64,000 nt of DNA, taken from Luteibacter aegosomatissinici. GTDB taxonomy: Bacteria; Pseudomonadota; Gammaproteobacteria; Xanthomonadales; Rhodanobacteraceae. Below, piece by piece: positions 1 to 64,000 of the stretch. Every line of letters starts with the position of its first letter. Position 1 is the stretch's first letter. The notes below the pieces were generated by a model, which did no database searches, was not told the origin of the DNA, and worked only from the letters and a program-made list of their open reading frames with translations. The DNA is taken from positions 2,294,001-2,358,000 of the forward strand of contig NZ_CP095742.1 of NCBI RefSeq assembly GCF_023078495.1, in the 5' to 3' direction. Made by a program: the position numbers and the translations under genes.

Positions 1-390
1 GAAATCATCGGAAGCGCGGGTGACCGCATCGATACACATGTGGCTCATGTTACCGACCACCACGACATCCGTCACACCGTTTTTGTCGAGGAAGGATTTC
101 AGTCCTGTCTCGCGGTACGGGTTCATGAAATGCTTGATGATCAACGTTTCGTCGGGAAGGTTCGCGACCTTGTCGTGGATCTGCACGCCGTGCGTGTCCT
201 TCACGAAGAAGGCTGCATCCGGCTCAAGTGAATCGTGGCGGATGTGGACGACGAGATCACCCTGCTTGCGGGCGTGGGCGATGACGCGCGCCGCGTTATC
301 GGCGGCCTGCTCGACATCCTTCAAAGGGAATTTGCCGGCGGGGAAATAGTCGTTCTGGATATCGACGACGATGATGGCTTTCTTGCTCAT
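1..390 (-). CDS. Isochorismatase-family cysteine hydrolase (3' end outside window)
   Basis: The reading frame is open from ATG at 388-390 to the window edge, giving 130 codons with the C-terminus missing. It starts MSKKAIIVVDIQNDYFPAGK, the classic first strand of the isochorismatase-like fold; D10 is the expected catalytic Asp. Near the end it reads GNMSHMCIDAVTRA, where the Cys is the expected nucleophile and the preceding residues form the oxyanion loop; K93-like 'IIKH' supplies the catalytic Lys region. Family members hydrolyse amides or esters (nicotinamidase, isochorismatase, ureidoacrylate hydrolase). The substrate cannot be assigned from the fragment. It is probably a cytoplasmic single-domain enzyme of about 180-200 residues. 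Confidence 0.85.
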   Translation of the reverse strand, partial: MSKKAIIVVDIQNDYFPAGKFPLKDVEQAADNAARVIAHARKQGDLVVHIRHDSLEPDAAFFVKDTHGVQIHDKVANLPDETLIIKHFMNPYRETGLKSFLDKNGVTDVVVVGNMSHMCIDAVTRASDDF

Positions 391-707
391 GGGGCTACTA
401 CCAGGCGATGGGGTGGGGTACCTGGTGCGCCGGGGGGTCGCGCATGACGGGGATGGAGAAGCGCGTGGCGCACCAAGGCAGCGACATGATCGCGACCGCT
501 GTCTCTTAAGAGAATCGCTGGCAGGCGGAATTCATTATTGCGCCGCTCGTAACGCTTCACGGCACGCAGGCGATTGTTCCGCGTAACGCAACGGCATCTT
601 CCGCCGTACGTCGTTCTGCTATCGCCGCCATCGGCCTAGCTTATGAATCCTCCGCTCCCGGAGACACCTGCCCCCACGTACGTCACCGCCTTCCCGAGGA
701 TTTCCCC
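391..707. other. Divergent intergenic region without a convincing gene
   Basis: This 317-bp stretch separates the divergent hydrolase and cupin genes. No frame in it has a convincing start, ribosome site and composition. It contains a perfect 12-bp palindrome TCTCTTAAGAGA at 502-513, a candidate regulator site for one or both flanking genes. No clear sigma-70 pair was recognised. The cupin start at 708 has only a weak purine-rich leader (cccgaggattt). Confidence 0.4.
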
Positions 708-1160
708 ATGTATCTGAGCAACACAGTGAAACGCATCGCCATCGCTGCCGCCCTGGTCGCCGCAACCCCTGCCGCCTTCGCCGTTAGCAACGCCGATCTC
801 TACGCCGACACCAGCAAGGTCGTGCCCGTCACCGACCTGAAGTTCTACCAGAACAAGGAGGGCCTCACGATCGCCAACGGCTGGGGCGATCCCGCCAATG
901 GTGCGCACAGCAACTACATCAAGATGGCCGGCGGCACCGCCAGCGGCGTCCACACGCATAGCCAGTCGTACTACGGCGTGGTCATCGCCGGCGTGGTGGC
1001 AAACGAACCGCCGGGCTCGAAGCAGGATCGCCCGCTCGCCCCCGGTTCCTACTGGTACCAGAGGGGTAACGAGCCGCACGTGACCAAGTGCATCTCGCAG
1101 ACGGAGTGCATCTTCTTCGTTACCGCCAAGGGCGCGTTCGATTATCTGCCGGTGAAATAG
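708..1160 (+). CDS. Secreted single-domain cupin protein
   Basis: A 150-aa protein with a Sec signal peptide (basic KR at residues 8-9, hydrophobic core 10-24, cleavage after AFA near residue 25), so it is expected in the periplasm. The mature part is a small beta-rich cupin. H82 and H84 in VHTHSQSYYGVV and H124 in NEPHVTK are the likely metal ligands. C128 and C134 could form a disulfide. Similar exported cupins (DUF4437-like) are common in proteobacteria, but no reaction is established, so none is assigned. A strong hairpin follows the stop codon, suggesting a single-gene transcript. Confidence 0.75.
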   Translation: MYLSNTVKRIAIAAALVAATPAAFAVSNADLYADTSKVVPVTDLKFYQNKEGLTIANGWGDPANGAHSNYIKMAGGTASGVHTHSQSYYGVVIAGVVANEPPGSKQDRPLAPGSYWYQRGNEPHVTKCISQTECIFFVTAKGAFDYLPVK

Positions 1161-1170
1161 GTTAGGTCAT

Positions 1171-1195
1171 GGGCCGTGTCCGACCGACACGGCCC
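1171..1195 (+). terminator. Hairpin after the cupin gene
   Basis: Perfect 10-bp stem GGGCCGTGTC / GACACGGCCC with a 5-nt loop, 11 bases after the cupin stop. No T-run follows, so it may act as a weak terminator or an mRNA 3'-end stabiliser. Confidence 0.5.
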
Positions 1196-1347
1196 GCGGC
1201 TCTGCTGCCTGCCCGGTGACCATCTGCAGCTAGCCGATGTACGATTCGCCGGGTAGGTCGTTAAGGGCGCCTCCCGACTTCGTGACATCGGCAGTGTGCT
1301 CGTGGCCGTCAGTGCAGTCCGCACGGTGCTCGTCATGGAACGTAGAT

Positions 1348-1785
1348 ATGCCTTCGGTTGAAAGTGAATTGGACGACAATGCCTACGATGAAATCGTTCG
1401 GCTATGCGAATCCGGCGACAAGCTGGATTCGATCGGTCGGTACGAAAGTGCCGTAGAGGAGTACAACAAGGCTTGGAAGCTTGTTCCCGAGCCAAAGAAC
1501 GAATGGGAGGCGTCGACGTGGATCCTTGCGGCTATAGGGGATGCCTGCTTCCTTCTGGGGAAGGCAAAGTCAGCTCGCCAGGCACTGGAATTTGCCATGA
1601 CCTGCCCAGGAGCGATAGGAAATCCGTTCCTTCACTTGCGCTTGGGTCAGGTGCTTCTCGATGCCGGCGAAGAAGACGCTGCGGCTGATGAATTGATGAG
1701 GGCTTACATGTGGGCTGGTAAAGAGATCTTCGAGAAAGATGATCAGAGGTATCTGACGTTCCTCGAGTCTCGAGCCCGGATCTGA
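1348..1785 (+). CDS. TPR-like protein of immunity-protein style
   Basis: The 145-aa start MPSVESELDD is preferred over an upstream ATG at 1237, because the extra 37 residues are arginine/serine-rich and look untranslated. The helical protein contains tetratricopeptide-like pairs (YESAVEEYNKAWKLVPEPK, then GDACFLLGKAKSARQALEFA, then LRLGQVLLDAGEEDAAADEL). The conserved core WEASTWILAAIGDACFLL and the tail of the form YMWAGKEIFEKDDQRYLTFL resemble TPR proteins often encoded beside polymorphic toxins as immunity or accessory proteins. No toxin gene is adjacent. The composition is visibly less GC-rich than its neighbours, suggesting transfer. A function as immunity protein is inference. Confidence 0.7.
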   Translation: MPSVESELDDNAYDEIVRLCESGDKLDSIGRYESAVEEYNKAWKLVPEPKNEWEASTWILAAIGDACFLLGKAKSARQALEFAMTCPGAIGNPFLHLRLGQVLLDAGEEDAAADELMRAYMWAGKEIFEKDDQRYLTFLESRARI

Positions 1786-1841
1786 TGTTACATGAGCGCC
1801 TGACAATCGACGGACTTACGAGGCGGGACGACTAACGAGAT

Positions 1842-2093
1842 GTGAAAGGTATGCTTGAATCAATTCTCACCGGTGAGGCACCTAGTGCGTTGTTCAGACG
1901 TATTATCGAAGCTGACGCCTCGATATCGAACATCAGGCTTGGTGAGATTGTGCGGGACGAATTCGGCGGGCTATCTGGTCTTGCACAGCAAATCATCTGG
2001 CACTGGAAAGGACCGGGTAGGGGCCAGGGACTGAGCGATGAAAACCTTGATGCGAGCCTTAGAGAGCTGTTCGTGGAGGCGGGCTATCTCTAG
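1842..2093 (+). CDS. Small hypothetical protein next to the TPR gene
   Basis: An 83-aa product from a GTG at 1842 (an alternative ATG lies at 1851, giving MLESILTGE). It is acidic-to-neutral with two helical stretches and the segment SNIRLGEIVRDEFGGLSGLAQQIIWHWKG split by a turn; no signal peptide or membrane segment. I do not recognise the family. It follows the TPR gene by 56 bp in the same direction and shares its lower-GC codon use, so the two probably arrived together as an orphan toxin-immunity-type cassette. Confidence 0.5.
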   Translation: MKGMLESILTGEAPSALFRRIIEADASISNIRLGEIVRDEFGGLSGLAQQIIWHWKGPGRGQGLSDENLDASLRELFVEAGYL

Positions 2094-2180
2094 CCGAGTG
2101 CGGGGACACGCCGAAATCCGTACAACTTTAGCTTGGCCTCGATTGCACGGAGCAGCGCGGTGCGGTCATGCCATGCCCGT

Positions 2181-2229
2181 GCGCGATGGTTGTTTTGGCA
2201 ATTACCCATCGCGCGAGCGCGCTCCTGCA
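2181..2229. repeat. Dispersed palindromic (REP-like) repeat, copy 1
   Basis: GCGCGATGG at 2181-2189 pairs with CCATCGCGC at 2206 onward, which continues into the GAGCGCGCTCCTGCA arm shared by other copies in the window. It lies between the small orphan gene and the AhpD-like stop codon. Confidence 0.7.
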
Positions 2230-2237
2230 CGAGTCGG

Positions 2238-2771
2238 TTACAGCGTCGGTGCTGCCGGGAAATCCACCGGCACCTGGGTCACCGAGTGCAGGTAGTTGGT
2301 AATCGTCTTGTCACCGATGGTGACGATGGTGTCGACCAGGTTCTCCTTGGTCCAGCCGGCGGCGAAGAAGCCTTCGATCAGCGCGTCGTCGATCTTGCCG
2401 CGCTGCACGGCAATCGCCTTCACCAGCCGAGCCAGGGCATCCAGCTTCGGATCGAATGAAGCCGTGCCGCCGCGGATTTCGAGCACCTGCGCGTCGGTGA
2501 AGCCATTCATCTTGCCGATCATGGTGTGGGCGGCCAGGCAGTATTCGCACGCGTTGACCTGGCTGACGACGAGGTTCACGACCTCGCGGGCCTTGCCGGT
2601 GATGCTGCTTCTGGCGTTCTGCAGGGCCAGGTAGCTGCCCAGGGCATTCTCGGAATGCGCGAGGGTGGCGTACAGGTTTGGCACCATGCCGAGCCCTTTC
2701 TTCAAGGTATCGAACAGGGCCTGGTTGGCCGGGGAAACGTCGTCGCGGGTGGGTACGTTAATGCGTGACAT
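2238..2771 (-). CDS. AhpD-like / carboxymuconolactone decarboxylase family protein
   Basis: A 177-aa all-helical protein with the redox motif CEYCLAAH (C75, C78, H82), preceded by the conserved EVVNLVVSQVNA helix. This is the alkylhydroperoxidase AhpD core, in which the CxxC pair reduces peroxides with help from the nearby His and Glu. The length is close to peroxidase-related proteins of the YciW/AhpD type. It is probably cytoplasmic and peroxide-linked; the electron donor is unknown. It lies 36 bp downstream of the SDR gene on the same strand, so the two are likely one operon controlled by the divergent LysR gene. Confidence 0.85.
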   Translation of the reverse strand: MSRINVPTRDDVSPANQALFDTLKKGLGMVPNLYATLAHSENALGSYLALQNARSSITGKAREVVNLVVSQVNACEYCLAAHTMIGKMNGFTDAQVLEIRGGTASFDPKLDALARLVKAIAVQRGKIDDALIEGFFAAGWTKENLVDTIVTIGDKTITNYLHSVTQVPVDFPAAPTL

Positions 2772-2807
2772 GGGGTAACTCCGTGGAAAGATGGTGGGAT
2801 GAAGGGA

Positions 2808-3557
2808 TTACTGCGCGGTGTAACCGCCATCGACGGCGATCACCTGGCCGGTGAGGTACTGGGCCTTGCTGCCAGCGACGAAAAGAATGGTCTGGGCGAT
2901 CTCGTTCACCGTCGCGGCGCGGCGGGCGGGGATGGTGGCGAGGAAGCCGTTCTTGGCCTGTTCGTCATTGCCGACGAAGCGATCCAGCATGTCGGTGGCG
3001 ACGGGGCCCGGGGCGACGGCGTTCACACGTACACCGACGGGGGCGCCCTCGAGAGCAACTGACTTGGTCATGCCCTCCACCGCGTGCTTGCTGGCGACAT
3101 AGACCGAGGCGCCCGGCATGCCGACGTGACCTGCGATGGAAGAGACGTTGACGATCGAGCCCGCACCCTGCGCCTGCATGACGCGCATCTCGTGCTTCAT
3201 CGAAAGCAGCGTGCCGAGCACGTTGGTGGAGAACGTGCTTTCGTAGTTGTCGGTGGTCTGTTCCGCCACGGGGGCGAGCTGGCCTTCGGTGCCAGCGTTG
3301 TTGATGGCGATATCGAGGCGACCGAAACGCGCGATGGTCTGGTCAAGCAGCCCACGCACGTCGGCTTCATGGCGCACATCGGCGCGGACGAACTCCGCCT
3401 CCGCACCCAGGCCGCGAAGCTCGGCGGCGAGCGCATGGCCAACTTCCTCACGGCGGCCGCTCACGACGAGACGGGCGCCGTCGGCGGCGAAGGCTAGGGC
3501 GGTCGCGCGGCCGATGCCTGTGAGTGCGCCAGTGATCAGGACGACGGGGGTATTCAT
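2808..3557 (-). CDS. SDR-family NAD(P)-dependent oxidoreductase
   Basis: A 249-aa classical short-chain dehydrogenase. The nucleotide loop TGALTGIG is at residues 9-16, NNAG at 86-89, catalytic S140 in VNVSS, and Y153/K157 in YVASK. Arginines after strand 2 (SGRRE) favour NADPH over NADH. The C-terminal TGQVIAVDGGYT is typical of the family. The substrate is not predictable. It heads a two-gene unit with the AhpD-like gene and is divergent from a LysR regulator gene that probably controls it. Confidence 0.9.
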   Translation of the reverse strand: MNTPVVLITGALTGIGRATALAFAADGARLVVSGRREEVGHALAAELRGLGAEAEFVRADVRHEADVRGLLDQTIARFGRLDIAINNAGTEGQLAPVAEQTTDNYESTFSTNVLGTLLSMKHEMRVMQAQGAGSIVNVSSIAGHVGMPGASVYVASKHAVEGMTKSVALEGAPVGVRVNAVAPGPVATDMLDRFVGNDEQAKNGFLATIPARRAATVNEIAQTILFVAGSKAQYLTGQVIAVDGGYTAQ

Positions 3558-3639
3558 GGGTGGACTCCGTGGCTAGGTGGTGGATCGGTCGATGGGCAAA
3601 CTTTGATCCATTCCATGAGGTGCAACTAGCCAAGGAAAA

Positions 3640-3656
3640 GGCATATCATTCATGCC
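3640..3656. promoter_or_regulatory. Candidate LysR operator
   Basis: Interrupted palindrome GGCAT-N7-ATGCC in the 124-bp gap between the SDR gene and the divergent LysR gene, 25 bp upstream of the LysR start. Its size matches LysR-type binding sites. The assignment is inference from position and symmetry. Confidence 0.4.
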
Positions 3657-3681
3657 ATAGTGGACTTAATAGGGTCGCGCC

Positions 3682-4596
3682 GTGGACAAGCTGCAAGCCA
3701 TGCAAACCTTCGTTCGCGTGGTGGAGGCGGGCAGTTTCTCGGCTGTCGCCAAGGAGCAGGGCGCCACGCAGAGCGCGATCAGCAAGCAGGTGGCGGCTCT
3801 CGAGCGGGAGCTCGGAGCAAGGCTGCTTGTCCGCACGACCCGATCGCTGGCTCTCACCGACGATGGTGAGCGCTACTTCGAGCAGGCCCGGCGCCTGGTG
3901 GCCGATATCGCGGAAGCCGAGGCGACTCTCGGCAGCGGCCAGCAAGCGCTGAAGGGCACCTTGCGTGTTGCTTCATCGGTCGGCTTTGGCCGCCTGCGGC
4001 TCATGCCGCTGGTGCAGAGCTTCCTGGCGCAGCACGCTGGCTTGCGCATCGACCTGCGTTTGAGCGATGGCTATATCGATCTGGTTGAACGTGGCATCGA
4101 TGTAGCCGTGCGCATCGGCGAACTGGCCGATAGCAGCCTGGTGGCCAGGCGTATCGGCCAGTCCACGCGTGAAGTGCTGGCACACCGCCATTACGTGCGG
4201 GGCCTGCCCAAAGGCCTGAAGGCCCCGAAGCACCCCGAAGACCTCACCCAGCACAACTGCATCGTCTACACCGGCACCGGCATGCGCAGCAGCTGGCGGT
4301 TCGTGGCCGGCCCAGGCGCCGCCGAACCCGTCGGCACCGAGCACCGCGTGCCCGTCGCGGGCAGCCTGCAAACCGACAGCAGCGAAGTCGTCCGCGCGGC
4401 GATCCTCGCCCGCATGGGCATCTGCTACACCCCAACTTGGCTCTTCGAAGAAGAAATTGCCGCCGGCGATGTCGTGAAGCTACTGCCCGACTGGTCGATC
4501 CTCTCGCCCATCCACCTGGTCAGCCCCCAGGAACGCCGCCACTCCGCCAAAGTCCGCGCCTTCATGGACCACGTCGCCGCCGCGTTCGCCACGTAA
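3682..4596 (+). CDS. LysR-family transcriptional regulator
   Basis: A 304-aa protein starting at GTG (leader AGGGT about 9 bases before). Residues 1-60 form the winged helix (MDKLQAMQTFVRVVEAGSFS, then VAKEQGATQSAISKQVAALE). The rest is a periplasmic-binding-like effector domain with RIGELADSS and a late ARMGICYTP segment. It is of the AaeR/CrgA-like subgroup commonly divergent from oxidoreductase genes. It probably controls the SDR/AhpD pair from the shared promoter region; the effector is unknown. Confidence 0.9.
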   Translation: MDKLQAMQTFVRVVEAGSFSAVAKEQGATQSAISKQVAALERELGARLLVRTTRSLALTDDGERYFEQARRLVADIAEAEATLGSGQQALKGTLRVASSVGFGRLRLMPLVQSFLAQHAGLRIDLRLSDGYIDLVERGIDVAVRIGELADSSLVARRIGQSTREVLAHRHYVRGLPKGLKAPKHPEDLTQHNCIVYTGTGMRSSWRFVAGPGAAEPVGTEHRVPVAGSLQTDSSEVVRAAILARMGICYTPTWLFEEEIAAGDVVKLLPDWSILSPIHLVSPQERRHSAKVRAFMDHVAAAFAT

Positions 4597-4646
4597 CACC
4601 CTCGCCAAAAACCCTTCCACTGCGTGACCTGTAGGAGTGCAATGGA

Positions 4647-5132
4647 TCATGGGGTGCGGGTGAAGTAGTGCGTGCGCATCGCTGGCCGGCCCTGGTTGTC
4701 GAAGTACGACACGATTTCGGTCATCGTCTTGCCATCGGGTGCCGCGGTGTACACGCGGGTGGATGCGGGTACGCCGCCCTTGCTCAGGCCCATCACGAGC
4801 ACGTTGGGCTGGGGATGCTCAAGCGCGGCCGAATCGGCCTCGGGACTGCCGGTCACCGCAGCAGCCGTGCCATCCAGCGGCGTATCGTTCTTCGAATGAA
4901 TCACGCCGCCAGCGGCATCGACGATGGTGACATCAACGGTCAGTGCGTTCTTCCCCGCATCCGCAAACCCAATGGTCACGCTCTTGGGTCGTGCCTCGGG
5001 CGCCATTGGGAGTCGCGATGTATCGACTGCCCAGCGGCCCAACAGCGGTGCCGGGACGGGCGCCGTGGCGGACGCCGAAACACACAGGGCAAGCCCTGCG
5101 ACCAGTGTGGATGCCAGGAAAGCGTGCTTCAT
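4647..5132 (-). CDS. Exported hypothetical protein
   Basis: A 161-aa protein with a clear Sec signal peptide (KHAFLASTLVAGLALCVSASA) and mature start near APVPAPLLGRWAVDTSRLP. The mature chain is beta-rich and lipocalin-like in style (LLGRWAVD at the start, TRVYTAAPDGKTMTEIVSYF near the end), but no family is recognised. A good ribosome site GGAGG precedes the ATG. It is 10 bp downstream of the lipoprotein-like gene, so they are probably co-transcribed. Confidence 0.7.
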   Translation of the reverse strand: MKHAFLASTLVAGLALCVSASATAPVPAPLLGRWAVDTSRLPMAPEARPKSVTIGFADAGKNALTVDVTIVDAAGGVIHSKNDTPLDGTAAAVTGSPEADSAALEHPQPNVLVMGLSKGGVPASTRVYTAAPDGKTMTEIVSYFDNQGRPAMRTHYFTRTP

Positions 5133-5142
5133 GCGACCTCCG

Positions 5143-5562
5143 TCAGTTCACGATCCGATCGGTGACTGGCCCATCGTTGGCCAGGGTGTCCGGGGTGATC
5201 ATACGGCCCTTTAGGCTGTCGAGGCGCAGGCCGTGGGTGCGGCACACGTCAATGCCGTTGAGGCGTGACACGCGCTGGTCGGTAAATGTCACCTGCATAT
5301 CGCGAAGGCATGGGCCATTCGGAAGCTGGAACGCGGCCGCGTTGAGGCCGCCGACCAGCGAGCCGCCCAGATCCACGGGCTGGAAGGCGTCGCTTCCCGA
5401 TGGAGCGATCGCCAACACCGCCACGCTGCTGGCCGTGGCATTGACCAGGTTGAAGGGCGCCGAGGTCTGGCGCTCGCCTACGGCGCGCGATGCGGTAGAG
5501 GCACAGGCCGTCGAGGCGAGGGAGACCAGGAGGATAGCGAGGCAGGGCAGGTACCGTGTCAT
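5143..5562 (-). CDS. Small exported protein, probable lipoprotein
   Basis: The start at 5560-5562 gives 139 aa beginning MTRYLPCLAILLVSLASTAC; upstream in-frame codons are arginine-rich shadow of the opposite-strand kinase gene and are excluded. LASTAC resembles a lipobox with Cys20, though Thr before Ala is unusual, so the lipoprotein call is tentative. The mature region carries two further Cys (PNGPCLRDMQ and IDVCRTHGL). The function is unknown. Its start lies 171 bp from the divergent LytS-like gene. Confidence 0.65.
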   Translation of the reverse strand: MTRYLPCLAILLVSLASTACASTASRAVGERQTSAPFNLVNATASSVAVLAIAPSGSDAFQPVDLGGSLVGGLNAAAFQLPNGPCLRDMQVTFTDQRVSRLNGIDVCRTHGLRLDSLKGRMITPDTLANDGPVTDRIVN

Positions 5563-5720
5563 GGGAAGCTCCAGCGAGGTCGAAGGTGGGCCCGGCCGAA
5601 AGCGGCCCGGGTGGCGCCATATGGCGCCCGCGCGCCCTGCACGGAAACGGTTCCGGGACGAATCGTCGTACCGGCATGACCAATGGCAGTAACGCCCGGT
5701 TTCGCTTTCCACCCGCGCAC

Positions 5721-5736
5721 GGAGGTGCCTAAGATG
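5721..5736 (+). promoter_or_regulatory. Ribosome site fixing the LytS-like start
   Basis: GGAGGTG at 5721-5727 lies 6 bases before ATG at 5734. This favours that start over an in-frame ATG at 5683 with no such site. Confidence 0.7.
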
Positions 5737-6870
5737 GCGCCGCCACCCACCGCGGAACGCCCCATGAAAGTGCGCCTCGGCAATACGCAGATCGGTATGG
5801 GCCGCTACCTCGGCCTGTGGGGTGTGGTCGCCCTGGTCTTCGCATGGCAGGGCTATATGCGCGATGACCTCGCCGGGCACACCTGGGATTTCATCGATTA
5901 CATGCGCTGGTCGGCCATCCAGTGGTACACGTGGGCGGCGCTCGCACCGCTGGTGTTCCGGCTGGGGGAGCACTACCCGATACGTGTGCCGCTACGGCTT
6001 GGTGAGTTGTGGATACCGCTGCTCGCCAGCCTGGGGATGACCGGCCTTGCACTACTTATCGGCGCATTGGTGTCCACGATCACGGAGCCTTCGGGCCTCG
6101 CAGAGCAATGGCGCCAGTTCGTGGGGCAGCATGCGGCTACCGGCTTGCTCACCTGCTGGGCACTCTTTGTGATCCAGCAAGCCATGCAGTTCCGTGAAGA
6201 GAAAGCACGAAGGGAACTCGAAGCCACCCAGCTCGAAAGCGAGCTCGCCCAGTCACGGCTGCAGGTGCTGCGCACGCAACTCCAGCCCCATTTCCTGTTC
6301 AACACCATGCACGCTATCGCCACGCTCCTGCATGAGGACGTAGGCTCGGCAGAGGACATGTTGCTTCGCCTAAGCGATCTGTTGCGTGCATTCCTCGATG
6401 AATGCCAGGGCCAGGAGATCACGCTCCAGCAAGAGCTCGTGCTGCTTGATCTCTACCTCGGCATCCAGCGCACGCGCTTCAAGGATCGCCTTGATACTCG
6501 CATCTATGTCGCGCCCGACACGCTCTCGTGCGCGATACCCAGTCTCATTCTCCAGCCCCTCGTCGAAAACGCCATCAAGCACGGCATCGGCGAGCGGGTC
6601 GGTAACGACTGCATCGAAATCGAAAGCCGTCGCGATGGCGAAAGCCTCGTGATCGAAGTGCGCAACCGCAACAGCGTGCTTGAGCCCGAAGGCGCTGCCA
6701 CCGAAGGTCACGGCATCGGCCTGTCGAACACCCGCCTTCGCCTGAACGAGCTCTACGGCAGCAAAGGCCAGGTAGAACTGCAAATGCTCTGGCCCCAGGG
6801 CGTAGCCTGCCGTTTGCGACTGCCTTATCAGGTGATCGACGAGGACGAACCTGAGGTCGTGGACGCATGA
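5734..6870 (+). CDS. LytS/YehU-type sensor histidine kinase
   Basis: A 378-aa membrane sensor. Four hydrophobic segments occupy roughly residues 15-140 (LGLWGVVALVFAW; WYTWAALAPLVF; IPLLASLGMTGLALLIGALV; TGLLTCWALFVI). They are followed by a short coiled linker rich in Glu/Arg and the His_kinase domain with the phospho-acceptor in LQPHFLFNTMHAIA. The C-terminal ATPase has NAIKHGIG and GHGIGLSNTRLRL. This kinase type signals to LytTR regulators, and exactly such a gene overlaps its 3' end by 4 bp (ATGA). The stimulus is unknown. Confidence 0.92.
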   Translation: MAPPPTAERPMKVRLGNTQIGMGRYLGLWGVVALVFAWQGYMRDDLAGHTWDFIDYMRWSAIQWYTWAALAPLVFRLGEHYPIRVPLRLGELWIPLLASLGMTGLALLIGALVSTITEPSGLAEQWRQFVGQHAATGLLTCWALFVIQQAMQFREEKARRELEATQLESELAQSRLQVLRTQLQPHFLFNTMHAIATLLHEDVGSAEDMLLRLSDLLRAFLDECQGQEITLQQELVLLDLYLGIQRTRFKDRLDTRIYVAPDTLSCAIPSLILQPLVENAIKHGIGERVGNDCIEIESRRDGESLVIEVRNRNSVLEPEGAATEGHGIGLSNTRLRLNELYGSKGQVELQMLWPQGVACRLRLPYQVIDEDEPEVVDA

Positions 6871-7643
6871 AGCTGTCGGTGCTGGTCGTGGATGACGAAC
6901 CGATCGCACGGCAGGCCGTGGTACGCCTGCTGCGCGAAGATGCCGATGTCGCCCAGCTAAGCGAATGCGGCGACGGGGCATCGGCGGTGGGAGCGATCCG
7001 TGCCGGCTCGCCCGATCTGGTGTTTCTTGATATCCAGATGCCCGCCATGTCGGGTCTGGACGTGGTGCGTACCGTGGGCTTCGACCGCATGCCCGCCACG
7101 ATTTTCGTCACGGCCTACGAGCAGTACGCCGTGCGCGCGTTCGAGGCGAATGCCGTCGACTACCTGGTGAAGCCCTTCAACCGCGAGCGCTTCACCCATG
7201 CGCTCGCCCGTGCCAAGACACGTCTCGCGACGGCCGGCCCGGCCGCCGAGGCGTCCGCACGCATCATGCAGGCACTGGATGCCCTGCGGAAGCGCGACGA
7301 CTACCTCGATCGCATCCCCATCCGCGAGAGCGAGCAAATCACCTTTGTGGATGTGAACGAGATTGTGTGGATCAAGGCCAGCCGCAACACGGTGTTGATC
7401 CACCTGGCCGACCGGGTGCACGAGATGCGCGAGACCATGGCGGGGCTGGCGGAGCGGCTGGACCCGAAGCAGTTCGCGCGGGTCCATCGCTCGGCCATCG
7501 TCAACGTGCGCCGGGTACAGGCCGTACACCCCTGGTTCAACGGCTACCACGTCCTCACGATGGACACAGGCCAGAAACTCCGAATGAGCCGCTACCAGCA
7601 CGACACCTTCCTGAAACTCGTTTCAGTACGAGCAGAATCATAA
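6867..7643 (+). CDS. LytTR-family response regulator
   Basis: A 258-aa protein. The receiver domain (residues 1-120) has acidic pocket DDE at 9-11, phospho-acceptor D55 in VFLDIQMP and the K-P switch in YLVKPFNRERF. The C-terminal LytTR DNA-binding domain spans about 150-255, from IPIRESEQITFVDVNEIVWI to the end, with FARVHRSAIVNV typical of the family. It is translationally coupled to the upstream kinase and is its obvious partner. LytTR regulators bind paired direct repeats upstream of target promoters; no target can be named here. Confidence 0.93.
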   Translation: MKLSVLVVDDEPIARQAVVRLLREDADVAQLSECGDGASAVGAIRAGSPDLVFLDIQMPAMSGLDVVRTVGFDRMPATIFVTAYEQYAVRAFEANAVDYLVKPFNRERFTHALARAKTRLATAGPAAEASARIMQALDALRKRDDYLDRIPIRESEQITFVDVNEIVWIKASRNTVLIHLADRVHEMRETMAGLAERLDPKQFARVHRSAIVNVRRVQAVHPWFNGYHVLTMDTGQKLRMSRYQHDTFLKLVSVRAES

Positions 7644-7710
7644 GTTCGGCATTGCTGGTGTCGGTGTTGATCAGGTTGCGGAGTATTGGCGTCTGCGCGT
7701 TGTTGGCTTT

Positions 7711-7734
7711 TCGCGCGCGAGCGCGCTCCTACAA
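7711..7734. repeat. Dispersed palindromic repeat, copy 2
   Basis: TCGCGCGCGAGCGCGCTCCT followed by ACAA, the single-arm form of the window's repeat family, 68 bp after the LytTR stop. Confidence 0.7.
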
Positions 7735-7867
7735 GGGGGCGGGCTGGGCGACTGGTGCGGCAGGAATTGACGCGGCGCAGATTTGCGAAAAGACGCAACG
7801 CAGCGCCTACACACGATGTCCGTTCTTCTTACAGACAACGCCAACTCACTTTTGTTACGTTCGTCTC

Positions 7868-7959
7868 GTTGCCTGCGCGCACCCAAGCAAACCCGCGCAG
7901 GCAACCACCGCACAACGCGGTGTAAGTCGCGAGCCAACGGTGCTACCAACACCGCTGGC
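7868..7959. other. Three tandem hairpins, possible structured RNA leader
   Basis: Hairpin 1: perfect 12-bp stem GTTGCCTGCGCG (7868-7879) with CGCGCAGGCAAC (7894-7905). Hairpin 2 follows directly: CACCGC (7906-7911) with GCGGTG (7917-7922). Hairpin 3: GCCA-CGGTG (7933-7942) with CACCG-TGGC (7950-7959) with one internal mismatch. Three adjacent stems with short loops are not expected by chance. No T-run follows any of them, so they are not standard terminators. No known RNA family was recognised. Confidence 0.4.
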
Positions 7960-7993
7960 CCGCTAACCACAACCAACTACACAAGAGTTGATA

Positions 7994-8077
7994 ATGGCTA
8001 TCCCTGATCATACGGCACGCGCCCGCCCGCCGAATCCCCCCGGCGACACCTCACCGGTCAACGGGCCGCCTGCATAA
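7994..8077 (+). CDS. Possible 27-aa proline-rich small protein
   Basis: ATG at 7994 opens a 27-codon frame, MAIPDHTARARPPNPPGDTS followed by PVNGPPA, ending in TAA. A weak AGAG leader lies 7 bases upstream. Seven of the last 17 residues are proline. The frame sits directly after the three hairpins, so a leader-peptide or small-peptide role is conceivable, but short frames arise often in high-GC DNA. Conservation would be needed to accept it. Confidence 0.15.
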   Translation: MAIPDHTARARPPNPPGDTSPVNGPPA

Positions 8078-8143
8078 GTCGTAGGCACGTTTGGTGAATC
8101 GCGGTGGCATCTGTTTTTGAGGCAATTCTTGATCGAATGAGGC

Positions 8144-8165
8144 AGGCGCACCGCCTGGTGCGCCT
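8144..8165. other. Perfect 9-bp hairpin
   Basis: AGGCGCACC at 8144-8152 pairs with GGTGCGCCT at 8157-8165 around a GCCT tetraloop. It could be an RNA stem or a dimeric protein site. There is no T-run. Confidence 0.4.
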
Positions 8166-8325
8166 CATGAAGGGTCGTCACCGCAACCCACTTCATCAAT
8201 CACGCCACCCGGCGCCCGCGCACGGGCCGCCGGTGAACCCGCGCTCCTATGGTCCGTGGCATGGCAGGTCCGTATGACTGTCATGCCACGTCAAAGCACG
8301 CGGCCACCGTACAAAGGAGAACACG

Positions 8326-8667
8326 ATGAGGACATCCATCGACAGCACACCGTCCCATGTCGCCACCTGCCACAACGAGCCGCTGCAGTCGACTGATGAT
8401 TTGCTCAACGACGCCACGACCTGGCTGCAGTACGCCCGTGGGGTCACGCTAACGCTTGCCGATCTGATCCACGAAGCCGAAGAAGTCGATTGCCAGAACC
8501 TCGCCCTCTCCCTCGAGGCCATCGCCGCCATGACCCGCATGGGTACGCAGCAGCTTGGGGAGGCGAGGGCACAGGCCCGCTGGGATGCCGTTGCCGCCGA
8601 GGAGGCCGCCACATTTGCAGCAAACCGCCGTGACGAACCGCCCTTGGCGGGATTTGGCGGCATTTGA
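8326..8667 (+). CDS. Hypothetical small helical protein
   Basis: A 113-aa product with an AAGGAG ribosome site 7-8 bases before the ATG. It is acidic, mostly helical (TDDLLNDATTWLQYARGVTL; DLIHEAEEVDCQNLALSLEA; MGTQQLGEARAQARWDAVAA), with no signal peptide or membrane segment. The style resembles small Xanthomonadales-restricted proteins of the DUF3077 or XAC0095 kind, but I do not recognise a specific family. It stands alone upstream of the aldo/keto reductase gene. Confidence 0.6.
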   Translation: MRTSIDSTPSHVATCHNEPLQSTDDLLNDATTWLQYARGVTLTLADLIHEAEEVDCQNLALSLEAIAAMTRMGTQQLGEARAQARWDAVAAEEAATFAANRRDEPPLAGFGGI

Positions 8668-8739
8668 CACGCCAGCGGCGGCGCACGGTGCTAGCGTTAC
8701 AGGCTACGCCGCCCTCACGCCACGACATCGGAGCGCCCC

Positions 8740-9753
8740 ATGGCACTGAAAGACCTGATCACCGATCCGCTGGGTTTCGGCACTGCGCCGCTCGGCAACA
8801 TGTTCCGCGACATTCCCGAGGAAGAAGCCCAGGCCACCGTCGATGCGGCCTGGGATCACGGCATCCGTTACTACGACACCGCGCCCCTGTACGGCGCGGG
8901 CCTGGCCGAGATTCGCCTGGGCAAGGCGTTGGCCGGCCATGCGCGCGAGGATTACGTCATCAGCACCAAGGTCGGCCGCATCGTGCTCGATGAGGTCGAG
9001 GACGTGAATAGCCGCGATTTCGGCGAGAAGGGCGATGTGTTCCGCTACGGCTTGCCCAATAAAGTCGTTAACGACTATTCGGAAGACGCCACGCTGCGCT
9101 CCATCGAAGGCAGCCTCAAGCGCCTGGGTACCGATGTCATCGAGATCGCCTGGGTCCATGACGTTGCCCAGGATTTCTACGGTGATGAATGGCTGGCCCA
9201 GTTCGAGAGTGCCCGCAAGGGTGCTTTCCGCGCCCTCGATCGCCTGCGCGACGAAGGTGTCATCAAGGCCTGGGGCCTTGGCGTGAACCGCGTCGAGCCG
9301 ATCGAGATCCTGCTGGAGTTGGACGAACCACGGCCGGATGGTTTCCTCCTCGCGGGCCGCTACTCGTTGCTGGACCACGCCAAGGCCCTGCAGCGCGTGA
9401 TGCCAACCGTGCAGCGCGAAGGCCTGGGTATCGTCGTGGGCGGCCCCTACAGTTCCGGTGCACTCGTTGGCGGCAAGCACTTCGAATACGCCCCGGCCAG
9501 CCCGGAGATCCTGCACAAGGTGGCACGCATTCGCGGCATCGCCGAGGCCCACGGCATCAGCATGAAGGCCGCCGGCCTGCAGTTCAGCCTGGCTCACCCC
9601 GCCGTGGTCGCAGTGATTCCTGGCGCCAGCCACCCGGGCCGCATCGCCGAGGACAAGGACGCCATGCGCGAGCATGTGCCCCGTTCGTTCTGGCTGGAGT
9701 TGCGTAAGGAGGGCCTTGTCGCCCCGGATGCGCCGCTGCCGGGTGACGACTGA
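8740..9753 (+). CDS. Aldo/keto reductase
   Basis: A 337-aa TIM-barrel oxidoreductase. Catalytic residues of the superfamily are visible: D46 and Y51 in YYDTAPLYGAG, K77 in VISTKVGR and the His in IAWVHDV near residue 135. The C-terminal cofactor segment AVIPGASHPGRIAED is present. The spacing and the start GFGTAPLGNMFRDIPEEEA resemble the D-threo-aldose (L-fucose) dehydrogenase / pyridoxal dehydrogenase branch, so oxidation of a sugar or aldehyde is plausible. The substrate is inference. It is a single gene, convergent with the response regulator gene downstream. Confidence 0.88.
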   Translation: MALKDLITDPLGFGTAPLGNMFRDIPEEEAQATVDAAWDHGIRYYDTAPLYGAGLAEIRLGKALAGHAREDYVISTKVGRIVLDEVEDVNSRDFGEKGDVFRYGLPNKVVNDYSEDATLRSIEGSLKRLGTDVIEIAWVHDVAQDFYGDEWLAQFESARKGAFRALDRLRDEGVIKAWGLGVNRVEPIEILLELDEPRPDGFLLAGRYSLLDHAKALQRVMPTVQREGLGIVVGGPYSSGALVGGKHFEYAPASPEILHKVARIRGIAEAHGISMKAAGLQFSLAHPAVVAVIPGASHPGRIAEDKDAMREHVPRSFWLELRKEGLVAPDAPLPGDD

Positions 9754-9825
9754 GCGAACCCGCGCGTGGCACCACACCGGGCGGCACGCCCCGAGGCCGC
9801 TGTGTCGCCAGCGGTATGCCAAGCG

Positions 9826-10440
9826 TTATGGCTGCAAGAACCCACGCTGGATCGCCAGCATCACGGCGTGGGTGCGGTCCCGGGCATTGAGCTTGGACAG
9901 GATGCTGCGCATGCGCGATTTCACCGTCTCCTCGGAGACGAATAGCTCTCCCGCGATCATCTTGTTGCCATGGCCCTGCGCAACCAATGCGAGCACAGCA
10001 ACCTCTTTTGCCGTCAACAGCTCGGTGCCGGCATAGGCGGCCAGATCATGCGCGACATCAGGGTCCATCACATGGCGCCCGGCCATGGACGCCCGGATAG
10101 CACGGACGATTTCCTCCAGGCTGGATGATTTCAGCAGGTACGAGGTGGCACCCAGCATCAGTGCACGCATGATCCTCGCATCGCCGGGGTAGCTGGTAAG
10201 CACGATGATGTTCGCGTCGGGGAACTCACTGCGGATGGCACTGATGGCATCGAGGCCATCCACATCGGGCATCTGCAAGTCCATCAAGGCAACGCTGGGG
10301 CGTAATTCGCGGAATTTCTCGATGGCTTCGCGGCCGTTGGCGGCTTCACCGGCAAGCGCCATGTCGGCCTGCGTGGATATGGCAGCGCGCAAGCCATGCC
10401 GCATGACCGGGTGGTCATCGGTGATCAATACGCGAATCAT
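9826..10440 (-). CDS. NarL/FixJ-type response regulator without adjacent kinase
   Basis: The start MIRVLITDDHPVMRHGLRAA at 10438-10440 is where receiver-domain homology begins; the upstream extension is discarded. The protein is 204 aa: receiver domain with D8-D9 and phospho-acceptor D54 in VALMDLQMPD, then a LuxR-type helix-turn-helix (LTAKEVAVLALVAQGHGNKM; VSEETVKSRMRSILSKLNAR). No kinase gene adjoins it. The HisKA_3-type kinase at 17479-20526 uses this class of regulator and is a candidate partner. It is divergent from the stand-alone winged-helix gene, with 203 bp between. Confidence 0.9.
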   Translation of the reverse strand: MIRVLITDDHPVMRHGLRAAISTQADMALAGEAANGREAIEKFRELRPSVALMDLQMPDVDGLDAISAIRSEFPDANIIVLTSYPGDARIMRALMLGATSYLLKSSSLEEIVRAIRASMAGRHVMDPDVAHDLAAYAGTELLTAKEVAVLALVAQGHGNKMIAGELFVSEETVKSRMRSILSKLNARDRTHAVMLAIQRGFLQP

Positions 10441-10643
10441 GCTGCCTGCGTTATCCGCGTCGCTCACGGTGGCGCTCCCCGCGCGTAGTAACGTCACCGT
10501 GCATCGCCCGCGCGCCCGGGTCAATACCCATCGGGGTGAAAGTGTGACCCTCGGCCATGGCGACAAGATCCAGCCCTTAGGGGGTAGGACCTCGCTGCGG
10601 CCTGACCTACGGTTGTGCATGGGAAACTCCGAGGAGCATCGCC

Positions 10644-11048
10644 ATGCCTGCACCGTCCCTGTTCGGCCCGTTCCGCCTTGAACCTGCGCAGCGCACCCTC
10701 CACCGCGATGGCACGCTGGTCAAATTGGGCAGTCGCGCGTTCGATATCCTGGTCATGCTGGTGGAGCGGCAAGGTGCCGTGGTCACCCCGCGTGAGCTGA
10801 TGGCGGTGGCCTGGCAAGGCCTCGTCGTCGGCGAATCGAATGTCCGGGTCCAGATCGCCAACCTGCGCCAGGCGCTGGGCCGCGAAGGCGAAGGCGTTGG
10901 TTATATCGCCAGCGTCCCGGGTCGAGGCTATACCTTTCTTGCCCATGTCACCCGGCCGGTGGACGTGAGAGCTTCCGCACCAACGGCTCCGAAGCCCACA
11001 TGGTTGGCAGGCACGTGGTCGTGGCGCTGGGTCGGTTCAGCGGTCTGA
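10644..11048 (+). CDS. Stand-alone winged-helix (OmpR/CadC-type) DNA-binding protein
   Basis: A 134-aa product with a GAGGAG ribosome site. Residues 5-105 are a Trans_reg_C winged helix (FGPFRLEPAQRTLHRDGTLV; LGSRAFDILVMLVERQGAVV; NVRVQIANLRQALGREGEG; IASVPGRGYTF). In Xanthomonadales this domain usually begins proteins of 500-1000 residues with a membrane/TPR or ATPase part. Here it ends after a short unrelated tail (WLAGTWSWRWVGSAV). It may be a truncated remnant or a small independent regulator; a transmembrane anchor is not evident. Confidence 0.8.
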   Translation: MPAPSLFGPFRLEPAQRTLHRDGTLVKLGSRAFDILVMLVERQGAVVTPRELMAVAWQGLVVGESNVRVQIANLRQALGREGEGVGYIASVPGRGYTFLAHVTRPVDVRASAPTAPKPTWLAGTWSWRWVGSAV

Positions 11049-11066
11049 GCGGCCGCGACGCGAAGG

Positions 11067-12314
11067 TCATGCCCTCGCGCCGCCCGCGGCGGCGGCCAGG
11101 TGCGGCGAACGCGGCAATGTGATCGCAAACACGACCAGACCGAGCAGCGTCAGGATGAAGCCCGCCCAGGCGGCGGAGAGCAATCCCAGCCCCGCCGCGA
11201 TCGCCGCGCCACCACCCCATGCGCCGATCGCATTGGCGACATTGAGCGATGCCAGGTTCATCGCGCCCATGAGTGTCGGCGCCTCAGGCGCGAACTGGGT
11301 GAGGCGCACTTGTATCGTCGGGATGGCGATCATCATGGTGGTGCCCACGCCGAACAGGGCGGCCATGAGGATCCATGGGTTGTCACCCGCCACGGCCAGG
11401 GTCGCAAGCACGAACAGCGCGGCGCCATAACCGATCACCAGTCCGCGCTGGGGGTATCGATCGGCGAGCTGACCGCCGACCAGGTTCCCGAGGGTCATGC
11501 CGATGCCGAACAGCGCGAGCGCTACGGGAATCCAGCGGCGATCGAGCACCACCACGTCGGTGATGAATGGTCCAATGAAGGTGTACACGGCGAAGATGCT
11601 GGCCACGCCGAGCGCTGCCACGAGCATCGTGGCCCACACCGAGCCCTTGCGGAGGGCGCTGAGTTCCTGCACCACGGGACCGCCACGCAGGGCATCGGTG
11701 CGTGGCACCCAGGCCAGCAGTGCGAAGGACGCGAGTGTGCCTAGCCCGGCCACCGCAAGGTACGTATTCCTCCACCCGAGGTTTTGACCGAGGAAGGTGG
11801 CCAGCGGCGAGCCGATGATCGTGGCCACGGTTAGGCCGGTCATTACCAGCGCGAACGCCTTGCCGCCTTTGCCCGGGCCTACGATGTAGGAGGCCACTAC
11901 GGCGCCTGCCCCGAAGTACGCGCCTTGCGGCAGGCCGCTGATGAAGCGCGCCGCGGCGAACATGCCCAGGTTGGCCGCCTGGGACGACAGTACGTTGCCG
12001 ATCACGAACAAGACCATGAGGCACAGCAGGAGAGTGCGGCGGTTGAGGCTGGCCGCAGCCAGGGTCACGGCCGGCGCGCCGATCACCACGCCGAAGGCGT
12101 AGGCGGTGATCGCGTTGGTCGCGGTTGGCAGGCTGATGCCGAGCGACGTCGAAAATAGCTGCAGGATGCCCATGCTGGCGAACTCGGACGTGCCGATGCA
12201 AAAGCTGCCCAAAGCGAGGGCGAACAAGGTCAACGTGCGCCGCGACGCCTGCTTGCGATCCTGGCAGTGCACCTGTACGGCGGCACACTGCGCTTCAAAT
12301 GCCTTCTCATGCAT
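11067..12314 (-). CDS. MFS transporter, DHA1 family (AraJ/YdhP-like)
   Basis: A 415-aa inner-membrane protein with about 12 hydrophobic segments starting near residue 27 (TLFALALGSFCIGTSEFASM). The motif GIGMTLGNLVGGQLADRYP fits the MFS loop 8-9 signature, and GTSEFASMGIL is characteristic of AraJ/YdhP-like sugar or drug efflux proteins. The first 24 residues are hydrophilic and a later start is possible. It is last in a probable five-gene operon with redox enzymes, which suggests export of a toxic small molecule; the substrate is unknown. Confidence 0.88.
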   Translation of the reverse strand: MHEKAFEAQCAAVQVHCQDRKQASRRTLTLFALALGSFCIGTSEFASMGILQLFSTSLGISLPTATNAITAYAFGVVIGAPAVTLAAASLNRRTLLLCLMVLFVIGNVLSSQAANLGMFAAARFISGLPQGAYFGAGAVVASYIVGPGKGGKAFALVMTGLTVATIIGSPLATFLGQNLGWRNTYLAVAGLGTLASFALLAWVPRTDALRGGPVVQELSALRKGSVWATMLVAALGVASIFAVYTFIGPFITDVVVLDRRWIPVALALFGIGMTLGNLVGGQLADRYPQRGLVIGYGAALFVLATLAVAGDNPWILMAALFGVGTTMMIAIPTIQVRLTQFAPEAPTLMGAMNLASLNVANAIGAWGGGAAIAAGLGLLSAAWAGFILTLLGLVVFAITLPRSPHLAAAAGGARA

Positions 12315-12351
12315 GGAGCGAGCCTCTCAAGGCTCGCGGCGGTGCACGCGC

Positions 12352-12651
12352 TCAGATCGCGTCCACCGCCTCGAGCGGAATGGGGTTGCGCGTGGCGAGA
12401 TCGTTGATGCGGCCGAGGTAGTTTTGGTAGTGCGGGCTCGCCCGGTGGGCTTCGGCACCGGCCGTATCGACATACAACTCGTCGATCACGAACACACCTG
12501 GCGTCTCGCGGTGCCGCCACAGGTTGTAGTGCACGTTGCCCGGCTCGCCGCGCGAGGGCGCCGTCATGCCGCGAAGCAATGCTTCGAGTTCGCCGGCCTT
12601 GCCTTCTTTCGCGGTCAGGACGGCTATCACCTTCACTTGCTTCGACGACAT
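12352..12651 (-). CDS. ABM-family monooxygenase-like protein
   Basis: A 99-aa protein beginning MSSKQVKVIAVLTAKEGK; the upstream 21 in-frame residues overlap the intergenic gap and are excluded. It is a ferredoxin-like alpha/beta domain of the antibiotic biosynthesis monooxygenase family (YgiN-like), with the signatures KVIAVLTAKEGKAGELEALL, VHYNLWRHRETPGVFVIDEL and AHRASPHYQNYL. Such dimers oxidise quinols or aromatics without cofactor. It lies in the redox operon between the DJ-1-like and MFS genes, with gaps of 34 and 37 bp. Confidence 0.85.
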   Translation of the reverse strand: MSSKQVKVIAVLTAKEGKAGELEALLRGMTAPSRGEPGNVHYNLWRHRETPGVFVIDELYVDTAGAEAHRASPHYQNYLGRINDLATRNPIPLEAVDAI

Positions 12652-12685
12652 GGCGGCATTTCCTTGGGTGGCGAAAACCTGAAGG

Positions 12686-13363
12686 TTAATCGACCTTGGC
12701 CAGGGCCTCGACAATCGCCTTGCCGACGATGGACCCGGAGGCCGGGTTCTGGCCGGTGATCAGGCGCCCATCGACAATCAGGTGCGGCTGCCAGGGATCC
12801 ACGCACGTGTACTCGGCGCCCGCTTCACGCAACACGCCTTCAAGGTCGAAATCGACATCGCGCGCCGCGTAGCCGTCTTCCTCGGCCTTGGAGAAGGACG
12901 TGAGCTTGCGACCCTTGACGAACGGCGTACCGTCCTCGAAGCGCGCGCCGAGGAAGGCGACAGGGCCGTGGCACACCGCGGAAACGATCTTGCCGCCATT
13001 CCAGGCCCGCAGCACCGCCTGCTTCACATAGCGATCTTTCGAGATATCCACCATGGGCCCGAGTCCACCGGGGAAGAAGATCGCGTCGTAATCGAGCACA
13101 TCCACTTCGGATAGCCTGCGGCTACTCTGCAGCCGCCGGAAAGCGGCGCTCTCCAGGAACCGCTTCTGGACTGGATCGGACCCGTCGTAGCCATCATGCG
13201 GAACGATGCCACCGAGCGGTGAGGCGAATTCGACGGCGATGCCTGCCTTCTCCAGCACCTCGAACGGATGGGCGATCTCCGGGAAGAAGAATCCCGTAGT
13301 GCGTTCGAAGTTACCGATGACTGCCGTGTTGGTCGCGATGCAAAGAACGTGCTTGACGCGCAT
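12686..13363 (-). CDS. DJ-1/PfpI-family protein (class I glutamine amidotransferase-like)
   Basis: A 225-aa protein from MRVKHVLCIATNTAVIG; GGAG lies 8 bases upstream of this ATG, deciding against the upstream one. The nucleophile elbow is SAVCHGPVAFL, with Cys followed by His-Gly as in Hsp31/YhbO-type glyoxalases and chaperones; the conserved acidic residue precedes in FASPLGG and FFPGGLGPMVD. Members detoxify methylglyoxal or act as stress chaperones. It is in the middle of the five-gene operon, consistent with electrophile stress. Confidence 0.87.
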   Translation of the reverse strand: MRVKHVLCIATNTAVIGNFERTTGFFFPEIAHPFEVLEKAGIAVEFASPLGGIVPHDGYDGSDPVQKRFLESAAFRRLQSSRRLSEVDVLDYDAIFFPGGLGPMVDISKDRYVKQAVLRAWNGGKIVSAVCHGPVAFLGARFEDGTPFVKGRKLTSFSKAEEDGYAARDVDFDLEGVLREAGAEYTCVDPWQPHLIVDGRLITGQNPASGSIVGKAIVEALAKVD

Positions 13364-13408
13364 GGTGGTGGCTCCGTCGATGGTGTGGAAGGGAAGGGAA
13401 TGCGCCAA

Positions 13409-14464
13409 TCAGAACGTCATCACCGCGCGCCCGACGATGTCGCCGGTGCGCAGAAGATCGATGTATTTGTTCAGTTCTTCGAACTTGATGGGCTTGATCG
13501 TGTGCTTGATCTTGTCCTGCGCGGCGAGCGCCATGACTTCCATCAGGTCGGCGTTGTTACCCCAGAACGAGCCGTGGAAGCTTTGCTCGCGCGATACGCG
13601 TGGGAAGAGCGGGATATCGATCCGGTCGCCGACGAGGCCCACATCCACGTAGTGGCCGCTGATGGAAAGCAGGCTCATGCCGAGCTGGATCATGGCCGGC
13701 GCACCCGTGCAATCGATGATCGCGTCCAGGTCGACCTGGCCGAAAGCCTGGTTCAAATCCTTCTTGATGTCGGCTTCTGATTTGCCCTTCACCGCAATGG
13801 TGTGGTCAACGCCGTAGTCGCGCGCCACCGCCAGCTTCTCCTCGCTCCGGGCGATGGCTACGACACGCGCACCGCTACCCAATAGCCGGGCGTACTGCAC
13901 GGCGTAGGCGCCCAGGCCACCAACACCAAGCACGCCGATGACGCGATCAGGGCCGAGGGCACCGGCATCGCGCAGCTTGCGGATACCGCGGTAGGTGGTA
14001 AGGCCGGCATCGGTGAGTGGCGCCAGTTGCTCGAACGGCAGGTTCTTGCCCACCTTGATCACATAGCGCGCCGGCACGGGGATGAATTCGGCAAACCCGC
14101 CCACCGGACCAAAGCCCGGCCAACGCACGTTCGGGCAGATCTGTGTATCGCCCACCTGGCAGTGCCGGCAGATGCCATCACCCCAGCCGGGAGCCACCAC
14201 CACATGGTCGCCTTCGGCGATACCCGCGCCCTTCGGCACCAGCGAGCCCATTTTCGCGATGACGCCGGTGATCTCGTGGCCAAGCGTCAGCGGCGGCTTC
14301 AGGTCGGCGTAGGGGCGGAAATAGCCATCGATCAGCTGCACGTCCGAGCGGCACATGCCACAGGCTTTCACCTGCACGAGCACCTCGTCTTCCGCGATAT
14401 CGGGTACCGGGATATCTTCCAGGACCAGGGGCTTGCCGTACTCATGCATGCGTGCCGCTTTCAT
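13409..14464 (-). CDS. Zinc-dependent alcohol dehydrogenase
   Basis: A 351-aa medium-chain dehydrogenase. Catalytic zinc ligands are in ACGMCRSD (Cys) and GHEITG (His-Glu). The structural zinc loop reads GDGICRHCQVGDTQICPN: three of the usual four cysteines are present and the first is replaced by Asp. An acidic first ligand is known in the Sulfolobus solfataricus enzyme (Glu). The Rossmann motif GVLGVGGLGAYAVQYA follows. It probably oxidises alcohols or reduces aldehydes with NAD(P). It is the second gene of the operon. Confidence 0.92.
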   Translation of the reverse strand: MKAARMHEYGKPLVLEDIPVPDIAEDEVLVQVKACGMCRSDVQLIDGYFRPYADLKPPLTLGHEITGVIAKMGSLVPKGAGIAEGDHVVVAPGWGDGICRHCQVGDTQICPNVRWPGFGPVGGFAEFIPVPARYVIKVGKNLPFEQLAPLTDAGLTTYRGIRKLRDAGALGPDRVIGVLGVGGLGAYAVQYARLLGSGARVVAIARSEEKLAVARDYGVDHTIAVKGKSEADIKKDLNQAFGQVDLDAIIDCTGAPAMIQLGMSLLSISGHYVDVGLVGDRIDIPLFPRVSREQSFHGSFWGNNADLMEVMALAAQDKIKHTIKPIKFEELNKYIDLLRTGDIVGRAVMTF

Positions 14465-14495
14465 GGGCTGTCACCTCGGGGGGAAGGGAGTGATG

Positions 14496-14912
14496 TCACG
14501 CGAGTGCCGCAAGTGCGGCTTCGGCCACGGCGATGTCCTGCTCGACCGTGCCCGCACTGGTGCCGACGGCACCGATGATCTGGCCGTCGTGGATGACCGG
14601 CATGCCGCCGCCGAAGATCACTACGGCGCCTTCGTTGCTGTTCTGGATGCCGTAGAGCTGGCTGCCGGGTTGGGCAAGCCCACTCAGGAAGGCGGTCGTT
14701 TTATCGAAGATGCGTGCGGTGAGCGCTTTGTGGATCGACAGGTCGATGCTGCCGATGAGCGCGCCATCCTGGCGGACAAACGCGAGAAGCCGGCCACCGG
14801 CATCCACGACGGCGATGTTGTAGGCAATGCCGAGCGCCGTGGCCTTGGTTTCGGCCGCGACGATCATGGCTTTGGCATCGGCTAGCGTGAGCGTCTGGAA
14901 CGCGCGCGGCAT
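14496..14912 (-). CDS. GlcG/HbpS-family protein
   Basis: A 138-aa protein from MPRAFQTLTLADAKAM, with GGAGAAGG 4-5 bases upstream of the ATG. The family core is clear: AMIVAAETKATALG, NIAVVDAGGRLLAFVRQDGA, SIDLSIHKALTARIF and GAVGTSAGTVEQDIAVAEAA. GlcG/HbpS proteins form small oligomers that bind haem or cobalamin-like ligands or sit in glycolate and aldehyde operons; the biochemical role is not settled. It is the promoter-proximal gene of the five-gene operon. Confidence 0.88.
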   Translation of the reverse strand: MPRAFQTLTLADAKAMIVAAETKATALGIAYNIAVVDAGGRLLAFVRQDGALIGSIDLSIHKALTARIFDKTTAFLSGLAQPGSQLYGIQNSNEGAVVIFGGGMPVIHDGQIIGAVGTSAGTVEQDIAVAEAALAALA

Positions 14913-15026
14913 GGCCACCTTCTCCGTGATACGGGTGACCTCTGGTGTAACACGGGGTCCTGCTCCGAAGCCCGTTAAGCGCGGTAAAACCGCGACCATT
15001 GCCGCTTAGTGCGTGACACCCGGGGG

Positions 15027-16844
15027 TTACTTCGCAGGTGAAGAATCACCGGCGGGCGGTGCATGTAGCGTGCGCGCTTCGTGCGTGGGCCGGGTGAATG
15101 GCGTGGGTTGTGGTCGCTGGAAGTTGGCAAGGCCGGCGGTGGCCCAATCGATCCCGGCGAGCTCGCGCGCGAATCGGTCGGCATCGCGTTGGCGTACCGT
15201 CTCGGCCACTTCATCGGCTTCGACGCGAGGAACGCCAAGTTCCACCAGCGCGAGGCTACCGAAGCGCAAGGCGGATTCAAATGTTTCCCGCTGGTGGATT
15301 TTCACGCCCAGCGCCGCCATGCGGAGTGAATGCTCGCGATCGTAAGTACGTACCATGAGCGTGGCGGCGGGGTAGCGCTCCTGGGTGATCGCGATAATGG
15401 TGTTCGCGGTAGTGCGTGAATCGACGCAGATGGCAATGATCCGTGCCTTGTCGGCACCTGCCGCATCCAGCACATCCAGCCGTGTGCCATCGCCATAATA
15501 GATCTTGAATCCAAACCCGGTGGCGGCTTCGATCATCTCGACATCCGTATCGATCACCGTGACGTCCACATCTCGTGCAAGCAACGACTGGCTTACCACC
15601 TGGCCAAAGCGGCCGAAGCCGATCATCAGGATGCTACCGGTCAGCCCGGGCGGCACATCGGCCGGGCGTGAAGGGACCACGCGCGCAGGCAGGTAGCGGC
15701 GGGCGGTCGCGTGGACCACCGGTGCCAGCGCCATGGAAAGCACGACGATCGCGGTGAAACGCGCGTTGTCCTCCTGGCTCATCAGGCCGGTCGCCGCGGC
15801 GCTTGCGTACAGCACGAAGGCAAACTCGCCGCCCAGCGGCATGAGGAGCGCGCGGTCCAGTGCCTCGGTGTGCCCATCGCCCAGGGCGCGGCCGACGCCA
15901 TAGATGGCGGCCATCTTGGCCAGCATCATCGCGACCACCCCTAGTAGCACGGATAGCCAGTGGACCCGTACGACGTGGAGGTCCAGTGCCATGCCCACGC
16001 CAAGGAAGAACAAGCCCAGCAGCAGGCCGCGGAACGGTTCGATATCTGCCTCGAGCTGGTGGCGGAAGCTGGACTGGGAAAGCAGCACGCCAGCGACGAA
16101 TGCCCCCAATGCCATCGACAGGCCGCCCAGCTGCATGAGCAGTGCGGCGCCCAGCACAACCAGCAGCGCGCCCGCGCACAGCACCTCGCGCACCTTCGAC
16201 CGGGCCAGTACGCGGAACAACGGATCGAGCAACCAGCGGCCGGCGACCAGTAGTACCGCGAGGCACCCGATGCCAGTCAGGGCCGCGATCCACGGTACGC
16301 TGTTGGATGCGTTCTCGTGCACTGGCGACATCCAGGCGACCACGGCCAATAGGGGCACGATGATCAGATCTTCCAGCAGCAGGATAGCGACGACCTTTTG
16401 CCCCGGAGGCTGGTTCAGCTCACCGGATTCGGCCAGCAGTTGCATCACGATGGCGGTGGAGGTGAGCACGAAGCCCATGGCCCCGACGAACGCGACCCGT
16501 GGCGGGGCGCCGAGCAACCACGCCACGAAAGTGAGGGCGGCACCGCAGGCCACCAGCTGGATTAGCCCCAGGCCGTAGATCGTGCTGCGCAGCGCCCAAA
16601 GATGCGCAGGCCGCATTTCCAGACCGATCACGAACAGGAACATGACCACGCCAAGCTCGGCCAGGCCCAGGATCGCCTCCGGATCGGTGAACCAGCCGAG
16701 CACGAACGGCCCAACCAGTACACCTGCCACGAGGTAGCCGAGGACGGCGCCCAGCTTCAGTGCACGGAAAACGGGCACGATCAGCACGGCTGCGCCCAGC
16801 AGGGCCACGGCTTGCAGCAGCTGGCTATTGGCGATGCCTGTCAT
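15027..16844 (-). CDS. Kef-type monovalent cation:proton antiporter (CPA2)
   Basis: A 605-aa protein with roughly 12 membrane segments in residues 5-385 (Na+/H+ exchanger fold) and a cytoplasmic RCK_N domain from about 400 (GSILMIGFGRFGQVVSQSLL, with the GxGxxG nucleotide motif and VIDTD). The QLLAESGELNQPPGQKVVAI region and VLLLEDLIIVPLLA match KefB/KefC-like proteins. A long KefB-style C-terminal tail is absent. It probably exports K+ in exchange for H+, gated by the nucleotide or glutathione adducts. That would fit the neighbouring DJ-1/aldehyde stress operon, because Kef systems protect against electrophiles. Confidence 0.92.
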   Translation of the reverse strand: MTGIANSQLLQAVALLGAAVLIVPVFRALKLGAVLGYLVAGVLVGPFVLGWFTDPEAILGLAELGVVMFLFVIGLEMRPAHLWALRSTIYGLGLIQLVACGAALTFVAWLLGAPPRVAFVGAMGFVLTSTAIVMQLLAESGELNQPPGQKVVAILLLEDLIIVPLLAVVAWMSPVHENASNSVPWIAALTGIGCLAVLLVAGRWLLDPLFRVLARSKVREVLCAGALLVVLGAALLMQLGGLSMALGAFVAGVLLSQSSFRHQLEADIEPFRGLLLGLFFLGVGMALDLHVVRVHWLSVLLGVVAMMLAKMAAIYGVGRALGDGHTEALDRALLMPLGGEFAFVLYASAAATGLMSQEDNARFTAIVVLSMALAPVVHATARRYLPARVVPSRPADVPPGLTGSILMIGFGRFGQVVSQSLLARDVDVTVIDTDVEMIEAATGFGFKIYYGDGTRLDVLDAAGADKARIIAICVDSRTTANTIIAITQERYPAATLMVRTYDREHSLRMAALGVKIHQRETFESALRFGSLALVELGVPRVEADEVAETVRQRDADRFARELAGIDWATAGLANFQRPQPTPFTRPTHEARTLHAPPAGDSSPAK

Positions 16845-16987
16845 CGGGCGATCCTATGCCTGCCGCGGGCACCGTGATTGCAAAAGTGCGCCAAGCCGCG
16901 TTAAGCGTCGCGTGGCCGCTTGCGCCCGGCAGCCACGCCCGTCACGCTGGGCCGGTCTGGCCACGCCACGGGCTACGGGTACCGCAC

Positions 16988-17482
16988 ATGCGAACCGCGA
17001 TCACCATGGGGTTGTTGCTCCTTATGGCGGGCGGTGCGCGCGCGAGCGATGAGTACGTCAACCCGATGTTCTGTTACCGCATCGTCCAGCCACCCGGTGT
17101 CACCCGGGTGGTTCCCCGCGCCGATGGAACCGGTATCACGATGGAGTGGGGTGCTCCGTGTACCGGGCCGGCGTGTGTCTCCATCGGCATTGCCGCGGGT
17201 TACCCCCGCAACCCGGGCGACCTTCCGCACGCCCATGCCTACTACCGTTCGCAAGGCTGGCAACAAGGCGCGCCAGTACGGCGCACGATCGCGGGCATAC
17301 CCTGGGTTACCTACCCGATGTCGCGTCGTGGTGCGCGGCTTACCGTGCACGAGTACTCGCGCGGGCGCGGCAAGGCGACCTATGTGGTCCTTGCGCAATA
17401 CCCGCCCGATGCCGCGCCCCGCGTCCGTCGCCAGGTGGCTGGCCTCCTGGGTTCGTGGCGGTGGCTCAGCGCGTGCCTTTAG
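16988..17482 (+). CDS. Exported hypothetical protein
   Basis: The start MRTAITMGLLLLMAGGARAS gives a 164-aa protein with a short signal peptide; longer in-frame upstream sequence is proline/arginine-rich and rejected. The mature part has Cys pairs (MFCYRI; APCTGPACVS) likely to form disulfides in the periplasm, and a tail with repeated short strands. I do not recognise the family. It ends 4 bases inside the convergent kinase gene. Confidence 0.6.
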   Translation: MRTAITMGLLLLMAGGARASDEYVNPMFCYRIVQPPGVTRVVPRADGTGITMEWGAPCTGPACVSIGIAAGYPRNPGDLPHAHAYYRSQGWQQGAPVRRTIAGIPWVTYPMSRRGARLTVHEYSRGRGKATYVVLAQYPPDAAPRVRRQVAGLLGSWRWLSACL

Positions 17483-20400
17483 CTGCGAGCCGGGCGGGTC
17501 GCACGCCGGCGCAGGCAGCGCAGCGGCAACGTAAGGGTGATGCGGGTGCCATGGGTGGTGGACTGGATGCCTAGCGGTGCCCCCAGGACTGCCGCGCGCT
17601 CGCGCATCCCGGCGATGCCCCAGTGACCCGAATCGCGCGGATCGCCGTGCATGTCGTTGCGCATGCCCATACCGTCATCGGCGATGGTGAGTTCCAGCGA
17701 TCTCCGTGTCGTGAGCAAGCGCAGTTCGATCTGCGCAGCGCCGGCATGGCGGAATGCATTGACGAGGCTTTCGCGGCAAATTGCAAGGATGTCTTCGCCT
17801 ACCTCCGGATCGATATCCTGGTCATCCACGCGTACCTCGATCACCACCGCCACCGTGGAAGCGTTCTCCATCAGGTGGGCCAGCTCTTCCACGGCGGCCC
17901 CCAGCTTGCGCAACGAGGTGATGTTGGTGCGCAGCTCACGAACCCGGTCGCGGCCTTCCACGATGAAATCGTTCGCGACTTTCAGCGTGCCCTGGATGCC
18001 CTCCTGCATGGGGTCGTCCTTGGGAATGGCGGAAGCCACGGCCTGGAACCGAAGCATGATGCCGTAGATCGCCTGCAGCAACGTATCGTGCAGCTCCCTC
18101 GCGATGCGCTCGCGCTCTTCGTGGCGCGCTTCCGATTGAAGGCGTACGGCCCGCGACACGCTGCGGATGCGCCACGCGTAGGCGAGGGCGACCAGCGCGA
18201 GCAAGGTGAGCGCCGACAGTACGATGAACCAGGTGGCCTGATAGAAGCGCGGAGGGATGTCGATGGTGAGGCGCGCACCGCGCTCGTTCCATACGCCGTC
18301 ATCGTTCGCGGCGATGACATCGAACCGATACGTGCCCGGGGACAGGTTGGTGTAATACGCCTGTCGCCGCGTACCGGCATCCACCCAGCCCAGATCCTCG
18401 CCTTCCAGGCGGTAACGAAAGCGGACGCGCGAAGGCGAGGTGAGGCTCACCGCCGTGTAATCGACTTGCAGCGCGCCATCGCCGGAAGGCAGGCGCACCG
18501 TCCCGGCAGGTTCAAGGGCATGGCCGTCGGCCTGCACGCCGGTGATGAAAACCGGCGGCGGTTGGGTGTTCCGTCGCTGCACGGAGGCATCGAGCCAGTA
18601 CAACCCTTCGTTCGTGACGAGCCAGATTCGCCCGCTGTCGTCCTGCTGCATGCTGGGCACGGGTTGGCCTTGCCGCGCGATGCCCTGGATCCCGTCGCGA
18701 AAGTCGAACAGACCCGATTGAGGACGGTAGTGCGGATCGGCGAAGGCCTGCTCAAGTTCGTTGGCTGTGAAGCGCAGGGCCCCGTGGCCGCCATTGATCC
18801 AGACATCGCCCTTGGCAGCTTGCACGATGCCCGTAATGCCAACGAGGGCAGGGAAATCGTGGTCGGTCAGCGACTGCATGCGGCCGTCGCGGTAGCGGGC
18901 GAGGCCGGTGCTGCCGCCGAAATACACGCCCGTGTTCGTCGCCGTGATGGTTGCCACCGCGCCGATATCCATGCGGTTGTTCGGGTCGTACAGCGTCTCG
19001 GCGCCTGTGCTGCCGACAGCAAGCACCTCACCACCCGCGTAGCCCAGCCAGAATGTTCCATCCGGGCCCATGGCGCCGGTGGTGGGGTAACCCTTGGCCC
19101 CGTGGCTGCGTGGCGTCCACGCCTCCCAATGGTCACCACGGAAACGATGCACGCCGAGGCCTTCGATCGAGGCCCATAGTTCGCCTGATGCGCCCGCGGC
19201 GAGGAACTTCAGACGTGAGCCATACAGGCCGTTGGGCAGCGGCACCGGTTCAAGGTGGCCTTCGCGGTACCGATACAGGTCGTGATAGCCCACGACCCAG
19301 AGCATGCCCGTGGTGTCGAAAAGGATGCTGAGGATGTCGGGCACGCCGGCCAGGACGGTTTCAAGGTTGTCGCCCTGAAGCCGATAGACCGTCTCTTGAT
19401 TCGATAGCCATAGCTGCCCGTGCGGATCGCGGGTAACGCTGGTGTGCAGGCGCGCCTCGGGGCCGAAATCGCGAAGGACGCCCACGGGGCCGCGGTGGTA
19501 GCTATCGATGCCTGAGGCGGTACCGATCCACGCATTACCCTCACGATCGATGAGCACGGGGGTGGCGGTGTTGGAGGTGAGTCCCTGGGGTGCGGTGAAG
19601 GTGTGGGTGACGTCGCGGTCGCCGACGATGCCCGTGGTGGCGAGGTGTTGCGGATCCGCGACGTGGAACACTTTGCCCGTACCCAGCCCGGTGGCCCACA
19701 AACCTCCTTCGCGATCGAACGTCATCCGTAGCGCGGCGTGCGTATCGGTCACCGGCAGTGTCGCGGCATCGGCCACGGCCGGGTGCGCCGCCGAGATCCC
19801 CGGCAACGGGCGGGTGCCGTGCAGGCGGTCCGACACCCAGAGCGTGCCCTTGCCATCCAGCGCCAGTGTGCTCCCCGGCGCGAGTGCCACGTTGGTGGCC
19901 TGGAAGTGTGTCGTTCCGTGGGACAGGTAGACGAGCTGGTTCACGGCGGACACCCACAGTGTGCCCTCGGTATCGAACAGGGCCCAGTCGGCACGGTCCG
20001 CGGCATACCCCCAGTCGGCGCCGGCCTTGTGCCAGCGCGTGCCATCGAAGCGACCGAGTCCCTGGCTTGTGGCTACCCAGAGTTCGCCTCCCGGCCCTTC
20101 GGCAAACACCAGCACCCAGCCCGGTGGGAAACCATCGGCGACGTCGTACGCATGCAGATCGCCATCGGCTATGTAGGCGGCGCCACCGTCGTAGAACCCG
20201 ACCCACAGGCCGCCGCGGGCGGTGAACTTCAGGGCTGTGATGTTTGCCGCGGGCAAGTGTTGTCCGGGCGGCGGCTGGTAACGCGAAAACGTTACGCCAT
20301 CAAAGCAGTAGAGGCCGGTGCCCGATCCCAGCCACAGGTAGCCATCTGGCGCCTGCGCCAGCGCAATGTTGGCCGGCGGCGCGCCATCGCCCGTGGTCCA

Positions 20401-20526
20401 TGCCTGGTGCACGTAGCTCCCCGGCTGCAAGGCGCCGGGGCCGTCGGCGTGGGCCACGGCCGTGCATGCCAAGGCAAAGGCCACCAGCATCCAGGGCAGT
20501 ACACGGGATCGCGCGAAGGCAAGCAT
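17479..20526 (-). CDS. Two-component sensor kinase with extracytoplasmic propeller (Reg_prop–Y_Y_Y–HisKA_3)
   Basis: A 1015-aa protein. Signal peptide or anchor at residues 1-27, then about 650 residues of repeated propeller blades (motifs such as GSGTGLYCFDGVTFSRY, ATSQGLGRFDGTRWHKA, TASGIDSYHRG and VTNEGLYWLD). A Y_Y_Y domain follows at about 690-755 (PSRVRFRYRLEGEDLGWVDA), then one membrane helix (TWFIVLSALTLLALVALAYA) and a cytoplasmic kinase with phospho-His in RIARELHDTLLQAIYGIMLR and ATPase box IADDGMGM. This kinase class in Xanthomonadales often senses periplasmic carbohydrate and pairs with LuxR-type regulators. No regulator adjoins; the gene at 9826-10440 is a candidate. Confidence 0.93.
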   Translation of the reverse strand: MLAFARSRVLPWMLVAFALACTAVAHADGPGALQPGSYVHQAWTTGDGAPPANIALAQAPDGYLWLGSGTGLYCFDGVTFSRYQPPPGQHLPAANITALKFTARGGLWVGFYDGGAAYIADGDLHAYDVADGFPPGWVLVFAEGPGGELWVATSQGLGRFDGTRWHKAGADWGYAADRADWALFDTEGTLWVSAVNQLVYLSHGTTHFQATNVALAPGSTLALDGKGTLWVSDRLHGTRPLPGISAAHPAVADAATLPVTDTHAALRMTFDREGGLWATGLGTGKVFHVADPQHLATTGIVGDRDVTHTFTAPQGLTSNTATPVLIDREGNAWIGTASGIDSYHRGPVGVLRDFGPEARLHTSVTRDPHGQLWLSNQETVYRLQGDNLETVLAGVPDILSILFDTTGMLWVVGYHDLYRYREGHLEPVPLPNGLYGSRLKFLAAGASGELWASIEGLGVHRFRGDHWEAWTPRSHGAKGYPTTGAMGPDGTFWLGYAGGEVLAVGSTGAETLYDPNNRMDIGAVATITATNTGVYFGGSTGLARYRDGRMQSLTDHDFPALVGITGIVQAAKGDVWINGGHGALRFTANELEQAFADPHYRPQSGLFDFRDGIQGIARQGQPVPSMQQDDSGRIWLVTNEGLYWLDASVQRRNTQPPPVFITGVQADGHALEPAGTVRLPSGDGALQVDYTAVSLTSPSRVRFRYRLEGEDLGWVDAGTRRQAYYTNLSPGTYRFDVIAANDDGVWNERGARLTIDIPPRFYQATWFIVLSALTLLALVALAYAWRIRSVSRAVRLQSEARHEERERIARELHDTLLQAIYGIMLRFQAVASAIPKDDPMQEGIQGTLKVANDFIVEGRDRVRELRTNITSLRKLGAAVEELAHLMENASTVAVVIEVRVDDQDIDPEVGEDILAICRESLVNAFRHAGAAQIELRLLTTRRSLELTIADDGMGMRNDMHGDPRDSGHWGIAGMRERAAVLGAPLGIQSTTHGTRITLTLPLRCLRRRATRPARS

Positions 20527-20642
20527 CGCAAGGGGTGTAGCGGTGCCCCCGGCGAAAAGATTGGTAAATCCGCGCTGCGGCTAGCGTGCGCGGGTATCGA
20601 TCGTGCGGCGGTGAACGGCGGCCATTAACTGGCCACCGTCAA

Positions 20643-21116
20643 TCAACCTTCGTCTTCCTCGTCCTCGTCCTCATCGTCATCTTCCGCATCCAGCCCGCCG
20701 GGGTGGAACTGGATGGCGATTTCATCCGGCGCCACGCTCGCACCGGCCTGGTCGCGCCAGGTGAGCTTATCGTCGTCAAGCGACAGCACGGACGCGTTGT
20801 CGAAGGTCAGGGTGAGCGTCGCCACGTCGTCTTCCTGGGCGAAGAGGAGGCGCTGGAACAGGGCAGGGTCGATGGCGACCGAGACCTTGCCCACGCCATC
20901 GTCCGGCTCGATGCTCATGCCCGAGGCGTTCGGGTTGGCGTTCCCGGTCGCTGCATGGAATTCCACCGACCACTGTTCGAGCTGGGCACCCAGGCTCTCG
21001 CTCCAGACTTCTTCGGACGTCACCTGCCCGTCGAAGCTGACCCAGGTGCTGTGCACGCCCTTGCGCGTCGTCGATGCGACCGACGGGCTGTGCAGCTCGA
21101 GATATACAACCACCAT
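20643..21116 (-). CDS. Hypothetical protein with acidic tail
   Basis: The start MVVVYLELHSPSVASTTRKG is chosen because AAGGAG precedes it by 7 bases; it gives 157 aa. The body is beta-rich (FDNASVLSLDDDKLTWRDQA) and the last 15 residues are almost pure Asp/Glu. No signal peptide or recognised domain. Acidic tails of this kind occur in nucleic-acid mimics and chaperone-like proteins, but nothing here supports either. It appears to be a single gene between the propeller kinase and the metallo-hydrolase. Confidence 0.6.
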   Translation of the reverse strand: MVVVYLELHSPSVASTTRKGVHSTWVSFDGQVTSEEVWSESLGAQLEQWSVEFHAATGNANPNASGMSIEPDDGVGKVSVAIDPALFQRLLFAQEDDVATLTLTFDNASVLSLDDDKLTWRDQAGASVAPDEIAIQFHPGGLDAEDDDEDEDEEDEG

Positions 21117-21286
21117 GCCTTTCTCCTTCCGGTGCCCAGTGCACCGCAGGGGCGCGAGTCTGGGACTTCGCGAAGCGCCAAACAACCCACCGTTCGCTCC
21201 CGGCGGGAATCACCAAGACGGTGCGTTGCCCCGGGCGCTGAATGCTTCGCTATCCGCCGCGTTCCGCGGCGCCAGGAGGGTGGGTC

Positions 21287-22246
21287 ATGACAGGTAATTC
21301 CCTGCTTAAAGGCTGTATCCGGCCAGCGCTTGGCGTGGCGATCATGGCGGCACTCGCCGCGGGGCCCGTCTGGTCGCAGGCAGCGGCCCCGCCGACCAGC
21401 CCGGTGGTCAAGATCAACGCGGCCGCGGCCACCGCCAAGATCGAAACGACCCCGCTACGCGGCCCGCTCAACATGCTCTCCGGTTCCGGCGGCAACATCA
21501 CGGTGCTGACCGGCAAGCAGGGCAAGCTCATGGTCGATGCGGGCATCGCCGTGTCGCGGCCCAGGATCGAAGAAGCGCTCACCGCGCTGGGCAAGGGGCC
21601 GGTCAAGTACCTGATCAACACGCACTACCACTGGGACCACACCGACGGTAACCCCTGGGTGCACGAAGACGGCGCGACGATCATCGCGACGGCGGGCACC
21701 GTAAAGCGCGTGACCGCGACCACCCGCGTGGATGACTGGGACTACACGTTCACGCCCATGGCCAAGGGTGGCGTGCCGACCGAAATCCTGAAGGCCAACA
21801 AGACCTACCACTTCGACGGGCAGACCGTCGAGGTCCGCCTGCTCGAGCCCTCGCACACCGACACCGACCTCTACGTGTACTTCAAGGAGGCGAACGTCGC
21901 CTCGCTGGGCGATCTGTTCTGGAATGGCGTCTATCCGTTTATCGATAATGAAAACGGCGGCGGCATCGACGGCATGATCAAGGCCGACGACGCGATCCTG
22001 GCCGCGCTGAATGATGACGTGGTGCTGGTGCCCGGGCATGGCCCCGTGGGGACGAAGAAGCAACTTCAGGCCTTCCGCGACATGCTGGCCGGCATCCGCG
22101 ATAACGTCGCGGCGCTGAAGAAACAAGGCAAATCACGCGACGAAGTGATCGCGGCCAAGCCGACGGCGAAGTACGACGACGTCTACGGCCACTTCGTGAT
22201 CGGCCCGGATTTCTTCACCCGGATTGTTTACGACGGCTTGAAGTGA
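21287..22246 (+). CDS. Exported metallo-beta-lactamase-fold hydrolase
   Basis: The ATG at 21287 follows AGGAGGG by 7 bases and gives a 319-aa protein with a signal peptide (ALGVAIMAALAAGPVWSQAA). The zinc-binding motif is THYHWDHTDGN (HxHxDH), with further ligands expected at LEPSHTDTDLYVYF and VLVPGHGPVG. The fold is the broad MBL-fold hydrolase group, closer to periplasmic subclass B3-like or quorum-type hydrolases than to RNase Z. The substrate is unknown; antibiotic resistance should not be assumed. Its 3' end overlaps the convergent LysR gene by 19 bp. Confidence 0.85.
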   Translation: MTGNSLLKGCIRPALGVAIMAALAAGPVWSQAAAPPTSPVVKINAAAATAKIETTPLRGPLNMLSGSGGNITVLTGKQGKLMVDAGIAVSRPRIEEALTALGKGPVKYLINTHYHWDHTDGNPWVHEDGATIIATAGTVKRVTATTRVDDWDYTFTPMAKGGVPTEILKANKTYHFDGQTVEVRLLEPSHTDTDLYVYFKEANVASLGDLFWNGVYPFIDNENGGGIDGMIKADDAILAALNDDVVLVPGHGPVGTKKQLQAFRDMLAGIRDNVAALKKQGKSRDEVIAAKPTAKYDDVYGHFVIGPDFFTRIVYDGLK

Positions 22247-23154
22247 TCCGCCGCATTCGCCCGCTCCGGCAGCACCTCGGTGATCCAGTCGAGGAACGCG
22301 CGGAGCCGGGCGTTGTTGCGGCGATCGGCGGGGTACACCAGGTACGCCGGTAGTGGCGCAGGTTGCCATGCATCGAGCACGGCAACCAGCGCGCCGCTCG
22401 CGAGGTAAGGCGCCACGGCGAACGTAAAGGTCTGCACGATGCCCAGCCCGGCCACGGCTGCGGCCGTATGCGCGTTGCTTTCGTTGACCTCGACCGACAG
22501 CACCAGGCCATCCTCGGCGCTGCGTTCGCGATCGGTGAAGCGCAACGGGTGGGCCCGGCCCGTGCGCGCCGAGAAGTAACCCACCACGTCGTGACCATCG
22601 CGGGCGAGGTCGTCGGGATGCGTGGGCGTGCCGTGGCGTGCCAGGTAATCGGGCGAGGCGCAGGTGGTCCACGGCAGATCCACGATGTGCCGGGCCACGA
22701 GATTCGGATCATGCGCGGTGCTGCGTATGGCGCAGTCGATGCCTTCGCCGATCAGGTCCAGCGTGCGATCGGAGACGCCCACCTGGAGGCGAATCCCCGG
22801 GTAGCGCTCACGGAACGCGGGCAGGGCCGGAAGAATCAGGCCCGCCGCGACCGAGCCGCCGGTGTCGATGCGCAGGGTGCCCGTGGGGCTGGCGCTGCCG
22901 CTGGCAAGGGTCGTCTCGAAATCGTCCAGCTCGGCCAGCCAGTGCCGGGTGCGCTCGTAATACGCGGCCCCCTCGGCGGTCACCGAGACCCGGCGGGTGG
23001 TTCGTTCAAACAGGCGCACGCCCAACTGGGCTTCCAGCGCCTGGACCAGCTTGGTCACCGTGGACTTCGGCAGCCGCAGGCCATCGGCGGCCCTGGCGAA
23101 ACCCCCGGTCTCCACGACCCGGCCAAACACGCGCATGGCGAGCAGATGGTCCAA
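22228..23154 (-). CDS. LysR-family transcriptional regulator (TTG start)
   Basis: The start is placed at TTG 23152-23154, reading (M)DHLLAMRVFGRVVETGGFA. GGGAGAAA at 23160-23167 lies 5 bases upstream and family alignment begins exactly here; an ATG 11 codons further upstream lacks such a site. The product is 308 aa, with the winged helix RLPKSTVTKLVQALEAQLGV, then an effector-binding domain (GIDCAIRSTAHDPNLVARHI). It is divergent from an SDR gene it probably regulates. Confidence 0.88.
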   Translation of the reverse strand: MDHLLAMRVFGRVVETGGFARAADGLRLPKSTVTKLVQALEAQLGVRLFERTTRRVSVTAEGAAYYERTRHWLAELDDFETTLASGSASPTGTLRIDTGGSVAAGLILPALPAFRERYPGIRLQVGVSDRTLDLIGEGIDCAIRSTAHDPNLVARHIVDLPWTTCASPDYLARHGTPTHPDDLARDGHDVVGYFSARTGRAHPLRFTDRERSAEDGLVLSVEVNESNAHTAAAVAGLGIVQTFTFAVAPYLASGALVAVLDAWQPAPLPAYLVYPADRRNNARLRAFLDWITEVLPERANAADHFKPS

Positions 23155-23201
23155 GATTGTTTCTCCCTGGGGATAGTGAAATCGCATCCGGATTATTTAT
23201 C

Positions 23202-23212
23202 CGCGAATCGCG
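23202..23212. promoter_or_regulatory. Candidate regulator palindrome
   Basis: CGCGAATCGCG, 5-bp inverted arms around one base, within the 109-bp LysR/SDR divergent promoter. It is flanked by TAT and ATA, extending partial symmetry. It may be a LysR operator; the evidence is symmetry and position only. Confidence 0.35.
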
Positions 23213-23263
23213 AATAGCCAGACTATCACCCATCGACCGCGCCGCGGTCATCGGAGACCGACC

Positions 23264-24040
23264 ATGCATACCCTCGCCAACAGCAACGTCCACACCACTC
23301 GCCACGCCGGCAAGATCGCCCTGGTTACCGGCGGCAGCTCGGGCCTGGGCCTGGCCACCGCCGAGCGCCTGATCCGCGAAGGCGCCACGGTGTACATCAC
23401 CGGCCGCCGCCAGGCCGAGCTCGATGCCGCCGCGGCCAAGACCGGCGCCATCGCCATCCAGGGCGATATCGCCGTCGCCGCTGACCTCGACCGCATCTTC
23501 GCCACGATCAAGGCGCGCAGCGGCAAGCTCGATATCGTCTTCGCCAATGCCGGTGGCGGTGAGTTCGCGCCGCTGGGCCAGATCAGCGAAGCCCAGTTCG
23601 ACAAGTACTTCGGCATCAACGTGAAGGGCACCCTGTTCACCGTGCAGAAGGCGCTGGAACTGATGGGCCCAGGTAGCGCCATCGTGCTCAACGGCTCCAT
23701 GGTCTCGATCAAGGGCGCCCCGGCGTTCGGTGTGTACGCTGCCACCAAGGCCGCGCTGCGCTCGTTTGCCCGCACCTGGGCCAGCGACCTGAAGGGCCGC
23801 GACATCCGCGTCAACGTGGTTGCCCCGGGCACGATCGTCACCCCGGGTTACTCGACCGAGCTTGGCATGAGCGAGCAGCAGATCTCGGACTACGCCGCCT
23901 ACGTGGCCGGCATCACCCCGCTGGGCCGCACCGGCGAGCCGGATGAAATCGCCAAGGCCGTGTCGTTCCTGGCCTCGGATGATGCGAGCTACATCACCGG
24001 TATCGAGCTGTTCGTCGATGGTGGCCAGGCGCAGATCTGA
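23264..24040 (+). CDS. SDR-family oxidoreductase
   Basis: A 258-aa classical SDR. TGGSSGLG near residues 23-30, NAGGG near 90, catalytic Ser in LNGSM, then Tyr/Lys in YAATK, and IELFVDGGQAQI at the end. The Arg after strand 2 (TGRRQ) suggests NADP(H). GGAG precedes the ATG at suitable distance. It is divergent from the LysR gene and ended by a strong intrinsic terminator, so it is a single-gene transcript. The substrate is unknown. Confidence 0.9.
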   Translation: MHTLANSNVHTTRHAGKIALVTGGSSGLGLATAERLIREGATVYITGRRQAELDAAAAKTGAIAIQGDIAVAADLDRIFATIKARSGKLDIVFANAGGGEFAPLGQISEAQFDKYFGINVKGTLFTVQKALELMGPGSAIVLNGSMVSIKGAPAFGVYAATKAALRSFARTWASDLKGRDIRVNVVAPGTIVTPGYSTELGMSEQQISDYAAYVAGITPLGRTGEPDEIAKAVSFLASDDASYITGIELFVDGGQAQI

Positions 24041-24071
24041 TTCGCCCGCGCTGGTTAGAAGCCTTACCTAC

Positions 24072-24105
24072 GGCGCCTGCGTAAATGTACGCAGGCGCCT
24101 TTTTT
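24072..24105 (+). terminator. Strong rho-independent terminator
   Basis: Perfect 12-bp stem GGCGCCTGCGTA (24072-24083) with TACGCAGGCGCC (24088-24099), AATG loop and a run of six T at 24100-24105. It lies 31 bp after the SDR stop and is the clearest intrinsic terminator in the window. Confidence 0.92.
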
Positions 24106-24162
24106 CGTCGCACCGGAACATGCCTGCGGGGGATCCGAGCTGTTCACCGGAGGAGCTGCGAC

Positions 24163-24867
24163 ATGGCAAAGCGCTTGTGGGCCGAGTTCTTCGGCACGTT
24201 CTGGCTGGTATTTGGTGGCTGCGGTAGCGCGGTGTTCGCCGCCGCGTTTCCGGAACTTGGCATCGGGTTCGCCGGTGTCGCGCTGGCCTTTGGCCTTACC
24301 GTGCTCACCATGGCGTATGCCGTGGGGCACCTCTCCGGTGGCCACTTCAACCCGGCGGTGACATTGGGTTGCCTGACCGGCGGCCGTATCGCCGCGCGCG
24401 ATGTGCTCCCTTACATCATCACCCAGGTGATCGGCGGTATCGCTGCGGGTGGCGTGTTGTACCTCATCGCCAGCGGCAAGCCGGGGTTTGATGTAACGCT
24501 GGGCTTTGCCACCAATGGTTACGGCGAGCATTCGCCCGGCGGTTACTCGATCGTGGCAGCGGCGGTCGCCGAGTTCGTGCTCACGGCGTTCTTCCTGATC
24601 GTGATCCTCGGTAGCACCTGCAAGCTGGCAGCGACGGGCTTTGCGCCGCTGACCATAGGCCTGGCGCTCACACTGATCCACCTTATTTCGATTCCGATCA
24701 CCAACACCTCGGTGAACCCCGCGCGTAGCACGGCCGTGGCGGTGTACCAGGGCGGCTGGGCGCTCGGCCAGTTGTGGTTCTTCTGGGTCGTGCCGTTGCT
24801 TGGTGGTGCCGTCGGTGGGTGGATCCATCGGGCGTTGCTGGAGAACAGGCGCGAAGAGGTGGTGTAA
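24163..24867 (+). CDS. aqpZ: Aquaporin Z
   Basis: A 234-aa water channel. GGAGGAG lies 7 bases before the ATG. Six membrane helices and two half-helices with both NPA motifs: [11 protein letters not shown] and [11 protein letters not shown]. The start [20 protein letters not shown] and the length match AqpZ. The selectivity filter includes the Arg directly after the second NPA (NPARS), and [10 protein letters not shown] is typical of water-specific rather than glycerol channels. It acts in the inner membrane for osmotic water flux. It is a single gene behind the terminator. Confidence 0.93.
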
Positions 24868-25004
24868 ATCGACGCGCTCTATGCGTCGTTTCTATACTCG
24901 GACGGACAGGTAGTTCTGAATGTTCTCCGCCGACGCGCGGCTAACGCGTGCCGGCGGGGTGGGGCGTATACTTTTTCGCATCCCCTTTAGTGAACATGCC
25001 TCCC

Positions 25005-25652
25005 ATGTCCAAGAAAATGAAGATCGATTTCGTCTCCGATGTCGCGTGCCCGTGGTGCGCGATCGGCCTCAGTGGGCTGGAGCGCGCCCTGGAAACCCTG
25101 CACGATGTCGTGGATGCGGACATCACCTTCCACCCGTTCGAGCTCAACCCGAACATGCAGGCTGGCGGTGAAAACATGGTGGAGCACATCGTCGCCAAGT
25201 ACCGCATTCCCGCCGACGAAGCGCGCACCAATCGCGAGCGGATCAAGGCACGCGCGGCGAGTGTCGGCTTCACGATGAACACCTCGGATGCAAGTCGCAT
25301 CTACAACACCTTCGATGCGCATCGTTTGATCGCGTGGTCGGCGGAGCACGGCAAGCAGCACGCGCTCAAGCGCCAGCTGCTGGAACTGAACTTCACCGAG
25401 CAGACCGACCCGGGCAACCACGATGCGTTGGTCGATGCCGCTGGCAAGGTTGGCCTTGATCAGGCGGAGGCGCGTGCTGTGCTCGACTCCGATCGTTAAG
25501 CGGGCGACGTGCGCCGCGACGAGGCGCTGTGGCAGAGCCGCGGCATCACCGGCGTGCCGGCCGTCATCATCAACGACAAGTGGCTCATCTCGGGCGGCCA
25601 GCCGCCGGAGGAGTTCGAGCGGCAGTTGCGGGCCATCGCGCAGGAGGCGTGA
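25005..25652 (+). pseudogene. FrnE-type DsbA-family oxidoreductase interrupted by one in-frame TAA
   Basis: The frame from ATG 25005 reads MSKKMKIDFVSDVACPWCAI, with CPWC redox motif and a FrnE-like body (HPFELNPNM; ARTNRERIKARAASVGF; NTFDAHRLIAWS). At 25497-25499 it hits TAA after LDSDR, where homologues have Tyr. The same frame then continues without any shift, VRRDEALWQSRGITGVPAVI, to TGA at 25650-25652. The full length would be 215 residues, normal for FrnE. The truncated 164-aa product lacks the GVPAVI cis-Pro segment needed for the thioredoxin fold. It could be a recent inactivation or a base error (TAT/TAC to TAA). Confidence 0.9.
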
Positions 25653-25768
25653 GCCTCCCCTCCGGCGGGGCGGCTACGTAATTCTGCGGAGCTGCTCTAC
25701 GCCTGCCTACTGAGTTTTAGCGAGTGGCATCGGGCTACCTTCGTCATACAAGACAAGGAGCCCGTGCC

Positions 25769-26422
25769 ATGCGCCTGCAACCGATCGCGTTTGTTGTCTT
25801 CCTGGCGGCCGTATCGGTAGCAGCGGTCGCCGCACCCCCGCCGCATAGCGGTTTCCTCGAGTCGTACCCTGCACTGAAACCGGATCCCAAGCATGCCGGT
25901 GGCTACCTCTATATTGCGCCGGGCACATCGCTGAAGGGGTACAGCAAGATCGAACTGGCGCCGATCACCATCTGGTATGCCAAGGATTCGCCGTACCAGG
26001 GGATCGATCCGGAGGAGCTTGCTGGCGTCACCAAAAACCTGCGGGCGGCTATGGTCCGCAACCTCGAGCCGGACTACCCGGTGCTCGACGTGGCCGGAAA
26101 GGACGTTTTGCAGCTGCGCATAGGTATCACGCAAGTCGTGGCCGAGAAAAAGAAGCGCGGCATTCTTGGCTACACGCCCATCGGCTTTGTAGTGGGCGCG
26201 GCCAAAGACATGGCCACGGCCGGCCCCAACGTAAACCTGAAATCCGCGACGCTGGAAGCTGAGCTGCTGGATCCCTCCGGCAAGCAACTGGCTGTATCCG
26301 TCGATCCGCTTGTCCCTGCTGACTTCAACAAGGACACCATGACCTGGGCCGACCTCGGCCAGATCATGGATGCCGCAGGCAAGCGCATGCGCGCCCGGCT
26401 GGATGGTGATAACGCGCGGTGA
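25769..26422 (+). CDS. DUF3313-family exported protein
   Basis: A 217-aa protein; AAGGAG lies 7 bases before the ATG. Signal peptide MRLQPIAFVVFLAAVSVAAV with cleavage near AVAA. The mature part starts SGFLESYPALKPDPKHAGGY and contains the family features SKIELAPITIW and LQLRIGITQVV. DUF3313 proteins are envelope proteins, often lipoproteins, of unknown role; no lipobox Cys is present here. It is a single gene upstream of phospholipase C. Confidence 0.75.
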   Translation: MRLQPIAFVVFLAAVSVAAVAAPPPHSGFLESYPALKPDPKHAGGYLYIAPGTSLKGYSKIELAPITIWYAKDSPYQGIDPEELAGVTKNLRAAMVRNLEPDYPVLDVAGKDVLQLRIGITQVVAEKKKRGILGYTPIGFVVGAAKDMATAGPNVNLKSATLEAELLDPSGKQLAVSVDPLVPADFNKDTMTWADLGQIMDAAGKRMRARLDGDNAR

Positions 26423-26558
26423 TCACAGCCTGAAACTGTGACCCATATGGCGGTTTCGGAACGCCCTGGCCGGGGTGGCCGCCCGTGTGCCAAAACTGTC
26501 ATATGCCGCCGTGACACTCGCTGCCGCAGGGGGATAAACGACAGCGTATGGGGCACAC

Positions 26559-28661
26559 ATGACCTCCCAGGATCGGCGGCACTTCCTGAAGCTTTCCCTT
26601 GGCGCCGCGGGCGCCGCTTTCACGGCATCGGTGGTGCCGCCATCGATCCAGAAGGCTCTGGCGGTGCCAGCGGCGCGGCGGACCGGCACGCTCAAGGATA
26701 TTGAGCATGTGGTGATCCTGATGCAGGAGAATCGCTCGTTCGATCATTATTTCGGGAGCATGCGTGGGGTGCGTGGCTTCGGCGATACCCGCACGCTGAC
26801 GCTGGGGTCGGGTCGCTCGGTGTGGCACCAGCCGTTGACGGCGGGCAGCGATGACTACCTGCTGCCGTTCCGCCCGCAGGCAGATAACCTCGGCCTGCAG
26901 TTCCTTGAGGACCTGCCGCACGGCTGGAACGACACGCAGGCCGCTTTCAATGGCGGGAAGTACGACCAGTGGGTGCCTTCCAAGGGCACGACCACCATGG
27001 CCTACCTGACGCGCGAAGACATCCCGTTCCACTACGCGCTGGCCGATGCGTTCACGGTGTGCGACGCCTACCACTGCTCGATCCTCTCCTCGACCGACCC
27101 GAACCGCTATTACATGTGGACCGGTTACGTCGGCAATGACGGGCAGGGCGGTGGTCCGGTGCTTTCCAATGCCGAACTGGGCTATGGGTGGACCACGTAC
27201 CCCGAGCGGCTGGAAGCGGCGGGTGTGTCCTGGAAGATCTACCAGGACATCGGCACGGGGCTGGATGCTGCCGGTGGCTGGGGCTGGGGTTCGGACCCGT
27301 ACATCGGCAACTACGGCGATAACTCGCTGCTGTACTTCAACCAATACCGCAACGCCGAACCGGGCAGCCCCCTGTATGACAAGGCGCGCACCGGCACGAA
27401 CACGCTAAACGGCCAGTCGCTGTTCGACATCCTGCAGAAGGATGTGGCCGCCGGTACGTTGCCTGCCGTTTCGTGGATCGCAGCGCCAGAGGCCTATACC
27501 GAGCACCCGAGCTGGCCAGCGAATTACGGTGCGTGGTACGTCGACAAAGTGCTCGATGCGCTCACCTCGAACCCGGAGGTGTGGAGCAAGACCGCGCTGT
27601 TCATCACCTACGATGAAAACGATGGCTTCTTCGATCACGCGCTGCCCGCATTTCCGCCGGCAAGTCGTGACCGTGGCCTGTCGACCGTGAGCATTGATGG
27701 GGAGGTTTATCCGGGCGGTAACGGGTTCAATGCCGGCGTATACGGCCTGGGTGTGCGCGTTCCGATGCTCGTGGTGTCGCCGTGGAGCAAGGGCGGCTGG
27801 GTGTGTTCGGAAACCTACGACCACACGTCGATCATTCGCTTCCTCGAACAGCGCTTTGGTGTGCGCGAGCCGAACATCTCGGCGTGGCGCCGTGCGGTGT
27901 GCGGGGACCTGACCCGCGCGTTCGATTTCGATGAGCACGACGGCCGTATGCCGCGGCTGCCGGCGACGGCCAGCTACGAGCCCGACCGTGGCAACCACGA
28001 CACGCTCAGCCCGCCGGTGCCCGCGCACCAGCACATGCCGAAACAGGAGCGCGGCCAGCGCCCGGCGCGTGCGCTGCCGTACGCGCTGGATGTCACCGGC
28101 AACGTCGACCAGGGGCAGGGCCGTTACGTCCTGGATTTCACTAACAGCGGCGATGCGGGCGCGTGCTTCCACGTCACGTCGTCGCTCCGTTCCGACGGCC
28201 CGTGGGTGTACACCGTGGAAGCCGGTAAGGCGCTCTCGGATTATTGGACCAGCGCCTACAGTGGTGATGCGTACGACCTCACCGTGCTGGGCCCAAATGG
28301 CTTCCTGCGCCAGTTCAGCGGCAATCAACCCGCCGCGGGTGTCGATCCGCGCCGCCTTGCCTTACCTGAGGTGAGCCTTAGGCCAGGCCGCCGCAACGGC
28401 GACCTGCATCTGGTGCTGGTGAACAACGGCGGCCGCCCTTGTGCCATTACCGTTACGGCTAACGACTATTTGCGCGAGCCGCCGCGCCGTTACTGGCTGA
28501 TGCCCGGCCAGCAGATCGAAAGCCGTTGGGATATCACGGGTTGCGACCACTGGTACGACCTGACCGCCACCAGCGATACCGACGAGCTGTTCCTGCGCCG
28601 CTTCGCCGGCCACCGCGAAACCGGCCAGCCCTCGGTCTCCGATCCCGCCTTCGGCGGATAA
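26559..28661 (+). CDS. Tat-exported phosphocholine-type phospholipase C
   Basis: A 700-aa protein with a twin-arginine signal (QDRRHFLKLSLGAAGAAF). The phosphoesterase domain spans about 45-440, with HVVILMQENRSFDHYFG carrying the nucleophile region and metal sites, TYDENDGFFDHA, and DHTSIIRFLEQRFG. Two C-terminal DUF756 beta domains follow at about 505-590 and 610-680. The length and order match PlcN/PlcH-type enzymes of Pseudomonas and Burkholderia, which release phosphocholine from phosphatidylcholine and, for some, sphingomyelin. It is folded before export, probably to the periplasm and then outside. The lipid specificity is not determined by sequence alone. Confidence 0.92.
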   Translation: MTSQDRRHFLKLSLGAAGAAFTASVVPPSIQKALAVPAARRTGTLKDIEHVVILMQENRSFDHYFGSMRGVRGFGDTRTLTLGSGRSVWHQPLTAGSDDYLLPFRPQADNLGLQFLEDLPHGWNDTQAAFNGGKYDQWVPSKGTTTMAYLTREDIPFHYALADAFTVCDAYHCSILSSTDPNRYYMWTGYVGNDGQGGGPVLSNAELGYGWTTYPERLEAAGVSWKIYQDIGTGLDAAGGWGWGSDPYIGNYGDNSLLYFNQYRNAEPGSPLYDKARTGTNTLNGQSLFDILQKDVAAGTLPAVSWIAAPEAYTEHPSWPANYGAWYVDKVLDALTSNPEVWSKTALFITYDENDGFFDHALPAFPPASRDRGLSTVSIDGEVYPGGNGFNAGVYGLGVRVPMLVVSPWSKGGWVCSETYDHTSIIRFLEQRFGVREPNISAWRRAVCGDLTRAFDFDEHDGRMPRLPATASYEPDRGNHDTLSPPVPAHQHMPKQERGQRPARALPYALDVTGNVDQGQGRYVLDFTNSGDAGACFHVTSSLRSDGPWVYTVEAGKALSDYWTSAYSGDAYDLTVLGPNGFLRQFSGNQPAAGVDPRRLALPEVSLRPGRRNGDLHLVLVNNGGRPCAITVTANDYLREPPRRYWLMPGQQIESRWDITGCDHWYDLTATSDTDELFLRRFAGHRETGQPSVSDPAFGG

Positions 28662-28676
28662 GTCGCGGACCCTCAC

Positions 28677-28746
28677 CTGTAGGAGCGCGCTTGCGCGCGA
28701 TGGGTGCTTGCCTCAAGACCCATCGCGCGCAAGCGCGCTGCTACAG
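28677..28746. repeat. Dispersed palindromic repeat, paired (BIME-like) copy
   Basis: Two inverted 28-bp arms (28677-28704 and 28719-28746) around a 14-nt spacer. The arms share the core GTAGGAGCGCGCTTGCGCGC with one mismatch. It follows the phospholipase gene by 15 bp and may serve as its transcript end. Confidence 0.85.
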
Positions 28747-28853
28747 GGGTGGCCACGCTGTCGGGCAAATTCTTGCGAATTCATCTGGCGCCGCTGCAAT
28801 GGCGGCCGGTGCGTGCGTAGACTGACCCCAGGGGAGCCAGGGGTGGTCGAGGC

Positions 28854-29645
28854 ATGTCACGTTTAGTGCTGATGCTGTTGCTTGTCACCGCACAAGCTGT
28901 ATTTGCGTTGCCTGCGTATGCCGGCCACGCCCGAGCATGCCCCGTGTGGCGTGACGCGGGCGAGGGTAGCGAATCGGCGCCGCGCTGGATCGAGGGGCGG
29001 ATGATCGTCCACGACAGCATACGTGGCTCGATTGAGTTACCTCAGAAAGCGCCTGTGTGTGGCGAGGCATCGATCCGACTCGTGGTGTTCGGGGCGGGCG
29101 GCCCGGATGTCGACTCCTATGCGGGATGTCGGGTCCGGACCTTCGGTTCATTGCAGTACTCGTCCATCGGGAACATCGAAATGGACATGTACCAGGACGT
29201 GCGGAAGGTTGAAGCCATAGGTGCTTGCAAGCGGACACCGCCTGCGCCGGATTACAGTCACGTTGAGCCGCGCAGCGATGTCCATGACTATGAAGTGAGC
29301 ATGGATGTGGATTACACCGAGGGCGATCACCCGGTGGTATTCCATGCCAGTGTCCGTGGGCAAGCGCTTGAGCCGGTCCAGGTGTATGCGTCTTACGATT
29401 TCACCAGTGATTACGTGTTGTACGGGCATTGCGGGAAAGGCTTTGTCATCGACAAGGTATCCGGAACGCCGGAAGCGCGGCCCATGCATTTCGATACGCC
29501 GCGAACTCGTCTGGATATGGCCGCGTACGATCCGGAGACCGCCGCAGCGGCGGGTAAGTGGCAGTTGCACCTGATGTACAGCTGCACCCGTGACGCGTTA
29601 CCGGATGACGTGGATGACGAGGCGCCGCCAGCCCCGGGCGCTTGA
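28854..29645 (+). CDS. Exported cysteine-containing hypothetical protein
   Basis: A 263-aa protein with a Sec signal peptide (SRLVLMLLLVTAQAVFALPA, cleavage near AYA-GHA). The mature chain has six or more Cys (ARACPVW; APVCGEAS; YAGCRVR; GACKRTP; YGHCGKG; YSCTRD), suggesting periplasmic disulfides. It ends in an acidic proline-containing tail (DDVDDEAPPAPGA). Two beta-rich halves are likely. The family is not recognised. It is flanked by palindromic repeats on both sides, so it is a single transcription unit. Confidence 0.65.
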   Translation: MSRLVLMLLLVTAQAVFALPAYAGHARACPVWRDAGEGSESAPRWIEGRMIVHDSIRGSIELPQKAPVCGEASIRLVVFGAGGPDVDSYAGCRVRTFGSLQYSSIGNIEMDMYQDVRKVEAIGACKRTPPAPDYSHVEPRSDVHDYEVSMDVDYTEGDHPVVFHASVRGQALEPVQVYASYDFTSDYVLYGHCGKGFVIDKVSGTPEARPMHFDTPRTRLDMAAYDPETAAAAGKWQLHLMYSCTRDALPDDVDDEAPPAPGA

Positions 29646-29670
29646 TTTGGTGCGGGGCTGCCCCACAAGC

Positions 29671-29695
29671 GCATCGCGCAAGCGCGCTCCTACAG
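29671..29695. repeat. Dispersed palindromic repeat, single arm
   Basis: GCATCGCGCAAGCGCGCTCC followed by TACAG, 25 bp after the preceding gene's stop. Confidence 0.75.
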
Positions 29696-29792
29696 AAGTG
29701 GGATCGCCACAGGACGGCCGAGGCCGGATTGGCGTGCACGAATGTCATGCTATGTTATGCGCCGAAGAGACGATCACCAGCATGGAGCAGGC

Positions 29793-30158
29793 ATGGCATT
29801 CACCGTCGATGAGGAGCACATCAGCAAGGCCGAGCAGGCCTTGGGGCGGCAACTTCCTGTGGAGCTGAAGCAGCGCCTTCGCCGCAATAACGGCGGTGAC
29901 CTGGCGACCGAAGACGCAGACTGGATCCTGTTTCCAGTGTACGACCCGACCGATCGCAAGCGGATCGCCCGTACCGCGAACCACATCGTTCGCGAGAACG
30001 AAAGCTGGCGGCAGTGGAGTGGATTCCCGGAAGGTGCCATTGCCATTGCCAGTGATGGCGAGGGCAATGCACTGGTCATCCTTGTGGGCTCGGACGAGGT
30101 CCTGGCGTGGAATCACGAAACACGGCAGTGCCAGCCTGTCCACCTGGACTGGGACTGA
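29793..30158 (+). CDS. SMI1/KNR4 (SUKH) family protein
   Basis: The start MAFTVDEEHISKAEQALGRQ is preferred (GGAG 7 bases upstream) over an ATG 17 codons earlier; it gives 121 aa. The N-terminal ISKAEQALGRQLPVELKQRL, NNGGDL, then WILFPVYD and AIASDGEGNALVIL are the SUKH-fold signature. Bacterial members are very often immunity proteins against polymorphic toxins. No toxin gene is next to it, so it is an orphan immunity gene or has another binding role. Confidence 0.8.
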   Translation: MAFTVDEEHISKAEQALGRQLPVELKQRLRRNNGGDLATEDADWILFPVYDPTDRKRIARTANHIVRENESWRQWSGFPEGAIAIASDGEGNALVILVGSDEVLAWNHETRQCQPVHLDWD

Positions 30159-30380
30159 TCCTCAGGGGTGTGATTGCGCGCGAACAATGGCCTGGCGGTT
30201 GATAATGCCGCCGGGCGCCCCATATGCCCATCCGGCCATACCAATGTCTGTATCAAAATGACATTGCCATGACTACAATATTCTGCGCGCTCCAGAGGGG
30301 TAACCACGAGGATCTCGAGCGCAGGATGCGTCTGCCACGGCTTAGCCCTTGGCGGGCGCCGATTCTGTGGTTTTTCCGTC

Positions 30381-30395
30381 GGAGGTTCCACCTTG
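30381..30395 (+). promoter_or_regulatory. Ribosome site with TTG start for the ceramide-synthase-like gene
   Basis: GGAGGT at 30381-30386 is followed after 6 bases by TTG at 30393-30395. No ATG or GTG at a suitable distance is in frame. A rare start codon with a strong site suggests tuned translation of the first gene of the operon. The 234-bp leader upstream (30159-30392) shows TACAAT at 30274 as the best -10-like element, without a convincing -35. Confidence 0.6.
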
Positions 30396-31535
30396 AGCGC
30401 GTCGGCCTCGCTGCGTGTTGTCCCGGTTGCCAGCAAGGCAGATCTCGGTCAATTCATTAGGGTGCCTGCCACCCTGCTGGGCGATGATCCGAACTGGATC
30501 TCACCCCTGCTTCTTGAACGCACCCTGCATCTCGGTGCAAAAACCAACCCCTGGTTCGAGCATGCCCATCAGCAGGGCTGGCTTGCCTACCGTGGTGACA
30601 AGGTGGTGGGCCGTATCAGCGCGCAGGTGGATGACCTGTACCTGGAGCGCTACGGCGATGCCACCGGCTTCTTCGGTATGTTGGATGCCGAGGACAACCA
30701 GGAAACGTACGACGCGCTGATTGCGACGGCCGAGCAGTGGCTGCGCGAGAAGGGCATCAAGCGCGTGCGCGGCCCCCTGAGCCTGTCGATCAACGACGAA
30801 GTCGGCCTGCTGGTCGATGGCTTCGATACGCCGCCCGTGTTCATGATGGGCCATGCCAAGCCGTATTACGGCGCACGCATTGAGCAGGCCGGTTACACCA
30901 AGGCCAAGGACATGCTGGCCTACATGATCGCGCCGGATTTCCCGGTGCCCAAGGTCATGAACCGCCTGCTGGCGAAGTTCATGCCGCGGATCAAGGTGCG
31001 CCCGCTCGATACCAAGCGTTACACCGAAGAGCTCGCCGTGCTGCGCGATATCTTCAACGACGCCTGGTCCGATAACTGGGGCTTCGTGCCGTTCACCGAG
31101 GCCGAGTTCAAGGACCTGGGTACCAGCCTGAAGCTGCTGGTGGCGTCGGACCTGATCCAGATCGCCGAAGTGGATGGCGTGCCGGCCGCGTTCATCGTGG
31201 CGCTGCCCAACGTCAACGAAGTGATCAAGGGCTTCAACGGCAAGCTCGCTCCGTTCAACTGGGTGAAGCTGCTGTGGGGCCTGAAGAAGCGTTTCCCGAA
31301 GTCGTCGCGCGTACCGTTGATGGGTGTGCGCCGCAGCTTCCACAACACGCCGCTGGGCCCGGGCCTCGCTTTCCTGGTGATCGATGCGGTTCGCCACCAC
31401 CTGGTCGCGCGTGGCGTGAAGCAGGTCGAGCTGTCGTGGATCCTTGAGGACAACGACGGCATGCGCAACATCATCGAGCAGATCGGCGGCCACGATTACA
31501 AGCGGTACCGCGTGTACGAGAGGACCATCGCATGA
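30393..31535 (+). CDS. GNAT-fold N-acyltransferase, probable bacterial ceramide synthase (bCerS-like)
   Basis: A 380-aa protein with no signal peptide. It begins LRVVPVASKADLGQFIRVPA and carries WISPLLLERTLHLG, NPWFEHAHQQGWLAYRGDKV, VGRISAQVDD and VRGPLSLSINDEVGLLVDGF. That string of motifs is typical of the roughly 380-residue GNAT-like family often mislabelled 'dATP pyrophosphohydrolase', to which the Caulobacter bacterial ceramide synthase belongs. The expected reaction is N-acylation of a sphingoid base. Support comes from the complete set of other ceramide genes on the facing operon (42626-46813). It overlaps the pump adaptor gene by 4 bp. Annotated by motif memory, not by alignment. Confidence 0.7.
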   Translation: MSASASLRVVPVASKADLGQFIRVPATLLGDDPNWISPLLLERTLHLGAKTNPWFEHAHQQGWLAYRGDKVVGRISAQVDDLYLERYGDATGFFGMLDAEDNQETYDALIATAEQWLREKGIKRVRGPLSLSINDEVGLLVDGFDTPPVFMMGHAKPYYGARIEQAGYTKAKDMLAYMIAPDFPVPKVMNRLLAKFMPRIKVRPLDTKRYTEELAVLRDIFNDAWSDNWGFVPFTEAEFKDLGTSLKLLVASDLIQIAEVDGVPAAFIVALPNVNEVIKGFNGKLAPFNWVKLLWGLKKRFPKSSRVPLMGVRRSFHNTPLGPGLAFLVIDAVRHHLVARGVKQVELSWILEDNDGMRNIIEQIGGHDYKRYRVYERTIA

Positions 31536-32740
31536 GTCGGCAAGCATCGCGTACGGGGGTGGCGGTGCTTGTGGGCATCGTCGTGATCGGTGGCATCTGG
31601 TGGGTGGCCAAGGGCCCCGGCGGCGGCAAGTCGCAGGCGGACCAGGCTGTGCCGGTCGTCGCCGCCAGCGTGCGCCAGGGCAGCTTCGTGATCTACCGCT
31701 CGCAGCCGGGTACGGTGACGCCTTCCAATAGCGTGCTGGTGCGCAGCCAGGTCGATGGCGTGCTCAAGCGTGTGGACTTTGCCGGTGGCCAGTTGGTGAA
31801 GCAGGGCGACCTGCTGGCCGAGGTGGACCCGCGGCCCCTGCAAGCGCAGGCCCAGCAAGCCGGTGGCGATCTGGCGCGCAGCCAGGCCCAGTTGGCGAAT
31901 GCGCAGGAAGTGCTGAAGCACTACAACGCGCTGCTCGCCCAGGATTCGATCTCGCGCCAGCGCGTGGCTGACCAGGAAGCACTGGTGCGCCAGTACCAGG
32001 CCGAAGTGAAAGCCGGGCAGGGCCGTGCCGATACGGCGCAGCTACAGCTCTCCAGTGGCCGCATTACCTCGCCGATCGACGGCGTGGTCAGCTTGCGCCG
32101 GGTGGATCCGGGCAACCTCGTCGGCCCGGGCGATGCCCGCGGTATCGCCGTGGTCACCCAGTCGCAGCCGAGCAAAGTTGTGTTCTCCGTGCCGGTGAAC
32201 GTGGTGCCGAAGGTGCTCGAGCGCATGCGCGCCGGTACCTGCATTCCGGTGCAGGCGGTGGGCGATGGCCCGGATGACATCCTGGCGACCGGCCATCTCC
32301 TGGCCGCTAATAACCAGGTGGACCCGGCGACGGGCACGGTGAAGTTCGAAGCTACCTTCGCAAATGCGGATAACTCGTTGCTTCCCAATCAGTTTGTGAC
32401 TGCCAAGCTTCCGGTGCAGGTCCTGCCCCAAGCGCTGCTGGTGCCGTCCGCGGCCATCCAGCAAGGCGCCCAGGGCCCCTTCGTCTATGTAGTGAAGGAC
32501 GACAAGACCGCCGATGTGGTGCCGGTGAAAGTGGGCGCCTCGGATGCGACGACCACGGTGGTGACGTCTGGCGTGGTCGCCGGTGCGAAGGTGGTGGTTG
32601 AAGGTGCGGACCGGCTGCGTGCCGGCACGCCGGTCAACGCCACCATGGCGCCGGAGCCGCCCGCGGCCGCCGCGGATTCGGCCGCCTGCCGTGATGGCGA
32701 TGCAGGCGCCACGCCGCAGGCACCGAACGCGCACCCGTGA
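31532..32740 (+). CDS. RND periplasmic adaptor (MdtA-like)
   Basis: A 402-aa membrane-fusion protein. N-terminal anchor GVAVLVGIVVIGGIWWVA, then a split lipoyl domain (VRSQVDGVLKRVDFAGGQLV and GRITSPIDGVVSLRRVDPGN) around a coiled-coil hairpin (DLARSQAQLANAQEVLKHYN), a beta-barrel domain and a membrane-proximal domain. The order and TSPIDGVV match MdtA/MexA-type adaptors. It links the two pump subunits downstream to the outer membrane factor. It overlaps its upstream and downstream genes by 4 bp each, showing tight coupling to the ceramide-synthase-like gene. The tail is Ala/Pro-rich. Confidence 0.92.
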   Translation: MSRQASRTGVAVLVGIVVIGGIWWVAKGPGGGKSQADQAVPVVAASVRQGSFVIYRSQPGTVTPSNSVLVRSQVDGVLKRVDFAGGQLVKQGDLLAEVDPRPLQAQAQQAGGDLARSQAQLANAQEVLKHYNALLAQDSISRQRVADQEALVRQYQAEVKAGQGRADTAQLQLSSGRITSPIDGVVSLRRVDPGNLVGPGDARGIAVVTQSQPSKVVFSVPVNVVPKVLERMRAGTCIPVQAVGDGPDDILATGHLLAANNQVDPATGTVKFEATFANADNSLLPNQFVTAKLPVQVLPQALLVPSAAIQQGAQGPFVYVVKDDKTADVVPVKVGASDATTTVVTSGVVAGAKVVVEGADRLRAGTPVNATMAPEPPAAAADSAACRDGDAGATPQAPNAHP

Positions 32741-35700
32741 ACCCGTCACGTCCCTTCATCCTCCGGCCAGTAGCCACCTCGCTGCTGGCCATCGCGATCC
32801 TGCTCGTTGGCCTGTTTGGCTACCGGTTCCTGTCGCTCTCGGCGTTGCCCGAGGTTGATTTCCCGACCATCGAGGTCGTGACGGCTTACCCGGGGGCGGG
32901 ACCGCAGGTGATGGCATCGACCATCACCTCGCCGCTGGAGCGGCAGCTTGGCCAGATGCCCGGTCTGGCGCAGATGTCTTCGACCAGCGCGGTCGGCACC
33001 TCGACCATCACGCTGCGTTTTGAACTGGCGCTGCCGCTCGACGTGGCCGAGCAGGAAGTTCAGGCCGCGATCAACGCCGCCTCGCCCGGTTTGCCCGCCG
33101 ATATCGCGCACCCGCCGATCTACCGCAAGGTGAACCCGGCGGATACGCCGGTGATGACCCTGGCGCTGACGTCGCCGACCCTGTCGCTGCGCGCGCTGCG
33201 CGAACTGGCCGACACACGCCTCGTGCCCAAGCTCTCGCAGGTGACGGGCGTCGGCCTGGTGAGCCTGGATGGCGGCCAGCAGCCGGCCGTCGTGGTGCGG
33301 GCCGATCCCGTTCGCCTGCGCTCGCATGGGCTCACCCTGGATGACGTACGCAACGCCATTCGCGATGCAAATTCGAACCAGGCAAAGGGCTCGCTGGAGA
33401 GTGCGAACCGTTCCTCCGAGATCGCGATCAGCGAGCCGGTAGATAGTCCGGAAGCGTTCGAGCGGTTGACCGTGGCCCATCGCGACGGCGCCGTCGTGCG
33501 CCTGGGTGATGTCGCGCACGTGGCCGAGGGCGCGGAAAATTCGCGCCTTGGCGCGTGGTCGAACGACAAGCCGGCCATCATCCTGCGCATTCGTCGCCAG
33601 CCCGGCGCGAACGTGGTCGAAGTGGTCGATCGCGTCCGCCAGCTGCTGCCCGCGCTGCAGTCGACGCTGCCGGCCGCCGCCGATATCGCCACGCTTTCCG
33701 ACCGTACCGAATCGGTGCGCGCCGCCGTGCACGATGTGCAGGTGGAGCTGGTATTCGCCGTGATCCTGGTCGTGCTGGTGATCTTCCTGTTCCTGGGCAG
33801 TGGCACCGCCACGATCATCCCGGGTGTGGTCGTGCCGCTCTCGCTGATCGGCACGTTCGCGGTGATGTACCTCGCAGGGTTCTCGATCAACAACCTCACG
33901 CTCATGGCGCTGATCGTGGCGACCGGCTTCATGGTCGACGATGCGATCGTGATGATCGAGAACATTGCGCGCTATATCGAAGCGGGCGAGCGCCCGCTGG
34001 CGGCGGCGCTGAAAGGCTCGCGCCAGATCGCCTTCACCGTGGTGTCGCTGACCGTCTCGCTGGTGGCCGTGCTGATCCCGCTGCTGTTCATGGGCGGCCT
34101 GGTGGGCCGTTTGTTCCGCGAGTTCGCGGTGACCCTGGCCGTGGCGATCCTCATCTCCGGCGTGGTCTCGCTGACCCTCACGCCCATGATGTGCGCACGC
34201 ATGCTGCGCAAGGTCCCTGAGCAGCGGCAGAGCGCGTTTTCGCGTCGTGGCAAGGCGTGGCTCGATCGCGTGCTGGCATCGTATGCACGTGGGCTCGAGT
34301 GGGTGCTCGAACGGCAGCGGCTCACGCTGGCCGGCGTCGGCCTCATGATGGTTCTCGCTGTCGTGCTTTACGTCGTTATTCCGCGCGGCCTGTTCCCAGC
34401 GCAGGATTCCGGCGATATCCAGGGCATCTCCGAAGCCCCGGCGTCGATCTCGTTCTCCGCGATGGGCGAGCGCCAGCAGGCCCTGGTAAAGGCCATTTCG
34501 GCCGACCCGGATGTGGCTAGCGTGGCGTCGTCGATCGGCGTGGGTGAGGGCGGTACGACCCTCAACAGCGGCCAGTTGCTCATTCATCTGAAGCCGCTGG
34601 CGCACCGCGACCGTGCACCGAAGGTCATGGCGCGCCTGGCCGAGGCCGCCGCGAAGGTGCAGGGTATCCGCCTGTACATGCAGCCGGTGCCCGACCTGAC
34701 CATCGATGACCGCATCAGCCGCGGCCAATACCAGTTCTCGGTCGCCAGCACCGATCCCGCCCAGCTCGGCGCGTGGGTATCGCGCGCGGCGGATCCGCTG
34801 CGTGATTCGCGCAAGCTCGTGGATGTGGCCAGCGACCAGCAGAACCACGGCGTGGAGGCGTACATCAACGTCGACCACGACATGGCCAACCGCTACGGCG
34901 TGACCTCCGCCGCAGTCGGTGATGCACTGTACAACGCCTTCGGCCAGCGCCAGGTCGGTACGCTGCTTACCTCGGGCAGCCCGCGCCGGGTGATCCTTGA
35001 AGCGAAGGAAACCGGTGGCGATGCGGCGGACGCGATGAGCGGTGTTTACCTGGCCGGGCAGGGCGCGCCCGCGAACAGCGATGCCGATCCGAACGATCCC
35101 TCGTCGTCGCTCATCCCGCTTGCTTCGTTCGCGACGGTGAGCGAGCGTGCCGCGCCGCTGCTGGTTACCCGTATCGACCAGCTGCCGGCCGCCACCGTGT
35201 CGTTTAACCTCGCCCCGGGCGTGGCGCTGGGCACGGCCATGCATGAGATCGACAAGGCGCACGCGGCGCTGAACCTGCCGGCCAGCGCGCAGGTGAAGTG
35301 GGAAGGCTCCGCAGAGGCGTTCCGGGTCTCGCGTGAAGGCCAGGCGTGGCTGATCCTGGCCACGCTGATCACCGTGTACATCGTGCTGGGCGTGCTCTAC
35401 GAGAGCTACATCCACCCGCTTACGATCCTCTCCACGCTGCCTTCCGCCGGTATCGGCGCGTTGCTGGCCTTGCTGATCGGCGGCTTCGAGCTGGATGTGA
35501 TCTCGTTGATCGGCGTGATCCTGCTGATCGGCATCGTGCAGAAGAACGCGATCATGCTGATCGACTTCGCGGTGGAGGCGCAGCGCAACGACAAGCTCAG
35601 CGCCCGCGACGCCATCGTGCAGGCCTGCATGCTGCGCTTCCGTCCCATCCTGATGACGACCCTGGCAGCGATGCTCGGTGCGTTGCCGCTGATGCTGGGC

Positions 35701-35847
35701 GGCGGCATGGGCGCGGAGCTGCGCCACCCGCTGGGCGTGGGCATCTTCTGGGGCCTGGCGGTGAGCCAGGTGCTGACCCTGTTCACGACGCCGGTGATCT
35801 ACCTGGCGTTCGAGCGCGTGTTCCTGGCACGCGGCCAGCGCGCCTGA
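32737..35847 (+). CDS. RND efflux pump subunit, MdtB-like
   Basis: A 1036-aa inner-membrane pump starting at GTG in a GTGA overlap. Start PSRPFILRPVATSLLAIAIL, two large periplasmic loops, 12 membrane helices. The proton relay is intact: Asp-Asp in TGFMVDDAIVMIENI (helix 4) and Lys in GIVQKNAIMLIDFAV (helix 10). It forms with the next gene a two-subunit system like MdtBC, whose heterotrimer exports bile salts, novobiocin and other amphiphiles. Here, being in one operon with a lipid N-acyltransferase, a lipid or lipid-derived substrate is plausible but unproven. Confidence 0.93.
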   Translation: MNPSRPFILRPVATSLLAIAILLVGLFGYRFLSLSALPEVDFPTIEVVTAYPGAGPQVMASTITSPLERQLGQMPGLAQMSSTSAVGTSTITLRFELALPLDVAEQEVQAAINAASPGLPADIAHPPIYRKVNPADTPVMTLALTSPTLSLRALRELADTRLVPKLSQVTGVGLVSLDGGQQPAVVVRADPVRLRSHGLTLDDVRNAIRDANSNQAKGSLESANRSSEIAISEPVDSPEAFERLTVAHRDGAVVRLGDVAHVAEGAENSRLGAWSNDKPAIILRIRRQPGANVVEVVDRVRQLLPALQSTLPAAADIATLSDRTESVRAAVHDVQVELVFAVILVVLVIFLFLGSGTATIIPGVVVPLSLIGTFAVMYLAGFSINNLTLMALIVATGFMVDDAIVMIENIARYIEAGERPLAAALKGSRQIAFTVVSLTVSLVAVLIPLLFMGGLVGRLFREFAVTLAVAILISGVVSLTLTPMMCARMLRKVPEQRQSAFSRRGKAWLDRVLASYARGLEWVLERQRLTLAGVGLMMVLAVVLYVVIPRGLFPAQDSGDIQGISEAPASISFSAMGERQQALVKAISADPDVASVASSIGVGEGGTTLNSGQLLIHLKPLAHRDRAPKVMARLAEAAAKVQGIRLYMQPVPDLTIDDRISRGQYQFSVASTDPAQLGAWVSRAADPLRDSRKLVDVASDQQNHGVEAYINVDHDMANRYGVTSAAVGDALYNAFGQRQVGTLLTSGSPRRVILEAKETGGDAADAMSGVYLAGQGAPANSDADPNDPSSSLIPLASFATVSERAAPLLVTRIDQLPAATVSFNLAPGVALGTAMHEIDKAHAALNLPASAQVKWEGSAEAFRVSREGQAWLILATLITVYIVLGVLYESYIHPLTILSTLPSAGIGALLALLIGGFELDVISLIGVILLIGIVQKNAIMLIDFAVEAQRNDKLSARDAIVQACMLRFRPILMTTLAAMLGALPLMLGGGMGAELRHPLGVGIFWGLAVSQVLTLFTTPVIYLAFERVFLARGQRA

Positions 35848-35857
35848 GCCCGTCGGT

Positions 35858-38800
35858 ATGAACATCTCGCGGCCCTTCATCGACCGACCGGTAGCGACCT
35901 CGCTGCTGTGCCTCGGGCTCGTGATCGCCGGTGCGCTCGCATGGCGGCTGCTGCCGATCGCCTCCATGCCGGAGGTGAACGTGCCGACCATCAAGGTCTC
36001 GGCCGAGCTGCCCGGTGCCAGCCCGGCAACGATGGTCAATGCGGTGGCGGCGCCGCTTGAGCGCACGCTCGGCCGCGTATCCGGCCTGACCGAGATGACC
36101 TCGGTCAGTGCGAACGGCACGACGGATATCCGCCTGGCGTTCGACCTGTCGCGTGACGTGGTCGGCGCCTCGCGCGATGTGCAGGCCGCCATCAACGCGG
36201 CGCGCGGCGAGCTGCCCCCCGAGATGCCGGCCAGCCCGAGCTACCGCGAGGTGAGCTCGGCGGATGCGCCGGTGCTGGTGCTGGGCCTGACCTCGAAACA
36301 CGCCACGCCGGGCCAGATGTACGCCGTGGCCTCCACGACGTTCAGCCAGACGCTGTCGCAGGTGGATGGCGTGGGCGATGTGGAGCTGGTGGGCAGCTCC
36401 ATACCCGCGTTGCGGATCGAACTGGATCCGCAGGCGATGAACGCGCATGGCGTCAGCTTCGACCAGGTCCGCCGCGCCGTCTCGGCCGCACTGCCGAATG
36501 CGCCGCTGGGCGCCATCGAGTTCGGCGACCGTTACCTGCAGGTGGCCGCGAACGCGCAGGTGGATTCGGCTGCGACGCTTAGTGCGCTCACGGTGGCGCA
36601 TGACGGCGGCGGCAGCGTGCACCTGGGCGATATCGGGCGCGTCGTCGATTCCGTGCGCGAACCGTCGAACGCCGCACTGGCCAACGGCGAGCCAGCGGTG
36701 TTGGCCCTGGTGCGGCACAAGCCGGGCGCGAACATCATCGAAGTGATCGATGGCATCACCGATCGCCTGCCGGCCTTGCGGGCATCGCTGCCCGGCGATA
36801 TGCAGGTGAGTGTCATCGTCGATCGCGCCACCACCGTGCGCGCCTCCCTGCACGCCGCCGAACACACCCTGGCCCTGGCCGTGGTGCTGGTGGTCGTGGT
36901 GATGCTGCTGTTCCTGCGCGACCTGCGCACGGCCCTGATCGCCAGCGCCGTGGCACCGATCTCGCTGGTCGGCGCTATGATCGTCATGTATTTCCTCGGC
37001 TATAGCCTGGATATCCTCTCGCTGATGGCGCTGACCATCGCGGTGGGTTTCACCGTGGATGATGCCGTGGTGGTCGTGGAGAACATCGCCCGCCATATCG
37101 AGGAAGGCATGCCGCCCCGTGAGGCAGCGTATGTTGGCGCGGGCGAGGTGGGACTCACGGTGCTGTCGATGAGCGCCGTGCTGATCGCCGTGTTCATCCC
37201 GCTGCTGCTGATGGGCGGTTACGTGGGCCTGTTCGTGCGCGAGTTCTCGGTCACGATCGCCACCGTCATCGCCATTTCGCTGGTCGTGTCGCTTACCGTC
37301 GTGCCCATGTTGTGCGCCTTCTGGCTGAAACCGGCCCGCGCCGATCGCGAGCATGGCGCCATCTTCCGCTGGACCGAACGGCATTTCGTTGCATTGCAGG
37401 GCGCCTACGACCGTAGCCTGACCTGGGCGCTGCGCCGCGCACCGCTCACCATGCTCTCGCTGCTCGGCGTGCTGTGCCTGAGCGTCGTGCTGTTTATCGT
37501 GGTGCCCAAGGGCTTCTTCCCGCGCCAGGATACGGGTGAGCTGACGGGCGATTTCGATACCGATGGCAGTGCCTCGTTCGCGGTATCGAAGGAGAAGCTG
37601 GGCGCGTTCCTGGCCATCGTGCGTGCCGATCCTGCCGTGGAAAGCGCGGCGGGTTATGCCGAAGACGATTCGGGCTCGTTGTTCGTCACGCTTAAGCCGT
37701 TGTCGAAGCGCGATGCGAGCGCCGACCAGGTGGCGGCGCGCCTGAATGTCCAGCTGGCGAAGCTGCCGGGCGGCGTGTTCACGGTCACCTCGGTGCAGAA
37801 CATCCGCGTGGGTGGCCGCCGTAGCCGTGCCTCGGATGAGTACACCATCCAGGCGGATTCACCGGAGCTGCTGCGCCGCTGGGTGCCGCCCATCGTGGAA
37901 GGCATGATGCGCCTGCCGGAGCTGCGCAACGTGCACGGCGATAACGGCCGCAAGGGCGTGGCGACCGCGCTGAGCGTGGATCGAGATGCCGCGGCGCAGG
38001 CGGGCACCAGCTATGCCCGCATCGACGGCGTGCTACGCGATGCCTTCGCCGACCGTCGCGTGGCGACGATGTTCTCGCCCACCGGCGAGTACCCGGTGCT
38101 GATGCGCGTGGCGCCCGAGCAGGCGCAATCGCCCGATGCATTCGCACCCATCCAGGTGCCTGTTACGGGCGGCGCCGGCGTACCGTTGCTCGGCCTGACC
38201 CAGGTGCGCCAGTACCAGGTGCCGCTCTCGATCTCGCATTACGGCCAGAACGTGGCCACCACGATTTCGTTCGACCGCGTGCCGGGTGTTTCGCTTTCCA
38301 AGGCAACCCAGGCGATCCAGAAAGTGATGGATAGCCTCGCCGTGCCGACCTCGGTGCGCAGCACCTTCCAGGGCGCGGCCGGTGCGGCGCGCCAGGTCTC
38401 CGACAGCGAGCCGGCGCTCATCCTTGGCGCGGTGCTTACGTTGTTTATCGTGCTGGGCATCCTGTACGAAAGCGTGGTGCATCCGCTGACCATTCTCTCG
38501 ACGCTGCCTTCGGCGGCAGTGGGCGCCGTGTTCGCCCTGATGGCGCTGCGTACCGACCTCGACGTGATCGCCCTGGTCGGCATCTTCTCGCTGGTCGGCA
38601 TCGTCATGAAGAACGCGATCATGATGGTCGATGTGGCGATCGTCGCGGGGCGTACGATGGGGATGACCCCGTCCGAGGCTATCCAGCATGCGTGCCGCCT
38701 GCGTTTCCGCCCCATTCTCATGACCTCGCTCGCGGTGATGGTGGCGGCGGTGCCGCTGGCCATATCGCGCGGCAACGGCGCCGAAATGCACCGCCCGCTA

Positions 38801-38977
38801 GGCATTGCGATCGGCGGCGGCCTGGTGGTCAGCCAGTTGCTGACCCTCTATACCACCCCCGTGGTTTACCTTTATCTCGACCGTTTCAGCAGGTGGGCTG
38901 GCAGATGGATGCAAAGATTCGGCGGCCAGGACCGCGACGCGGCATGGCCGGCGCAGTACGAGGAGCCGCTCCCGTGA
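35858..38977 (+). CDS. RND efflux pump subunit, MdtC-like
   Basis: A 1039-aa paralogue of the preceding subunit, 10 bp downstream. Start ISRPFIDRPVATSLLCLGLV. The helix 4 acidic pair is in VGFTVDDAVVVVENI and the helix 10 Lys in GIVMKNAIMMVDVA, so both subunits keep proton-translocating residues. Two adjacent non-identical subunits are typical of MdtB/MdtC and MuxB/MuxC systems. Its stop codon overlaps the GTG start of the outer membrane factor. The two subunits are diverged enough that a recent duplication is unlikely. Confidence 0.92.
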   Translation: MNISRPFIDRPVATSLLCLGLVIAGALAWRLLPIASMPEVNVPTIKVSAELPGASPATMVNAVAAPLERTLGRVSGLTEMTSVSANGTTDIRLAFDLSRDVVGASRDVQAAINAARGELPPEMPASPSYREVSSADAPVLVLGLTSKHATPGQMYAVASTTFSQTLSQVDGVGDVELVGSSIPALRIELDPQAMNAHGVSFDQVRRAVSAALPNAPLGAIEFGDRYLQVAANAQVDSAATLSALTVAHDGGGSVHLGDIGRVVDSVREPSNAALANGEPAVLALVRHKPGANIIEVIDGITDRLPALRASLPGDMQVSVIVDRATTVRASLHAAEHTLALAVVLVVVVMLLFLRDLRTALIASAVAPISLVGAMIVMYFLGYSLDILSLMALTIAVGFTVDDAVVVVENIARHIEEGMPPREAAYVGAGEVGLTVLSMSAVLIAVFIPLLLMGGYVGLFVREFSVTIATVIAISLVVSLTVVPMLCAFWLKPARADREHGAIFRWTERHFVALQGAYDRSLTWALRRAPLTMLSLLGVLCLSVVLFIVVPKGFFPRQDTGELTGDFDTDGSASFAVSKEKLGAFLAIVRADPAVESAAGYAEDDSGSLFVTLKPLSKRDASADQVAARLNVQLAKLPGGVFTVTSVQNIRVGGRRSRASDEYTIQADSPELLRRWVPPIVEGMMRLPELRNVHGDNGRKGVATALSVDRDAAAQAGTSYARIDGVLRDAFADRRVATMFSPTGEYPVLMRVAPEQAQSPDAFAPIQVPVTGGAGVPLLGLTQVRQYQVPLSISHYGQNVATTISFDRVPGVSLSKATQAIQKVMDSLAVPTSVRSTFQGAAGAARQVSDSEPALILGAVLTLFIVLGILYESVVHPLTILSTLPSAAVGAVFALMALRTDLDVIALVGIFSLVGIVMKNAIMMVDVAIVAGRTMGMTPSEAIQHACRLRFRPILMTSLAVMVAAVPLAISRGNGAEMHRPLGIAIGGGLVVSQLLTLYTTPVVYLYLDRFSRWAGRWMQRFGGQDRDAAWPAQYEEPLP

Positions 38978-40350
38978 GCGCCCGTGGCTTGCGCGTACTG
39001 ATGGCGGTCACGACCGTCACCCTGGTGGCTGGCTGCACTGTTGGCCCGGATTACGTGCGCCCGGCGGCGCCGACCTCGGCGGCGTTCAAGGAGGCGAAGC
39101 CGCAGGCGGCCCAGAGCACGCCGGCAGTACCGATCGCCGGCAAGTGGTGGGAGATCTACGGCGACCCGGTACTCAACGACCTGGTCTCGCGCGTGGCCGT
39201 GGATAACCAGTCGCTGGCCGCTTCCGCCGCGCGCATGCGCGAGGCGCAGCTGCTGGTGCAGGAAGCGCACGGCGCGGCGTACCCGCAGGTGAGTGTCGGC
39301 ACGATCAAGTCTGGCCGCCGCAACGAAAATGACTTTGGCCTGGGCGTGAGCTGGGAGCTGGACCTGTGGGGCCGCATCCGCCGCGATGTCGAAGCGCATC
39401 GCGCCTCGGCGGAAGCTAGCGCGGATGACCTCGCCGCCGCGACGCTTTCGATGCAGGCGCAGCTGGTGCAGGCGTATTTCGCGTTGCGCCAGAGCGATGC
39501 CGCAATCGACCTGTTGCAGCGCTCGACGGACGTGGCCACCCAGTGGCACCGGATGGTCGGCAACCAGTACACGCAAGGCCAGGCCTCCAGCGCCGATGTC
39601 TCCGATGCGTTGGTGAAGCTCAGTGGTGCACAGCTACAGCTGGCGGATACCCGCAGTGCGCGTGCGCAGTACGAACACGCGATAGCCGTGATGCTGGGCA
39701 AGCCGCCCGCGGAGTTCTCGCTCGCGGCGGCACCTTTCGACACGAAGGTGCCGGAAATCCCGCCGGGCGTACCGGCGGTCCTGCTCGAGCGTCGTCCCGA
39801 TGTGGCAGCCAGCGAACGCCGCATGGCGGCGGCGAATGCGCGCATTGGCGTGGCGAAAGCGGAAGAGCTGCCCTCGATCAGCCTTGCCGCGGGCATCGGC
39901 GTACGCCGTGGCCCGACCGGTACGGCCGACGTGAAGGGTCCGCTGTTCACCGGTGGCCGCCTGGATGCGCAGGTGAAGTCGGCGGGCGAGGGCTATACCG
40001 AGGCGGTGGCGAACTATCGCCAGACGGTGCTGGATGCCTACCGCGAAGTGGAGGATAACCTCGTCGCGACGAACGAGCTGGCGAACGTCGCCGAGCTGCA
40101 TGCGAAGGCGGCTGCGGCGGCGACCGAATCGGATCGCGTCACGCAGAACCAGTACAAGGAAGGCGTGGCGGATTACCCGGCGGTGGTGCAGGCGACGAAT
40201 GGTGCGCTTGAGGCGGGCCGTGGTGAGTTGCAGTTGCGCCTGCGCCGGCTGGATACGAGTGTGAACCTGATCGTGGCGCTGGGTGGCGGATGGCAGGCTG
40301 AGCCCGCTCAGACTGAAGCGCAGGCTCAGGCGCCGTCACCGGCCAAATAA
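38974..40350 (+). CDS. Outer membrane efflux lipoprotein (NodT/OprM family)
   Basis: The GTG at 38974 (GTGA overlap with the pump) gives 458 aa: SARGLRVLMAVTTVTLVAGC, a lipobox with acylated C21, followed by TVGPDYVRP. The long upstream in-frame extension overlaps the pump gene and is excluded. OEP domain repeats are visible: KWWEIYGDPVLNDLVSRVAV, SWELDLWGRIRRDVEAHRAS, RRPDVAASERRMAAANARIG and GRLDAQVKSAGEGYTEAV. It is a trimeric TolC-like channel completing the tripartite pump. Confidence 0.92.
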   Translation: MSARGLRVLMAVTTVTLVAGCTVGPDYVRPAAPTSAAFKEAKPQAAQSTPAVPIAGKWWEIYGDPVLNDLVSRVAVDNQSLAASAARMREAQLLVQEAHGAAYPQVSVGTIKSGRRNENDFGLGVSWELDLWGRIRRDVEAHRASAEASADDLAAATLSMQAQLVQAYFALRQSDAAIDLLQRSTDVATQWHRMVGNQYTQGQASSADVSDALVKLSGAQLQLADTRSARAQYEHAIAVMLGKPPAEFSLAAAPFDTKVPEIPPGVPAVLLERRPDVAASERRMAAANARIGVAKAEELPSISLAAGIGVRRGPTGTADVKGPLFTGGRLDAQVKSAGEGYTEAVANYRQTVLDAYREVEDNLVATNELANVAELHAKAAAAATESDRVTQNQYKEGVADYPAVVQATNGALEAGRGELQLRLRRLDTSVNLIVALGGGWQAEPAQTEAQAQAPSPAK

Positions 40351-40386
40351 GCTTTCGGTGGCGCGGGCTCGCCGCGCCTCGTTAGC

Positions 40387-40412
40387 GGTTCATTCGCTTC
40401 AGCGAATGAACC
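40387..40412. terminator. Bidirectional hairpin between convergent operons
   Basis: GGTTCATTCGCT (40387-40398) pairs with AGCGAATGAACC (40401-40412), a near-perfect stem with a tiny loop. It sits between the pump operon (ending 40350) and the end of the ceramide operon (40440). There is no long T-run, so activity as terminator is likely but not certain. Confidence 0.6.
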
Positions 40413-40439
40413 GATCCGTTGGCCTAACGCAACAGCGGC

Positions 40440-41276
40440 TTAAAGCGGATAGCGCGCGACAAGCGTCTCAAGCCGCGAACGCGTTTCCTTCGCCAGCGGC
40501 GCAGGCGTGTTGTAGCTGCGGCGTCCGGAAAGCGACTCCGCCACCATCTCATCGTGGCGCGACCCCATCAGCCCGTTAATCGCCGCCAGAAACCGCGACA
40601 TGCAATACGCATGCTCATTCGGTGCCAGCGAACGCAGCGTGTCGTAATACGACACCTGCATGCTCACGATCTTCCGCACCGCGTGGAACTGGTCACCCGC
40701 GAAAATCGTGCGGTTCACCGCCTTCTTCAGCCGGCTCATCTCCGCCTTCTGGAACGCGATCAGGCCCGCCTCGCTATCCAGGCGTGTCTCCACCATCCCG
40801 CGGCGAACGAAATTCCACACCGGCTTCGACAGCAGCACGCGCAGCTTCCAGCCCTGGCGCACGATCGTGCCGCGCTTACCGCCGCGGAAGCCATCCTGCA
40901 TGTGGCCCAGCACACGCGTCGTCAGGTCGAACAGATAGCTCGAGCGGTGGTTGCGGCTGTACAGGCGCTGCGCAAAGCGCAGGTGCTTGTAGCGCGCGCG
41001 GCTGTGCTTGTACTGCAGGCGCTCGTCAGCACTCAGGCCCTCGTTGCGCATCAGCTTCTCGACCAGGTGCAGCAGCTCCTCGCGCGATACGCCATCGTCC
41101 CAGAACTGCAGGCACAGCGCATAGCAACGGCGGATCGCATCCTCGGGCACCGCCAGCACGATCGGATCGGGCAGGCAGGTGTGCGCATCGACGATGTCAT
41201 CGACATCCACCGCATCGAAGAGACGGCCCAGCGTCTCCGGCGAAAATTTAGGCCACTCGGTCATCATGGTGTTCAT
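40440..41276 (-). CDS. Hypothetical protein at the end of the sphingolipid operon
   Basis: The start MNTMMTEWPKFSPETLGRLF at 41274-41276 shares one base with the flippase stop (TAATG), so it is translationally coupled. It is a 278-aa basic, largely helical cytoplasmic protein (DERLQYKHSRARYKHLRFAQ; AEMSRLKKAVNRTIFAGDQF), with no signal peptide, membrane segment or motif I recognise. Coupling to a lipid flippase and ceramide genes suggests a role in lipid modification or trafficking; that is context only. Confidence 0.75.
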   Translation of the reverse strand: MNTMMTEWPKFSPETLGRLFDAVDVDDIVDAHTCLPDPIVLAVPEDAIRRCYALCLQFWDDGVSREELLHLVEKLMRNEGLSADERLQYKHSRARYKHLRFAQRLYSRNHRSSYLFDLTTRVLGHMQDGFRGGKRGTIVRQGWKLRVLLSKPVWNFVRRGMVETRLDSEAGLIAFQKAEMSRLKKAVNRTIFAGDQFHAVRKIVSMQVSYYDTLRSLAPNEHAYCMSRFLAAINGLMGSRHDEMVAESLSGRRSYNTPAPLAKETRSRLETLVARYPL

Positions 41277-42610
41277 TAACGGGCTTCTTCCGGTGCGTGG
41301 AAGGAGAGCGTGTGTCGCTGACGATACGCCGCTACGGTGGGAATTAGCGAGAACAGCGCCTCCAGGCACGTCCCGATGAAATAGGCGATGGCCGCGCCCA
41401 TGAGCCCCATGAGGTGGCTCAGGCCGACCAGCAGGCCCGCGTAGGTGAGCGCGGCCAGGGCCTGGGCCACCAGCGCGGCGCGCTGGCGGCTGGCGATGTA
41501 CAGCAGGGATTCCAGTGGGAAACCGGCCATGGAAACCACCAGCGCCGCGGACATGATCTGGAGCAGGTCGTACGCCTCCAGGTACTTGGCGCCGAACACG
41601 GAGCCGATCAGCGGCTTGCCGACCAGAATGACCAGCAGGGCCACCAGCACGCCCAGGCCACCGGCCAGGGCGGCGGAGCGCACGCCGAGCTTCCACGGCC
41701 GCGTGCTGGAGGGATCCAGCCGCATGATCTCCGGGTAGAAGCTCTTCTGCATCAGCGAGGCGGGCGTACCGGCCGCATCGAAGAAGGTCAGTGCCACCTT
41801 GAACACGCCGGCGGCGGCCGGGCCCAGCACGATACCGACCAGCACATTGCTGCCGGCGTTACGTGCCGACCAGATCGAATGAGCGAAGTTGGTGGTCCAG
41901 ACGAAATCCCACGCACCCTTGATACGGCGCGCCGGTGCCAGGAGGCCTGGGCGCAGCGCGTCGTGGATGTTCTGCCGGCGCAGCTCGCGCACGGCAAACA
42001 CCCACAGGCACATGTCGCCGGCCAGACTGGAGATGTACCAGGTGGCGATAAAGCCTGGGAAGCCGAGGTGGAACAGGTAGGCGAGCACGCTGCCGACAGC
42101 GCGCAGGAACGGCGTGATGGCCTGCTGGACGGCGATCAGGTCGAAGCGGTCGATCGAGCGCAGGATGCCGGTCGGCGTCGCCGCGGTCATGGTCGGGATC
42201 AGCGTGCAGTACGCCATGGCCCACCAGAAATCTTCCGGCTTCAGGCCCACGGCATGGCCCAGCAGCGGCAGCAGCGCCATGCCGCCGACAACGGCGACGG
42301 CGCCGCTGGCCAGGTCCAGGCCGAACGACAGGCCGGTCACATCGCGGAAGCGCGCCAGGTCCTGGCGGGCGAGGGCAGGCGTGCCGAACTGCACCACGAA
42401 CTGCCAGGTCTGGAACTTGGCGAAATCGCTGACGCTCTTCGCATACGCCTGCACGACCACGAGCGTGCCGAACAGCGCAGGCGACATGGCGCGGCCGGCA
42501 CAGGCAAGCGCGAGCAGGCCCAGTAGGGCGCTCACGACATTGCTTGAGCCAAGGTAGGACGCGTTCCGCAGGATGGTGCGGAACGACCCGTCAGCAAACC
42601 AGTGCTTCAT
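41276..42610 (-). CDS. MATE/Wzx-like lipid-linked oligosaccharide flippase
   Basis: A 444-aa integral membrane protein with about 12-14 hydrophobic helices (e.g. LGLLALACAGRAMSPALFGT; VALLVILVGKPLIGSVFGAK; YLFHLGFPGFIATWYISSLA). The start NASYLGSSNVVSALLGLLAL and the LGPAAAGVFKVALTFFDAAG segment are typical of polysaccharide_synt/Wzx-type exporters. It follows the serine-palmitoyltransferase-like gene by 15 bp. A role in moving a sphingolipid or lipid-linked glycan across the inner membrane is inference from position; no glycosyltransferase is in the window. Confidence 0.85.
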   Translation of the reverse strand: MKHWFADGSFRTILRNASYLGSSNVVSALLGLLALACAGRAMSPALFGTLVVVQAYAKSVSDFAKFQTWQFVVQFGTPALARQDLARFRDVTGLSFGLDLASGAVAVVGGMALLPLLGHAVGLKPEDFWWAMAYCTLIPTMTAATPTGILRSIDRFDLIAVQQAITPFLRAVGSVLAYLFHLGFPGFIATWYISSLAGDMCLWVFAVRELRRQNIHDALRPGLLAPARRIKGAWDFVWTTNFAHSIWSARNAGSNVLVGIVLGPAAAGVFKVALTFFDAAGTPASLMQKSFYPEIMRLDPSSTRPWKLGVRSAALAGGLGVLVALLVILVGKPLIGSVFGAKYLEAYDLLQIMSAALVVSMAGFPLESLLYIASRQRAALVAQALAALTYAGLLVGLSHLMGLMGAAIAYFIGTCLEALFSLIPTVAAYRQRHTLSFHAPEEAR

Positions 42611-42625
42611 GCCGCGACTATCCGC

Positions 42626-43825
42626 TTACGCCACGTGTGCATGTTGCCTCGCGCCCGGCCAGCTGGCGAAGGCCGCGCAGATGGCATCGATCTGTTCCGG
42701 CGTGTGCGCCGCGCTGACGCTGCAGCGAAGCAGCGACGACGTGCCCGGTGTGGCCGGCGGCACCATCAGGTTCACGTACACGCCGTTCTTCAGCAGGTGA
42801 TCCCAGAAGCGCAGGGCCTCCAGCTTCTCGCCTACCAGCACGGCGACCACGGCATTCGGCGGTGCGCCCAGTTCGAAGCCGAGGGCGGCCAGGCCGGCGT
42901 GCAGGCGCTCGGCGTTCGCACGCAGTCGCTCACGCTTGTCGCTGGCGGCAGCGAGTACACGCAGTGCCTGGCGGGTCGCCGCGATGGTGGCGGGCGCGAG
43001 CGAGGCCGTAAAGACGTAAGGACGGCTGGCATAGCGCAGCACGTCCATCTCCTCCGCGTTGCTCACGCAGAAGCCGCCGGTGTTGCCCAGGCTCTTGCTG
43101 AAGGTGCCCACGACGTAATCGACATCGTCGAGCACGCCCAGCTCTTCCACCAGGCCCTGGCCGGTAGCGCCGAGCACGCCCATCGAATGGGCTTCATCGA
43201 CCAGCAGCGTGGCGCCGAAAGCCTTCTTCACGCGCACGAAGTCGGCCAGCGGCGCGCGGTCGCCCAGCATGCTGTACACGCCTTCGATCACGATCACCGC
43301 CTTGGCGGCATCGTCACCGAGACGACGCAGGCGCTTCTCGAGATCGGCCGGATCGTTGTGGCGGAAACGGATGATGTTCGCGCCGCTGAGCTTGCAGCCG
43401 TCGTAGATGCTGGCGTGGCTATCCGCATCGATCAGCACGTTGTCGCCCGGGCCGGCGAGGGCCGAGATCATGCCCAGGTTGGCCTGGTAGCCGGTGGAGA
43501 ACACGATGCCGTCGCGCTTGTTGTAGAAGCGCGCCAGGTCGAGCTCCAGCTCGCGGTGGTCGGCGTAGCTGCCGTTGGCCATGCGCGAGCCGGTGGTGCC
43601 GGTGCCGGCATGTTCCAGCGCTTCGCGAGCGGCCGCGATGCAGCTCGGATCGAAGGTCATGCCGAGGTAATTGTTCGTGCCGGCCAGGATCGTCGGGCGG
43701 CCCTGGATCATGCCTTCCGTCGGCGTGATGATGCGATCGATCTGCACACCGAACGGATCGATGCCCAGCGCCGCCAGCTCCTCGCGGACGGCGCGGATCG
43801 CCTGCAGGCGCGCGTTCTCGCTCAT
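42626..43825 (-). CDS. spt: Alpha-oxoamine synthase, probable serine palmitoyltransferase
   Basis: A 399-aa PLP enzyme. PLP Lys K244 in TFSKSLGNTGGF, Asp-Glu-Ala-His at 210-213 (DEAHSMG), the ring-stacking His in DADSHASIYDG (H137). The family includes 8-amino-7-oxononanoate synthase, KBL and SPT. SPT is preferred over BioF because the gene overlaps an acyl carrier protein gene by 4 bp and a CerR-like and acyl-AMP ligase gene precede it, the same order as in the Caulobacter spt cluster, with no biotin genes nearby. It would condense Ser with a fatty acyl thioester to give 3-keto-sphinganine. Confidence 0.85.
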   Translation of the reverse strand: MSENARLQAIRAVREELAALGIDPFGVQIDRIITPTEGMIQGRPTILAGTNNYLGMTFDPSCIAAAREALEHAGTGTTGSRMANGSYADHRELELDLARFYNKRDGIVFSTGYQANLGMISALAGPGDNVLIDADSHASIYDGCKLSGANIIRFRHNDPADLEKRLRRLGDDAAKAVIVIEGVYSMLGDRAPLADFVRVKKAFGATLLVDEAHSMGVLGATGQGLVEELGVLDDVDYVVGTFSKSLGNTGGFCVSNAEEMDVLRYASRPYVFTASLAPATIAATRQALRVLAAASDKRERLRANAERLHAGLAALGFELGAPPNAVVAVLVGEKLEALRFWDHLLKNGVYVNLMVPPATPGTSSLLRCSVSAAHTPEQIDAICAAFASWPGARQHAHVA

Positions 43826-44076
43826 GCGTTCTGGCCCAGTGTCTTGCTGACCAGCTCGGCCAGCTCACCGACGGTACGGATGTCCGCCAGGGCGTTGATC
43901 GGCACGGAGACGTCGTATTCGTCTTCCACGGCCATGATCAGGTCCATGACCTTGAGCGAATCAAAGCCAAGATCGGCGGTGATGCCGGTCGATGCGCTGA
44001 TGGGCTTGGCGAGGGGTACTTCGATCAACGGATTGATCAACTCGATAAGCCGGGAAACGATGTCGGATGGGTTCAC
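43822..44076 (-). CDS. acpR: Acyl carrier protein of the sphingolipid operon
   Basis: An 84-aa acidic four-helix protein with the phosphopantetheine Ser40 in DLGFDSLKVMDLI, and helix III/IV ADIRTVGELAELVSKTL. It differs from housekeeping AcpP (it lacks DSLDTVELVM), so it is a dedicated carrier. It overlaps the SPT-like gene by 4 bp and the CerR-like gene by 4 bp. In Caulobacter the equivalent ACP carries the acyl chain to Spt. The symbol follows that precedent and depends on the cluster assignment. Confidence 0.85.
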   Translation of the reverse strand: MNPSDIVSRLIELINPLIEVPLAKPISASTGITADLGFDSLKVMDLIMAVEDEYDVSVPINALADIRTVGELAELVSKTLGQNA

Positions 44077-45056
44077 GAGGGAACTCCTGTAACTGCTTGA
44101 GGGGAGAGTCCCAGCGTCTCGGCCAGGCCGCGATCGAAGCTTATCGCAGGGCGCCAGCCAGTGTCTTGGGAAAACGCGTGGCTGTCTGCCGACCAGTCCG
44201 CATGAGTGACTTCACGTACCTTGCCGGGCGAGAGCATCGGGGCGTAACCGAAGACGCGCGCAGCCATGAGATTGGTGCGGCCAACAAAGCGAAGCACCGG
44301 CACCGGGATGGCCAGCCGGCGGATGGGCGCGCCACCGCGCAGCACGCGGGCGGCGGTGCCGAGTACGGTCGGCCAGTCGTAACCGCCGTGGCCGTCATCC
44401 AGTTCGTACGTAGCGCCCACGCCACGGCCGCTATCCAGCCAGGCCACGACGGCGCTAGCCAGGTCGGCAACGTGGATCATCGAGAAGCGGCCGTTGCCAT
44501 CGCCGGGGATGGCCGCCACGCCGCGGGCCATGCCGCGGAACATGGGCAGCATCTCCTTGTCGCCGGGGCCGTAGACGGCAGGCGGGCGAATGATGGTCCA
44601 GGTCATGCGCTGCGCCCCGGCCTGCAGGGCCAGCTCGCCGCGGCGCTTGCTGCCGGCGTAATCGGAAAGCTGCGCTTCACGCGCGGCCAGTGACGAGATC
44701 AGCAGGAAGCGGCGCACCGAGGGTTCGTTCTCGGCGGCGCGCACGATATCGACGACACCGGCCTCGTTCACGCGATCGAAATCGGCCCGGCTCGCGCCAC
44801 GCACACTACCGGCGCAGTGGATCACCGCGTCTGCACCCTTCACCAGCTCCGCCAATGCATCGCGATCGGCGAGGTCACCGGCCACCCACTTCAGGCCATC
44901 GGCGCACTGCATCACGCGCCCGCGGCGCGGACGGTAAAGCGCACGCACCCGATAGCCGGCGGCCATCAGGTGGGTGCGTAAGGCGTGGCCAATAAATCCC
45001 GTCGCGCCCGTCAGGGCGACGACTGGCCGCCCCTCATGGACGGGATCGTCGTTCAC
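44073..45056 (-). CDS. cerR: NAD-dependent epimerase/dehydratase, probable ceramide reductase (CerR-like)
   Basis: A 327-aa extended SDR. TGATGFIG at residues 16-23, Tyr-Lys pair in DYAGSKRRGELAL, and IRPPAVYGPGDKEMLPMFRG, as in UDP-sugar epimerase-like proteins. No sugar-nucleotide pathway lies nearby. In Caulobacter the epimerase-like gene in the same position reduces the 3-keto group of the sphingoid intermediate. The operon order ligase-reductase-ACP-SPT is reproduced here with 4-bp overlaps throughout. The call rests on synteny plus family. Confidence 0.78.
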   Translation of the reverse strand: MNDDPVHEGRPVVALTGATGFIGHALRTHLMAAGYRVRALYRPRRGRVMQCADGLKWVAGDLADRDALAELVKGADAVIHCAGSVRGASRADFDRVNEAGVVDIVRAAENEPSVRRFLLISSLAAREAQLSDYAGSKRRGELALQAGAQRMTWTIIRPPAVYGPGDKEMLPMFRGMARGVAAIPGDGNGRFSMIHVADLASAVVAWLDSGRGVGATYELDDGHGGYDWPTVLGTAARVLRGGAPIRRLAIPVPVLRFVGRTNLMAARVFGYAPMLSPGKVREVTHADWSADSHAFSQDTGWRPAISFDRGLAETLGLSPQAVTGVPS

Positions 45057-46813
45057 GAGGCGACAGCTTCGAGAACCTGCTCCTGTTCGCGGCGTTCCAG
45101 GTAACCGCGGCGCGTCGCGGAACGCGACAGCTTGCCGGAGGACGTGCGCGGGAGCGTGTGCCGGGGCACCAGCTCGATAAGGCAGGTAATGCCGAGCTCT
45201 TCCAACAGGTCACGGCGGATGCGGTGCATGAGCGCTTCGCGCGCGGCGAGGTCCAGCGTGGTGCACTGGACGACCACCACCGGCACTTCGGCGCCGCCCG
45301 GGCCCGGCACGCTGAATGCGGAGGCATCCTGCGAGCGGAGTTCCGCCTGGCGTTCGACGATGTGCTCGATATCCTGCGGCCAGATGTTGCGGCCGTTGAC
45401 GATGATCATGTCCTTGTGGCGACCGGTCACGACCACTTCGCCTTCGACGATGTAGCCGATATCACCCGTATCGAGCCAGCCATCGCTGCCCAGTACTTCG
45501 GCGGTGACGCCCGGCTGCTGGAAATAGCCCGACATGACGCTCGGGCCGCGGACCATGATCCGGCCGACATGCTTGTCGGCAAGGTGGTTGCCGGCATCAT
45601 CCCAGACTTCCATCTCGTGGCCGGGGAGGGCGCCGCCGCAACGGACAAAGCCGCTGCCCGTGCCCTCGGCGACCGGTACGGCGATCAGGTTTTCCGACAG
45701 CTCATCCGAATCGATCCACTCAACCACGATGCCCTTGCCGACCGGCGAGAAGCTGACGGCGAGCGAGGCTTCGGCCATGCCGTACGACGGCACGAGCGCA
45801 CGCGCATCGAAGCCTGCCGGTGCGAGCATTTCGGCAAAGCGGGCCGGCACGGCCGGATGGATCGGCTCGGCGCCGATGCCGGCGACGCGCCAGTGCGAGA
45901 GGTCGTACGCGGCGATATCCGACGGGCGCACGCGACGCGCGCACATGTCGTAACCGAACGGCGGGCTATAGGCGATCGTGGCCTTCGACTGGCTCATCAG
46001 CTCCAGCCAGCGGCGCGGACGCATCGCGAATTCGCGCGTATCGAGGTAATCGATGGAGCGCTGCGCGGCCATCACGGTAAGCAGGCAACCGACCAGGCCC
46101 ATGTCGTGATAGAACGGCAGCCACGAGACAAAGCGGTCGTCTTCACGCAGGTTCAGGCCGGGGCCGCTCGAACCCTGCAGGTTCGCCATCAGGGCGTGGC
46201 CCGGGATCATGGCGGCCTTAGGGGTGCCCGTGCTGCCCGAGGTGAACTGCAGGTAGGCGATTTCATCGGCCATCAGCGGCTTCAGCTCGCCATCCTGGCG
46301 GGCCAGCGCATCGAACTCGGCCGGCGTGCCCCACATGGCGATCGGAAGGCCCTGCACGGCTTCGCCGAGCATGCCGCGGAACGCTTCGGAGGCGACGGCG
46401 ATCGAGGCACCCGAGGCCTGCAGCATGCCGTTGAGCTTATGCACGAACGCGTCGTGGCCGCCCAGGTTCACCGACGAGGGCAGGGCCACCGGCACGAGGC
46501 CAGCGTATTGGCAGGCAAAGAAGAAACGCAGGAAATCGGCGTTGGTCTCGGCGACGATCGCAAGGCGCGATCCACGCGGCAGGGCCAGCGTCGCAAGGCG
46601 CTGCGCAAGTTCCACCGCCTGCTTGCGCAAGGTTCGGTAGGGGAGCGCGGTGGCCAGTTTGCCGCCTGCGTAGAAATTTGCCCCGGTAACGCCCGCGGCC
46701 GCATAGTCCAGCGCCTCTGCCAGGGTGGCAAAGTCGCCGTGACGCAGCGGTACCGTGTTTACGGTAGGGGTCGCGGCCCCGGGTTCGATTGAAAGATTTC
46801 CGTCTGCACTCAT
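45053..46813 (-). CDS. acsR: Fatty acyl-AMP ligase / acyl-ACP synthetase of the sphingolipid operon
   Basis: The start MSADGNLSIEPGAATPTVNT at 46811-46813 gives 586 aa; 60 further upstream codons have unlikely composition and run through the promoter region. ANL-superfamily adenylate-forming enzyme: P-loop YLQFTSGSTGTPKAAMIPG, SYGMAEASLAVSF, DTGDIGYI and RHKDMIIVNGRNIWPQDIE. Residues match FAAL-type enzymes that load acyl-AMP onto ACP rather than CoA. It probably charges the neighbouring ACP for SPT. It is the first gene of the operon; a 10-bp palindrome lies 80 bp upstream. Confidence 0.85.
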   Translation of the reverse strand: MSADGNLSIEPGAATPTVNTVPLRHGDFATLAEALDYAAAGVTGANFYAGGKLATALPYRTLRKQAVELAQRLATLALPRGSRLAIVAETNADFLRFFFACQYAGLVPVALPSSVNLGGHDAFVHKLNGMLQASGASIAVASEAFRGMLGEAVQGLPIAMWGTPAEFDALARQDGELKPLMADEIAYLQFTSGSTGTPKAAMIPGHALMANLQGSSGPGLNLREDDRFVSWLPFYHDMGLVGCLLTVMAAQRSIDYLDTREFAMRPRRWLELMSQSKATIAYSPPFGYDMCARRVRPSDIAAYDLSHWRVAGIGAEPIHPAVPARFAEMLAPAGFDARALVPSYGMAEASLAVSFSPVGKGIVVEWIDSDELSENLIAVPVAEGTGSGFVRCGGALPGHEMEVWDDAGNHLADKHVGRIMVRGPSVMSGYFQQPGVTAEVLGSDGWLDTGDIGYIVEGEVVVTGRHKDMIIVNGRNIWPQDIEHIVERQAELRSQDASAFSVPGPGGAEVPVVVVQCTTLDLAAREALMHRIRRDLLEELGITCLIELVPRHTLPRTSSGKLSRSATRRGYLERREQEQVLEAVAS

Positions 46814-47054
46814 GGTTTTATTTAACTCACCAGCGAGTTGCGCACCCCAGGGGAACATCCCCATAGCCCGTGCGAACAGGTAACTGTACCGAATGGTACC
46901 ATATTTCAAGGTTGTTAAGAAAATCCTCAGAGCGGGTGACAGAATGCTCCGGTTTTCGTTTACATGCCACGTGTCTTTTTGCAGGGACTTCACATTTCCC
47001 TGCCGGAATCGCTTACGAACGGCCTTAGAGCGGGCTTAGCCCGCCCTCGAAACC
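46814..47054 (-). promoter_or_regulatory. Promoter region of the sphingolipid operon
   Basis: AT-rich relative to its surroundings. A perfect palindrome ATGGTACCAT lies at 46893-46902, inside a candidate sigma-70 promoter on the minus strand (TTGAAA, 15-17 bp, then TACAGT/CAGTTA). The overlap suggests repressor control. A GC hairpin (GCGGGC-TTA-GCCCGC, 47030-47044) just after the hydroxylase stop may end the upstream transcript. The promoter call is by eye. Confidence 0.5.
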
Positions 47055-47816
47055 TTAACTTCGTCGGACTCTCTGGCGGTTCCAGTTCGCCAGATTCTTG
47101 ATGGGCGCACGAACGTACGGGCTAGCCTGGATCAGGCGGAAGATGATTCCGTTGAAGAAGGTGCCCAGGCGGTCCATGGGGCGGTCGATATCGATGAACA
47201 GCACGGCGCGGAGCTCGTCGGTGTCGTTGTGCACCTCGTGCTCGTAGGTGTCGTCGAACAGGACGACCTTGCCTTCTTCCCAGTGCAGGATCTGGTCATC
47301 GACCCGGATCCAGACGTTTTTCGAATCTGCCGGTACCTTGAGACCCAGGTGGGCGCGGATCACCGCGCGGGTCGGGCCATGGTGGGCGGCGATGCGGTAG
47401 CGCGGCTGCAGGATCGAGAACATGGCGCTGCGCATGCCGGGCAGGGTATCCAGCACGGCGGCGGTACGCGGGCACAGGGCGCAGTTCTCGTCCGAGCGGT
47501 TGCCGTAGACGTAAAAGCCAAACGTCTTCCAGTTATCGCCCTTGGAGATGCGCTTCTGGTCCGGCGAGAGCTGGTGGAACGAGGGAATATCTTCCGGATG
47601 CTCGAGCAGGTGATCGAGCTCGGCGCGAATCTCCGGCCACGCGGCTTCCAATTGGGGCACCCACGCGAACTCACTGTTCGCGATAACAGGTGTCGAGGGC
47701 ACGAGCGAGTGCTTCGCCTGGAAGCGGCCGCTCCAGCGCAGGAAGCGCTTGCCGCCCTTGATCAGGACTCGTCGCCACAGGGGCGCCGTGGCGGCTTTGG
47801 ATGCAATGGTATTCAC
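47055..47816 (-). CDS. LpxO-like Fe(II)/2-oxoglutarate lipid hydroxylase (aspartyl beta-hydroxylase family)
   Basis: A 253-aa protein of the Asp/Asn beta-hydroxylase family. Metal and co-substrate residues are in YRIAAHHGPTRAVIRAHLGL and YEHEVHNDTDELRAVLFIDI (His and Arg), with GDNWKTFGFYVYG and CALCPRTAAVL upstream. N-terminal basic helix (RRVLIKGGKRFLRWSG) and a C-terminal hydrophobic stretch (LGTFFNGIIFRLI) suggest membrane association. LpxO relatives 2-hydroxylate acyl chains of lipid A. Next to ceramide genes, 2-hydroxylation of a ceramide or its acyl chain is a reasonable guess. It overlaps the kinase gene by 4 bp. Confidence 0.82.
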   Translation of the reverse strand: MNTIASKAATAPLWRRVLIKGGKRFLRWSGRFQAKHSLVPSTPVIANSEFAWVPQLEAAWPEIRAELDHLLEHPEDIPSFHQLSPDQKRISKGDNWKTFGFYVYGNRSDENCALCPRTAAVLDTLPGMRSAMFSILQPRYRIAAHHGPTRAVIRAHLGLKVPADSKNVWIRVDDQILHWEEGKVVLFDDTYEHEVHNDTDELRAVLFIDIDRPMDRLGTFFNGIIFRLIQASPYVRAPIKNLANWNRQRVRRS

Positions 47817-48586
47817 GACTGCGATTCACCTGCGGTGGCGTTGCCTCGGATCGCGCTCATGGCGCGAGCCAACACATCGGTGTAAGGCGCCCGGGAATCA
47901 AGGTCTACGATGGTCGAATCGTTGTATTGGAGTTTCGACATGATCGCGATCTTGTCGTTCAGCTCCGCCACGTTGTGATCCGGCTTGCGCGCGTAGGCCG
48001 TGGCCAGGTCGATATCGAGCCGGATGATGAGCGTGGGCTTGTACTCGGCCATGCGCTCATACAGGCGCTGCTCACGAACGGCCAGCTTGCGTACGAGCCA
48101 GTTCTTGCTGCGATTCACGCCGAGGCCCGGGCCGTCGTAACGAAACCCGGTGACTTCGGCCTGCGGGTAGCGGTCGCTGATGACGAGCACACCGCTGTTT
48201 GCCAGGCGCCACACGCGCTTCAGGTGACGCGCGCGCCACAGCGAGAAGCCGTACATGATCAGCGAGCCGATCACGCCCGGCAATTTGTTCTTCGTATCCT
48301 GGGCCTTGTCTGCCTTCGCGGCGAGGCGGCGCTCCAGGCGCGGCCCGATGATCGGCAGTTCCTTGATCTTCGCGCCCTGCTCACCGGAGATGAGACCGAG
48401 GTAGCGGCGCTCGACCGGGCCGAAGGCGCGCAGGTGCTTCACCAGGTCGTGCGTGATGGTGGACTTGCCGGTGCCATCGCAGCCGACGACAGCGACCAGG
48501 CCGCTCACCAGTGGCGTCTTGATCTTCGCTGCCGGTGCCTTGGTGGTGGACTGGACATCAGCCATGCGGGCGGCCTGCGCGGTCAT
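47813..48586 (-). CDS. Thymidylate-kinase-like P-loop kinase 1
   Basis: The start at 48584-48586 (MTAQAARMADVQ) sits in an ATGA overlap with kinase 2; 257 aa. Walker A VGCDGTGKSTI, LID/base region ISDRYPQAEVTGFRYDGPG with the DRY/F motif of thymidylate kinases, and the C-terminal ARKPDH shared by all three paralogues. dTMP kinases are about 210 aa and single-copy, and this family diverges from them, so a nucleotide substrate is doubtful. The operon context suggests phosphorylation of a lipid head group; unproven. Confidence 0.8.
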   Translation of the reverse strand: MTAQAARMADVQSTTKAPAAKIKTPLVSGLVAVVGCDGTGKSTITHDLVKHLRAFGPVERRYLGLISGEQGAKIKELPIIGPRLERRLAAKADKAQDTKNKLPGVIGSLIMYGFSLWRARHLKRVWRLANSGVLVISDRYPQAEVTGFRYDGPGLGVNRSKNWLVRKLAVREQRLYERMAEYKPTLIIRLDIDLATAYARKPDHNVAELNDKIAIMSKLQYNDSTIVDLDSRAPYTDVLARAMSAIRGNATAGESQS

Positions 48587-49284
48587 GCGCCGGCCACCTG
48601 CAGTGCGGCCGTGACGGCGCGCATCGACGACTCGAGCACATGGTCCGCGGCATCGCGGCCATCCAGGTCGAGGATGGCGGCACCGTTGAAATGCAGGTGC
48701 GGGATGGCGGCGATCTTCTCGCGCAGCGATGCGATCTTGTGATCGGGCTTGCGCGCGTGTGCCGTTTCCACATCGACGTTGAGGCGGATTACCAGCAAGG
48801 GGACGTGCGTAGCCATCCACTCGTACAGCCGATGCTCACGCTGGCGGAGCATGCGCACCCACCAGTTGCCGCCTTCGGTTTTCGCCAGCTGCGGGCCATC
48901 GATGCTGAAGCCCGGCTTTTCCGCCTGCGGAAAGCGATCGGTCACCACCAGGGTGCCGCGCCGGGCCATGGCCAGCAGGCGGCGGAACTTGAACGCGCGC
49001 CAGCGCGACAGCAGGTAAATGGCCAGCGCCGTCACATTGCCCGGCGGCTTGCCCGGCTGGTCGTGCACCTTGTCCGACTTGCGCACCAGGTACGCCTTGA
49101 AGCGCGGGCCAATGACCGGCAGCGTGCCGATCCAGTCGCCGATCTTGCCGGAGGACTGGCCAAGATAAAGCTGCTCGACGGGCGCGACCGTACGCAGCCG
49201 AGCCACGAGAGACGTGGCCAGCGTCGATTTGCCGGAACCGTCGGAGCCGGTCAGGGCGATAACGGGTAACGGCTTCATTGACAT
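48583..49284 (-). CDS. Thymidylate-kinase-like P-loop kinase 2
   Basis: Start MSMKPLPVIALTGSDGSGKS at 49282-49284; 233 aa. It has Walker A TGSDGSGKST, VVTDRFPQAEKPGFSIDGPQ, VIRLNVDVETAHARKPDH and the closing segment AAILDLDGRDA that aligns with the other two kinases. It is the first gene of the three-gene unit kinase 2 - kinase 1 - hydroxylase, all overlapping. It is divergent from kinase 3, so the three kinases meet at one promoter region. No membrane segment. Confidence 0.8.
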   Translation of the reverse strand: MSMKPLPVIALTGSDGSGKSTLATSLVARLRTVAPVEQLYLGQSSGKIGDWIGTLPVIGPRFKAYLVRKSDKVHDQPGKPPGNVTALAIYLLSRWRAFKFRRLLAMARRGTLVVTDRFPQAEKPGFSIDGPQLAKTEGGNWWVRMLRQREHRLYEWMATHVPLLVIRLNVDVETAHARKPDHKIASLREKIAAIPHLHFNGAAILDLDGRDAADHVLESSMRAVTAALQVAGA

Positions 49285-49392
49285 AGGCTTATCAGAAAGG
49301 GGGAGCACACCAGCGGCCCGGTAGCGCAATATAATGACGATGTTATGACGCTATATATTGTCGCGTCCACTAGAATATAACCCCCCTTTCAC
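49285..49392. promoter_or_regulatory. AT-rich divergent promoter between kinase genes
   Basis: 108 bp, the most AT-rich segment near the locus. It holds an inverted repeat CAATATA (49327-49333) with TATATTG (49354-49360), and -10-like TATATT/TATAAC elements on both strands. Kinase 3 begins only about 13 bases after the last one. No strong ribosome site precedes either start. Confidence 0.55.
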
Positions 49393-50139
49393 ATGAAATT
49401 GTCGATAAATACCGTGTCACAAAACGGCAATAATCTCGCTCCCCTCATCGCGATCATCGGCACGGATGGTTCTGGCAAGTCCACCGTGGCCGAGCACATG
49501 GTCGGCTGGATCGGCCGTTTTGGCCCCGCAGGCCAGGCTCACCTGGGCAAGCAGGCCGGCAATATTGGCCGCGCACTGGCCGAGCTTCCGCTTATTGGTG
49601 GTTATCTCGGTCGTTTGATCCGGAAGAAATCCGATGGCGTGAACAAGCGCATCGACGAGCACAAACAGCCCACGCTGTTCCCGTCGCTGGTCATCGCCGG
49701 CTTCACCTTGCGCCGAATCCGCCGCTTCAAGCGCATGCTGGCCATGCGCCGGAAGGGCCTGATCGTGGTGACGGATCGATTCCCGCAGGTGGAGATCACC
49801 GGCGCATACGATGGCCCGGGGTTCCCTGAAACCTCGCAGGGCTCCTGGCTGGTGTTGCGCCTGGCGAAGTTCGAACACGACAGCTTCCAGTGGATGGCCA
49901 GCTACAAGCCAGACCTGGTGCTGCGTCTCAACGTTGACCTGGATACGGCCTGCGCACGCAAGCCCGACCACCGCCGCGAAGCGCTGGCCCGGAAGATCGC
50001 GGTAACGCCGCTGCTGAAATACAGCGGTGCCCCCATCGTGGATATCGATGCGAGCCAACCGCTGGCCACCGTCATCCGCCAGGCCGAAGAAGCCGTGACA
50101 CAGGTCATGCACGCCCGCGGCTACGCCAACGCCGCCTGA
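49393..50139 (+). CDS. Thymidylate-kinase-like P-loop kinase 3
   Basis: A 248-aa paralogue of kinases 1 and 2 on the opposite strand. Walker A IIGTDGSGKSTV at 22-32, VVTDRFPQVEITGAYDGPG, VLRLNVDLDTACARKPDHR, and GAPIVDIDASQPL. The three proteins share the same motif order, including the unusual ARKPDH, so they arose by duplication. Their divergence is high enough that they may differ in substrate or be non-redundant steps. It ends 20 bp from the convergent desaturase stop. Confidence 0.8.
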   Translation: MKLSINTVSQNGNNLAPLIAIIGTDGSGKSTVAEHMVGWIGRFGPAGQAHLGKQAGNIGRALAELPLIGGYLGRLIRKKSDGVNKRIDEHKQPTLFPSLVIAGFTLRRIRRFKRMLAMRRKGLIVVTDRFPQVEITGAYDGPGFPETSQGSWLVLRLAKFEHDSFQWMASYKPDLVLRLNVDLDTACARKPDHRREALARKIAVTPLLKYSGAPIVDIDASQPLATVIRQAEEAVTQVMHARGYANAA

Positions 50140-50158
50140 CCCGCGGCGACGCCTGATA

Positions 50159-51274
50159 TCAGGCGACGGCTTCTTCGCGCACGCGCACTTTGCGCGGGCG
50201 GCTGGGCCACGCGTGGCGCAGGATGCGCCACACCACCTGGCCGAACTGGCGGGGCAGGGTGCCGGTGTTGTAGTGCTGGCCGTAGCGTACGCAGATCTCC
50301 TTCACTTCCACGGCGATCTCGGCGTAACGGTTCGCCGGCAGGTCCGGATAGAAGTGGTGCTCGATCTGGTGGCTGAGGTCACCCGAGAGCATGTCGATCA
50401 GCTTGCCGCCGCGAATGTTCGACGAGCCGCGCAGCTGGCGAAGGTACCAGTGGCCGCGCGATTCATTGCGGATCACTTCCTTCGGGAACACTTCCGCATT
50501 CGCGGTGAAGTGGCCGCAGAAGATGATCGTGTAGGTCCAGACGTTGCGCATGCCGTTGGCGACCAGGTTACCCAGCAGCACCGGCAGGAAGAACGGGCCG
50601 GCCAGCAACGGGAACACGAGGTAATCCTTCAGCAGCTGCTTGCCCATCTTGCGGCCCACCGGGCGGAAGTTGCGGCGCAGCTCGGCGAACTTCATCTTGC
50701 CGGCGAACAGGCGGCCCACGCGCAGGTCCTGGATCGCCACGCCCCACTGGAACAGCAGGGCGAATATCACTGCGATCACCGGCTGCATCAGGTAGAACGG
50801 ACGCCAGCGCTGCTCAGCGAAGATGCGCAGCAGGCCGTAACCGATGTCATCGTCCAGGCCGCGCACGTTGGTGAACGTGTGGTGCTGATAGTTATGCGTC
50901 TTACGCCAGTTGGCCGAGGTGGCGACGATATCCCACTCGTAGGTCTTGCCGTTGAGCTTGGGATCGTTCATCCAGTCGAACTGGCCATGGATCACGTTAT
51001 GGCCCAGCTCCATGTTCTCGAGGATCTTCGACAGGCCCAGCAGCAGCGTGCCGGCGATCCATGCGGGAATGAGTGCCACAGGCACGAAGGCGCCAAGGAA
51101 CAGCAGCGCGCGGCCGGCAACGCCGGTCCAGCGCACGCGGGCAACGACGCTGCGGATATAGCGCGCGTCACGCGGCCCGATATCGGCCTGGACCTTCGCG
51201 CGAATCGCGTCGAGCTCATCGCCGAAGGCCTGCAGCTCGGCAGCGGAAAGGGTGCGGTTGCGAGTACGGCTCAT
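50159..51274 (-). CDS. Membrane fatty acid desaturase (acyl-lipid type)
   Basis: The start MSRTRNRTLSAAELQAFGDE at 51272-51274 gives 371 aa. Three histidine boxes: HNVIH at 92-96, HNYQHH at 127-132, HQIEHH near 310, which bind the di-iron centre. Four or so membrane helices (ALLFLGAFVPVALIPAWIAG; MQPVIAVIFALLFQWGV). This matches DesA3/DesB-like delta-9 desaturases that use a ferredoxin-reductase partner. The gene is 8 bp downstream of that partner and adjacent to a FabR/DesT-like repressor. It could also act on sphingolipid chains, given the neighbouring locus; that is speculation. Confidence 0.9.
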   Translation of the reverse strand: MSRTRNRTLSAAELQAFGDELDAIRAKVQADIGPRDARYIRSVVARVRWTGVAGRALLFLGAFVPVALIPAWIAGTLLLGLSKILENMELGHNVIHGQFDWMNDPKLNGKTYEWDIVATSANWRKTHNYQHHTFTNVRGLDDDIGYGLLRIFAEQRWRPFYLMQPVIAVIFALLFQWGVAIQDLRVGRLFAGKMKFAELRRNFRPVGRKMGKQLLKDYLVFPLLAGPFFLPVLLGNLVANGMRNVWTYTIIFCGHFTANAEVFPKEVIRNESRGHWYLRQLRGSSNIRGGKLIDMLSGDLSHQIEHHFYPDLPANRYAEIAVEVKEICVRYGQHYNTGTLPRQFGQVVWRILRHAWPSRPRKVRVREEAVA

Positions 51275-51282
51275 GCGTAGCC

Positions 51283-52359
51283 TCAAAGATCCAGAATCAG
51301 GTCGGTGCCCGGCGCGTTGACGCACAGGCGTACCGGCGACGACGGTTCGCTGGTGAGATCACCGGTAAGAAGGTGGCGCGTGGTGCCGGACTGGCGTTCG
51401 CACGAGCAGGTGTTGCAGATGCCCATGCGGCAGCCACTGGGCGGGCGTACGCCCTGTGCCTCGAGGCCGGCCAGTACGGAAAGGTTGCGCGGGAGCATCA
51501 GCGTGCGGCCGCTGCGGGCCAGGTGTACTTCCACTTCGCCAGCGTCCCCGCTTGCATCGGTGGCCGGCAGGCTGAAGGCCTCGGCGGCAAAGCTCGCGAC
51601 CTGACCATCCAGGCGGGCGCGTGCGGCTTCGACAAAGCCGCCGGGTCCGCAGGCGAGCACGCGGCGCTGGTCCAGCGGGCCGATGCCCTCGAACGACACC
51701 GCATCGATCCGCGGATCGGCGGCCGTGCCGTCGCGCGTGGCCAGGAAATGCACGTGCAGGCGCGGATGCGCCGCGGCCAGTTCCATCAGTTCATCGACGA
51801 AGCAGAACTCGTCGCGCTGGCGTGCCCAGTAATACAGGTCCACCACCACGGGCATATTCCTCGCGGCCAGATCACGCAGCAGCGCGCGCATGGGCGTGAT
51901 GCCACTGCCGGCGGCCAGCAACAACAGGCTCTCGTGATCTGCGGTGATCGTCATGTCACCGAAGGCCGGGTCGAGGGTCACGACGTCGCCGATTCGCGCT
52001 TCGTGAGCCAGGTGCTGGCTCACCACGCCGCCGGTGATGGCCTTGACGGTGATCGCCAGGGTGCCGTCGTCCAGGGGCGTAGGGCTATAGCTGCGGATCA
52101 GGCGGCGGCCGCCGATCGTCACGCCGATGCTGACGTGCTGGCCGGCCCGCATGCCCTTCCAGTGACTATTGGGGCGCAGGACCAGGGTCACGGCGTCGCG
52201 GCTGGCGGCCGTACGAGACACCAGGCGGGCCAGGGGCTGTTCCAGGGTCCACAGCGGGTTGACCCGGGTGGCCCAGAAATCGAACAGGGCGGGCGAAACG
52301 GCGCGGCGGGCCAGGCGCAGGGGCCAGCGGGGCTTCAGGGCGGGGGCGGCGGCATTCAT
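51283..52359 (-). CDS. Flavin/2Fe-2S reductase of the desaturase system (DesC-like)
   Basis: A 358-aa protein with an N-terminal FAD-binding barrel (RAGQHVSIGV; RSYSPTPLDDGTLAITVKAI), an NAD(P) domain (LLLAAGSGITPMRALLRDLA; RVLACGPGGFVEAA) and a C-terminal plant-type ferredoxin domain with PSGCRMGICNTCSC and RLCVNAPG supplying the four cluster cysteines. It passes electrons from NAD(P)H to the desaturase. It is the first gene of the pair and is divergent from the TetR-type regulator. Confidence 0.9.
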   Translation of the reverse strand: MNAAAPALKPRWPLRLARRAVSPALFDFWATRVNPLWTLEQPLARLVSRTAASRDAVTLVLRPNSHWKGMRAGQHVSIGVTIGGRRLIRSYSPTPLDDGTLAITVKAITGGVVSQHLAHEARIGDVVTLDPAFGDMTITADHESLLLLAAGSGITPMRALLRDLAARNMPVVVDLYYWARQRDEFCFVDELMELAAAHPRLHVHFLATRDGTAADPRIDAVSFEGIGPLDQRRVLACGPGGFVEAARARLDGQVASFAAEAFSLPATDASGDAGEVEVHLARSGRTLMLPRNLSVLAGLEAQGVRPPSGCRMGICNTCSCERQSGTTRHLLTGDLTSEPSSPVRLCVNAPGTDLILDL

Positions 52360-52453
52360 GGGAGCGTACTATACGCACGCATATACGGCCGTGTATACAC
52401 TTGTATATCAGTCAGCGATGTATGATCCAGCCTTAGCCAGCGGCCCAGCCCCC
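52360..52453. promoter_or_regulatory. Divergent promoter with palindromes, likely repressor site
   Basis: The 94-bp gap contains a perfect palindrome GTGTATACAC (52391-52400), an overlapping ACGGCCGT (52385-52392) and TATAC-like elements repeated about every 13-15 bp. This fits a TetR-family operator controlling both the desaturase operon and its own gene. The region is AT-rich in the middle of GC-rich flanks, so promoters of both directions probably overlap it. Confidence 0.6.
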
Positions 52454-53122
52454 ATGACGTCCATCAGCCTCACCTCCCTCACTGGTGTCTCCGCCGACGT
52501 GCCACACGTCCGGAAGGCCGCGATTTCGCGGGGCGACCTGCTGGCCGCGACCCTGAAGCTGATCGGCCCCAACCGCAGCCTTTCCACGGTGAGCCTGCGT
52601 GAGGTGGCTCGCGAGGCCGGGATCGCCCCCAACAGCTTCTATCGCCAGTTCCGGGATATGAACGAGCTGTCGGTCGCCCTGATCGACCTGGCGGGCAGCT
52701 CCCTGCGCACGATCATCGGCCAGGCCCGCGAGCGGGCAACCTCCACGGAACGCAGCGTGATCCGGGTGTCGGTTGAGACCTTCATGGAGCAGCTGCGCGC
52801 CGACGACAAGCTGCTGCACGTGCTGCTGCGCGAGGGCGCAGTCGGTTCCGATGACTTCAAGCACGCGGTGGAGCGCGAGCTCACCTACTTCGAAGATGAG
52901 CTGCGCGTCGATCTGATTCGCCTGGCGGCGGCCGATAATTCAACGTTGTACGAGCCGGCGCTGGTGGCCAAAGCCATCACCCGCCTGGTGTTCGCCATGG
53001 GCGCTACGGCCATGGATCAGCCGCCCGAGCGCGACCCCGAACTCATCGAGCAGATCTCGCAGATGCTGCGCATGATCATCACCGGCTCGCACGCACTCAA
53101 CCGCACGCCACCGAAAGCCTGA
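52454..53122 (+). CDS. FabR/DesT-type TetR-family repressor
   Basis: 222 aa from ATG 52454; an in-frame ATG at 52418 would add 12 residues, and neither has a strong ribosome site. The helix-turn-helix VSLREVAREAGIAPNSFYRQ closely resembles FabR, as does RDMNELSVALIDLAGSSLRT and RSVIRVSVETFMEQLRADDK. FabR and DesT sense unsaturated acyl-CoA/ACP and repress desaturation genes. Its place divergent from the desaturase pair supports a DesT-like role. It is followed by a long perfect inverted repeat. Confidence 0.88.
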   Translation: MTSISLTSLTGVSADVPHVRKAAISRGDLLAATLKLIGPNRSLSTVSLREVAREAGIAPNSFYRQFRDMNELSVALIDLAGSSLRTIIGQARERATSTERSVIRVSVETFMEQLRADDKLLHVLLREGAVGSDDFKHAVERELTYFEDELRVDLIRLAAADNSTLYEPALVAKAITRLVFAMGATAMDQPPERDPELIEQISQMLRMIITGSHALNRTPPKA

Positions 53123-53139
53123 CCCAAGATCCGCCACCC

Positions 53140-53235
53140 GTAGGAGCCCACCCTGTGGGCGACGCTGTTCGCGTAGGAGCAACAGGACCCGTTGCGTCGT
53201 CGCGAAAAGATGTCGCCCACAGGGTGGGCTCCTAC
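53140..53235. repeat. Perfect 24-bp inverted repeat
   Basis: Arms 53140-53163 and 53212-53235 are exact reverse complements, core GTAGGAGCCCACCCTGTGGG, around 48 bp that contain a further stem GCAAC/GTTGC. It begins 17 bp after the repressor gene and ends 2 bp before the YaeQ stop. It shares the GTAGGAGC start of the main repeat family but has a different body, so it is a second subtype. It probably ends both convergent transcripts. Confidence 0.88.
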
Positions 53236-53237
53236 GG

Positions 53238-53774
53238 TTATGTCAGGGGCGTTAGCTCGATGGGGATCACCGCATCACCGCTGATGACCTGCGCGTGACC
53301 GTCCTGCACCATGAACTGCAATTGCATGGTGCGTTCGGTGAGGGCAGCCAGCGCTTCGACGGTGGCGGGCGATACATCCACCACGGATACGTTCTTCGTA
53401 CGCGCCACGGCGGACGACATCTTCTTCCACCATGGCTCAACGGCGCGGCCGTTGTAGGTGTAAATAATCACACGCTTCGCACGGCCGGCAGCCCGGCGGA
53501 TCCGCTGCTCATCCGGCTGGCCGAGCTCGATCCACAGATCCACCTCGCCGGTAAGCTCCTTCCGCCACAGGTCCGGCTCGTCTTCCGAACTCAGGCCCTT
53601 GCCGAACACCAGCGCCTCATCGGCATTCAGGGCGAAGGCGAGCACCCGCACCATCATCCGCTCGTCGGTTTCCGACGGGTGCTGGGCGATAGTCAAGGCA
53701 TGGCCCTGGTAGTAGTGCCGGTCCATGTCGCTGACCTGCAGGTCGGCCTTGAAGACCGTGGATTTGAGAGCCAT
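53238..53774 (-). CDS. yaeQ: YaeQ-family protein
   Basis: The start MALKSTVFKADLQVSDMDRH gives 178 aa; the longer upstream frame runs into a palindromic repeat and is rejected. YaeQ signatures: ADLQVSDMDRHYYQ, LTIAQHPSETDERMMVRVLA, DLWIELGQPDEQRIRRAAGR and VIIYTYNGRAVEPWW. The family has a PD-(D/E)XK-nuclease-like fold and was found as a suppressor of RfaH loss in E. coli; the molecular function is unsettled. It is a single cytoplasmic gene. Confidence 0.93.
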   Translation of the reverse strand: MALKSTVFKADLQVSDMDRHYYQGHALTIAQHPSETDERMMVRVLAFALNADEALVFGKGLSSEDEPDLWRKELTGEVDLWIELGQPDEQRIRRAAGRAKRVIIYTYNGRAVEPWWKKMSSAVARTKNVSVVDVSPATVEALAALTERTMQLQFMVQDGHAQVISGDAVIPIELTPLT

Positions 53775-53826
53775 GGGTGGTTCTACCGAAAGATTAGCCG
53801 CCAAGCCTACACGACAAACGTGCCCC

Positions 53827-53896
53827 CTGTAGGTGCGCGCTTGCGCGCGATGGGGTCGCCGGCAAGCACCCATCGCGCGCAAGCGCGCTCCTACAG
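53827..53896. repeat. Dispersed palindromic repeat, paired copy
   Basis: Arms 53827-53854 and 53869-53896, 28 bp each with one mismatch, around a 14-nt spacer. Same structure as the copy at 28677-28746. It lies upstream of the YaeQ gene. Confidence 0.85.
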
Positions 53897-53966
53897 GGTC
53901 AGGTCCATACAATGTCTAGACGGGGCGGCGCCTTACCATGGCCGGGTCTACCCAAGGGGCCCCACC

Positions 53967-54410
53967 ATGAGCTATCCACCCGCACCACGTCGTTCCGCCG
54001 TGGCCAATGCCATTTATGGCCTGCTGAATCCCATCCCGTTTGGCTTCTTCGTCGCCGCGCTCGTCTTCGACATCATGTATGCGAAGAGCGGCACCATCCT
54101 GTGGGCGAAAGGCGCGGCCTGGCTGGTCTCGATCGGCCTGGTATTCGCGATCATTCCCCGGCTGGTGAACCTGACCCAGGTCTGGATCACGTCGCGCCGG
54201 ATCAGCACCGGTGCGGATCACGTCGATTTCTGGCTGAACTTCGTGGCCATCATTGCCGCGATCTTCAACGCCTTCGTCCATAGCCGCGATGCCTACGCGA
54301 TCATCCCCGGCGGCGTATGGCTGTCGGCCCTTACCGTGGCGCTCATTGCCATCGGCCACATCATCATCGCCGTGCGCTACTCCGCGGACCGGGAGTGGAT
54401 CCATGGCTAA
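53967..54410 (+). CDS. DUF2231-type small membrane protein
   Basis: A 147-aa protein with an AAGGGGC leader site. Four hydrophobic segments (PIPFGFFVAALVFDIMY; AAWLVSIGLVFAIIP; LNFVAIIAAIFNAFV; LSALTVALIAIGHIIIAV). The start of the form PRRSAVANAIYGLLNPIPFG fits DUF2231, a family of four-helix membrane proteins often paired with dehydrogenase genes. It overlaps the following sorbosone-dehydrogenase-like gene by 8 bp, so the pair is one operon. A role in electron transfer to or from that enzyme is possible but not shown. Confidence 0.75.
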   Translation: MSYPPAPRRSAVANAIYGLLNPIPFGFFVAALVFDIMYAKSGTILWAKGAAWLVSIGLVFAIIPRLVNLTQVWITSRRISTGADHVDFWLNFVAIIAAIFNAFVHSRDAYAIIPGGVWLSALTVALIAIGHIIIAVRYSADREWIHG

Positions 54411-55716
54411 GCATCTCTACCGCAGCGCGCTGGCCATGGCCTGCGTGGCGCTGCTCGGCGCCTGCAGTGAAAAGGCCTCGCTGGATGCCTCCCAGCAATC
54501 CGGCGGCGACCCGACGCTGCCCAAGGCGCAGCGCTTTCTTGTTCCGCCCATGCAGGTACCTGATTTCGCCGGCTGGCAGAACGGCGCCATGCCTACGGTG
54601 GCGCCGGGCCTGAAGATCGAGAAGATCGCCGGCGACCTGAAGCACCCGCGTCAGTTGCTCACGCTGCCCAATGGCGATGTGCTTGTCGTCGAATCGAATG
54701 GCCCGGGCGAAGAAGCCCTGACCACGCCGAAGCAGCTCATCGCGGGCATCGTGAAGAACCAGTCGGGCAAGGGCGCCAAGGGTGGCAACCGCATCACCCT
54801 GCTGCGCAAGGGCAGCGGTAGTGGTGAGTGGGAGAAACACACCTTCATCGAGAACCTGCATTCGCCGTTTGGCGTGCAGCTGATCGGCAATACGCTGTAT
54901 GTCGCCAACACCGATGCCATCGTGAAGTTTCCCTACGAGGAAGGCCAGACGGAGATCAAAACGCCGGGCGTGGAATTCACCGACCTGCCTTCCACCGTGA
55001 ACCACCACTGGACCAAGGCGCTGCAGGCGAACGCGGACGGGACCAAGCTGTACGTCGGTGTCGGTTCGAACAGCAACATCACCGAGAACGGCATGGAAGT
55101 GGAGTACCGCCGTGCCGACGTGCTTGAGGTGGATGTCGCGTCCGGCGGCAGCCGCATCTACGCGTCGGGCATCCGCAACCCCACGGGGCTGCAGTGGGAT
55201 GCGACCACGAACAAGCTCTGGGCCATCGCCAACGAGCGCGACGAGATCGGTGCGGACCTGGTGCCCGATTACATGACCACGGTGACCGAGGGTGCCTTCT
55301 ACGGCTGGCCCTACGGCTACTACGGCCAGAACGTGGATACCCGCGTGATGCCGCAGCGCCCGGATATGGTGGCCAAGGCGATCAAGCCCGATTACGCGCT
55401 GGGCTCGCATGTCGCGGCGCTGGGCCTGCTTCTGTCGCAGAAGAATGCGCTACCGGCCCAGTATCAGAACGGCGCCTTCGTTAGCGAGCACGGTAGCTGG
55501 GATCGTTCGCCGCTAAGTGGCTATGCCGTGGTGTTCGTCGCCTTCCAGGATGGCAAGCCGGTCGGTAAGCCCGAAACGCTGGTGAGCGGTTTCTACTCGA
55601 AGGACGAGAAGCTGCTTTACGGCGCGCCGGTCGGCGTGGTGTTCGACAAGGATGGCGCGCTGCTGATTGCCGATGACGTGGGCAATACGGTGTGGCGCGT
55701 GACCGCCGCGCAGTAA
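54403..55716 (+). CDS. Sorbosone/glucose dehydrogenase-like lipoprotein (beta-propeller)
   Basis: A 437-aa protein with lipobox (AMACVALLGACSEKAS, Cys21). The mature part is a six-blade propeller of the GSDH/PQQ-dependent sugar dehydrogenase fold: DLKHPRQLLTLPNGDVLVVE, IENLHSPFGVQLIGNTLYVA, YASGIRNPTGLQWDATTNKL, AIANERDEIGADLVPDYMT and VSEHGSWDRSPLSGYAVVFV. Residues such as NER-D and HGSWDR are typical of L-sorbosone dehydrogenase-like proteins. It is probably periplasmic-facing. Whether PQQ is bound is unknown; no PQQ genes are nearby. Confidence 0.88.
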   Translation: MAKHLYRSALAMACVALLGACSEKASLDASQQSGGDPTLPKAQRFLVPPMQVPDFAGWQNGAMPTVAPGLKIEKIAGDLKHPRQLLTLPNGDVLVVESNGPGEEALTTPKQLIAGIVKNQSGKGAKGGNRITLLRKGSGSGEWEKHTFIENLHSPFGVQLIGNTLYVANTDAIVKFPYEEGQTEIKTPGVEFTDLPSTVNHHWTKALQANADGTKLYVGVGSNSNITENGMEVEYRRADVLEVDVASGGSRIYASGIRNPTGLQWDATTNKLWAIANERDEIGADLVPDYMTTVTEGAFYGWPYGYYGQNVDTRVMPQRPDMVAKAIKPDYALGSHVAALGLLLSQKNALPAQYQNGAFVSEHGSWDRSPLSGYAVVFVAFQDGKPVGKPETLVSGFYSKDEKLLYGAPVGVVFDKDGALLIADDVGNTVWRVTAAQ

Positions 55717-55818
55717 CCTGCCGGAACGGCACGGTAGGGCTGGCGTTGGCTGGCCTTGCCGTGGCGGGTTGGTTAGTCTCCGGTGGCGGGCGTGCGCTCG
55801 CCACGCGGAGACCGGGGT

Positions 55819-57285
55819 ATGCGTAGAGCGTTCGTATTATTGGCCTGGATGGCGCTTGCGCTTGTCTCCATGGCTACCGCCGCCTCGACGCGTTCCGCCG
55901 AAGCCCCTGCGATAACTATCGGCTCGTCGACTGTTACGCTCAATGGCCCCTGGCGCTTCCATGTGGGCGACGATGCACGCTGGGCATCGCAGGATTACGA
56001 CGATAGCGATTGGGAAACCGTGGATCTCACGCCCGCGCCAGGCGCGCACGACGGCGATGTGGGCTTGCCGGGTTACGTCACGGGCTGGAGCCAGCGCGGG
56101 CACGCAGGGTACACCGGGTATGCGTGGTACCGCTTGCGCGTGATGGTTGACGGGCAGGGTGGGAGGCCGCTCGCACTCGCTGGCCCGACACTCCTTGATT
56201 CAACCTACGAACTCTACGTTGATGGGCGGCTGGCGGGTGGTCCGGGGGATTTCTCTGGCGGGAAGGCTACGGTCTATAGCGTGCGGCCGTCCGTTTATCC
56301 GTTGCCGCAAACGTCGGGACCTGGCACGCGGACGTATCAGTTGGCGCTGCGTGTCTGGATGGATCCGCTGGATGCGGGTGATGAGAGTGGTGGGATCCAT
56401 GTGGCGCCCGCGATCGGGTCGGCTGCGGCTATCGATGCGCTGTATCGCGCGCAGTGGCGGCGGACGTTTTATGGGTATGTGGTGGATGCGCTGGAGCCGC
56501 TGGCCTTCGTTGTGCTGGCTGTCGTGGCGGTGTCGGGCTATCGCGCGCGAGCGCGCTCCTGCAGGGGGCTTGGGAACGGCGGCGCGGGCGATGGGGCTGC
56601 GCTCGTTACCGATGCGTCGCGGCACATCGGCGGTGGGGCCGGTACCGCCGATGGAGGCGGCCGAATCGTTGACCGGGGCGGTGGCAGCGTCGACGGGGTT
56701 GGCCGCTACGTGTGGTTGGCCATCGCACTGGTGCTGCTCGCGCTGCTGCGTGTGAACCAGGTGCTGTTCTACTGGACGCCATTCTGGAGTTTGCGCAACT
56801 ACGATATGGCGGTGACGGTGGTGCTCCGTCCGCTGGTGTTGGGTGCGTGGGTACTGGCCTGGGTGGCGTGGTTTCGCGTGGATGGGGTCGCTTGGCTTCG
56901 CCTGGGGTGGCTGCGTCCGGTCGTCGGCTTGCTTACCTTGCTCTACATCCTCACCGCATTCGCGGGGCGGCCGTGGATCATGCCCGACACGTCGGCGACC
57001 ACAGGGTCCATCATCACCGCCGTGCGCCTCGCGTTCGCCGCACTCTACGTGTGGGCCATCATCGCCGGCCTTCTTCGTGACCGCGGCGTGTCGTCGTGGC
57101 TCGCCGCCTTAGCCGCCGTACTCGTCGGCATCGGCCTGTTCGCCACGGAACTTAACGCCCTCGGCATCCCAGGCATCTGGTTCCCCTTCGGTGTGGGCGT
57201 CGCACGCGGCCAATACGCCTACGCCGCCTTCATTGCGACGCTGTTCGCCATACTGGCCACGCAACGACGCCCCCGCACTCGGTAG
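55819..57285 (+). CDS. Membrane protein with periplasmic jelly-roll domain, carrying palindromic repeats
   Basis: 488 aa; GGAG lies 8 bases before the ATG. Signal peptide (RRAFVLLAWMALALVSMATA), a galactose-binding-like beta domain at about 30-205 (GPWRFHVGDDARWASQDYDD; RLRVMVDGQGGRPLALAG; YELYVDGRLAGG), then about seven membrane helices, as in 7TMR-DISM sensors. No output domain follows. A palindromic repeat is embedded at 56539-56567, encoding YRARARSCRG after the first helix, followed by a Gly-rich loop of about 50 residues. A second repeat supplies the TAG stop (57283-57285). The C-terminus may therefore be truncated. Confidence 0.8.
   Translation: MRRAFVLLAWMALALVSMATAASTRSAEAPAITIGSSTVTLNGPWRFHVGDDARWASQDYDDSDWETVDLTPAPGAHDGDVGLPGYVTGWSQRGHAGYTGYAWYRLRVMVDGQGGRPLALAGPTLLDSTYELYVDGRLAGGPGDFSGGKATVYSVRPSVYPLPQTSGPGTRTYQLALRVWMDPLDAGDESGGIHVAPAIGSAAAIDALYRAQWRRTFYGYVVDALEPLAFVVLAVVAVSGYRARARSCRGLGNGGAGDGAALVTDASRHIGGGAGTADGGGRIVDRGGGSVDGVGRYVWLAIALVLLALLRVNQVLFYWTPFWSLRNYDMAVTVVLRPLVLGAWVLAWVAWFRVDGVAWLRLGWLRPVVGLLTLLYILTAFAGRPWIMPDTSATTGSIITAVRLAFAALYVWAIIAGLLRDRGVSSWLAALAAVLVGIGLFATELNALGIPGIWFPFGVGVARGQYAYAAFIATLFAILATQRRPRTR
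56539..56567. repeat. Palindromic repeat inside a reading frame
   Basis: Same core as the intergenic copies (CGCGCGCGAGCGCGCTCCTG, then CAGG) and in frame, encoding an Arg-rich peptide in a loop of the membrane protein. Confidence 0.85.
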
Positions 57286-57303
57286 GAGCGCGCTTGCGCG
57301 CGA
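57282..57303. repeat. Palindromic repeat providing a stop codon
   Basis: GTAGGAGCGCGCTTGCGCGC at 57282-57301; its TAG (57283-57285) is the stop of the preceding gene. Confidence 0.85.
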
Positions 57304-57315
57304 AAGGTGCTCGCG

Positions 57316-57975
57316 TCATCCCCCCACCCACCGCCAAAAATCCCCCGCCATCTCCGCCCCCAACACATGCTCCGTCGGGTAAAGCCGCACATCGTGCGCC
57401 ACCTCCAGCTGCTCGAGGAGCTTGCGCGATCGCTCCGCCCAGGCTACGGGCAGCTTCTGATCAAACCGCCCATGTCCGACGAAGCCTCGCGTTGACCGCA
57501 ACGAAGCATGCGGTGCGATCAATGGCGCAATCTCCGGAAGAATGCGGCCGGCAAGAATGGCGAACGAAGCGGTCGTTGTGGGTGAGGTCAGCGCCACGCT
57601 CGCGCTCATGATCCCGCCCTGGCTGAAACCGGCAACGGTCGTCGCGCCGGCCGCGGGCTGCAGTTCGGCACGCAGTTGATCCATGGTCGCGATCAGCAAC
57701 TGCCTGGACCGCTCCGCCTCTTCAGGCATGATGCGTGGGCCTTGTGGCGTAAACGACACACGAAACCACGCGAACTGGCCGGGCCCGATCACCAACGGTC
57801 CCCGCACCAAGGCGACCGCCATATCGCCGGGCGCCTGCTCGGCCAGGGTGGCAAGGTTGCCTTCGTTGCCGCCCACGCCATGGAGCATTACCAGCAGCCG
57901 CTTCGCGCCTTCCGGTACGTGCAGGCGTAGCGCGAGAGGGTAACGGCCCTCGATCAACGTATCGAATTGGCTCAT
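57316..57975 (-). CDS. Alpha/beta hydrolase, phospholipase/carboxylesterase type
   Basis: The start MSQFDTLIEGRYPLALRLHV (ATGA overlap with the upstream gene) gives 219 aa. The nucleophile is in VAGFSQGGIMSASVAL (GxSxG), with the oxyanion segment MLHGVGGNEGNLATL, and the catalytic Asp/His expected in GHGRFDQKLPVAWA and TEHVLGAEM. The family is abhydrolase_2, carboxylesterases with a preference for short-chain esters or lysophospholipids. It is co-transcribed with a ring-cleavage-type dioxygenase, a frequent pair in proteobacteria. Cytoplasmic. Confidence 0.88.
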   Translation of the reverse strand: MSQFDTLIEGRYPLALRLHVPEGAKRLLVMLHGVGGNEGNLATLAEQAPGDMAVALVRGPLVIGPGQFAWFRVSFTPQGPRIMPEEAERSRQLLIATMDQLRAELQPAAGATTVAGFSQGGIMSASVALTSPTTTASFAILAGRILPEIAPLIAPHASLRSTRGFVGHGRFDQKLPVAWAERSRKLLEQLEVAHDVRLYPTEHVLGAEMAGDFWRWVGG

Positions 57976-58751
57976 GCGACACCCCACGCGTATGAGTCCA
58001 TGGACAGCACGCCATACGTCATGCCGCCGGGCACCAGCGAAGGCTTGTCGTCATCGCTGCTTGCGCCCATGGCAACGAGCAGCGGCAGGTAGTGTTCTTC
58101 CGTGGGGTGGGCACGCTCGGCAGCCGGGGCGATCTGGCGATAGTCAACGAGGGCCTGCTCGTCACGGGCCAGCACGGCGCGCGTTGCCCACTCGGCAAAC
58201 GCCGCGGCGTACGGCACCGAATCGCTCGTGCGCTGAATCTCGTAGAGGTTGTGCGTGAGGCTGCCAGAGCCAACCACGAGCACGCCGCGCTCGCGCAACG
58301 GGCGCAGCGCCTTGCCCAGCGCCAATGCACCACGGGTGTCGAGGTCGGCTGGCATGGCCAACTGAAACACCGGGATGTCGGCGTTGGGCAGGAGGAACCG
58401 CAGCGGCACCCACGCGCCGTGGTCGTACGGTCGAGCGGCATCTTCGGTGACCGTGAGGCCCGCGGCGCGCAGGACCTCGGCCGTTTCGCGCGCCACGTCC
58501 GGTGCACCCGGCGCCGGGTATTGCAGCCGGTAGAGCGGCTCAGGGAAGCCGCCAAAGTCGTGCAGCGTCGCGGGCCGCTCGCCGGTCATCACGCGCAGCC
58601 CCGGCGCCTGCCAATGCGGCGAAACCACCAGCACTGCACGAATGCCTTCCAGATGCGCGCCAATCCGCTGCAGGTTCGGGCCAAGCACGCCCGGGTCCAG
58701 CGCAAACGTAGGCGCCCCATGCGAAATAAACAGAACAGGTGCCAATGACAT
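57972..58751 (-). CDS. 4,5-DOPA dioxygenase extradiol-like protein (YgiD type)
   Basis: The start MSLAPVLFISHGAPTFALDP at 58749-58751 gives 259 aa; a longer upstream frame is arginine-rich and excluded. LigB-fold, single-domain extradiol dioxygenase: SHGAPT near residue 10, SPHWQAPG near 45, DHGAWVPLRFLLPNADIPVF and GSGSLTHNLYEI carry the metal-binding histidines. E. coli YgiD cleaves L-DOPA. A LysR gene is divergent and the operator between them (58864-58882) probably controls this operon. Confidence 0.9.
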   Translation of the reverse strand: MSLAPVLFISHGAPTFALDPGVLGPNLQRIGAHLEGIRAVLVVSPHWQAPGLRVMTGERPATLHDFGGFPEPLYRLQYPAPGAPDVARETAEVLRAAGLTVTEDAARPYDHGAWVPLRFLLPNADIPVFQLAMPADLDTRGALALGKALRPLRERGVLVVGSGSLTHNLYEIQRTSDSVPYAAAFAEWATRAVLARDEQALVDYRQIAPAAERAHPTEEHYLPLLVAMGASSDDDKPSLVPGGMTYGVLSMDSYAWGVA

Positions 58752-58772
58752 GACCAACCCTCCATCAAAGAC

Positions 58773-58798
58773 GTGTAGGAGCGCGCTTGCGCGCGATG
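58773..58798. repeat. Dispersed palindromic repeat, single arm
   Basis: GTGTAGGAGCGCGCTTGCGC followed by GCGATG, 22 bp upstream of the dioxygenase start and inside the divergent promoter gap. Confidence 0.8.
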
Positions 58799-58863
58799 CT
58801 CCACCCATGACCTCAATGTATTGGTTCCAAGGAGAGTGATAAATGGCAAGATAAGAAACCAAC

Positions 58864-58882
58864 TGTCTCGCCGTGTGAGACA
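58864..58882. promoter_or_regulatory. Candidate LysR operator TGTCTC-N7-GAGACA
   Basis: Perfect 6-bp inverted arms (TGTCTC 58864-58869, GAGACA 58877-58882) in the 160-bp divergent gap, 29 bp upstream of the LysR start. It is the classical T-N11-A layout. Confidence 0.55.
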
Positions 58883-58911
58883 CTGGATTCGACCCCAAAG
58901 GACACCCGCCC

Positions 58912-59805
58912 ATGGACAAAGTCCAGGAAATGACCAGCTTCGTCGCCGTCGTCGATGCGGGCAGCTTCGTCGGTGCTGCCGAGGCCATCGGTGCAACCAA
59001 GGCGGCGATCTCACGCCATGTGGCCGACCTGGAGCGCCGCCTGGGCGTCCGCTTGCTGCACCGGACCACCCGCCGCCTGTCGCTCACCGAGGAAGGGCGC
59101 ACCTTCTACAGCCGCTCGCGTGAGCTGCTGGCCGGCATCGCCGAGGCCGAGGCCGAGCTCAGTGCGAGCAGCACCGAACCCACCGGTCTCCTGCGCATCA
59201 CGGCACCCCTTACGTTTGGCGTGCTGCACCTGGCGCCGCTATGGGCTCGCTTCACGGCGGAGCACGCGCAGGTATCGCTCGACATCACCTTGTCCGATCG
59301 CGTCGTGGACCTGGTGGAGGAGGGCTTTGACCTGGCCGTGCGCATCTCGCGTTTGCCGAACTCCACGCTGGTGAGTCGGCAGTTAGGTGTGACCCGGATG
59401 TTGCTGTGCGCATCGCCGGCGTATCTCGCGACGCATGGCACGCCGCGCACGCCCGCCGAACTCGCCACACACGCAGTGCTGGCGTACAGCTACTGGCCCG
59501 ACGACTGGCAGTTCACCACCGCCGACGGGCGCATTGAGCGCGTCACGGTGAAACCCTTCATGCGCAGCAATAATGGCGATACCTCACGCGTGGCGGCGCT
59601 GGCAGGGCAAGGCATCACGCTACAGCCGGATTTCATCGTGGGCGATGATGTTCGTGAAGGGCGCCTTGTCCACCTGCTGCCCACGCACGATGCGGGGACG
59701 ATTGGCATCCACGCGGTGTACGCCTCGCGCAAACACCTGCCGGTGAAGGTACGGCGCATGGTCGATTTCCTGGCAGAAGCCTTCGATGGGGTTCGCTGGA
59801 GCTAG
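58912..59805 (+). CDS. LysR-family transcriptional regulator
   Basis: A 297-aa regulator. Winged helix at the start (MDKVQEMTSFVAVVDAGSFV; AIGATKAAISRHVADLERRL) followed by the effector domain (LRITAPLTFGVLHLAPLWAR; VVDLVEEGFDLAVRISRLPN). It probably controls the divergent dioxygenase/esterase operon through the TGTCTC palindrome. Its last 4 bases overlap the convergent EamA gene. Belongs to the CrgA/DsdC-like group; the inducer is unknown, an aromatic is plausible. Confidence 0.9.
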   Translation: MDKVQEMTSFVAVVDAGSFVGAAEAIGATKAAISRHVADLERRLGVRLLHRTTRRLSLTEEGRTFYSRSRELLAGIAEAEAELSASSTEPTGLLRITAPLTFGVLHLAPLWARFTAEHAQVSLDITLSDRVVDLVEEGFDLAVRISRLPNSTLVSRQLGVTRMLLCASPAYLATHGTPRTPAELATHAVLAYSYWPDDWQFTTADGRIERVTVKPFMRSNNGDTSRVAALAGQGITLQPDFIVGDDVREGRLVHLLPTHDAGTIGIHAVYASRKHLPVKVRRMVDFLAEAFDGVRWS

Positions 59806-60686
59806 GCCCGGCGACGCAGCGTCACACCGCTGACCGCGAGGAGCCCGGCCACGATGAAGGCCATGCCCAGCCATTCGCTGGGCTTGGGCGTTTCACCGAG
59901 TACGGCCCACGCCATCAGCACGCTCAGTACGGGCACGCCCAACGATGACACCGACGCGACCGCGGTCGGGAGCCTGCGCACCACTAGCAGCCACAACGTC
60001 CACGCCAGGCTGGTAGCCAGGATGACGGAGTAGGCGAGGCCTGCAATGAACGCCGGGGTCCAGTCGATGGCGCGCTGCGGAATGACAAAGGCGACGATCG
60101 CCAGCCCAGCCGCACCGAACGCCATCTGCCACGCGGTAAAGGTGAGCGGATCGGGCTGGTGGCGCTGGAACATGCGCTTGCTGGTGACGGTGCCGAGTGC
60201 CCAACACATGCCGCCCACCAGGGCCATGAGCGTGCTGGCGGGGTTGCCGAGGCCGTGCCACGGGGCGATGACGCAGGTGAGGCCGATCGCAGCGAGGCCG
60301 AGTCCCAGCCAGTGCCTTGGTAGCGGCCGTTCGCCGAGCAGCGCCCAGGCAAGCAGTACGGCCCAGAACGGCATGGCGTAGGCCAGCAGCACGACGTGGC
60401 CCGTGCCGCCGGAGGTGAGTGCCATCTGCCCCAGTCCCTGGAACGCCGCCGTTTGCGCCAGGCCGGTGACGATGGTGCCACCGAGCGGCGGCGGGGCGAG
60501 TGGACGCCGCATCACCACCAGCACGACGAACAACAGCACGGCGCCGATGCTGTAGCGCAAGGCGGAAAAATCGAACGGCCCGGCGTAGCGAAGCACCAGC
60601 TTCATCACGATCCAGCTGAATGCCCATATGACGACCGTGGCGCCCAACGCGACCACCGCGCCCGCCGATGCCTTGCCTTCGTTCAT
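59802..60686 (-). CDS. EamA-family (DMT) transporter
   Basis: A 294-aa protein with ten hydrophobic helices in two EamA repeats (about 10-140 and 155-285), e.g. VVALGATVVIWAFSWIVMKL, VVLLAYAMPFWAVLLAWALL and GVPVLSVLMAWAVLGETPKP, the last being the family's typical segment before helix 9. These inner-membrane proteins export amino acids or metabolites. No partner enzyme is adjacent. It lies 32 bp downstream of the LysR gene at 60719 on the same strand and may share its transcript. Confidence 0.9.
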   Translation of the reverse strand: MNEGKASAGAVVALGATVVIWAFSWIVMKLVLRYAGPFDFSALRYSIGAVLLFVVLVVMRRPLAPPPLGGTIVTGLAQTAAFQGLGQMALTSGGTGHVVLLAYAMPFWAVLLAWALLGERPLPRHWLGLGLAAIGLTCVIAPWHGLGNPASTLMALVGGMCWALGTVTSKRMFQRHQPDPLTFTAWQMAFGAAGLAIVAFVIPQRAIDWTPAFIAGLAYSVILATSLAWTLWLLVVRRLPTAVASVSSLGVPVLSVLMAWAVLGETPKPSEWLGMAFIVAGLLAVSGVTLRRRA

Positions 60687-60718
60687 GCCCGTCCGCTACA
60701 CCACGTCAAACGGACATC

Positions 60719-61567
60719 TTACAGATTGCCGGCGGCATCGATCAGCACATGCTCCAGCGCTGTCATGGCAGGCGTCGGTGCACGTTGCCGGTCGATGACG
60801 TATTCCATGACGCCGAGATCGGGCAGGTCGCGTTCGAGCTTTACGATCCCCGCGGGGATGGCGTAGCCGGTGAACGCGCCGATGCCCAGTCCGGCTTCCA
60901 CGGCCGCCTGGATCACCATGACGCTGCTGCTGACCACGGCGAGGCGATAGGAAATTTTCGCGCTGTCGAGTGCTGCAAAGATGCGCTCCCGGGTGATGCT
61001 CGGCGGCGGATGCAAGGCCAGCGGAAGCGGTGATTGGGTATCGCGCAGGGGTGTATTCGCACTGCCGCACCAATACAGCGGTTCGGAGCGCACCAGCGTT
61101 CCGCGGCCGCTGCCTTGCAGGCGTTTGGCGAAGACCAGATCGTGCTTGCCTTCATCGAGCTCGCGAAACAGATCGCCGCTCAACCCCGTCTTGATGGCCA
61201 GGTCGACAGCAGGGTTGCGTCTTATGAAGCTCGCCAGTGCTGCTGCGAGCCGTGACGAGGCGAAATCCTCCGGCAGCCCCAGGCGCACCGTTCCATCCAG
61301 CGGTGGCCCACACACGGCGGTCATCGCTTCGTCCATTAGCTGGAGGATGCGCAATGCGTAATGTTGCAGGGCTTCGCCCGATGGGGAGAGACGCACATTG
61401 CGGGTATCCCGCTCGAACAGCGGTGAACCGGTCAGGTCTTCCAGCCGCCGCACATGCTGGCTGATGGTCGATTGCGACAGGCACAGCTCCTCGGCCGCCG
61501 CGGTAAACCCGCCGCTTTGCGCGACAACGACGAAGGTGCGGAGCAATTCGGTCGGTAGCGGGCGCAT
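60719..61567 (-). CDS. LysR-family transcriptional regulator
   Basis: A 282-aa regulator. DNA-binding domain PLPTELLRTFVVVAQSGGFT and LCLSQSTISQHVRRLEDLTG; effector domain beginning GTVRLGLPEDFASSRLAAAL. The subgroup with IRRNPAVDLAIKTGLS is close to LrhA/HexA-like proteins. It is divergent from the alpha/beta hydrolase gene. The palindrome GGATT-N7-AATCC sits immediately upstream of its start, suggesting autoregulation. Confidence 0.9.
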   Translation of the reverse strand: MRPLPTELLRTFVVVAQSGGFTAAAEELCLSQSTISQHVRRLEDLTGSPLFERDTRNVRLSPSGEALQHYALRILQLMDEAMTAVCGPPLDGTVRLGLPEDFASSRLAAALASFIRRNPAVDLAIKTGLSGDLFRELDEGKHDLVFAKRLQGSGRGTLVRSEPLYWCGSANTPLRDTQSPLPLALHPPPSITRERIFAALDSAKISYRLAVVSSSVMVIQAAVEAGLGIGAFTGYAIPAGIVKLERDLPDLGVMEYVIDRQRAPTPAMTALEHVLIDAAGNL

Positions 61568-61569
61568 TG

Positions 61570-61586
61570 GGATTCCCGATTAATCC
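61570..61586. promoter_or_regulatory. Candidate LysR operator GGATT-N7-AATCC
   Basis: Five-bp inverted arms beginning 3 bases upstream of the LysR start codon, so it also overlaps its ribosome site region. Plausible autoregulatory site. Confidence 0.4.
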
Positions 61587-61730
61587 ACGCGGCAAATGTC
61601 ATCAATCAAGGAGCGGGCAGCGCCTATGCTTTCCTCAACGGTTGGTGAGGCAGCGCGACCGTTCCGAACCTTTCAGCAGGCATTCGCCCAAGGCTCATCC
61701 CACGATTCGTTTTCACAAAAGGTCCCCGCC

Positions 61731-62516
61731 ATGAAAACTCCCTCGATCAAGCGCGCCATCCTCGCTTCCCTGGTTGCCATGTCGCTCGCTACCACCGTCG
61801 CCGCGCAGGCCGCGGAAGGCGTCCAGAATATCGTCCTTGTCCACGGTGCGTGGGTGAACGGAAGTGGCTGGAAGCCCGTTTACGATATTCTCACAAAAGA
61901 CGGTTACCACGTCTCCGTGGCCGAGCATCCGCTGACCTCGTTCCAGGAGGACACCACGGCGGTGAAGCGCATCGTCGATATGCAGAGTGGCCCGACCATT
62001 CTGGTGGGCCACAGTTATGGCGGCGCCATCATTACCGACGTCGGTAACGATCCTAAGGTGGTCGGGCTGGTCTATATCGCCGCGCATGCGTTGGACCAGG
62101 GCGAGACGGAAGTCTCCAACGGCAAGAAGTACCCCAGCGCAACCAGCAAGACCCCGGATATCAAGAAGACCGCCGACGGCTTCCTCTACCTGGATCCCAC
62201 CAAATACGCGGCCGACTTCGCCGCCGACCTGGCGCCGCAGCAGGCCCAGTTCGAAGCGAATGCGCAGGAACTGACCGCCGCGACGGTATTTGCCGCGCCG
62301 GCAGGACACCCGGCGTGGAAGGACAAGCCCAGCTGGTACGCGGTGGCCACGGCAGACCGGATCATCAACCCCGATCTGGAGCGCATGTACGCCAAGCGTG
62401 CCAACAGCCACACGATCGAGATCGCCGGGGCCAGCCACTCGGTGTACCAGTCGCACCCGGAAGAGGTGGCGGCGTTGATTGAACAGGCCGCGAAGACGGC
62501 GGGAGCGGCGAGGTAA
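61731..62516 (+). CDS. Exported alpha/beta hydrolase
   Basis: The start MKTPSIKRAILASLVAMSLA gives 261 aa with a signal peptide ending near AQAAEG. Hydrolase features: IVLVHGAWVNGSGWKPVYDI (HGAW oxyanion loop), nucleophile VGHSYGGAIITDV (GHSYGG), acid and His in ADRIINPDLERM and IAGASHSVYQSHPEEVAALI. It is an esterase-like or methyl-esterase/hydroxynitrile-lyase-like protein acting in the periplasm. The substrate is unknown. It is likely controlled by the divergent LysR gene. Confidence 0.88.
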   Translation: MKTPSIKRAILASLVAMSLATTVAAQAAEGVQNIVLVHGAWVNGSGWKPVYDILTKDGYHVSVAEHPLTSFQEDTTAVKRIVDMQSGPTILVGHSYGGAIITDVGNDPKVVGLVYIAAHALDQGETEVSNGKKYPSATSKTPDIKKTADGFLYLDPTKYAADFAADLAPQQAQFEANAQELTAATVFAAPAGHPAWKDKPSWYAVATADRIINPDLERMYAKRANSHTIEIAGASHSVYQSHPEEVAALIEQAAKTAGAAR

Positions 62517-62593
62517 AGCGACGTTTCGCCAGCCGTATTCCGACAAATGCAGCATAGCTGCCGGCCAGATCAGTGCCGGCAGCTATAGCCTTT

Positions 62594-63397
62594 TCAGATC
62601 GTGCGATCCCATATGGCTTTCCCTGCCGCCATGGCCCAGTCGGCGGTGTCCTTCGGAAAGATATTCCGGAAGGGGCCGGTGGTTTTCGGAATGAGTTCGA
62701 CCATCTTCCCGATCATGTCCTCGGGATTCAGGCGCATCTCTGGCTTATCGAGCAGGGCATTCGTCTGCGCTTTGTACGATGCGCGGGTGGTGAAGTTCAC
62801 GTCATCGTCCAGCCAGCGGTAGGCGGCCTCGACCATGCGCTCGTTGAATCCCGTGAAGAACGGCCCGGGGTTGATCGTCTGCACCTGGATACCGAATTCC
62901 TTCAGCTCATCCTGCATCGCCTCCGCGATCGCCTGGAGCGCATGTTTGGTGGCCGAATAGCTGGCCAGCATGCCAGGGCTGACCACGCCAAGGATCGAGG
63001 AGGTGAACACCACCTTTCCTTTTACCTTGTTCTTGACCCAGCGGCGTACGACGCGCTGTGTCAGGTCGAGCAAGGCGAATACGTTGACCTCGAAATTGTG
63101 CTTGAGGATCGGGATGGGGATCTCCGCGATGGGTCCGGCCTCGCCGATGCCGGCATTACTGACCAATACGTCGAAATCGAGCTTCGCGGCGGCCGCGATG
63201 TCATATGGGTCAAGCAGGTTTAGCTTGGTGACGCTGAGGTTGGGAATGCCTTCAGCGGCGGCCCTGTCGCGCAAGGCAGTGACCTGTGGCCAGGATTCGG
63301 CGGTAGCGATGACAGTGTGGCCCTTTTTGGCCAGGCCTATCGCGGTTCCTTCGCCGAGGCCGGAGCCTGCGCCGGTAATAAGGATCGTTCTGGGCAC
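62594..63397 (-). CDS. SDR-family oxidoreductase
   Basis: A 267-aa classical SDR. TGAGSGLGEGTAIGLA at the start, VSNAGIGEAGPI, TSSILG and YSATKHALQAIAEAM with catalytic Tyr/Lys. The nucleotide-binding residue after strand 2 (TAESW) differs from the Arg-rich loops of the other two SDRs in this window, so NAD(H) may be preferred. The tail is long and proline-bearing (KTTGPFRNIFPKDTADWAMA). It is a single gene; the substrate is unknown. Confidence 0.88.
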   Translation of the reverse strand: MPRTILITGAGSGLGEGTAIGLAKKGHTVIATAESWPQVTALRDRAAAEGIPNLSVTKLNLLDPYDIAAAAKLDFDVLVSNAGIGEAGPIAEIPIPILKHNFEVNVFALLDLTQRVVRRWVKNKVKGKVVFTSSILGVVSPGMLASYSATKHALQAIAEAMQDELKEFGIQVQTINPGPFFTGFNERMVEAAYRWLDDDVNFTTRASYKAQTNALLDKPEMRLNPEDMIGKMVELIPKTTGPFRNIFPKDTADWAMAAGKAIWDRTI

Positions 63398-63545
63398 GTG
63401 GAGTACTCCTCTGGTTCAGAGGTGGTGGCCTGCCGTGCTCGATGGGAAACCTTTTGCGGCGCGGGTTCCATTGTACGTAGGTGTGGATTCGCGGATGGCG
63501 GTAGCTTCCTGCAAATCGGGTGGTTATAGCCAATGGGTAAGGCCG

Positions 63546-64000
63546 TTACCCCGGAGAAACCGCCTTCACGTAGGTGGCCTTTTCCCGCAATAGCGCATAG
63601 GTCGCATCGTCGGGGAATTGGGTCAGGAGGTAGCGTGGCGGCACCAGATCGCCATGCGGCTGGCGCAGTTCGGGCACGTGGGGCAGCGCATCGGCCCACT
63701 CGATTTCGAGAAGCTCGTTCCTCTGGCGGCAGAGGAGCCAGAGAAGGTCGCATTCAGGCAGGAGGGTTCGCACATCCCGTGTCCATTGGGCGGACCCGGT
63801 AATCCGCCCTGTTTCGGTATTCTGGGCCGCCCGGTAGGTCGCAACGAAGACGTCGACCTGTTCCTTGTCATGGATTTTCTCAAGCAACGTCTTCTGATCG
63901 CCGTACATCCCATCGAGACGTTTGTAGCGTGCAAGCGTCAGCCTGCGCTTAATGTCAGGCGGTAGTGGTGCCTCGAATGGCGTCCATGTGCCTTCGCGCA
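63546..64000 (-). CDS. Hypothetical protein, N-terminus outside window
   Basis: The frame is open from the window edge through an internal ATG at 63908 to the stop at 63546. At least 150 residues are visible, with REGTWTPFEAPLPPDIKRRL upstream of the ATG, so the gene starts outside. It is hydrophilic with Trp- and acidic-rich parts (CDLLWLLCRQRNELLEIEWA; VDVFVATYRAAQNTETGR). I do not recognise a domain. The lower-GC character and location downstream of ordinary genes suggest an accessory gene. Confidence 0.6.
   Translation of the reverse strand, partial: REGTWTPFEAPLPPDIKRRLTLARYKRLDGMYGDQKTLLEKIHDKEQVDVFVATYRAAQNTETGRITGSAQWTRDVRTLLPECDLLWLLCRQRNELLEIEWADALPHVPELRQPHGDLVPPRYLLTQFPDDATYALLREKATYVKAVSPG

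What the first reader, a model, noticed from the sequence alone, without database searches (positions are those of the whole stretch)
30393..50139. Complete-looking bacterial sphingolipid locus with its own export and head-group genes
Seen: overlapping genes for acyl-AMP ligase, epimerase-like reductase, ACP and alpha-oxoamine synthase in the order known from the Caulobacter spt cluster, plus a GNAT-fold protein of the bacterial ceramide synthase type on the facing operon. Established: Spt, ACP, acyl-ACP synthetase, CerR and bCerS make ceramide in Caulobacter. Inference: this organism makes ceramides, and the flippase, hydroxylase, three kinases and RND pump modify and move them. I know no description of a locus combining all these parts.
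Basis: partly seen in the sequence, partly recalled or inferred. Interest (0 to 1): 0.85.

Follow-up and report, generated by a model that had tools for sequence, protein, structure and literature searches.

The report
Sphingolipid locus with uncharacterised kinase–flippase module
A soil bacterium carries a compact set of fifteen genes that very probably makes ceramide-type lipids and moves them outward; ten of them, including three unstudied kinases, a flippase and an unstudied helical protein, have counterparts in one locus of E. coli B, and remnants of that locus are unexplained genes of the laboratory strain E. coli K-12.

Summary
It holds a serine palmitoyltransferase (619 bits, NCBIfam SPT cut-off 500), acyl-ACP ligase, ACP, reductase and ceramide-synthase-type GNAT. 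Ten of fifteen genes are one-to-one relatives (45-65% identity) of the E. coli BL21 yghO-aasR-epi-acpR-spt...yghQ-yghR-yghS/yghT locus, so the core is known and "no description" is only partly right. I found no description of the accessory module: two or three thymidylate-kinase-fold kinases, a MOP-type flippase and a CHAD-like helical protein. In 197 family genomes SPT and the CHAD-like gene occur in the same ten; across the class SPT usually lacks it. In Enterobacterales module and spt genes stay together through several gene orders beside LptF/LptG/YtfJ; in Rhodanobacteraceae an MdtABC-like RND pump takes that place (11 of 11 loci). Best reading: kinases build a phosphorylated ceramide head, the flippase turns it over, Lpt2 or RND carries it outward. 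The chemistry is untested. K-12 keeps yghR/S/T and a shortened yghQ beside an IS5. The neighbouring desaturase is not a fixed part, though an optional link remains possible.

The parts
30393..31535 (+). bacterial ceramide synthase-type GNAT (bCerS/Aca; relative of E. coli YghO)
   Evidence: 49% identity to BL21 YghO over 374 aa; Pfam GNAT; only match at E<=0.001 in own genome
31532..32740 (+). RND periplasmic adaptor, MdtA/MuxA-like
   Evidence: NCBIfam PRK11556 313.5 bits (cut-off 391 not reached), TIGR01730 219 > 94.9
32737..35847 (+). RND permease, MdtB/MuxB-like
   Evidence: PRK10503 1361.5 (cut-off 1584 not reached); relatives of 73% identity or more only in the locus-positive genomes tested
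35858..38977 (+). RND permease, MdtC-like
   Evidence: PRK10614 1142 (cut-off 1774 not reached)
38974..40350 (+). outer-membrane efflux factor (NodT family); start GTG 38974 chosen for its 4-bp overlap
   Evidence: TIGR01845 323 > 210; candidate starts
40440..41276 (-). CHAD-like helical protein (ORPH), relative of the unnamed BL21 protein ECD_RS14865
41276..42610 (-). MOP-type flippase, relative of E. coli YghQ
   Evidence: 65% identity; Pfam Polysacc_synt 36.6 > 28.2
42626..43825 (-). serine palmitoyltransferase (Spt)
   Evidence: NF047599 618.8 > 500; PDB 2x8u 439 bits; tree
43822..44076 (-). specialised acyl carrier protein (AcpR)
   Evidence: Pfam PP-binding; 47% over 49 aa to BL21 acpR
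44073..45056 (-). SDR reductase (CerR/epi)
   Evidence: 46% to BL21 epi
45053..46993 (-). fatty acyl-AMP ligase / acyl-AcpR synthetase (AasR); actual start may be 46813
   Evidence: NF006624 749 > 600; 45% to BL21 aasR, matching from residue 83
47055..47816 (-). lipid acyl hydroxylase of the OlsC/LpxO kind
   Evidence: Pfam Asp_Arg_Hydrox 178 bits; NCBIfam OlsC 226 and LpxO 123, both below cut-off
47813..48586 (-). P-loop kinase, R type (YghR relative)
   Evidence: 56% identity; R clade
48583..49329 (-). TMK-fold P-loop kinase, S type (YghS relative)
49393..50139 (+). P-loop kinase, T type (YghT relative), divergent
   Evidence: 56% identity; T clade

Best explanation
A phosphosphingolipid synthesis-and-export cassette. 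AasR loads a fatty acid on AcpR, Spt condenses it with serine, bCerS N-acylates and CerR reduces, giving dihydroceramide (steps established for relatives in Caulobacter and, for Spt/AcpR/AasR, tested in E. coli B). The OlsC/LpxO-like enzyme 2-hydroxylates an acyl chain (inferred). The TMK-fold kinases phosphorylate the ceramide head (inferred); the CHAD-like protein grips the phosphorylated head or phosphate donor and the flippase turns the lipid to the periplasmic leaflet (inferred). The MdtABC-like RND pump carries it onward, in the place that LptF2/LptG2/YtfJ hold in Enterobacterales (inferred from gene replacement).
For: SPT identity. Ten one-to-one relatives of the BL21 locus. SPT and the CHAD-like gene occur in the same 10 of 197 family genomes, neither in 187 (Fisher 5e-17, not corrected for kinship). 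Module kept with spt through several gene orders: 38 of 48 Enterobacterales-type loci hold all 13 genes within the stretch. 14 genes together in 10 of 10 relatives. P-loop kept in 181 of 182 kinases of at least 200 aa, DR[YF]PQ in 174, lid motif in 174 (summed; 10 shorter ones dropped). The one DAGK_cat protein is also in 9 of 10 SPT-lacking genus mates, so it does not look like a dedicated ceramide kinase. BL21 LptF2 finds one distant relative in the genome. Dedicated RND: 73% or more in 7 of 7 locus-positive genomes tested (own included), 52% at most in 10 of 10 negatives.
Confidence: 0.6

Rival explanations
1. Ceramide is made here, but the kinase-flippase-CHAD module acts on another envelope molecule (polyphosphate, lipid A or a glycan) and is only co-selected with sphingolipids.
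For: MOP flippases usually move lipid-linked glycans (recalled); CHAD domains bind inorganic polyphosphate (PMC6537752, abstract and passages); a gene that I read by eye as a glycosyltransferase recurs in 5 of 24 alphaproteobacterial-type loci (no family search); most SPT genomes of the class draw lack the module.
Against: No glycosyltransferase among the window's fifteen genes or annotated inside the BL21 locus; strict co-occurrence with SPT in the family; flippase starts 15 bp after spt in the same operon.
Confidence: 0.22
2. The RND pump is an ordinary multidrug or detergent pump that shares an operon with the ceramide synthase by chance and moves no sphingolipid.
For: Closest families are MdtABC multidrug pumps; none of the 48 Enterobacterales-type loci shows it.
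Against: Overlaps the ceramide synthase gene; kept in 11 of 11 loci including the window; its close orthologue was found only in the locus-positive genomes tested.
Confidence: 0.35
3. Head group is ceramide phosphoglycerate as in Caulobacter, made by CpgABCD relatives elsewhere in the genome; the local kinases do something else.
For: CPG genes occur in some gammaproteobacteria (PMC11324152, sections 8 part 1 and 9).
Against: The only DAGK_cat (CpgB superfamily) protein found is shared by most genomes tested irrespective of SPT: 9 of 10 without, 8 of 10 with (own and one other-genus genome counted). CpgA, C and D were not searched because I had no sequences.
Confidence: 0.08
4. The oxoamine synthase makes a non-ceramide amino ketone (signal or antibiotic precursor).
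For: The fold is shared by BioF, KBL, CqsA and others.
Against: Passes the SPT equivalog cut-off; accompanied by AcpR, AasR, CerR and bCerS; the 58% identical E. [quoted passage not shown]
Confidence: 0.04

Closest known systems
E. coli BL21(DE3) yghO-aasR-epi-acpR-spt / lptG-lptF-ytfJ-hyp-yghQ-yghR-yghS / yghT locus (NC_012971.2, 2989282-3002257)
   Same: Ten genes one-to-one at 45-65% identity; same kinase trio with the third divergent; spt core gene order identical; CHAD-like gene follows the flippase.
   Different: E. coli has LptF2, LptG2 and YtfJ and no hydroxylase there; the window has an MdtABC-like RND pump and an OlsC/LpxO-like hydroxylase. In the parts of PMC9386255 that I read only the five ceramide genes are treated.
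Caulobacter crescentus CC_1168-CC_1152 phosphosphingolipid region
   Same: aasR-cerR-acpR-spt order, cerS nearby, a potential flippase (CC_1166) and transport genes (PMC11324152 sections 8 part 1 and 9).
   Different: Caulobacter uses a ceramide kinase of another family (CpgB/CC_1160; PMC10331486 abstract and section 7) and CPG genes with LptC2/F2/G2; no TMK-like kinase trio is named in the sections read. Relation of CC_1166 to YghQ not tested (no sequence).
CHAD domains (PF05235), polyphosphate-binding
   Same: Predicted fold of the helical protein aligns best with CHAD entries over 205-229 residues.
   Different: Sequence below the Pfam cut-off; binding of polyphosphate untested.
Thymidylate kinases
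   Different: NCBIfam dTMP kinase scores 18.8-21.9 against cut-off 83; the dTMP kinase names in RefSeq for YghS/YghT look like over-annotation.
MdtABC/MuxABC RND pumps
   Same: Adaptor and two different permeases.
   Different: Below the equivalog cut-offs; followed by its own outer-membrane factor and coupled to bCerS.

Membership tests
Rhodobacterial SPT | Sequence above a curated SPT equivalog cut-off | tested here: met
   NF047599 618.8 > 500
Rhodobacterial SPT | Groups with SPTs, not with BioF/KBL | tested here: met
   43 SPT rows against 7 paralogs, SH-aLRT 96; quick tree, long paralog branches, paralogs not typed; bioF and KBL models below cut-off
Rhodobacterial SPT | acpR immediately upstream and aasR nearby | tested here: met
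   Coordinates and identities
Rhodobacterial SPT | Forms 3-oxo-sphinganine | not testable with these tools
   Tested for the E. coli relative only (PMC9386255 passages)
E. coli ygh-type sphingolipid locus | Spt core plus YghQ, YghR, YghS, YghT and the helical protein | tested here: met
   Ten one-to-one best matches
E. coli ygh-type sphingolipid locus | LptF2/LptG2/YtfJ in the locus | tested here: not met
   Not matched in 5 of 5 Rhodanobacteraceae loci; no such gene among the window's fifteen; one distant LptF-like gene elsewhere in the genome
Caulobacter CPG pathway | Dedicated CpgB-type ceramide kinase | tested here: inconclusive
   One DAGK_cat protein, shared by genomes with and without SPT; no CpgB sequence to compare
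dTMP kinase | TIGR00041 cut-off (83.25 bits) | tested here: not met
   18.8-21.9 bits for the three kinases
CHAD | PF05235 above gathering cut-off | tested here: not met
   No CHAD match for the window protein; 4 of 44 family members at E<=1, best 6.2e-4; two relatives 14-15 bits against 25.6, and P0110, named CHAD by UniRef, no match
CHAD | Tandem four-helix-bundle fold | tested here: inconclusive
OlsC / LpxO | NCBIfam equivalog cut-offs | tested here: not met
   226 of 450 and 123 of 500; Pfam family PF05118 met
MdtABC/MuxABC | NCBIfam equivalog cut-offs | tested here: not met
   1361 of 1584, 1142 of 1774, 313 of 391; general RND adaptor family met

The most novel reading that the evidence does not exclude
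The module makes and exports a ceramide bearing a di- or oligophosphate head: the two ancient kinase types (T, and the R/S type that split later) act in sequence, since enzymes of the NMP-kinase fold commonly phosphorylate a phosphate (recalled), and the CHAD-like protein holds the phosphate chain for the flippase. This would be a new lipid class, a new job for a CHAD fold, and the function of the unexplained E. coli genes yghQ, yghR, yghS and yghT.
Probability: 0.15. Interest if true: 0.85.

Novelty: new variant of a known kind. Interest (0 to 1): 0.6.

Why it matters
It gives a testable function to orphan genes of the best-studied bacterium: yghR, yghS, yghT and the shortened yghQ of K-12 look like the remainder of a sphingolipid locus whose spt gene is covered to 80% or more in 4047 of 5426 complete E. 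coli genomes (cover is not intactness). It points to a second head-group/export module beside the Caulobacter CPG genes, and to a natural swap of the outward transporter (Lpt2-type in Enterobacterales, RND-type in Rhodanobacteraceae), which makes the open question of how bacterial sphingolipids reach the outer membrane testable by gene removal.

Tried and rejected
Desaturase and ferredoxin reductase at 50159-52359 as fixed locus members: not supported. A close desaturase relative (E<=1e-100) is in 4 of 6 locus-positive and 1 of 10 locus-negative genomes tested; in one positive (G489) it lies over a million bases away, in three (G507, G379, G539) within about 11 kb. So it is not a conserved member, but an optional link is not excluded; a DesA-family enzyme is reported to hydroxylate the sphingolipid acyl chain in Caulobacter (PMC11324152 section 9). 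Phospholipase C on the left: found in one of the nine regions fetched from locus-positive relatives (G379), at the other end of the locus; the left side of G507 was barely fetched. Empty-site comparison: failed; the region of a locus-negative genus mate (G469) shares few neighbouring genes with the window. CHAD by sequence: hhalign against E. coli YgiF gave nothing. Foldseek alone gave no match at E<=0.001 for the helical protein, a CHAD chain ranking 15th with E 1.1. dTMP kinase function: rejected on score. Sequence search of the S kinase against PDB chains gave only weak P-loop matches. RNA families in 28000-53000: none at gathering score. Literature: one search listed four papers holding two or more of yghQ/R/S/T, none on sphingolipids by title; I read passages of one (PMC9278758, a knockout table). 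(11 papers) named no such module in titles or the abstract starts shown. Searches returned large, mostly off-topic lists (1,927, 563 and 592 papers; 20, 15 and 10 shown) and weigh little. The 26-of-26 SPT result is weak, since Sphingomonadales conserve SPT anyway (PMC13028669 abstract passage). All 78 loci were found through the CHAD-like gene, so its presence there is by construction. One search fetched the wrong BL21 stretch; it served only for YgiF.
Full report
1. What is there. The window lies in a 4,994,364-bp single-contig genome. Between 30393 and 50139 are fifteen genes in two converging operons plus one divergent gene. Pfam gives GNAT, RND adaptor domains, two ACR_tran permeases, OEP, a protein without a family, Polysacc_synt, Aminotran_1_2, PP-binding, Epimerase, AMP-binding, Asp_Arg_Hydrox and three proteins with at most a sub-threshold Thymidylate_kin match.

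2. The ceramide core. The oxoamine synthase passes one NCBIfam SPT equivalog (NF047599, 618.8, cut-off 500; two other SPT models are below theirs) and the ligase passes the FAAL model (749, cut-off 600). Its best solved relatives are SPTs (439 bits; KBL 229; a BioF/KBL-type enzyme 203). In a quick tree 43 SPT rows lie on one side of a branch (SH-aLRT 96) and seven paralogs, three of them from this genome, on the other; the paralogs were not typed and their branches are long. The genome has one such SPT, with three paralogs at 221 bits or less, and one GNAT of this type.

3. Same system in E. coli. BL21(DE3) carries yghO, then FAAL-SDR-ACP-spt, then lptG, lptF, a YtfJ-like gene, an unnamed protein, a flippase, yghR and yghS, and a divergent yghT. 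Ten window proteins pair one-to-one with these: GNAT 49, CHAD-like 50, flippase 65, SPT 58, ACP 47 (over 49 aa), SDR 46, FAAL 45, R kinase 56, S kinase 60, T kinase 56%. PMC9386255 (section 13 and passages) reports the five ceramide genes of BL21 and tests its SPT, AcpR and AasR; the rest of the locus is not treated in the parts I read. In K-12 an IS5 lies between yghO and a shortened yghQ; FAAL to spt, lptFG, the YtfJ-like and the unnamed gene are not annotated there, while yghR, yghS and yghT remain. In 5426 complete E. coli genomes DNA like yghQ-yghT is covered to 80% or more in 4560, spt in 4047 and the CHAD-like gene in 4083. Cover is not intactness, and the overlap of these sets was not computed.

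4. The accessory module. A scan of named genomes with the CHAD-like family gave 78 loci: 5 Rhodanobacteraceae, 48 Enterobacterales-type (one labelled Martelella alba) and 25 others, mostly Sphingomonadales and Acetobacteraceae by title (grouping mine). All 5 Rhodanobacteraceae loci have the window's gene order, two with a doubled CHAD-like hit. Of the 48 Enterobacterales-type loci 41 hold all ten shared genes and 38 also YtfJ, LptF and LptG, in several different orders; some of the rest are cut by contig ends, and L053 and L059 show no other module gene and lie in genomes that, by title, have a second locus with the full set. In the 25 others a flippase and a T-like kinase are in the same stretch in 23 each, and SPT in none. 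I searched 26 genomes for SPT: those of 23 of these loci (the other two, L078 and L081, come by title from genomes already included) and of three contig-cut Enterobacterales loci; 26 of 26 have SPT at 403 bits or more, next paralog 225 or less. In 321 evenly drawn class genomes 17 have SPT at 420 bits or more and two near 295; the CHAD-like gene is in one, the window's own (Fisher 0.053 for the 17). In 197 family genomes both are in the same ten, nine of the genus (of 19 listed) and one outside it. So the module implies SPT in what I saw, not the reverse.

7. Unit and transporter. Flanks: in six of the nine no flanking window gene is matched above 50% identity; G507, G379 and G539 share some neighbours. 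The first RND permease has relatives at 73% or more only in the seven locus-positive genomes tested, own included; ten negatives reach 52% at most. BL21 LptF2 finds one distant relative (22%) in the genome, but this search also missed the expected LptG. No Rhodanobacteraceae locus shows LptF/G and no Enterobacterales-type locus shows an RND gene. A swap of transporter is the simplest reading.

8. Mechanism. From papers on relatives: AasR, AcpR and Spt chemistry (PMC9386255); bCerS and CerR in Caulobacter (PMC11087976 abstract and discussion); Lpt2-type transport proposed, not tested, in Caulobacter (PMC11324152). Inferred here: hydroxylation, head phosphorylation, flipping, RND export. My estimates: ceramide core works 0.93; module acts on the sphingolipid 0.75; kinases phosphorylate ceramide or its phosphate 0.5; RND exports it 0.5.

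9. Novelty. The core is known; the combination is a variant. The kinase-flippase-CHAD-like module as a sphingolipid partner was not found in print in my searches (also 63, 64, 95, which were poorly targeted) of an open-licence library; two key papers were not held.

Noticed in passing
L006:5044-10824 (NC_000913.3): E. coli K-12 MG1655 has an IS5 between yghO and a shortened yghQ, with yghR, yghS and yghT kept; compared with BL21 the spt core, lptFG, a YtfJ-like and the CHAD-like gene are not annotated there.
   Followed up: partly
E. coli genomes records: spt is covered to 80% or more in 4047 of 5426 complete E. coli genomes; the paper read mentions only E. coli B and an ETEC strain in the passages seen.
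   Followed up: partly
L008:15679-17258: YghS and YghT are named dTMP kinase in RefSeq; the window relatives score about 20 bits against a cut-off of 83.
   Followed up: yes
P0002, P0159 (contig of 4,875,246 bases, same length as that of G379): Proteins deposited as Bacillus sp. NP157 seem to belong to a genome of the window's own genus; the record appears misnamed.
   Followed up: partly
L060: Record titled Martelella alba BGMRC 2031 carries an Enterobacterales-type locus; the species label looks doubtful.
   Followed up: no
L048, L062 and others, about 4.8-7.0 kb: In 15 of 24 alphaproteobacterial-type loci a gene read by eye as a response regulator recurs, and in 14 one read as a sensor kinase, on the strand opposite to the kinase genes in the example seen; no family search was done.
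   Followed up: no
window 50159-52359: Fatty-acid desaturase and ferredoxin reductase pair; a close desaturase is in 4 of 6 locus-positive and 1 of 10 locus-negative genomes tested, in three of them within about 11 kb of the locus: an optional sphingolipid link is possible.
   Followed up: partly
G435, G516, G542 (L119, L120, L122, L129-L131): The CHAD-like gene is duplicated in tandem in three locus-positive relatives; lone second copies occur in Pluralibacter (L053, L059).
   Followed up: no
window 17479-20526: Large two-component-propeller (Reg_prop, Y_Y_Y) histidine kinase.
   Followed up: no
window 26559-30158: Phospholipase C-type phosphoesterase and a SUKH-type protein just left of the locus; the phosphoesterase was found in one of nine regions of locus-positive relatives, at the other end of the locus.
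   Followed up: partly
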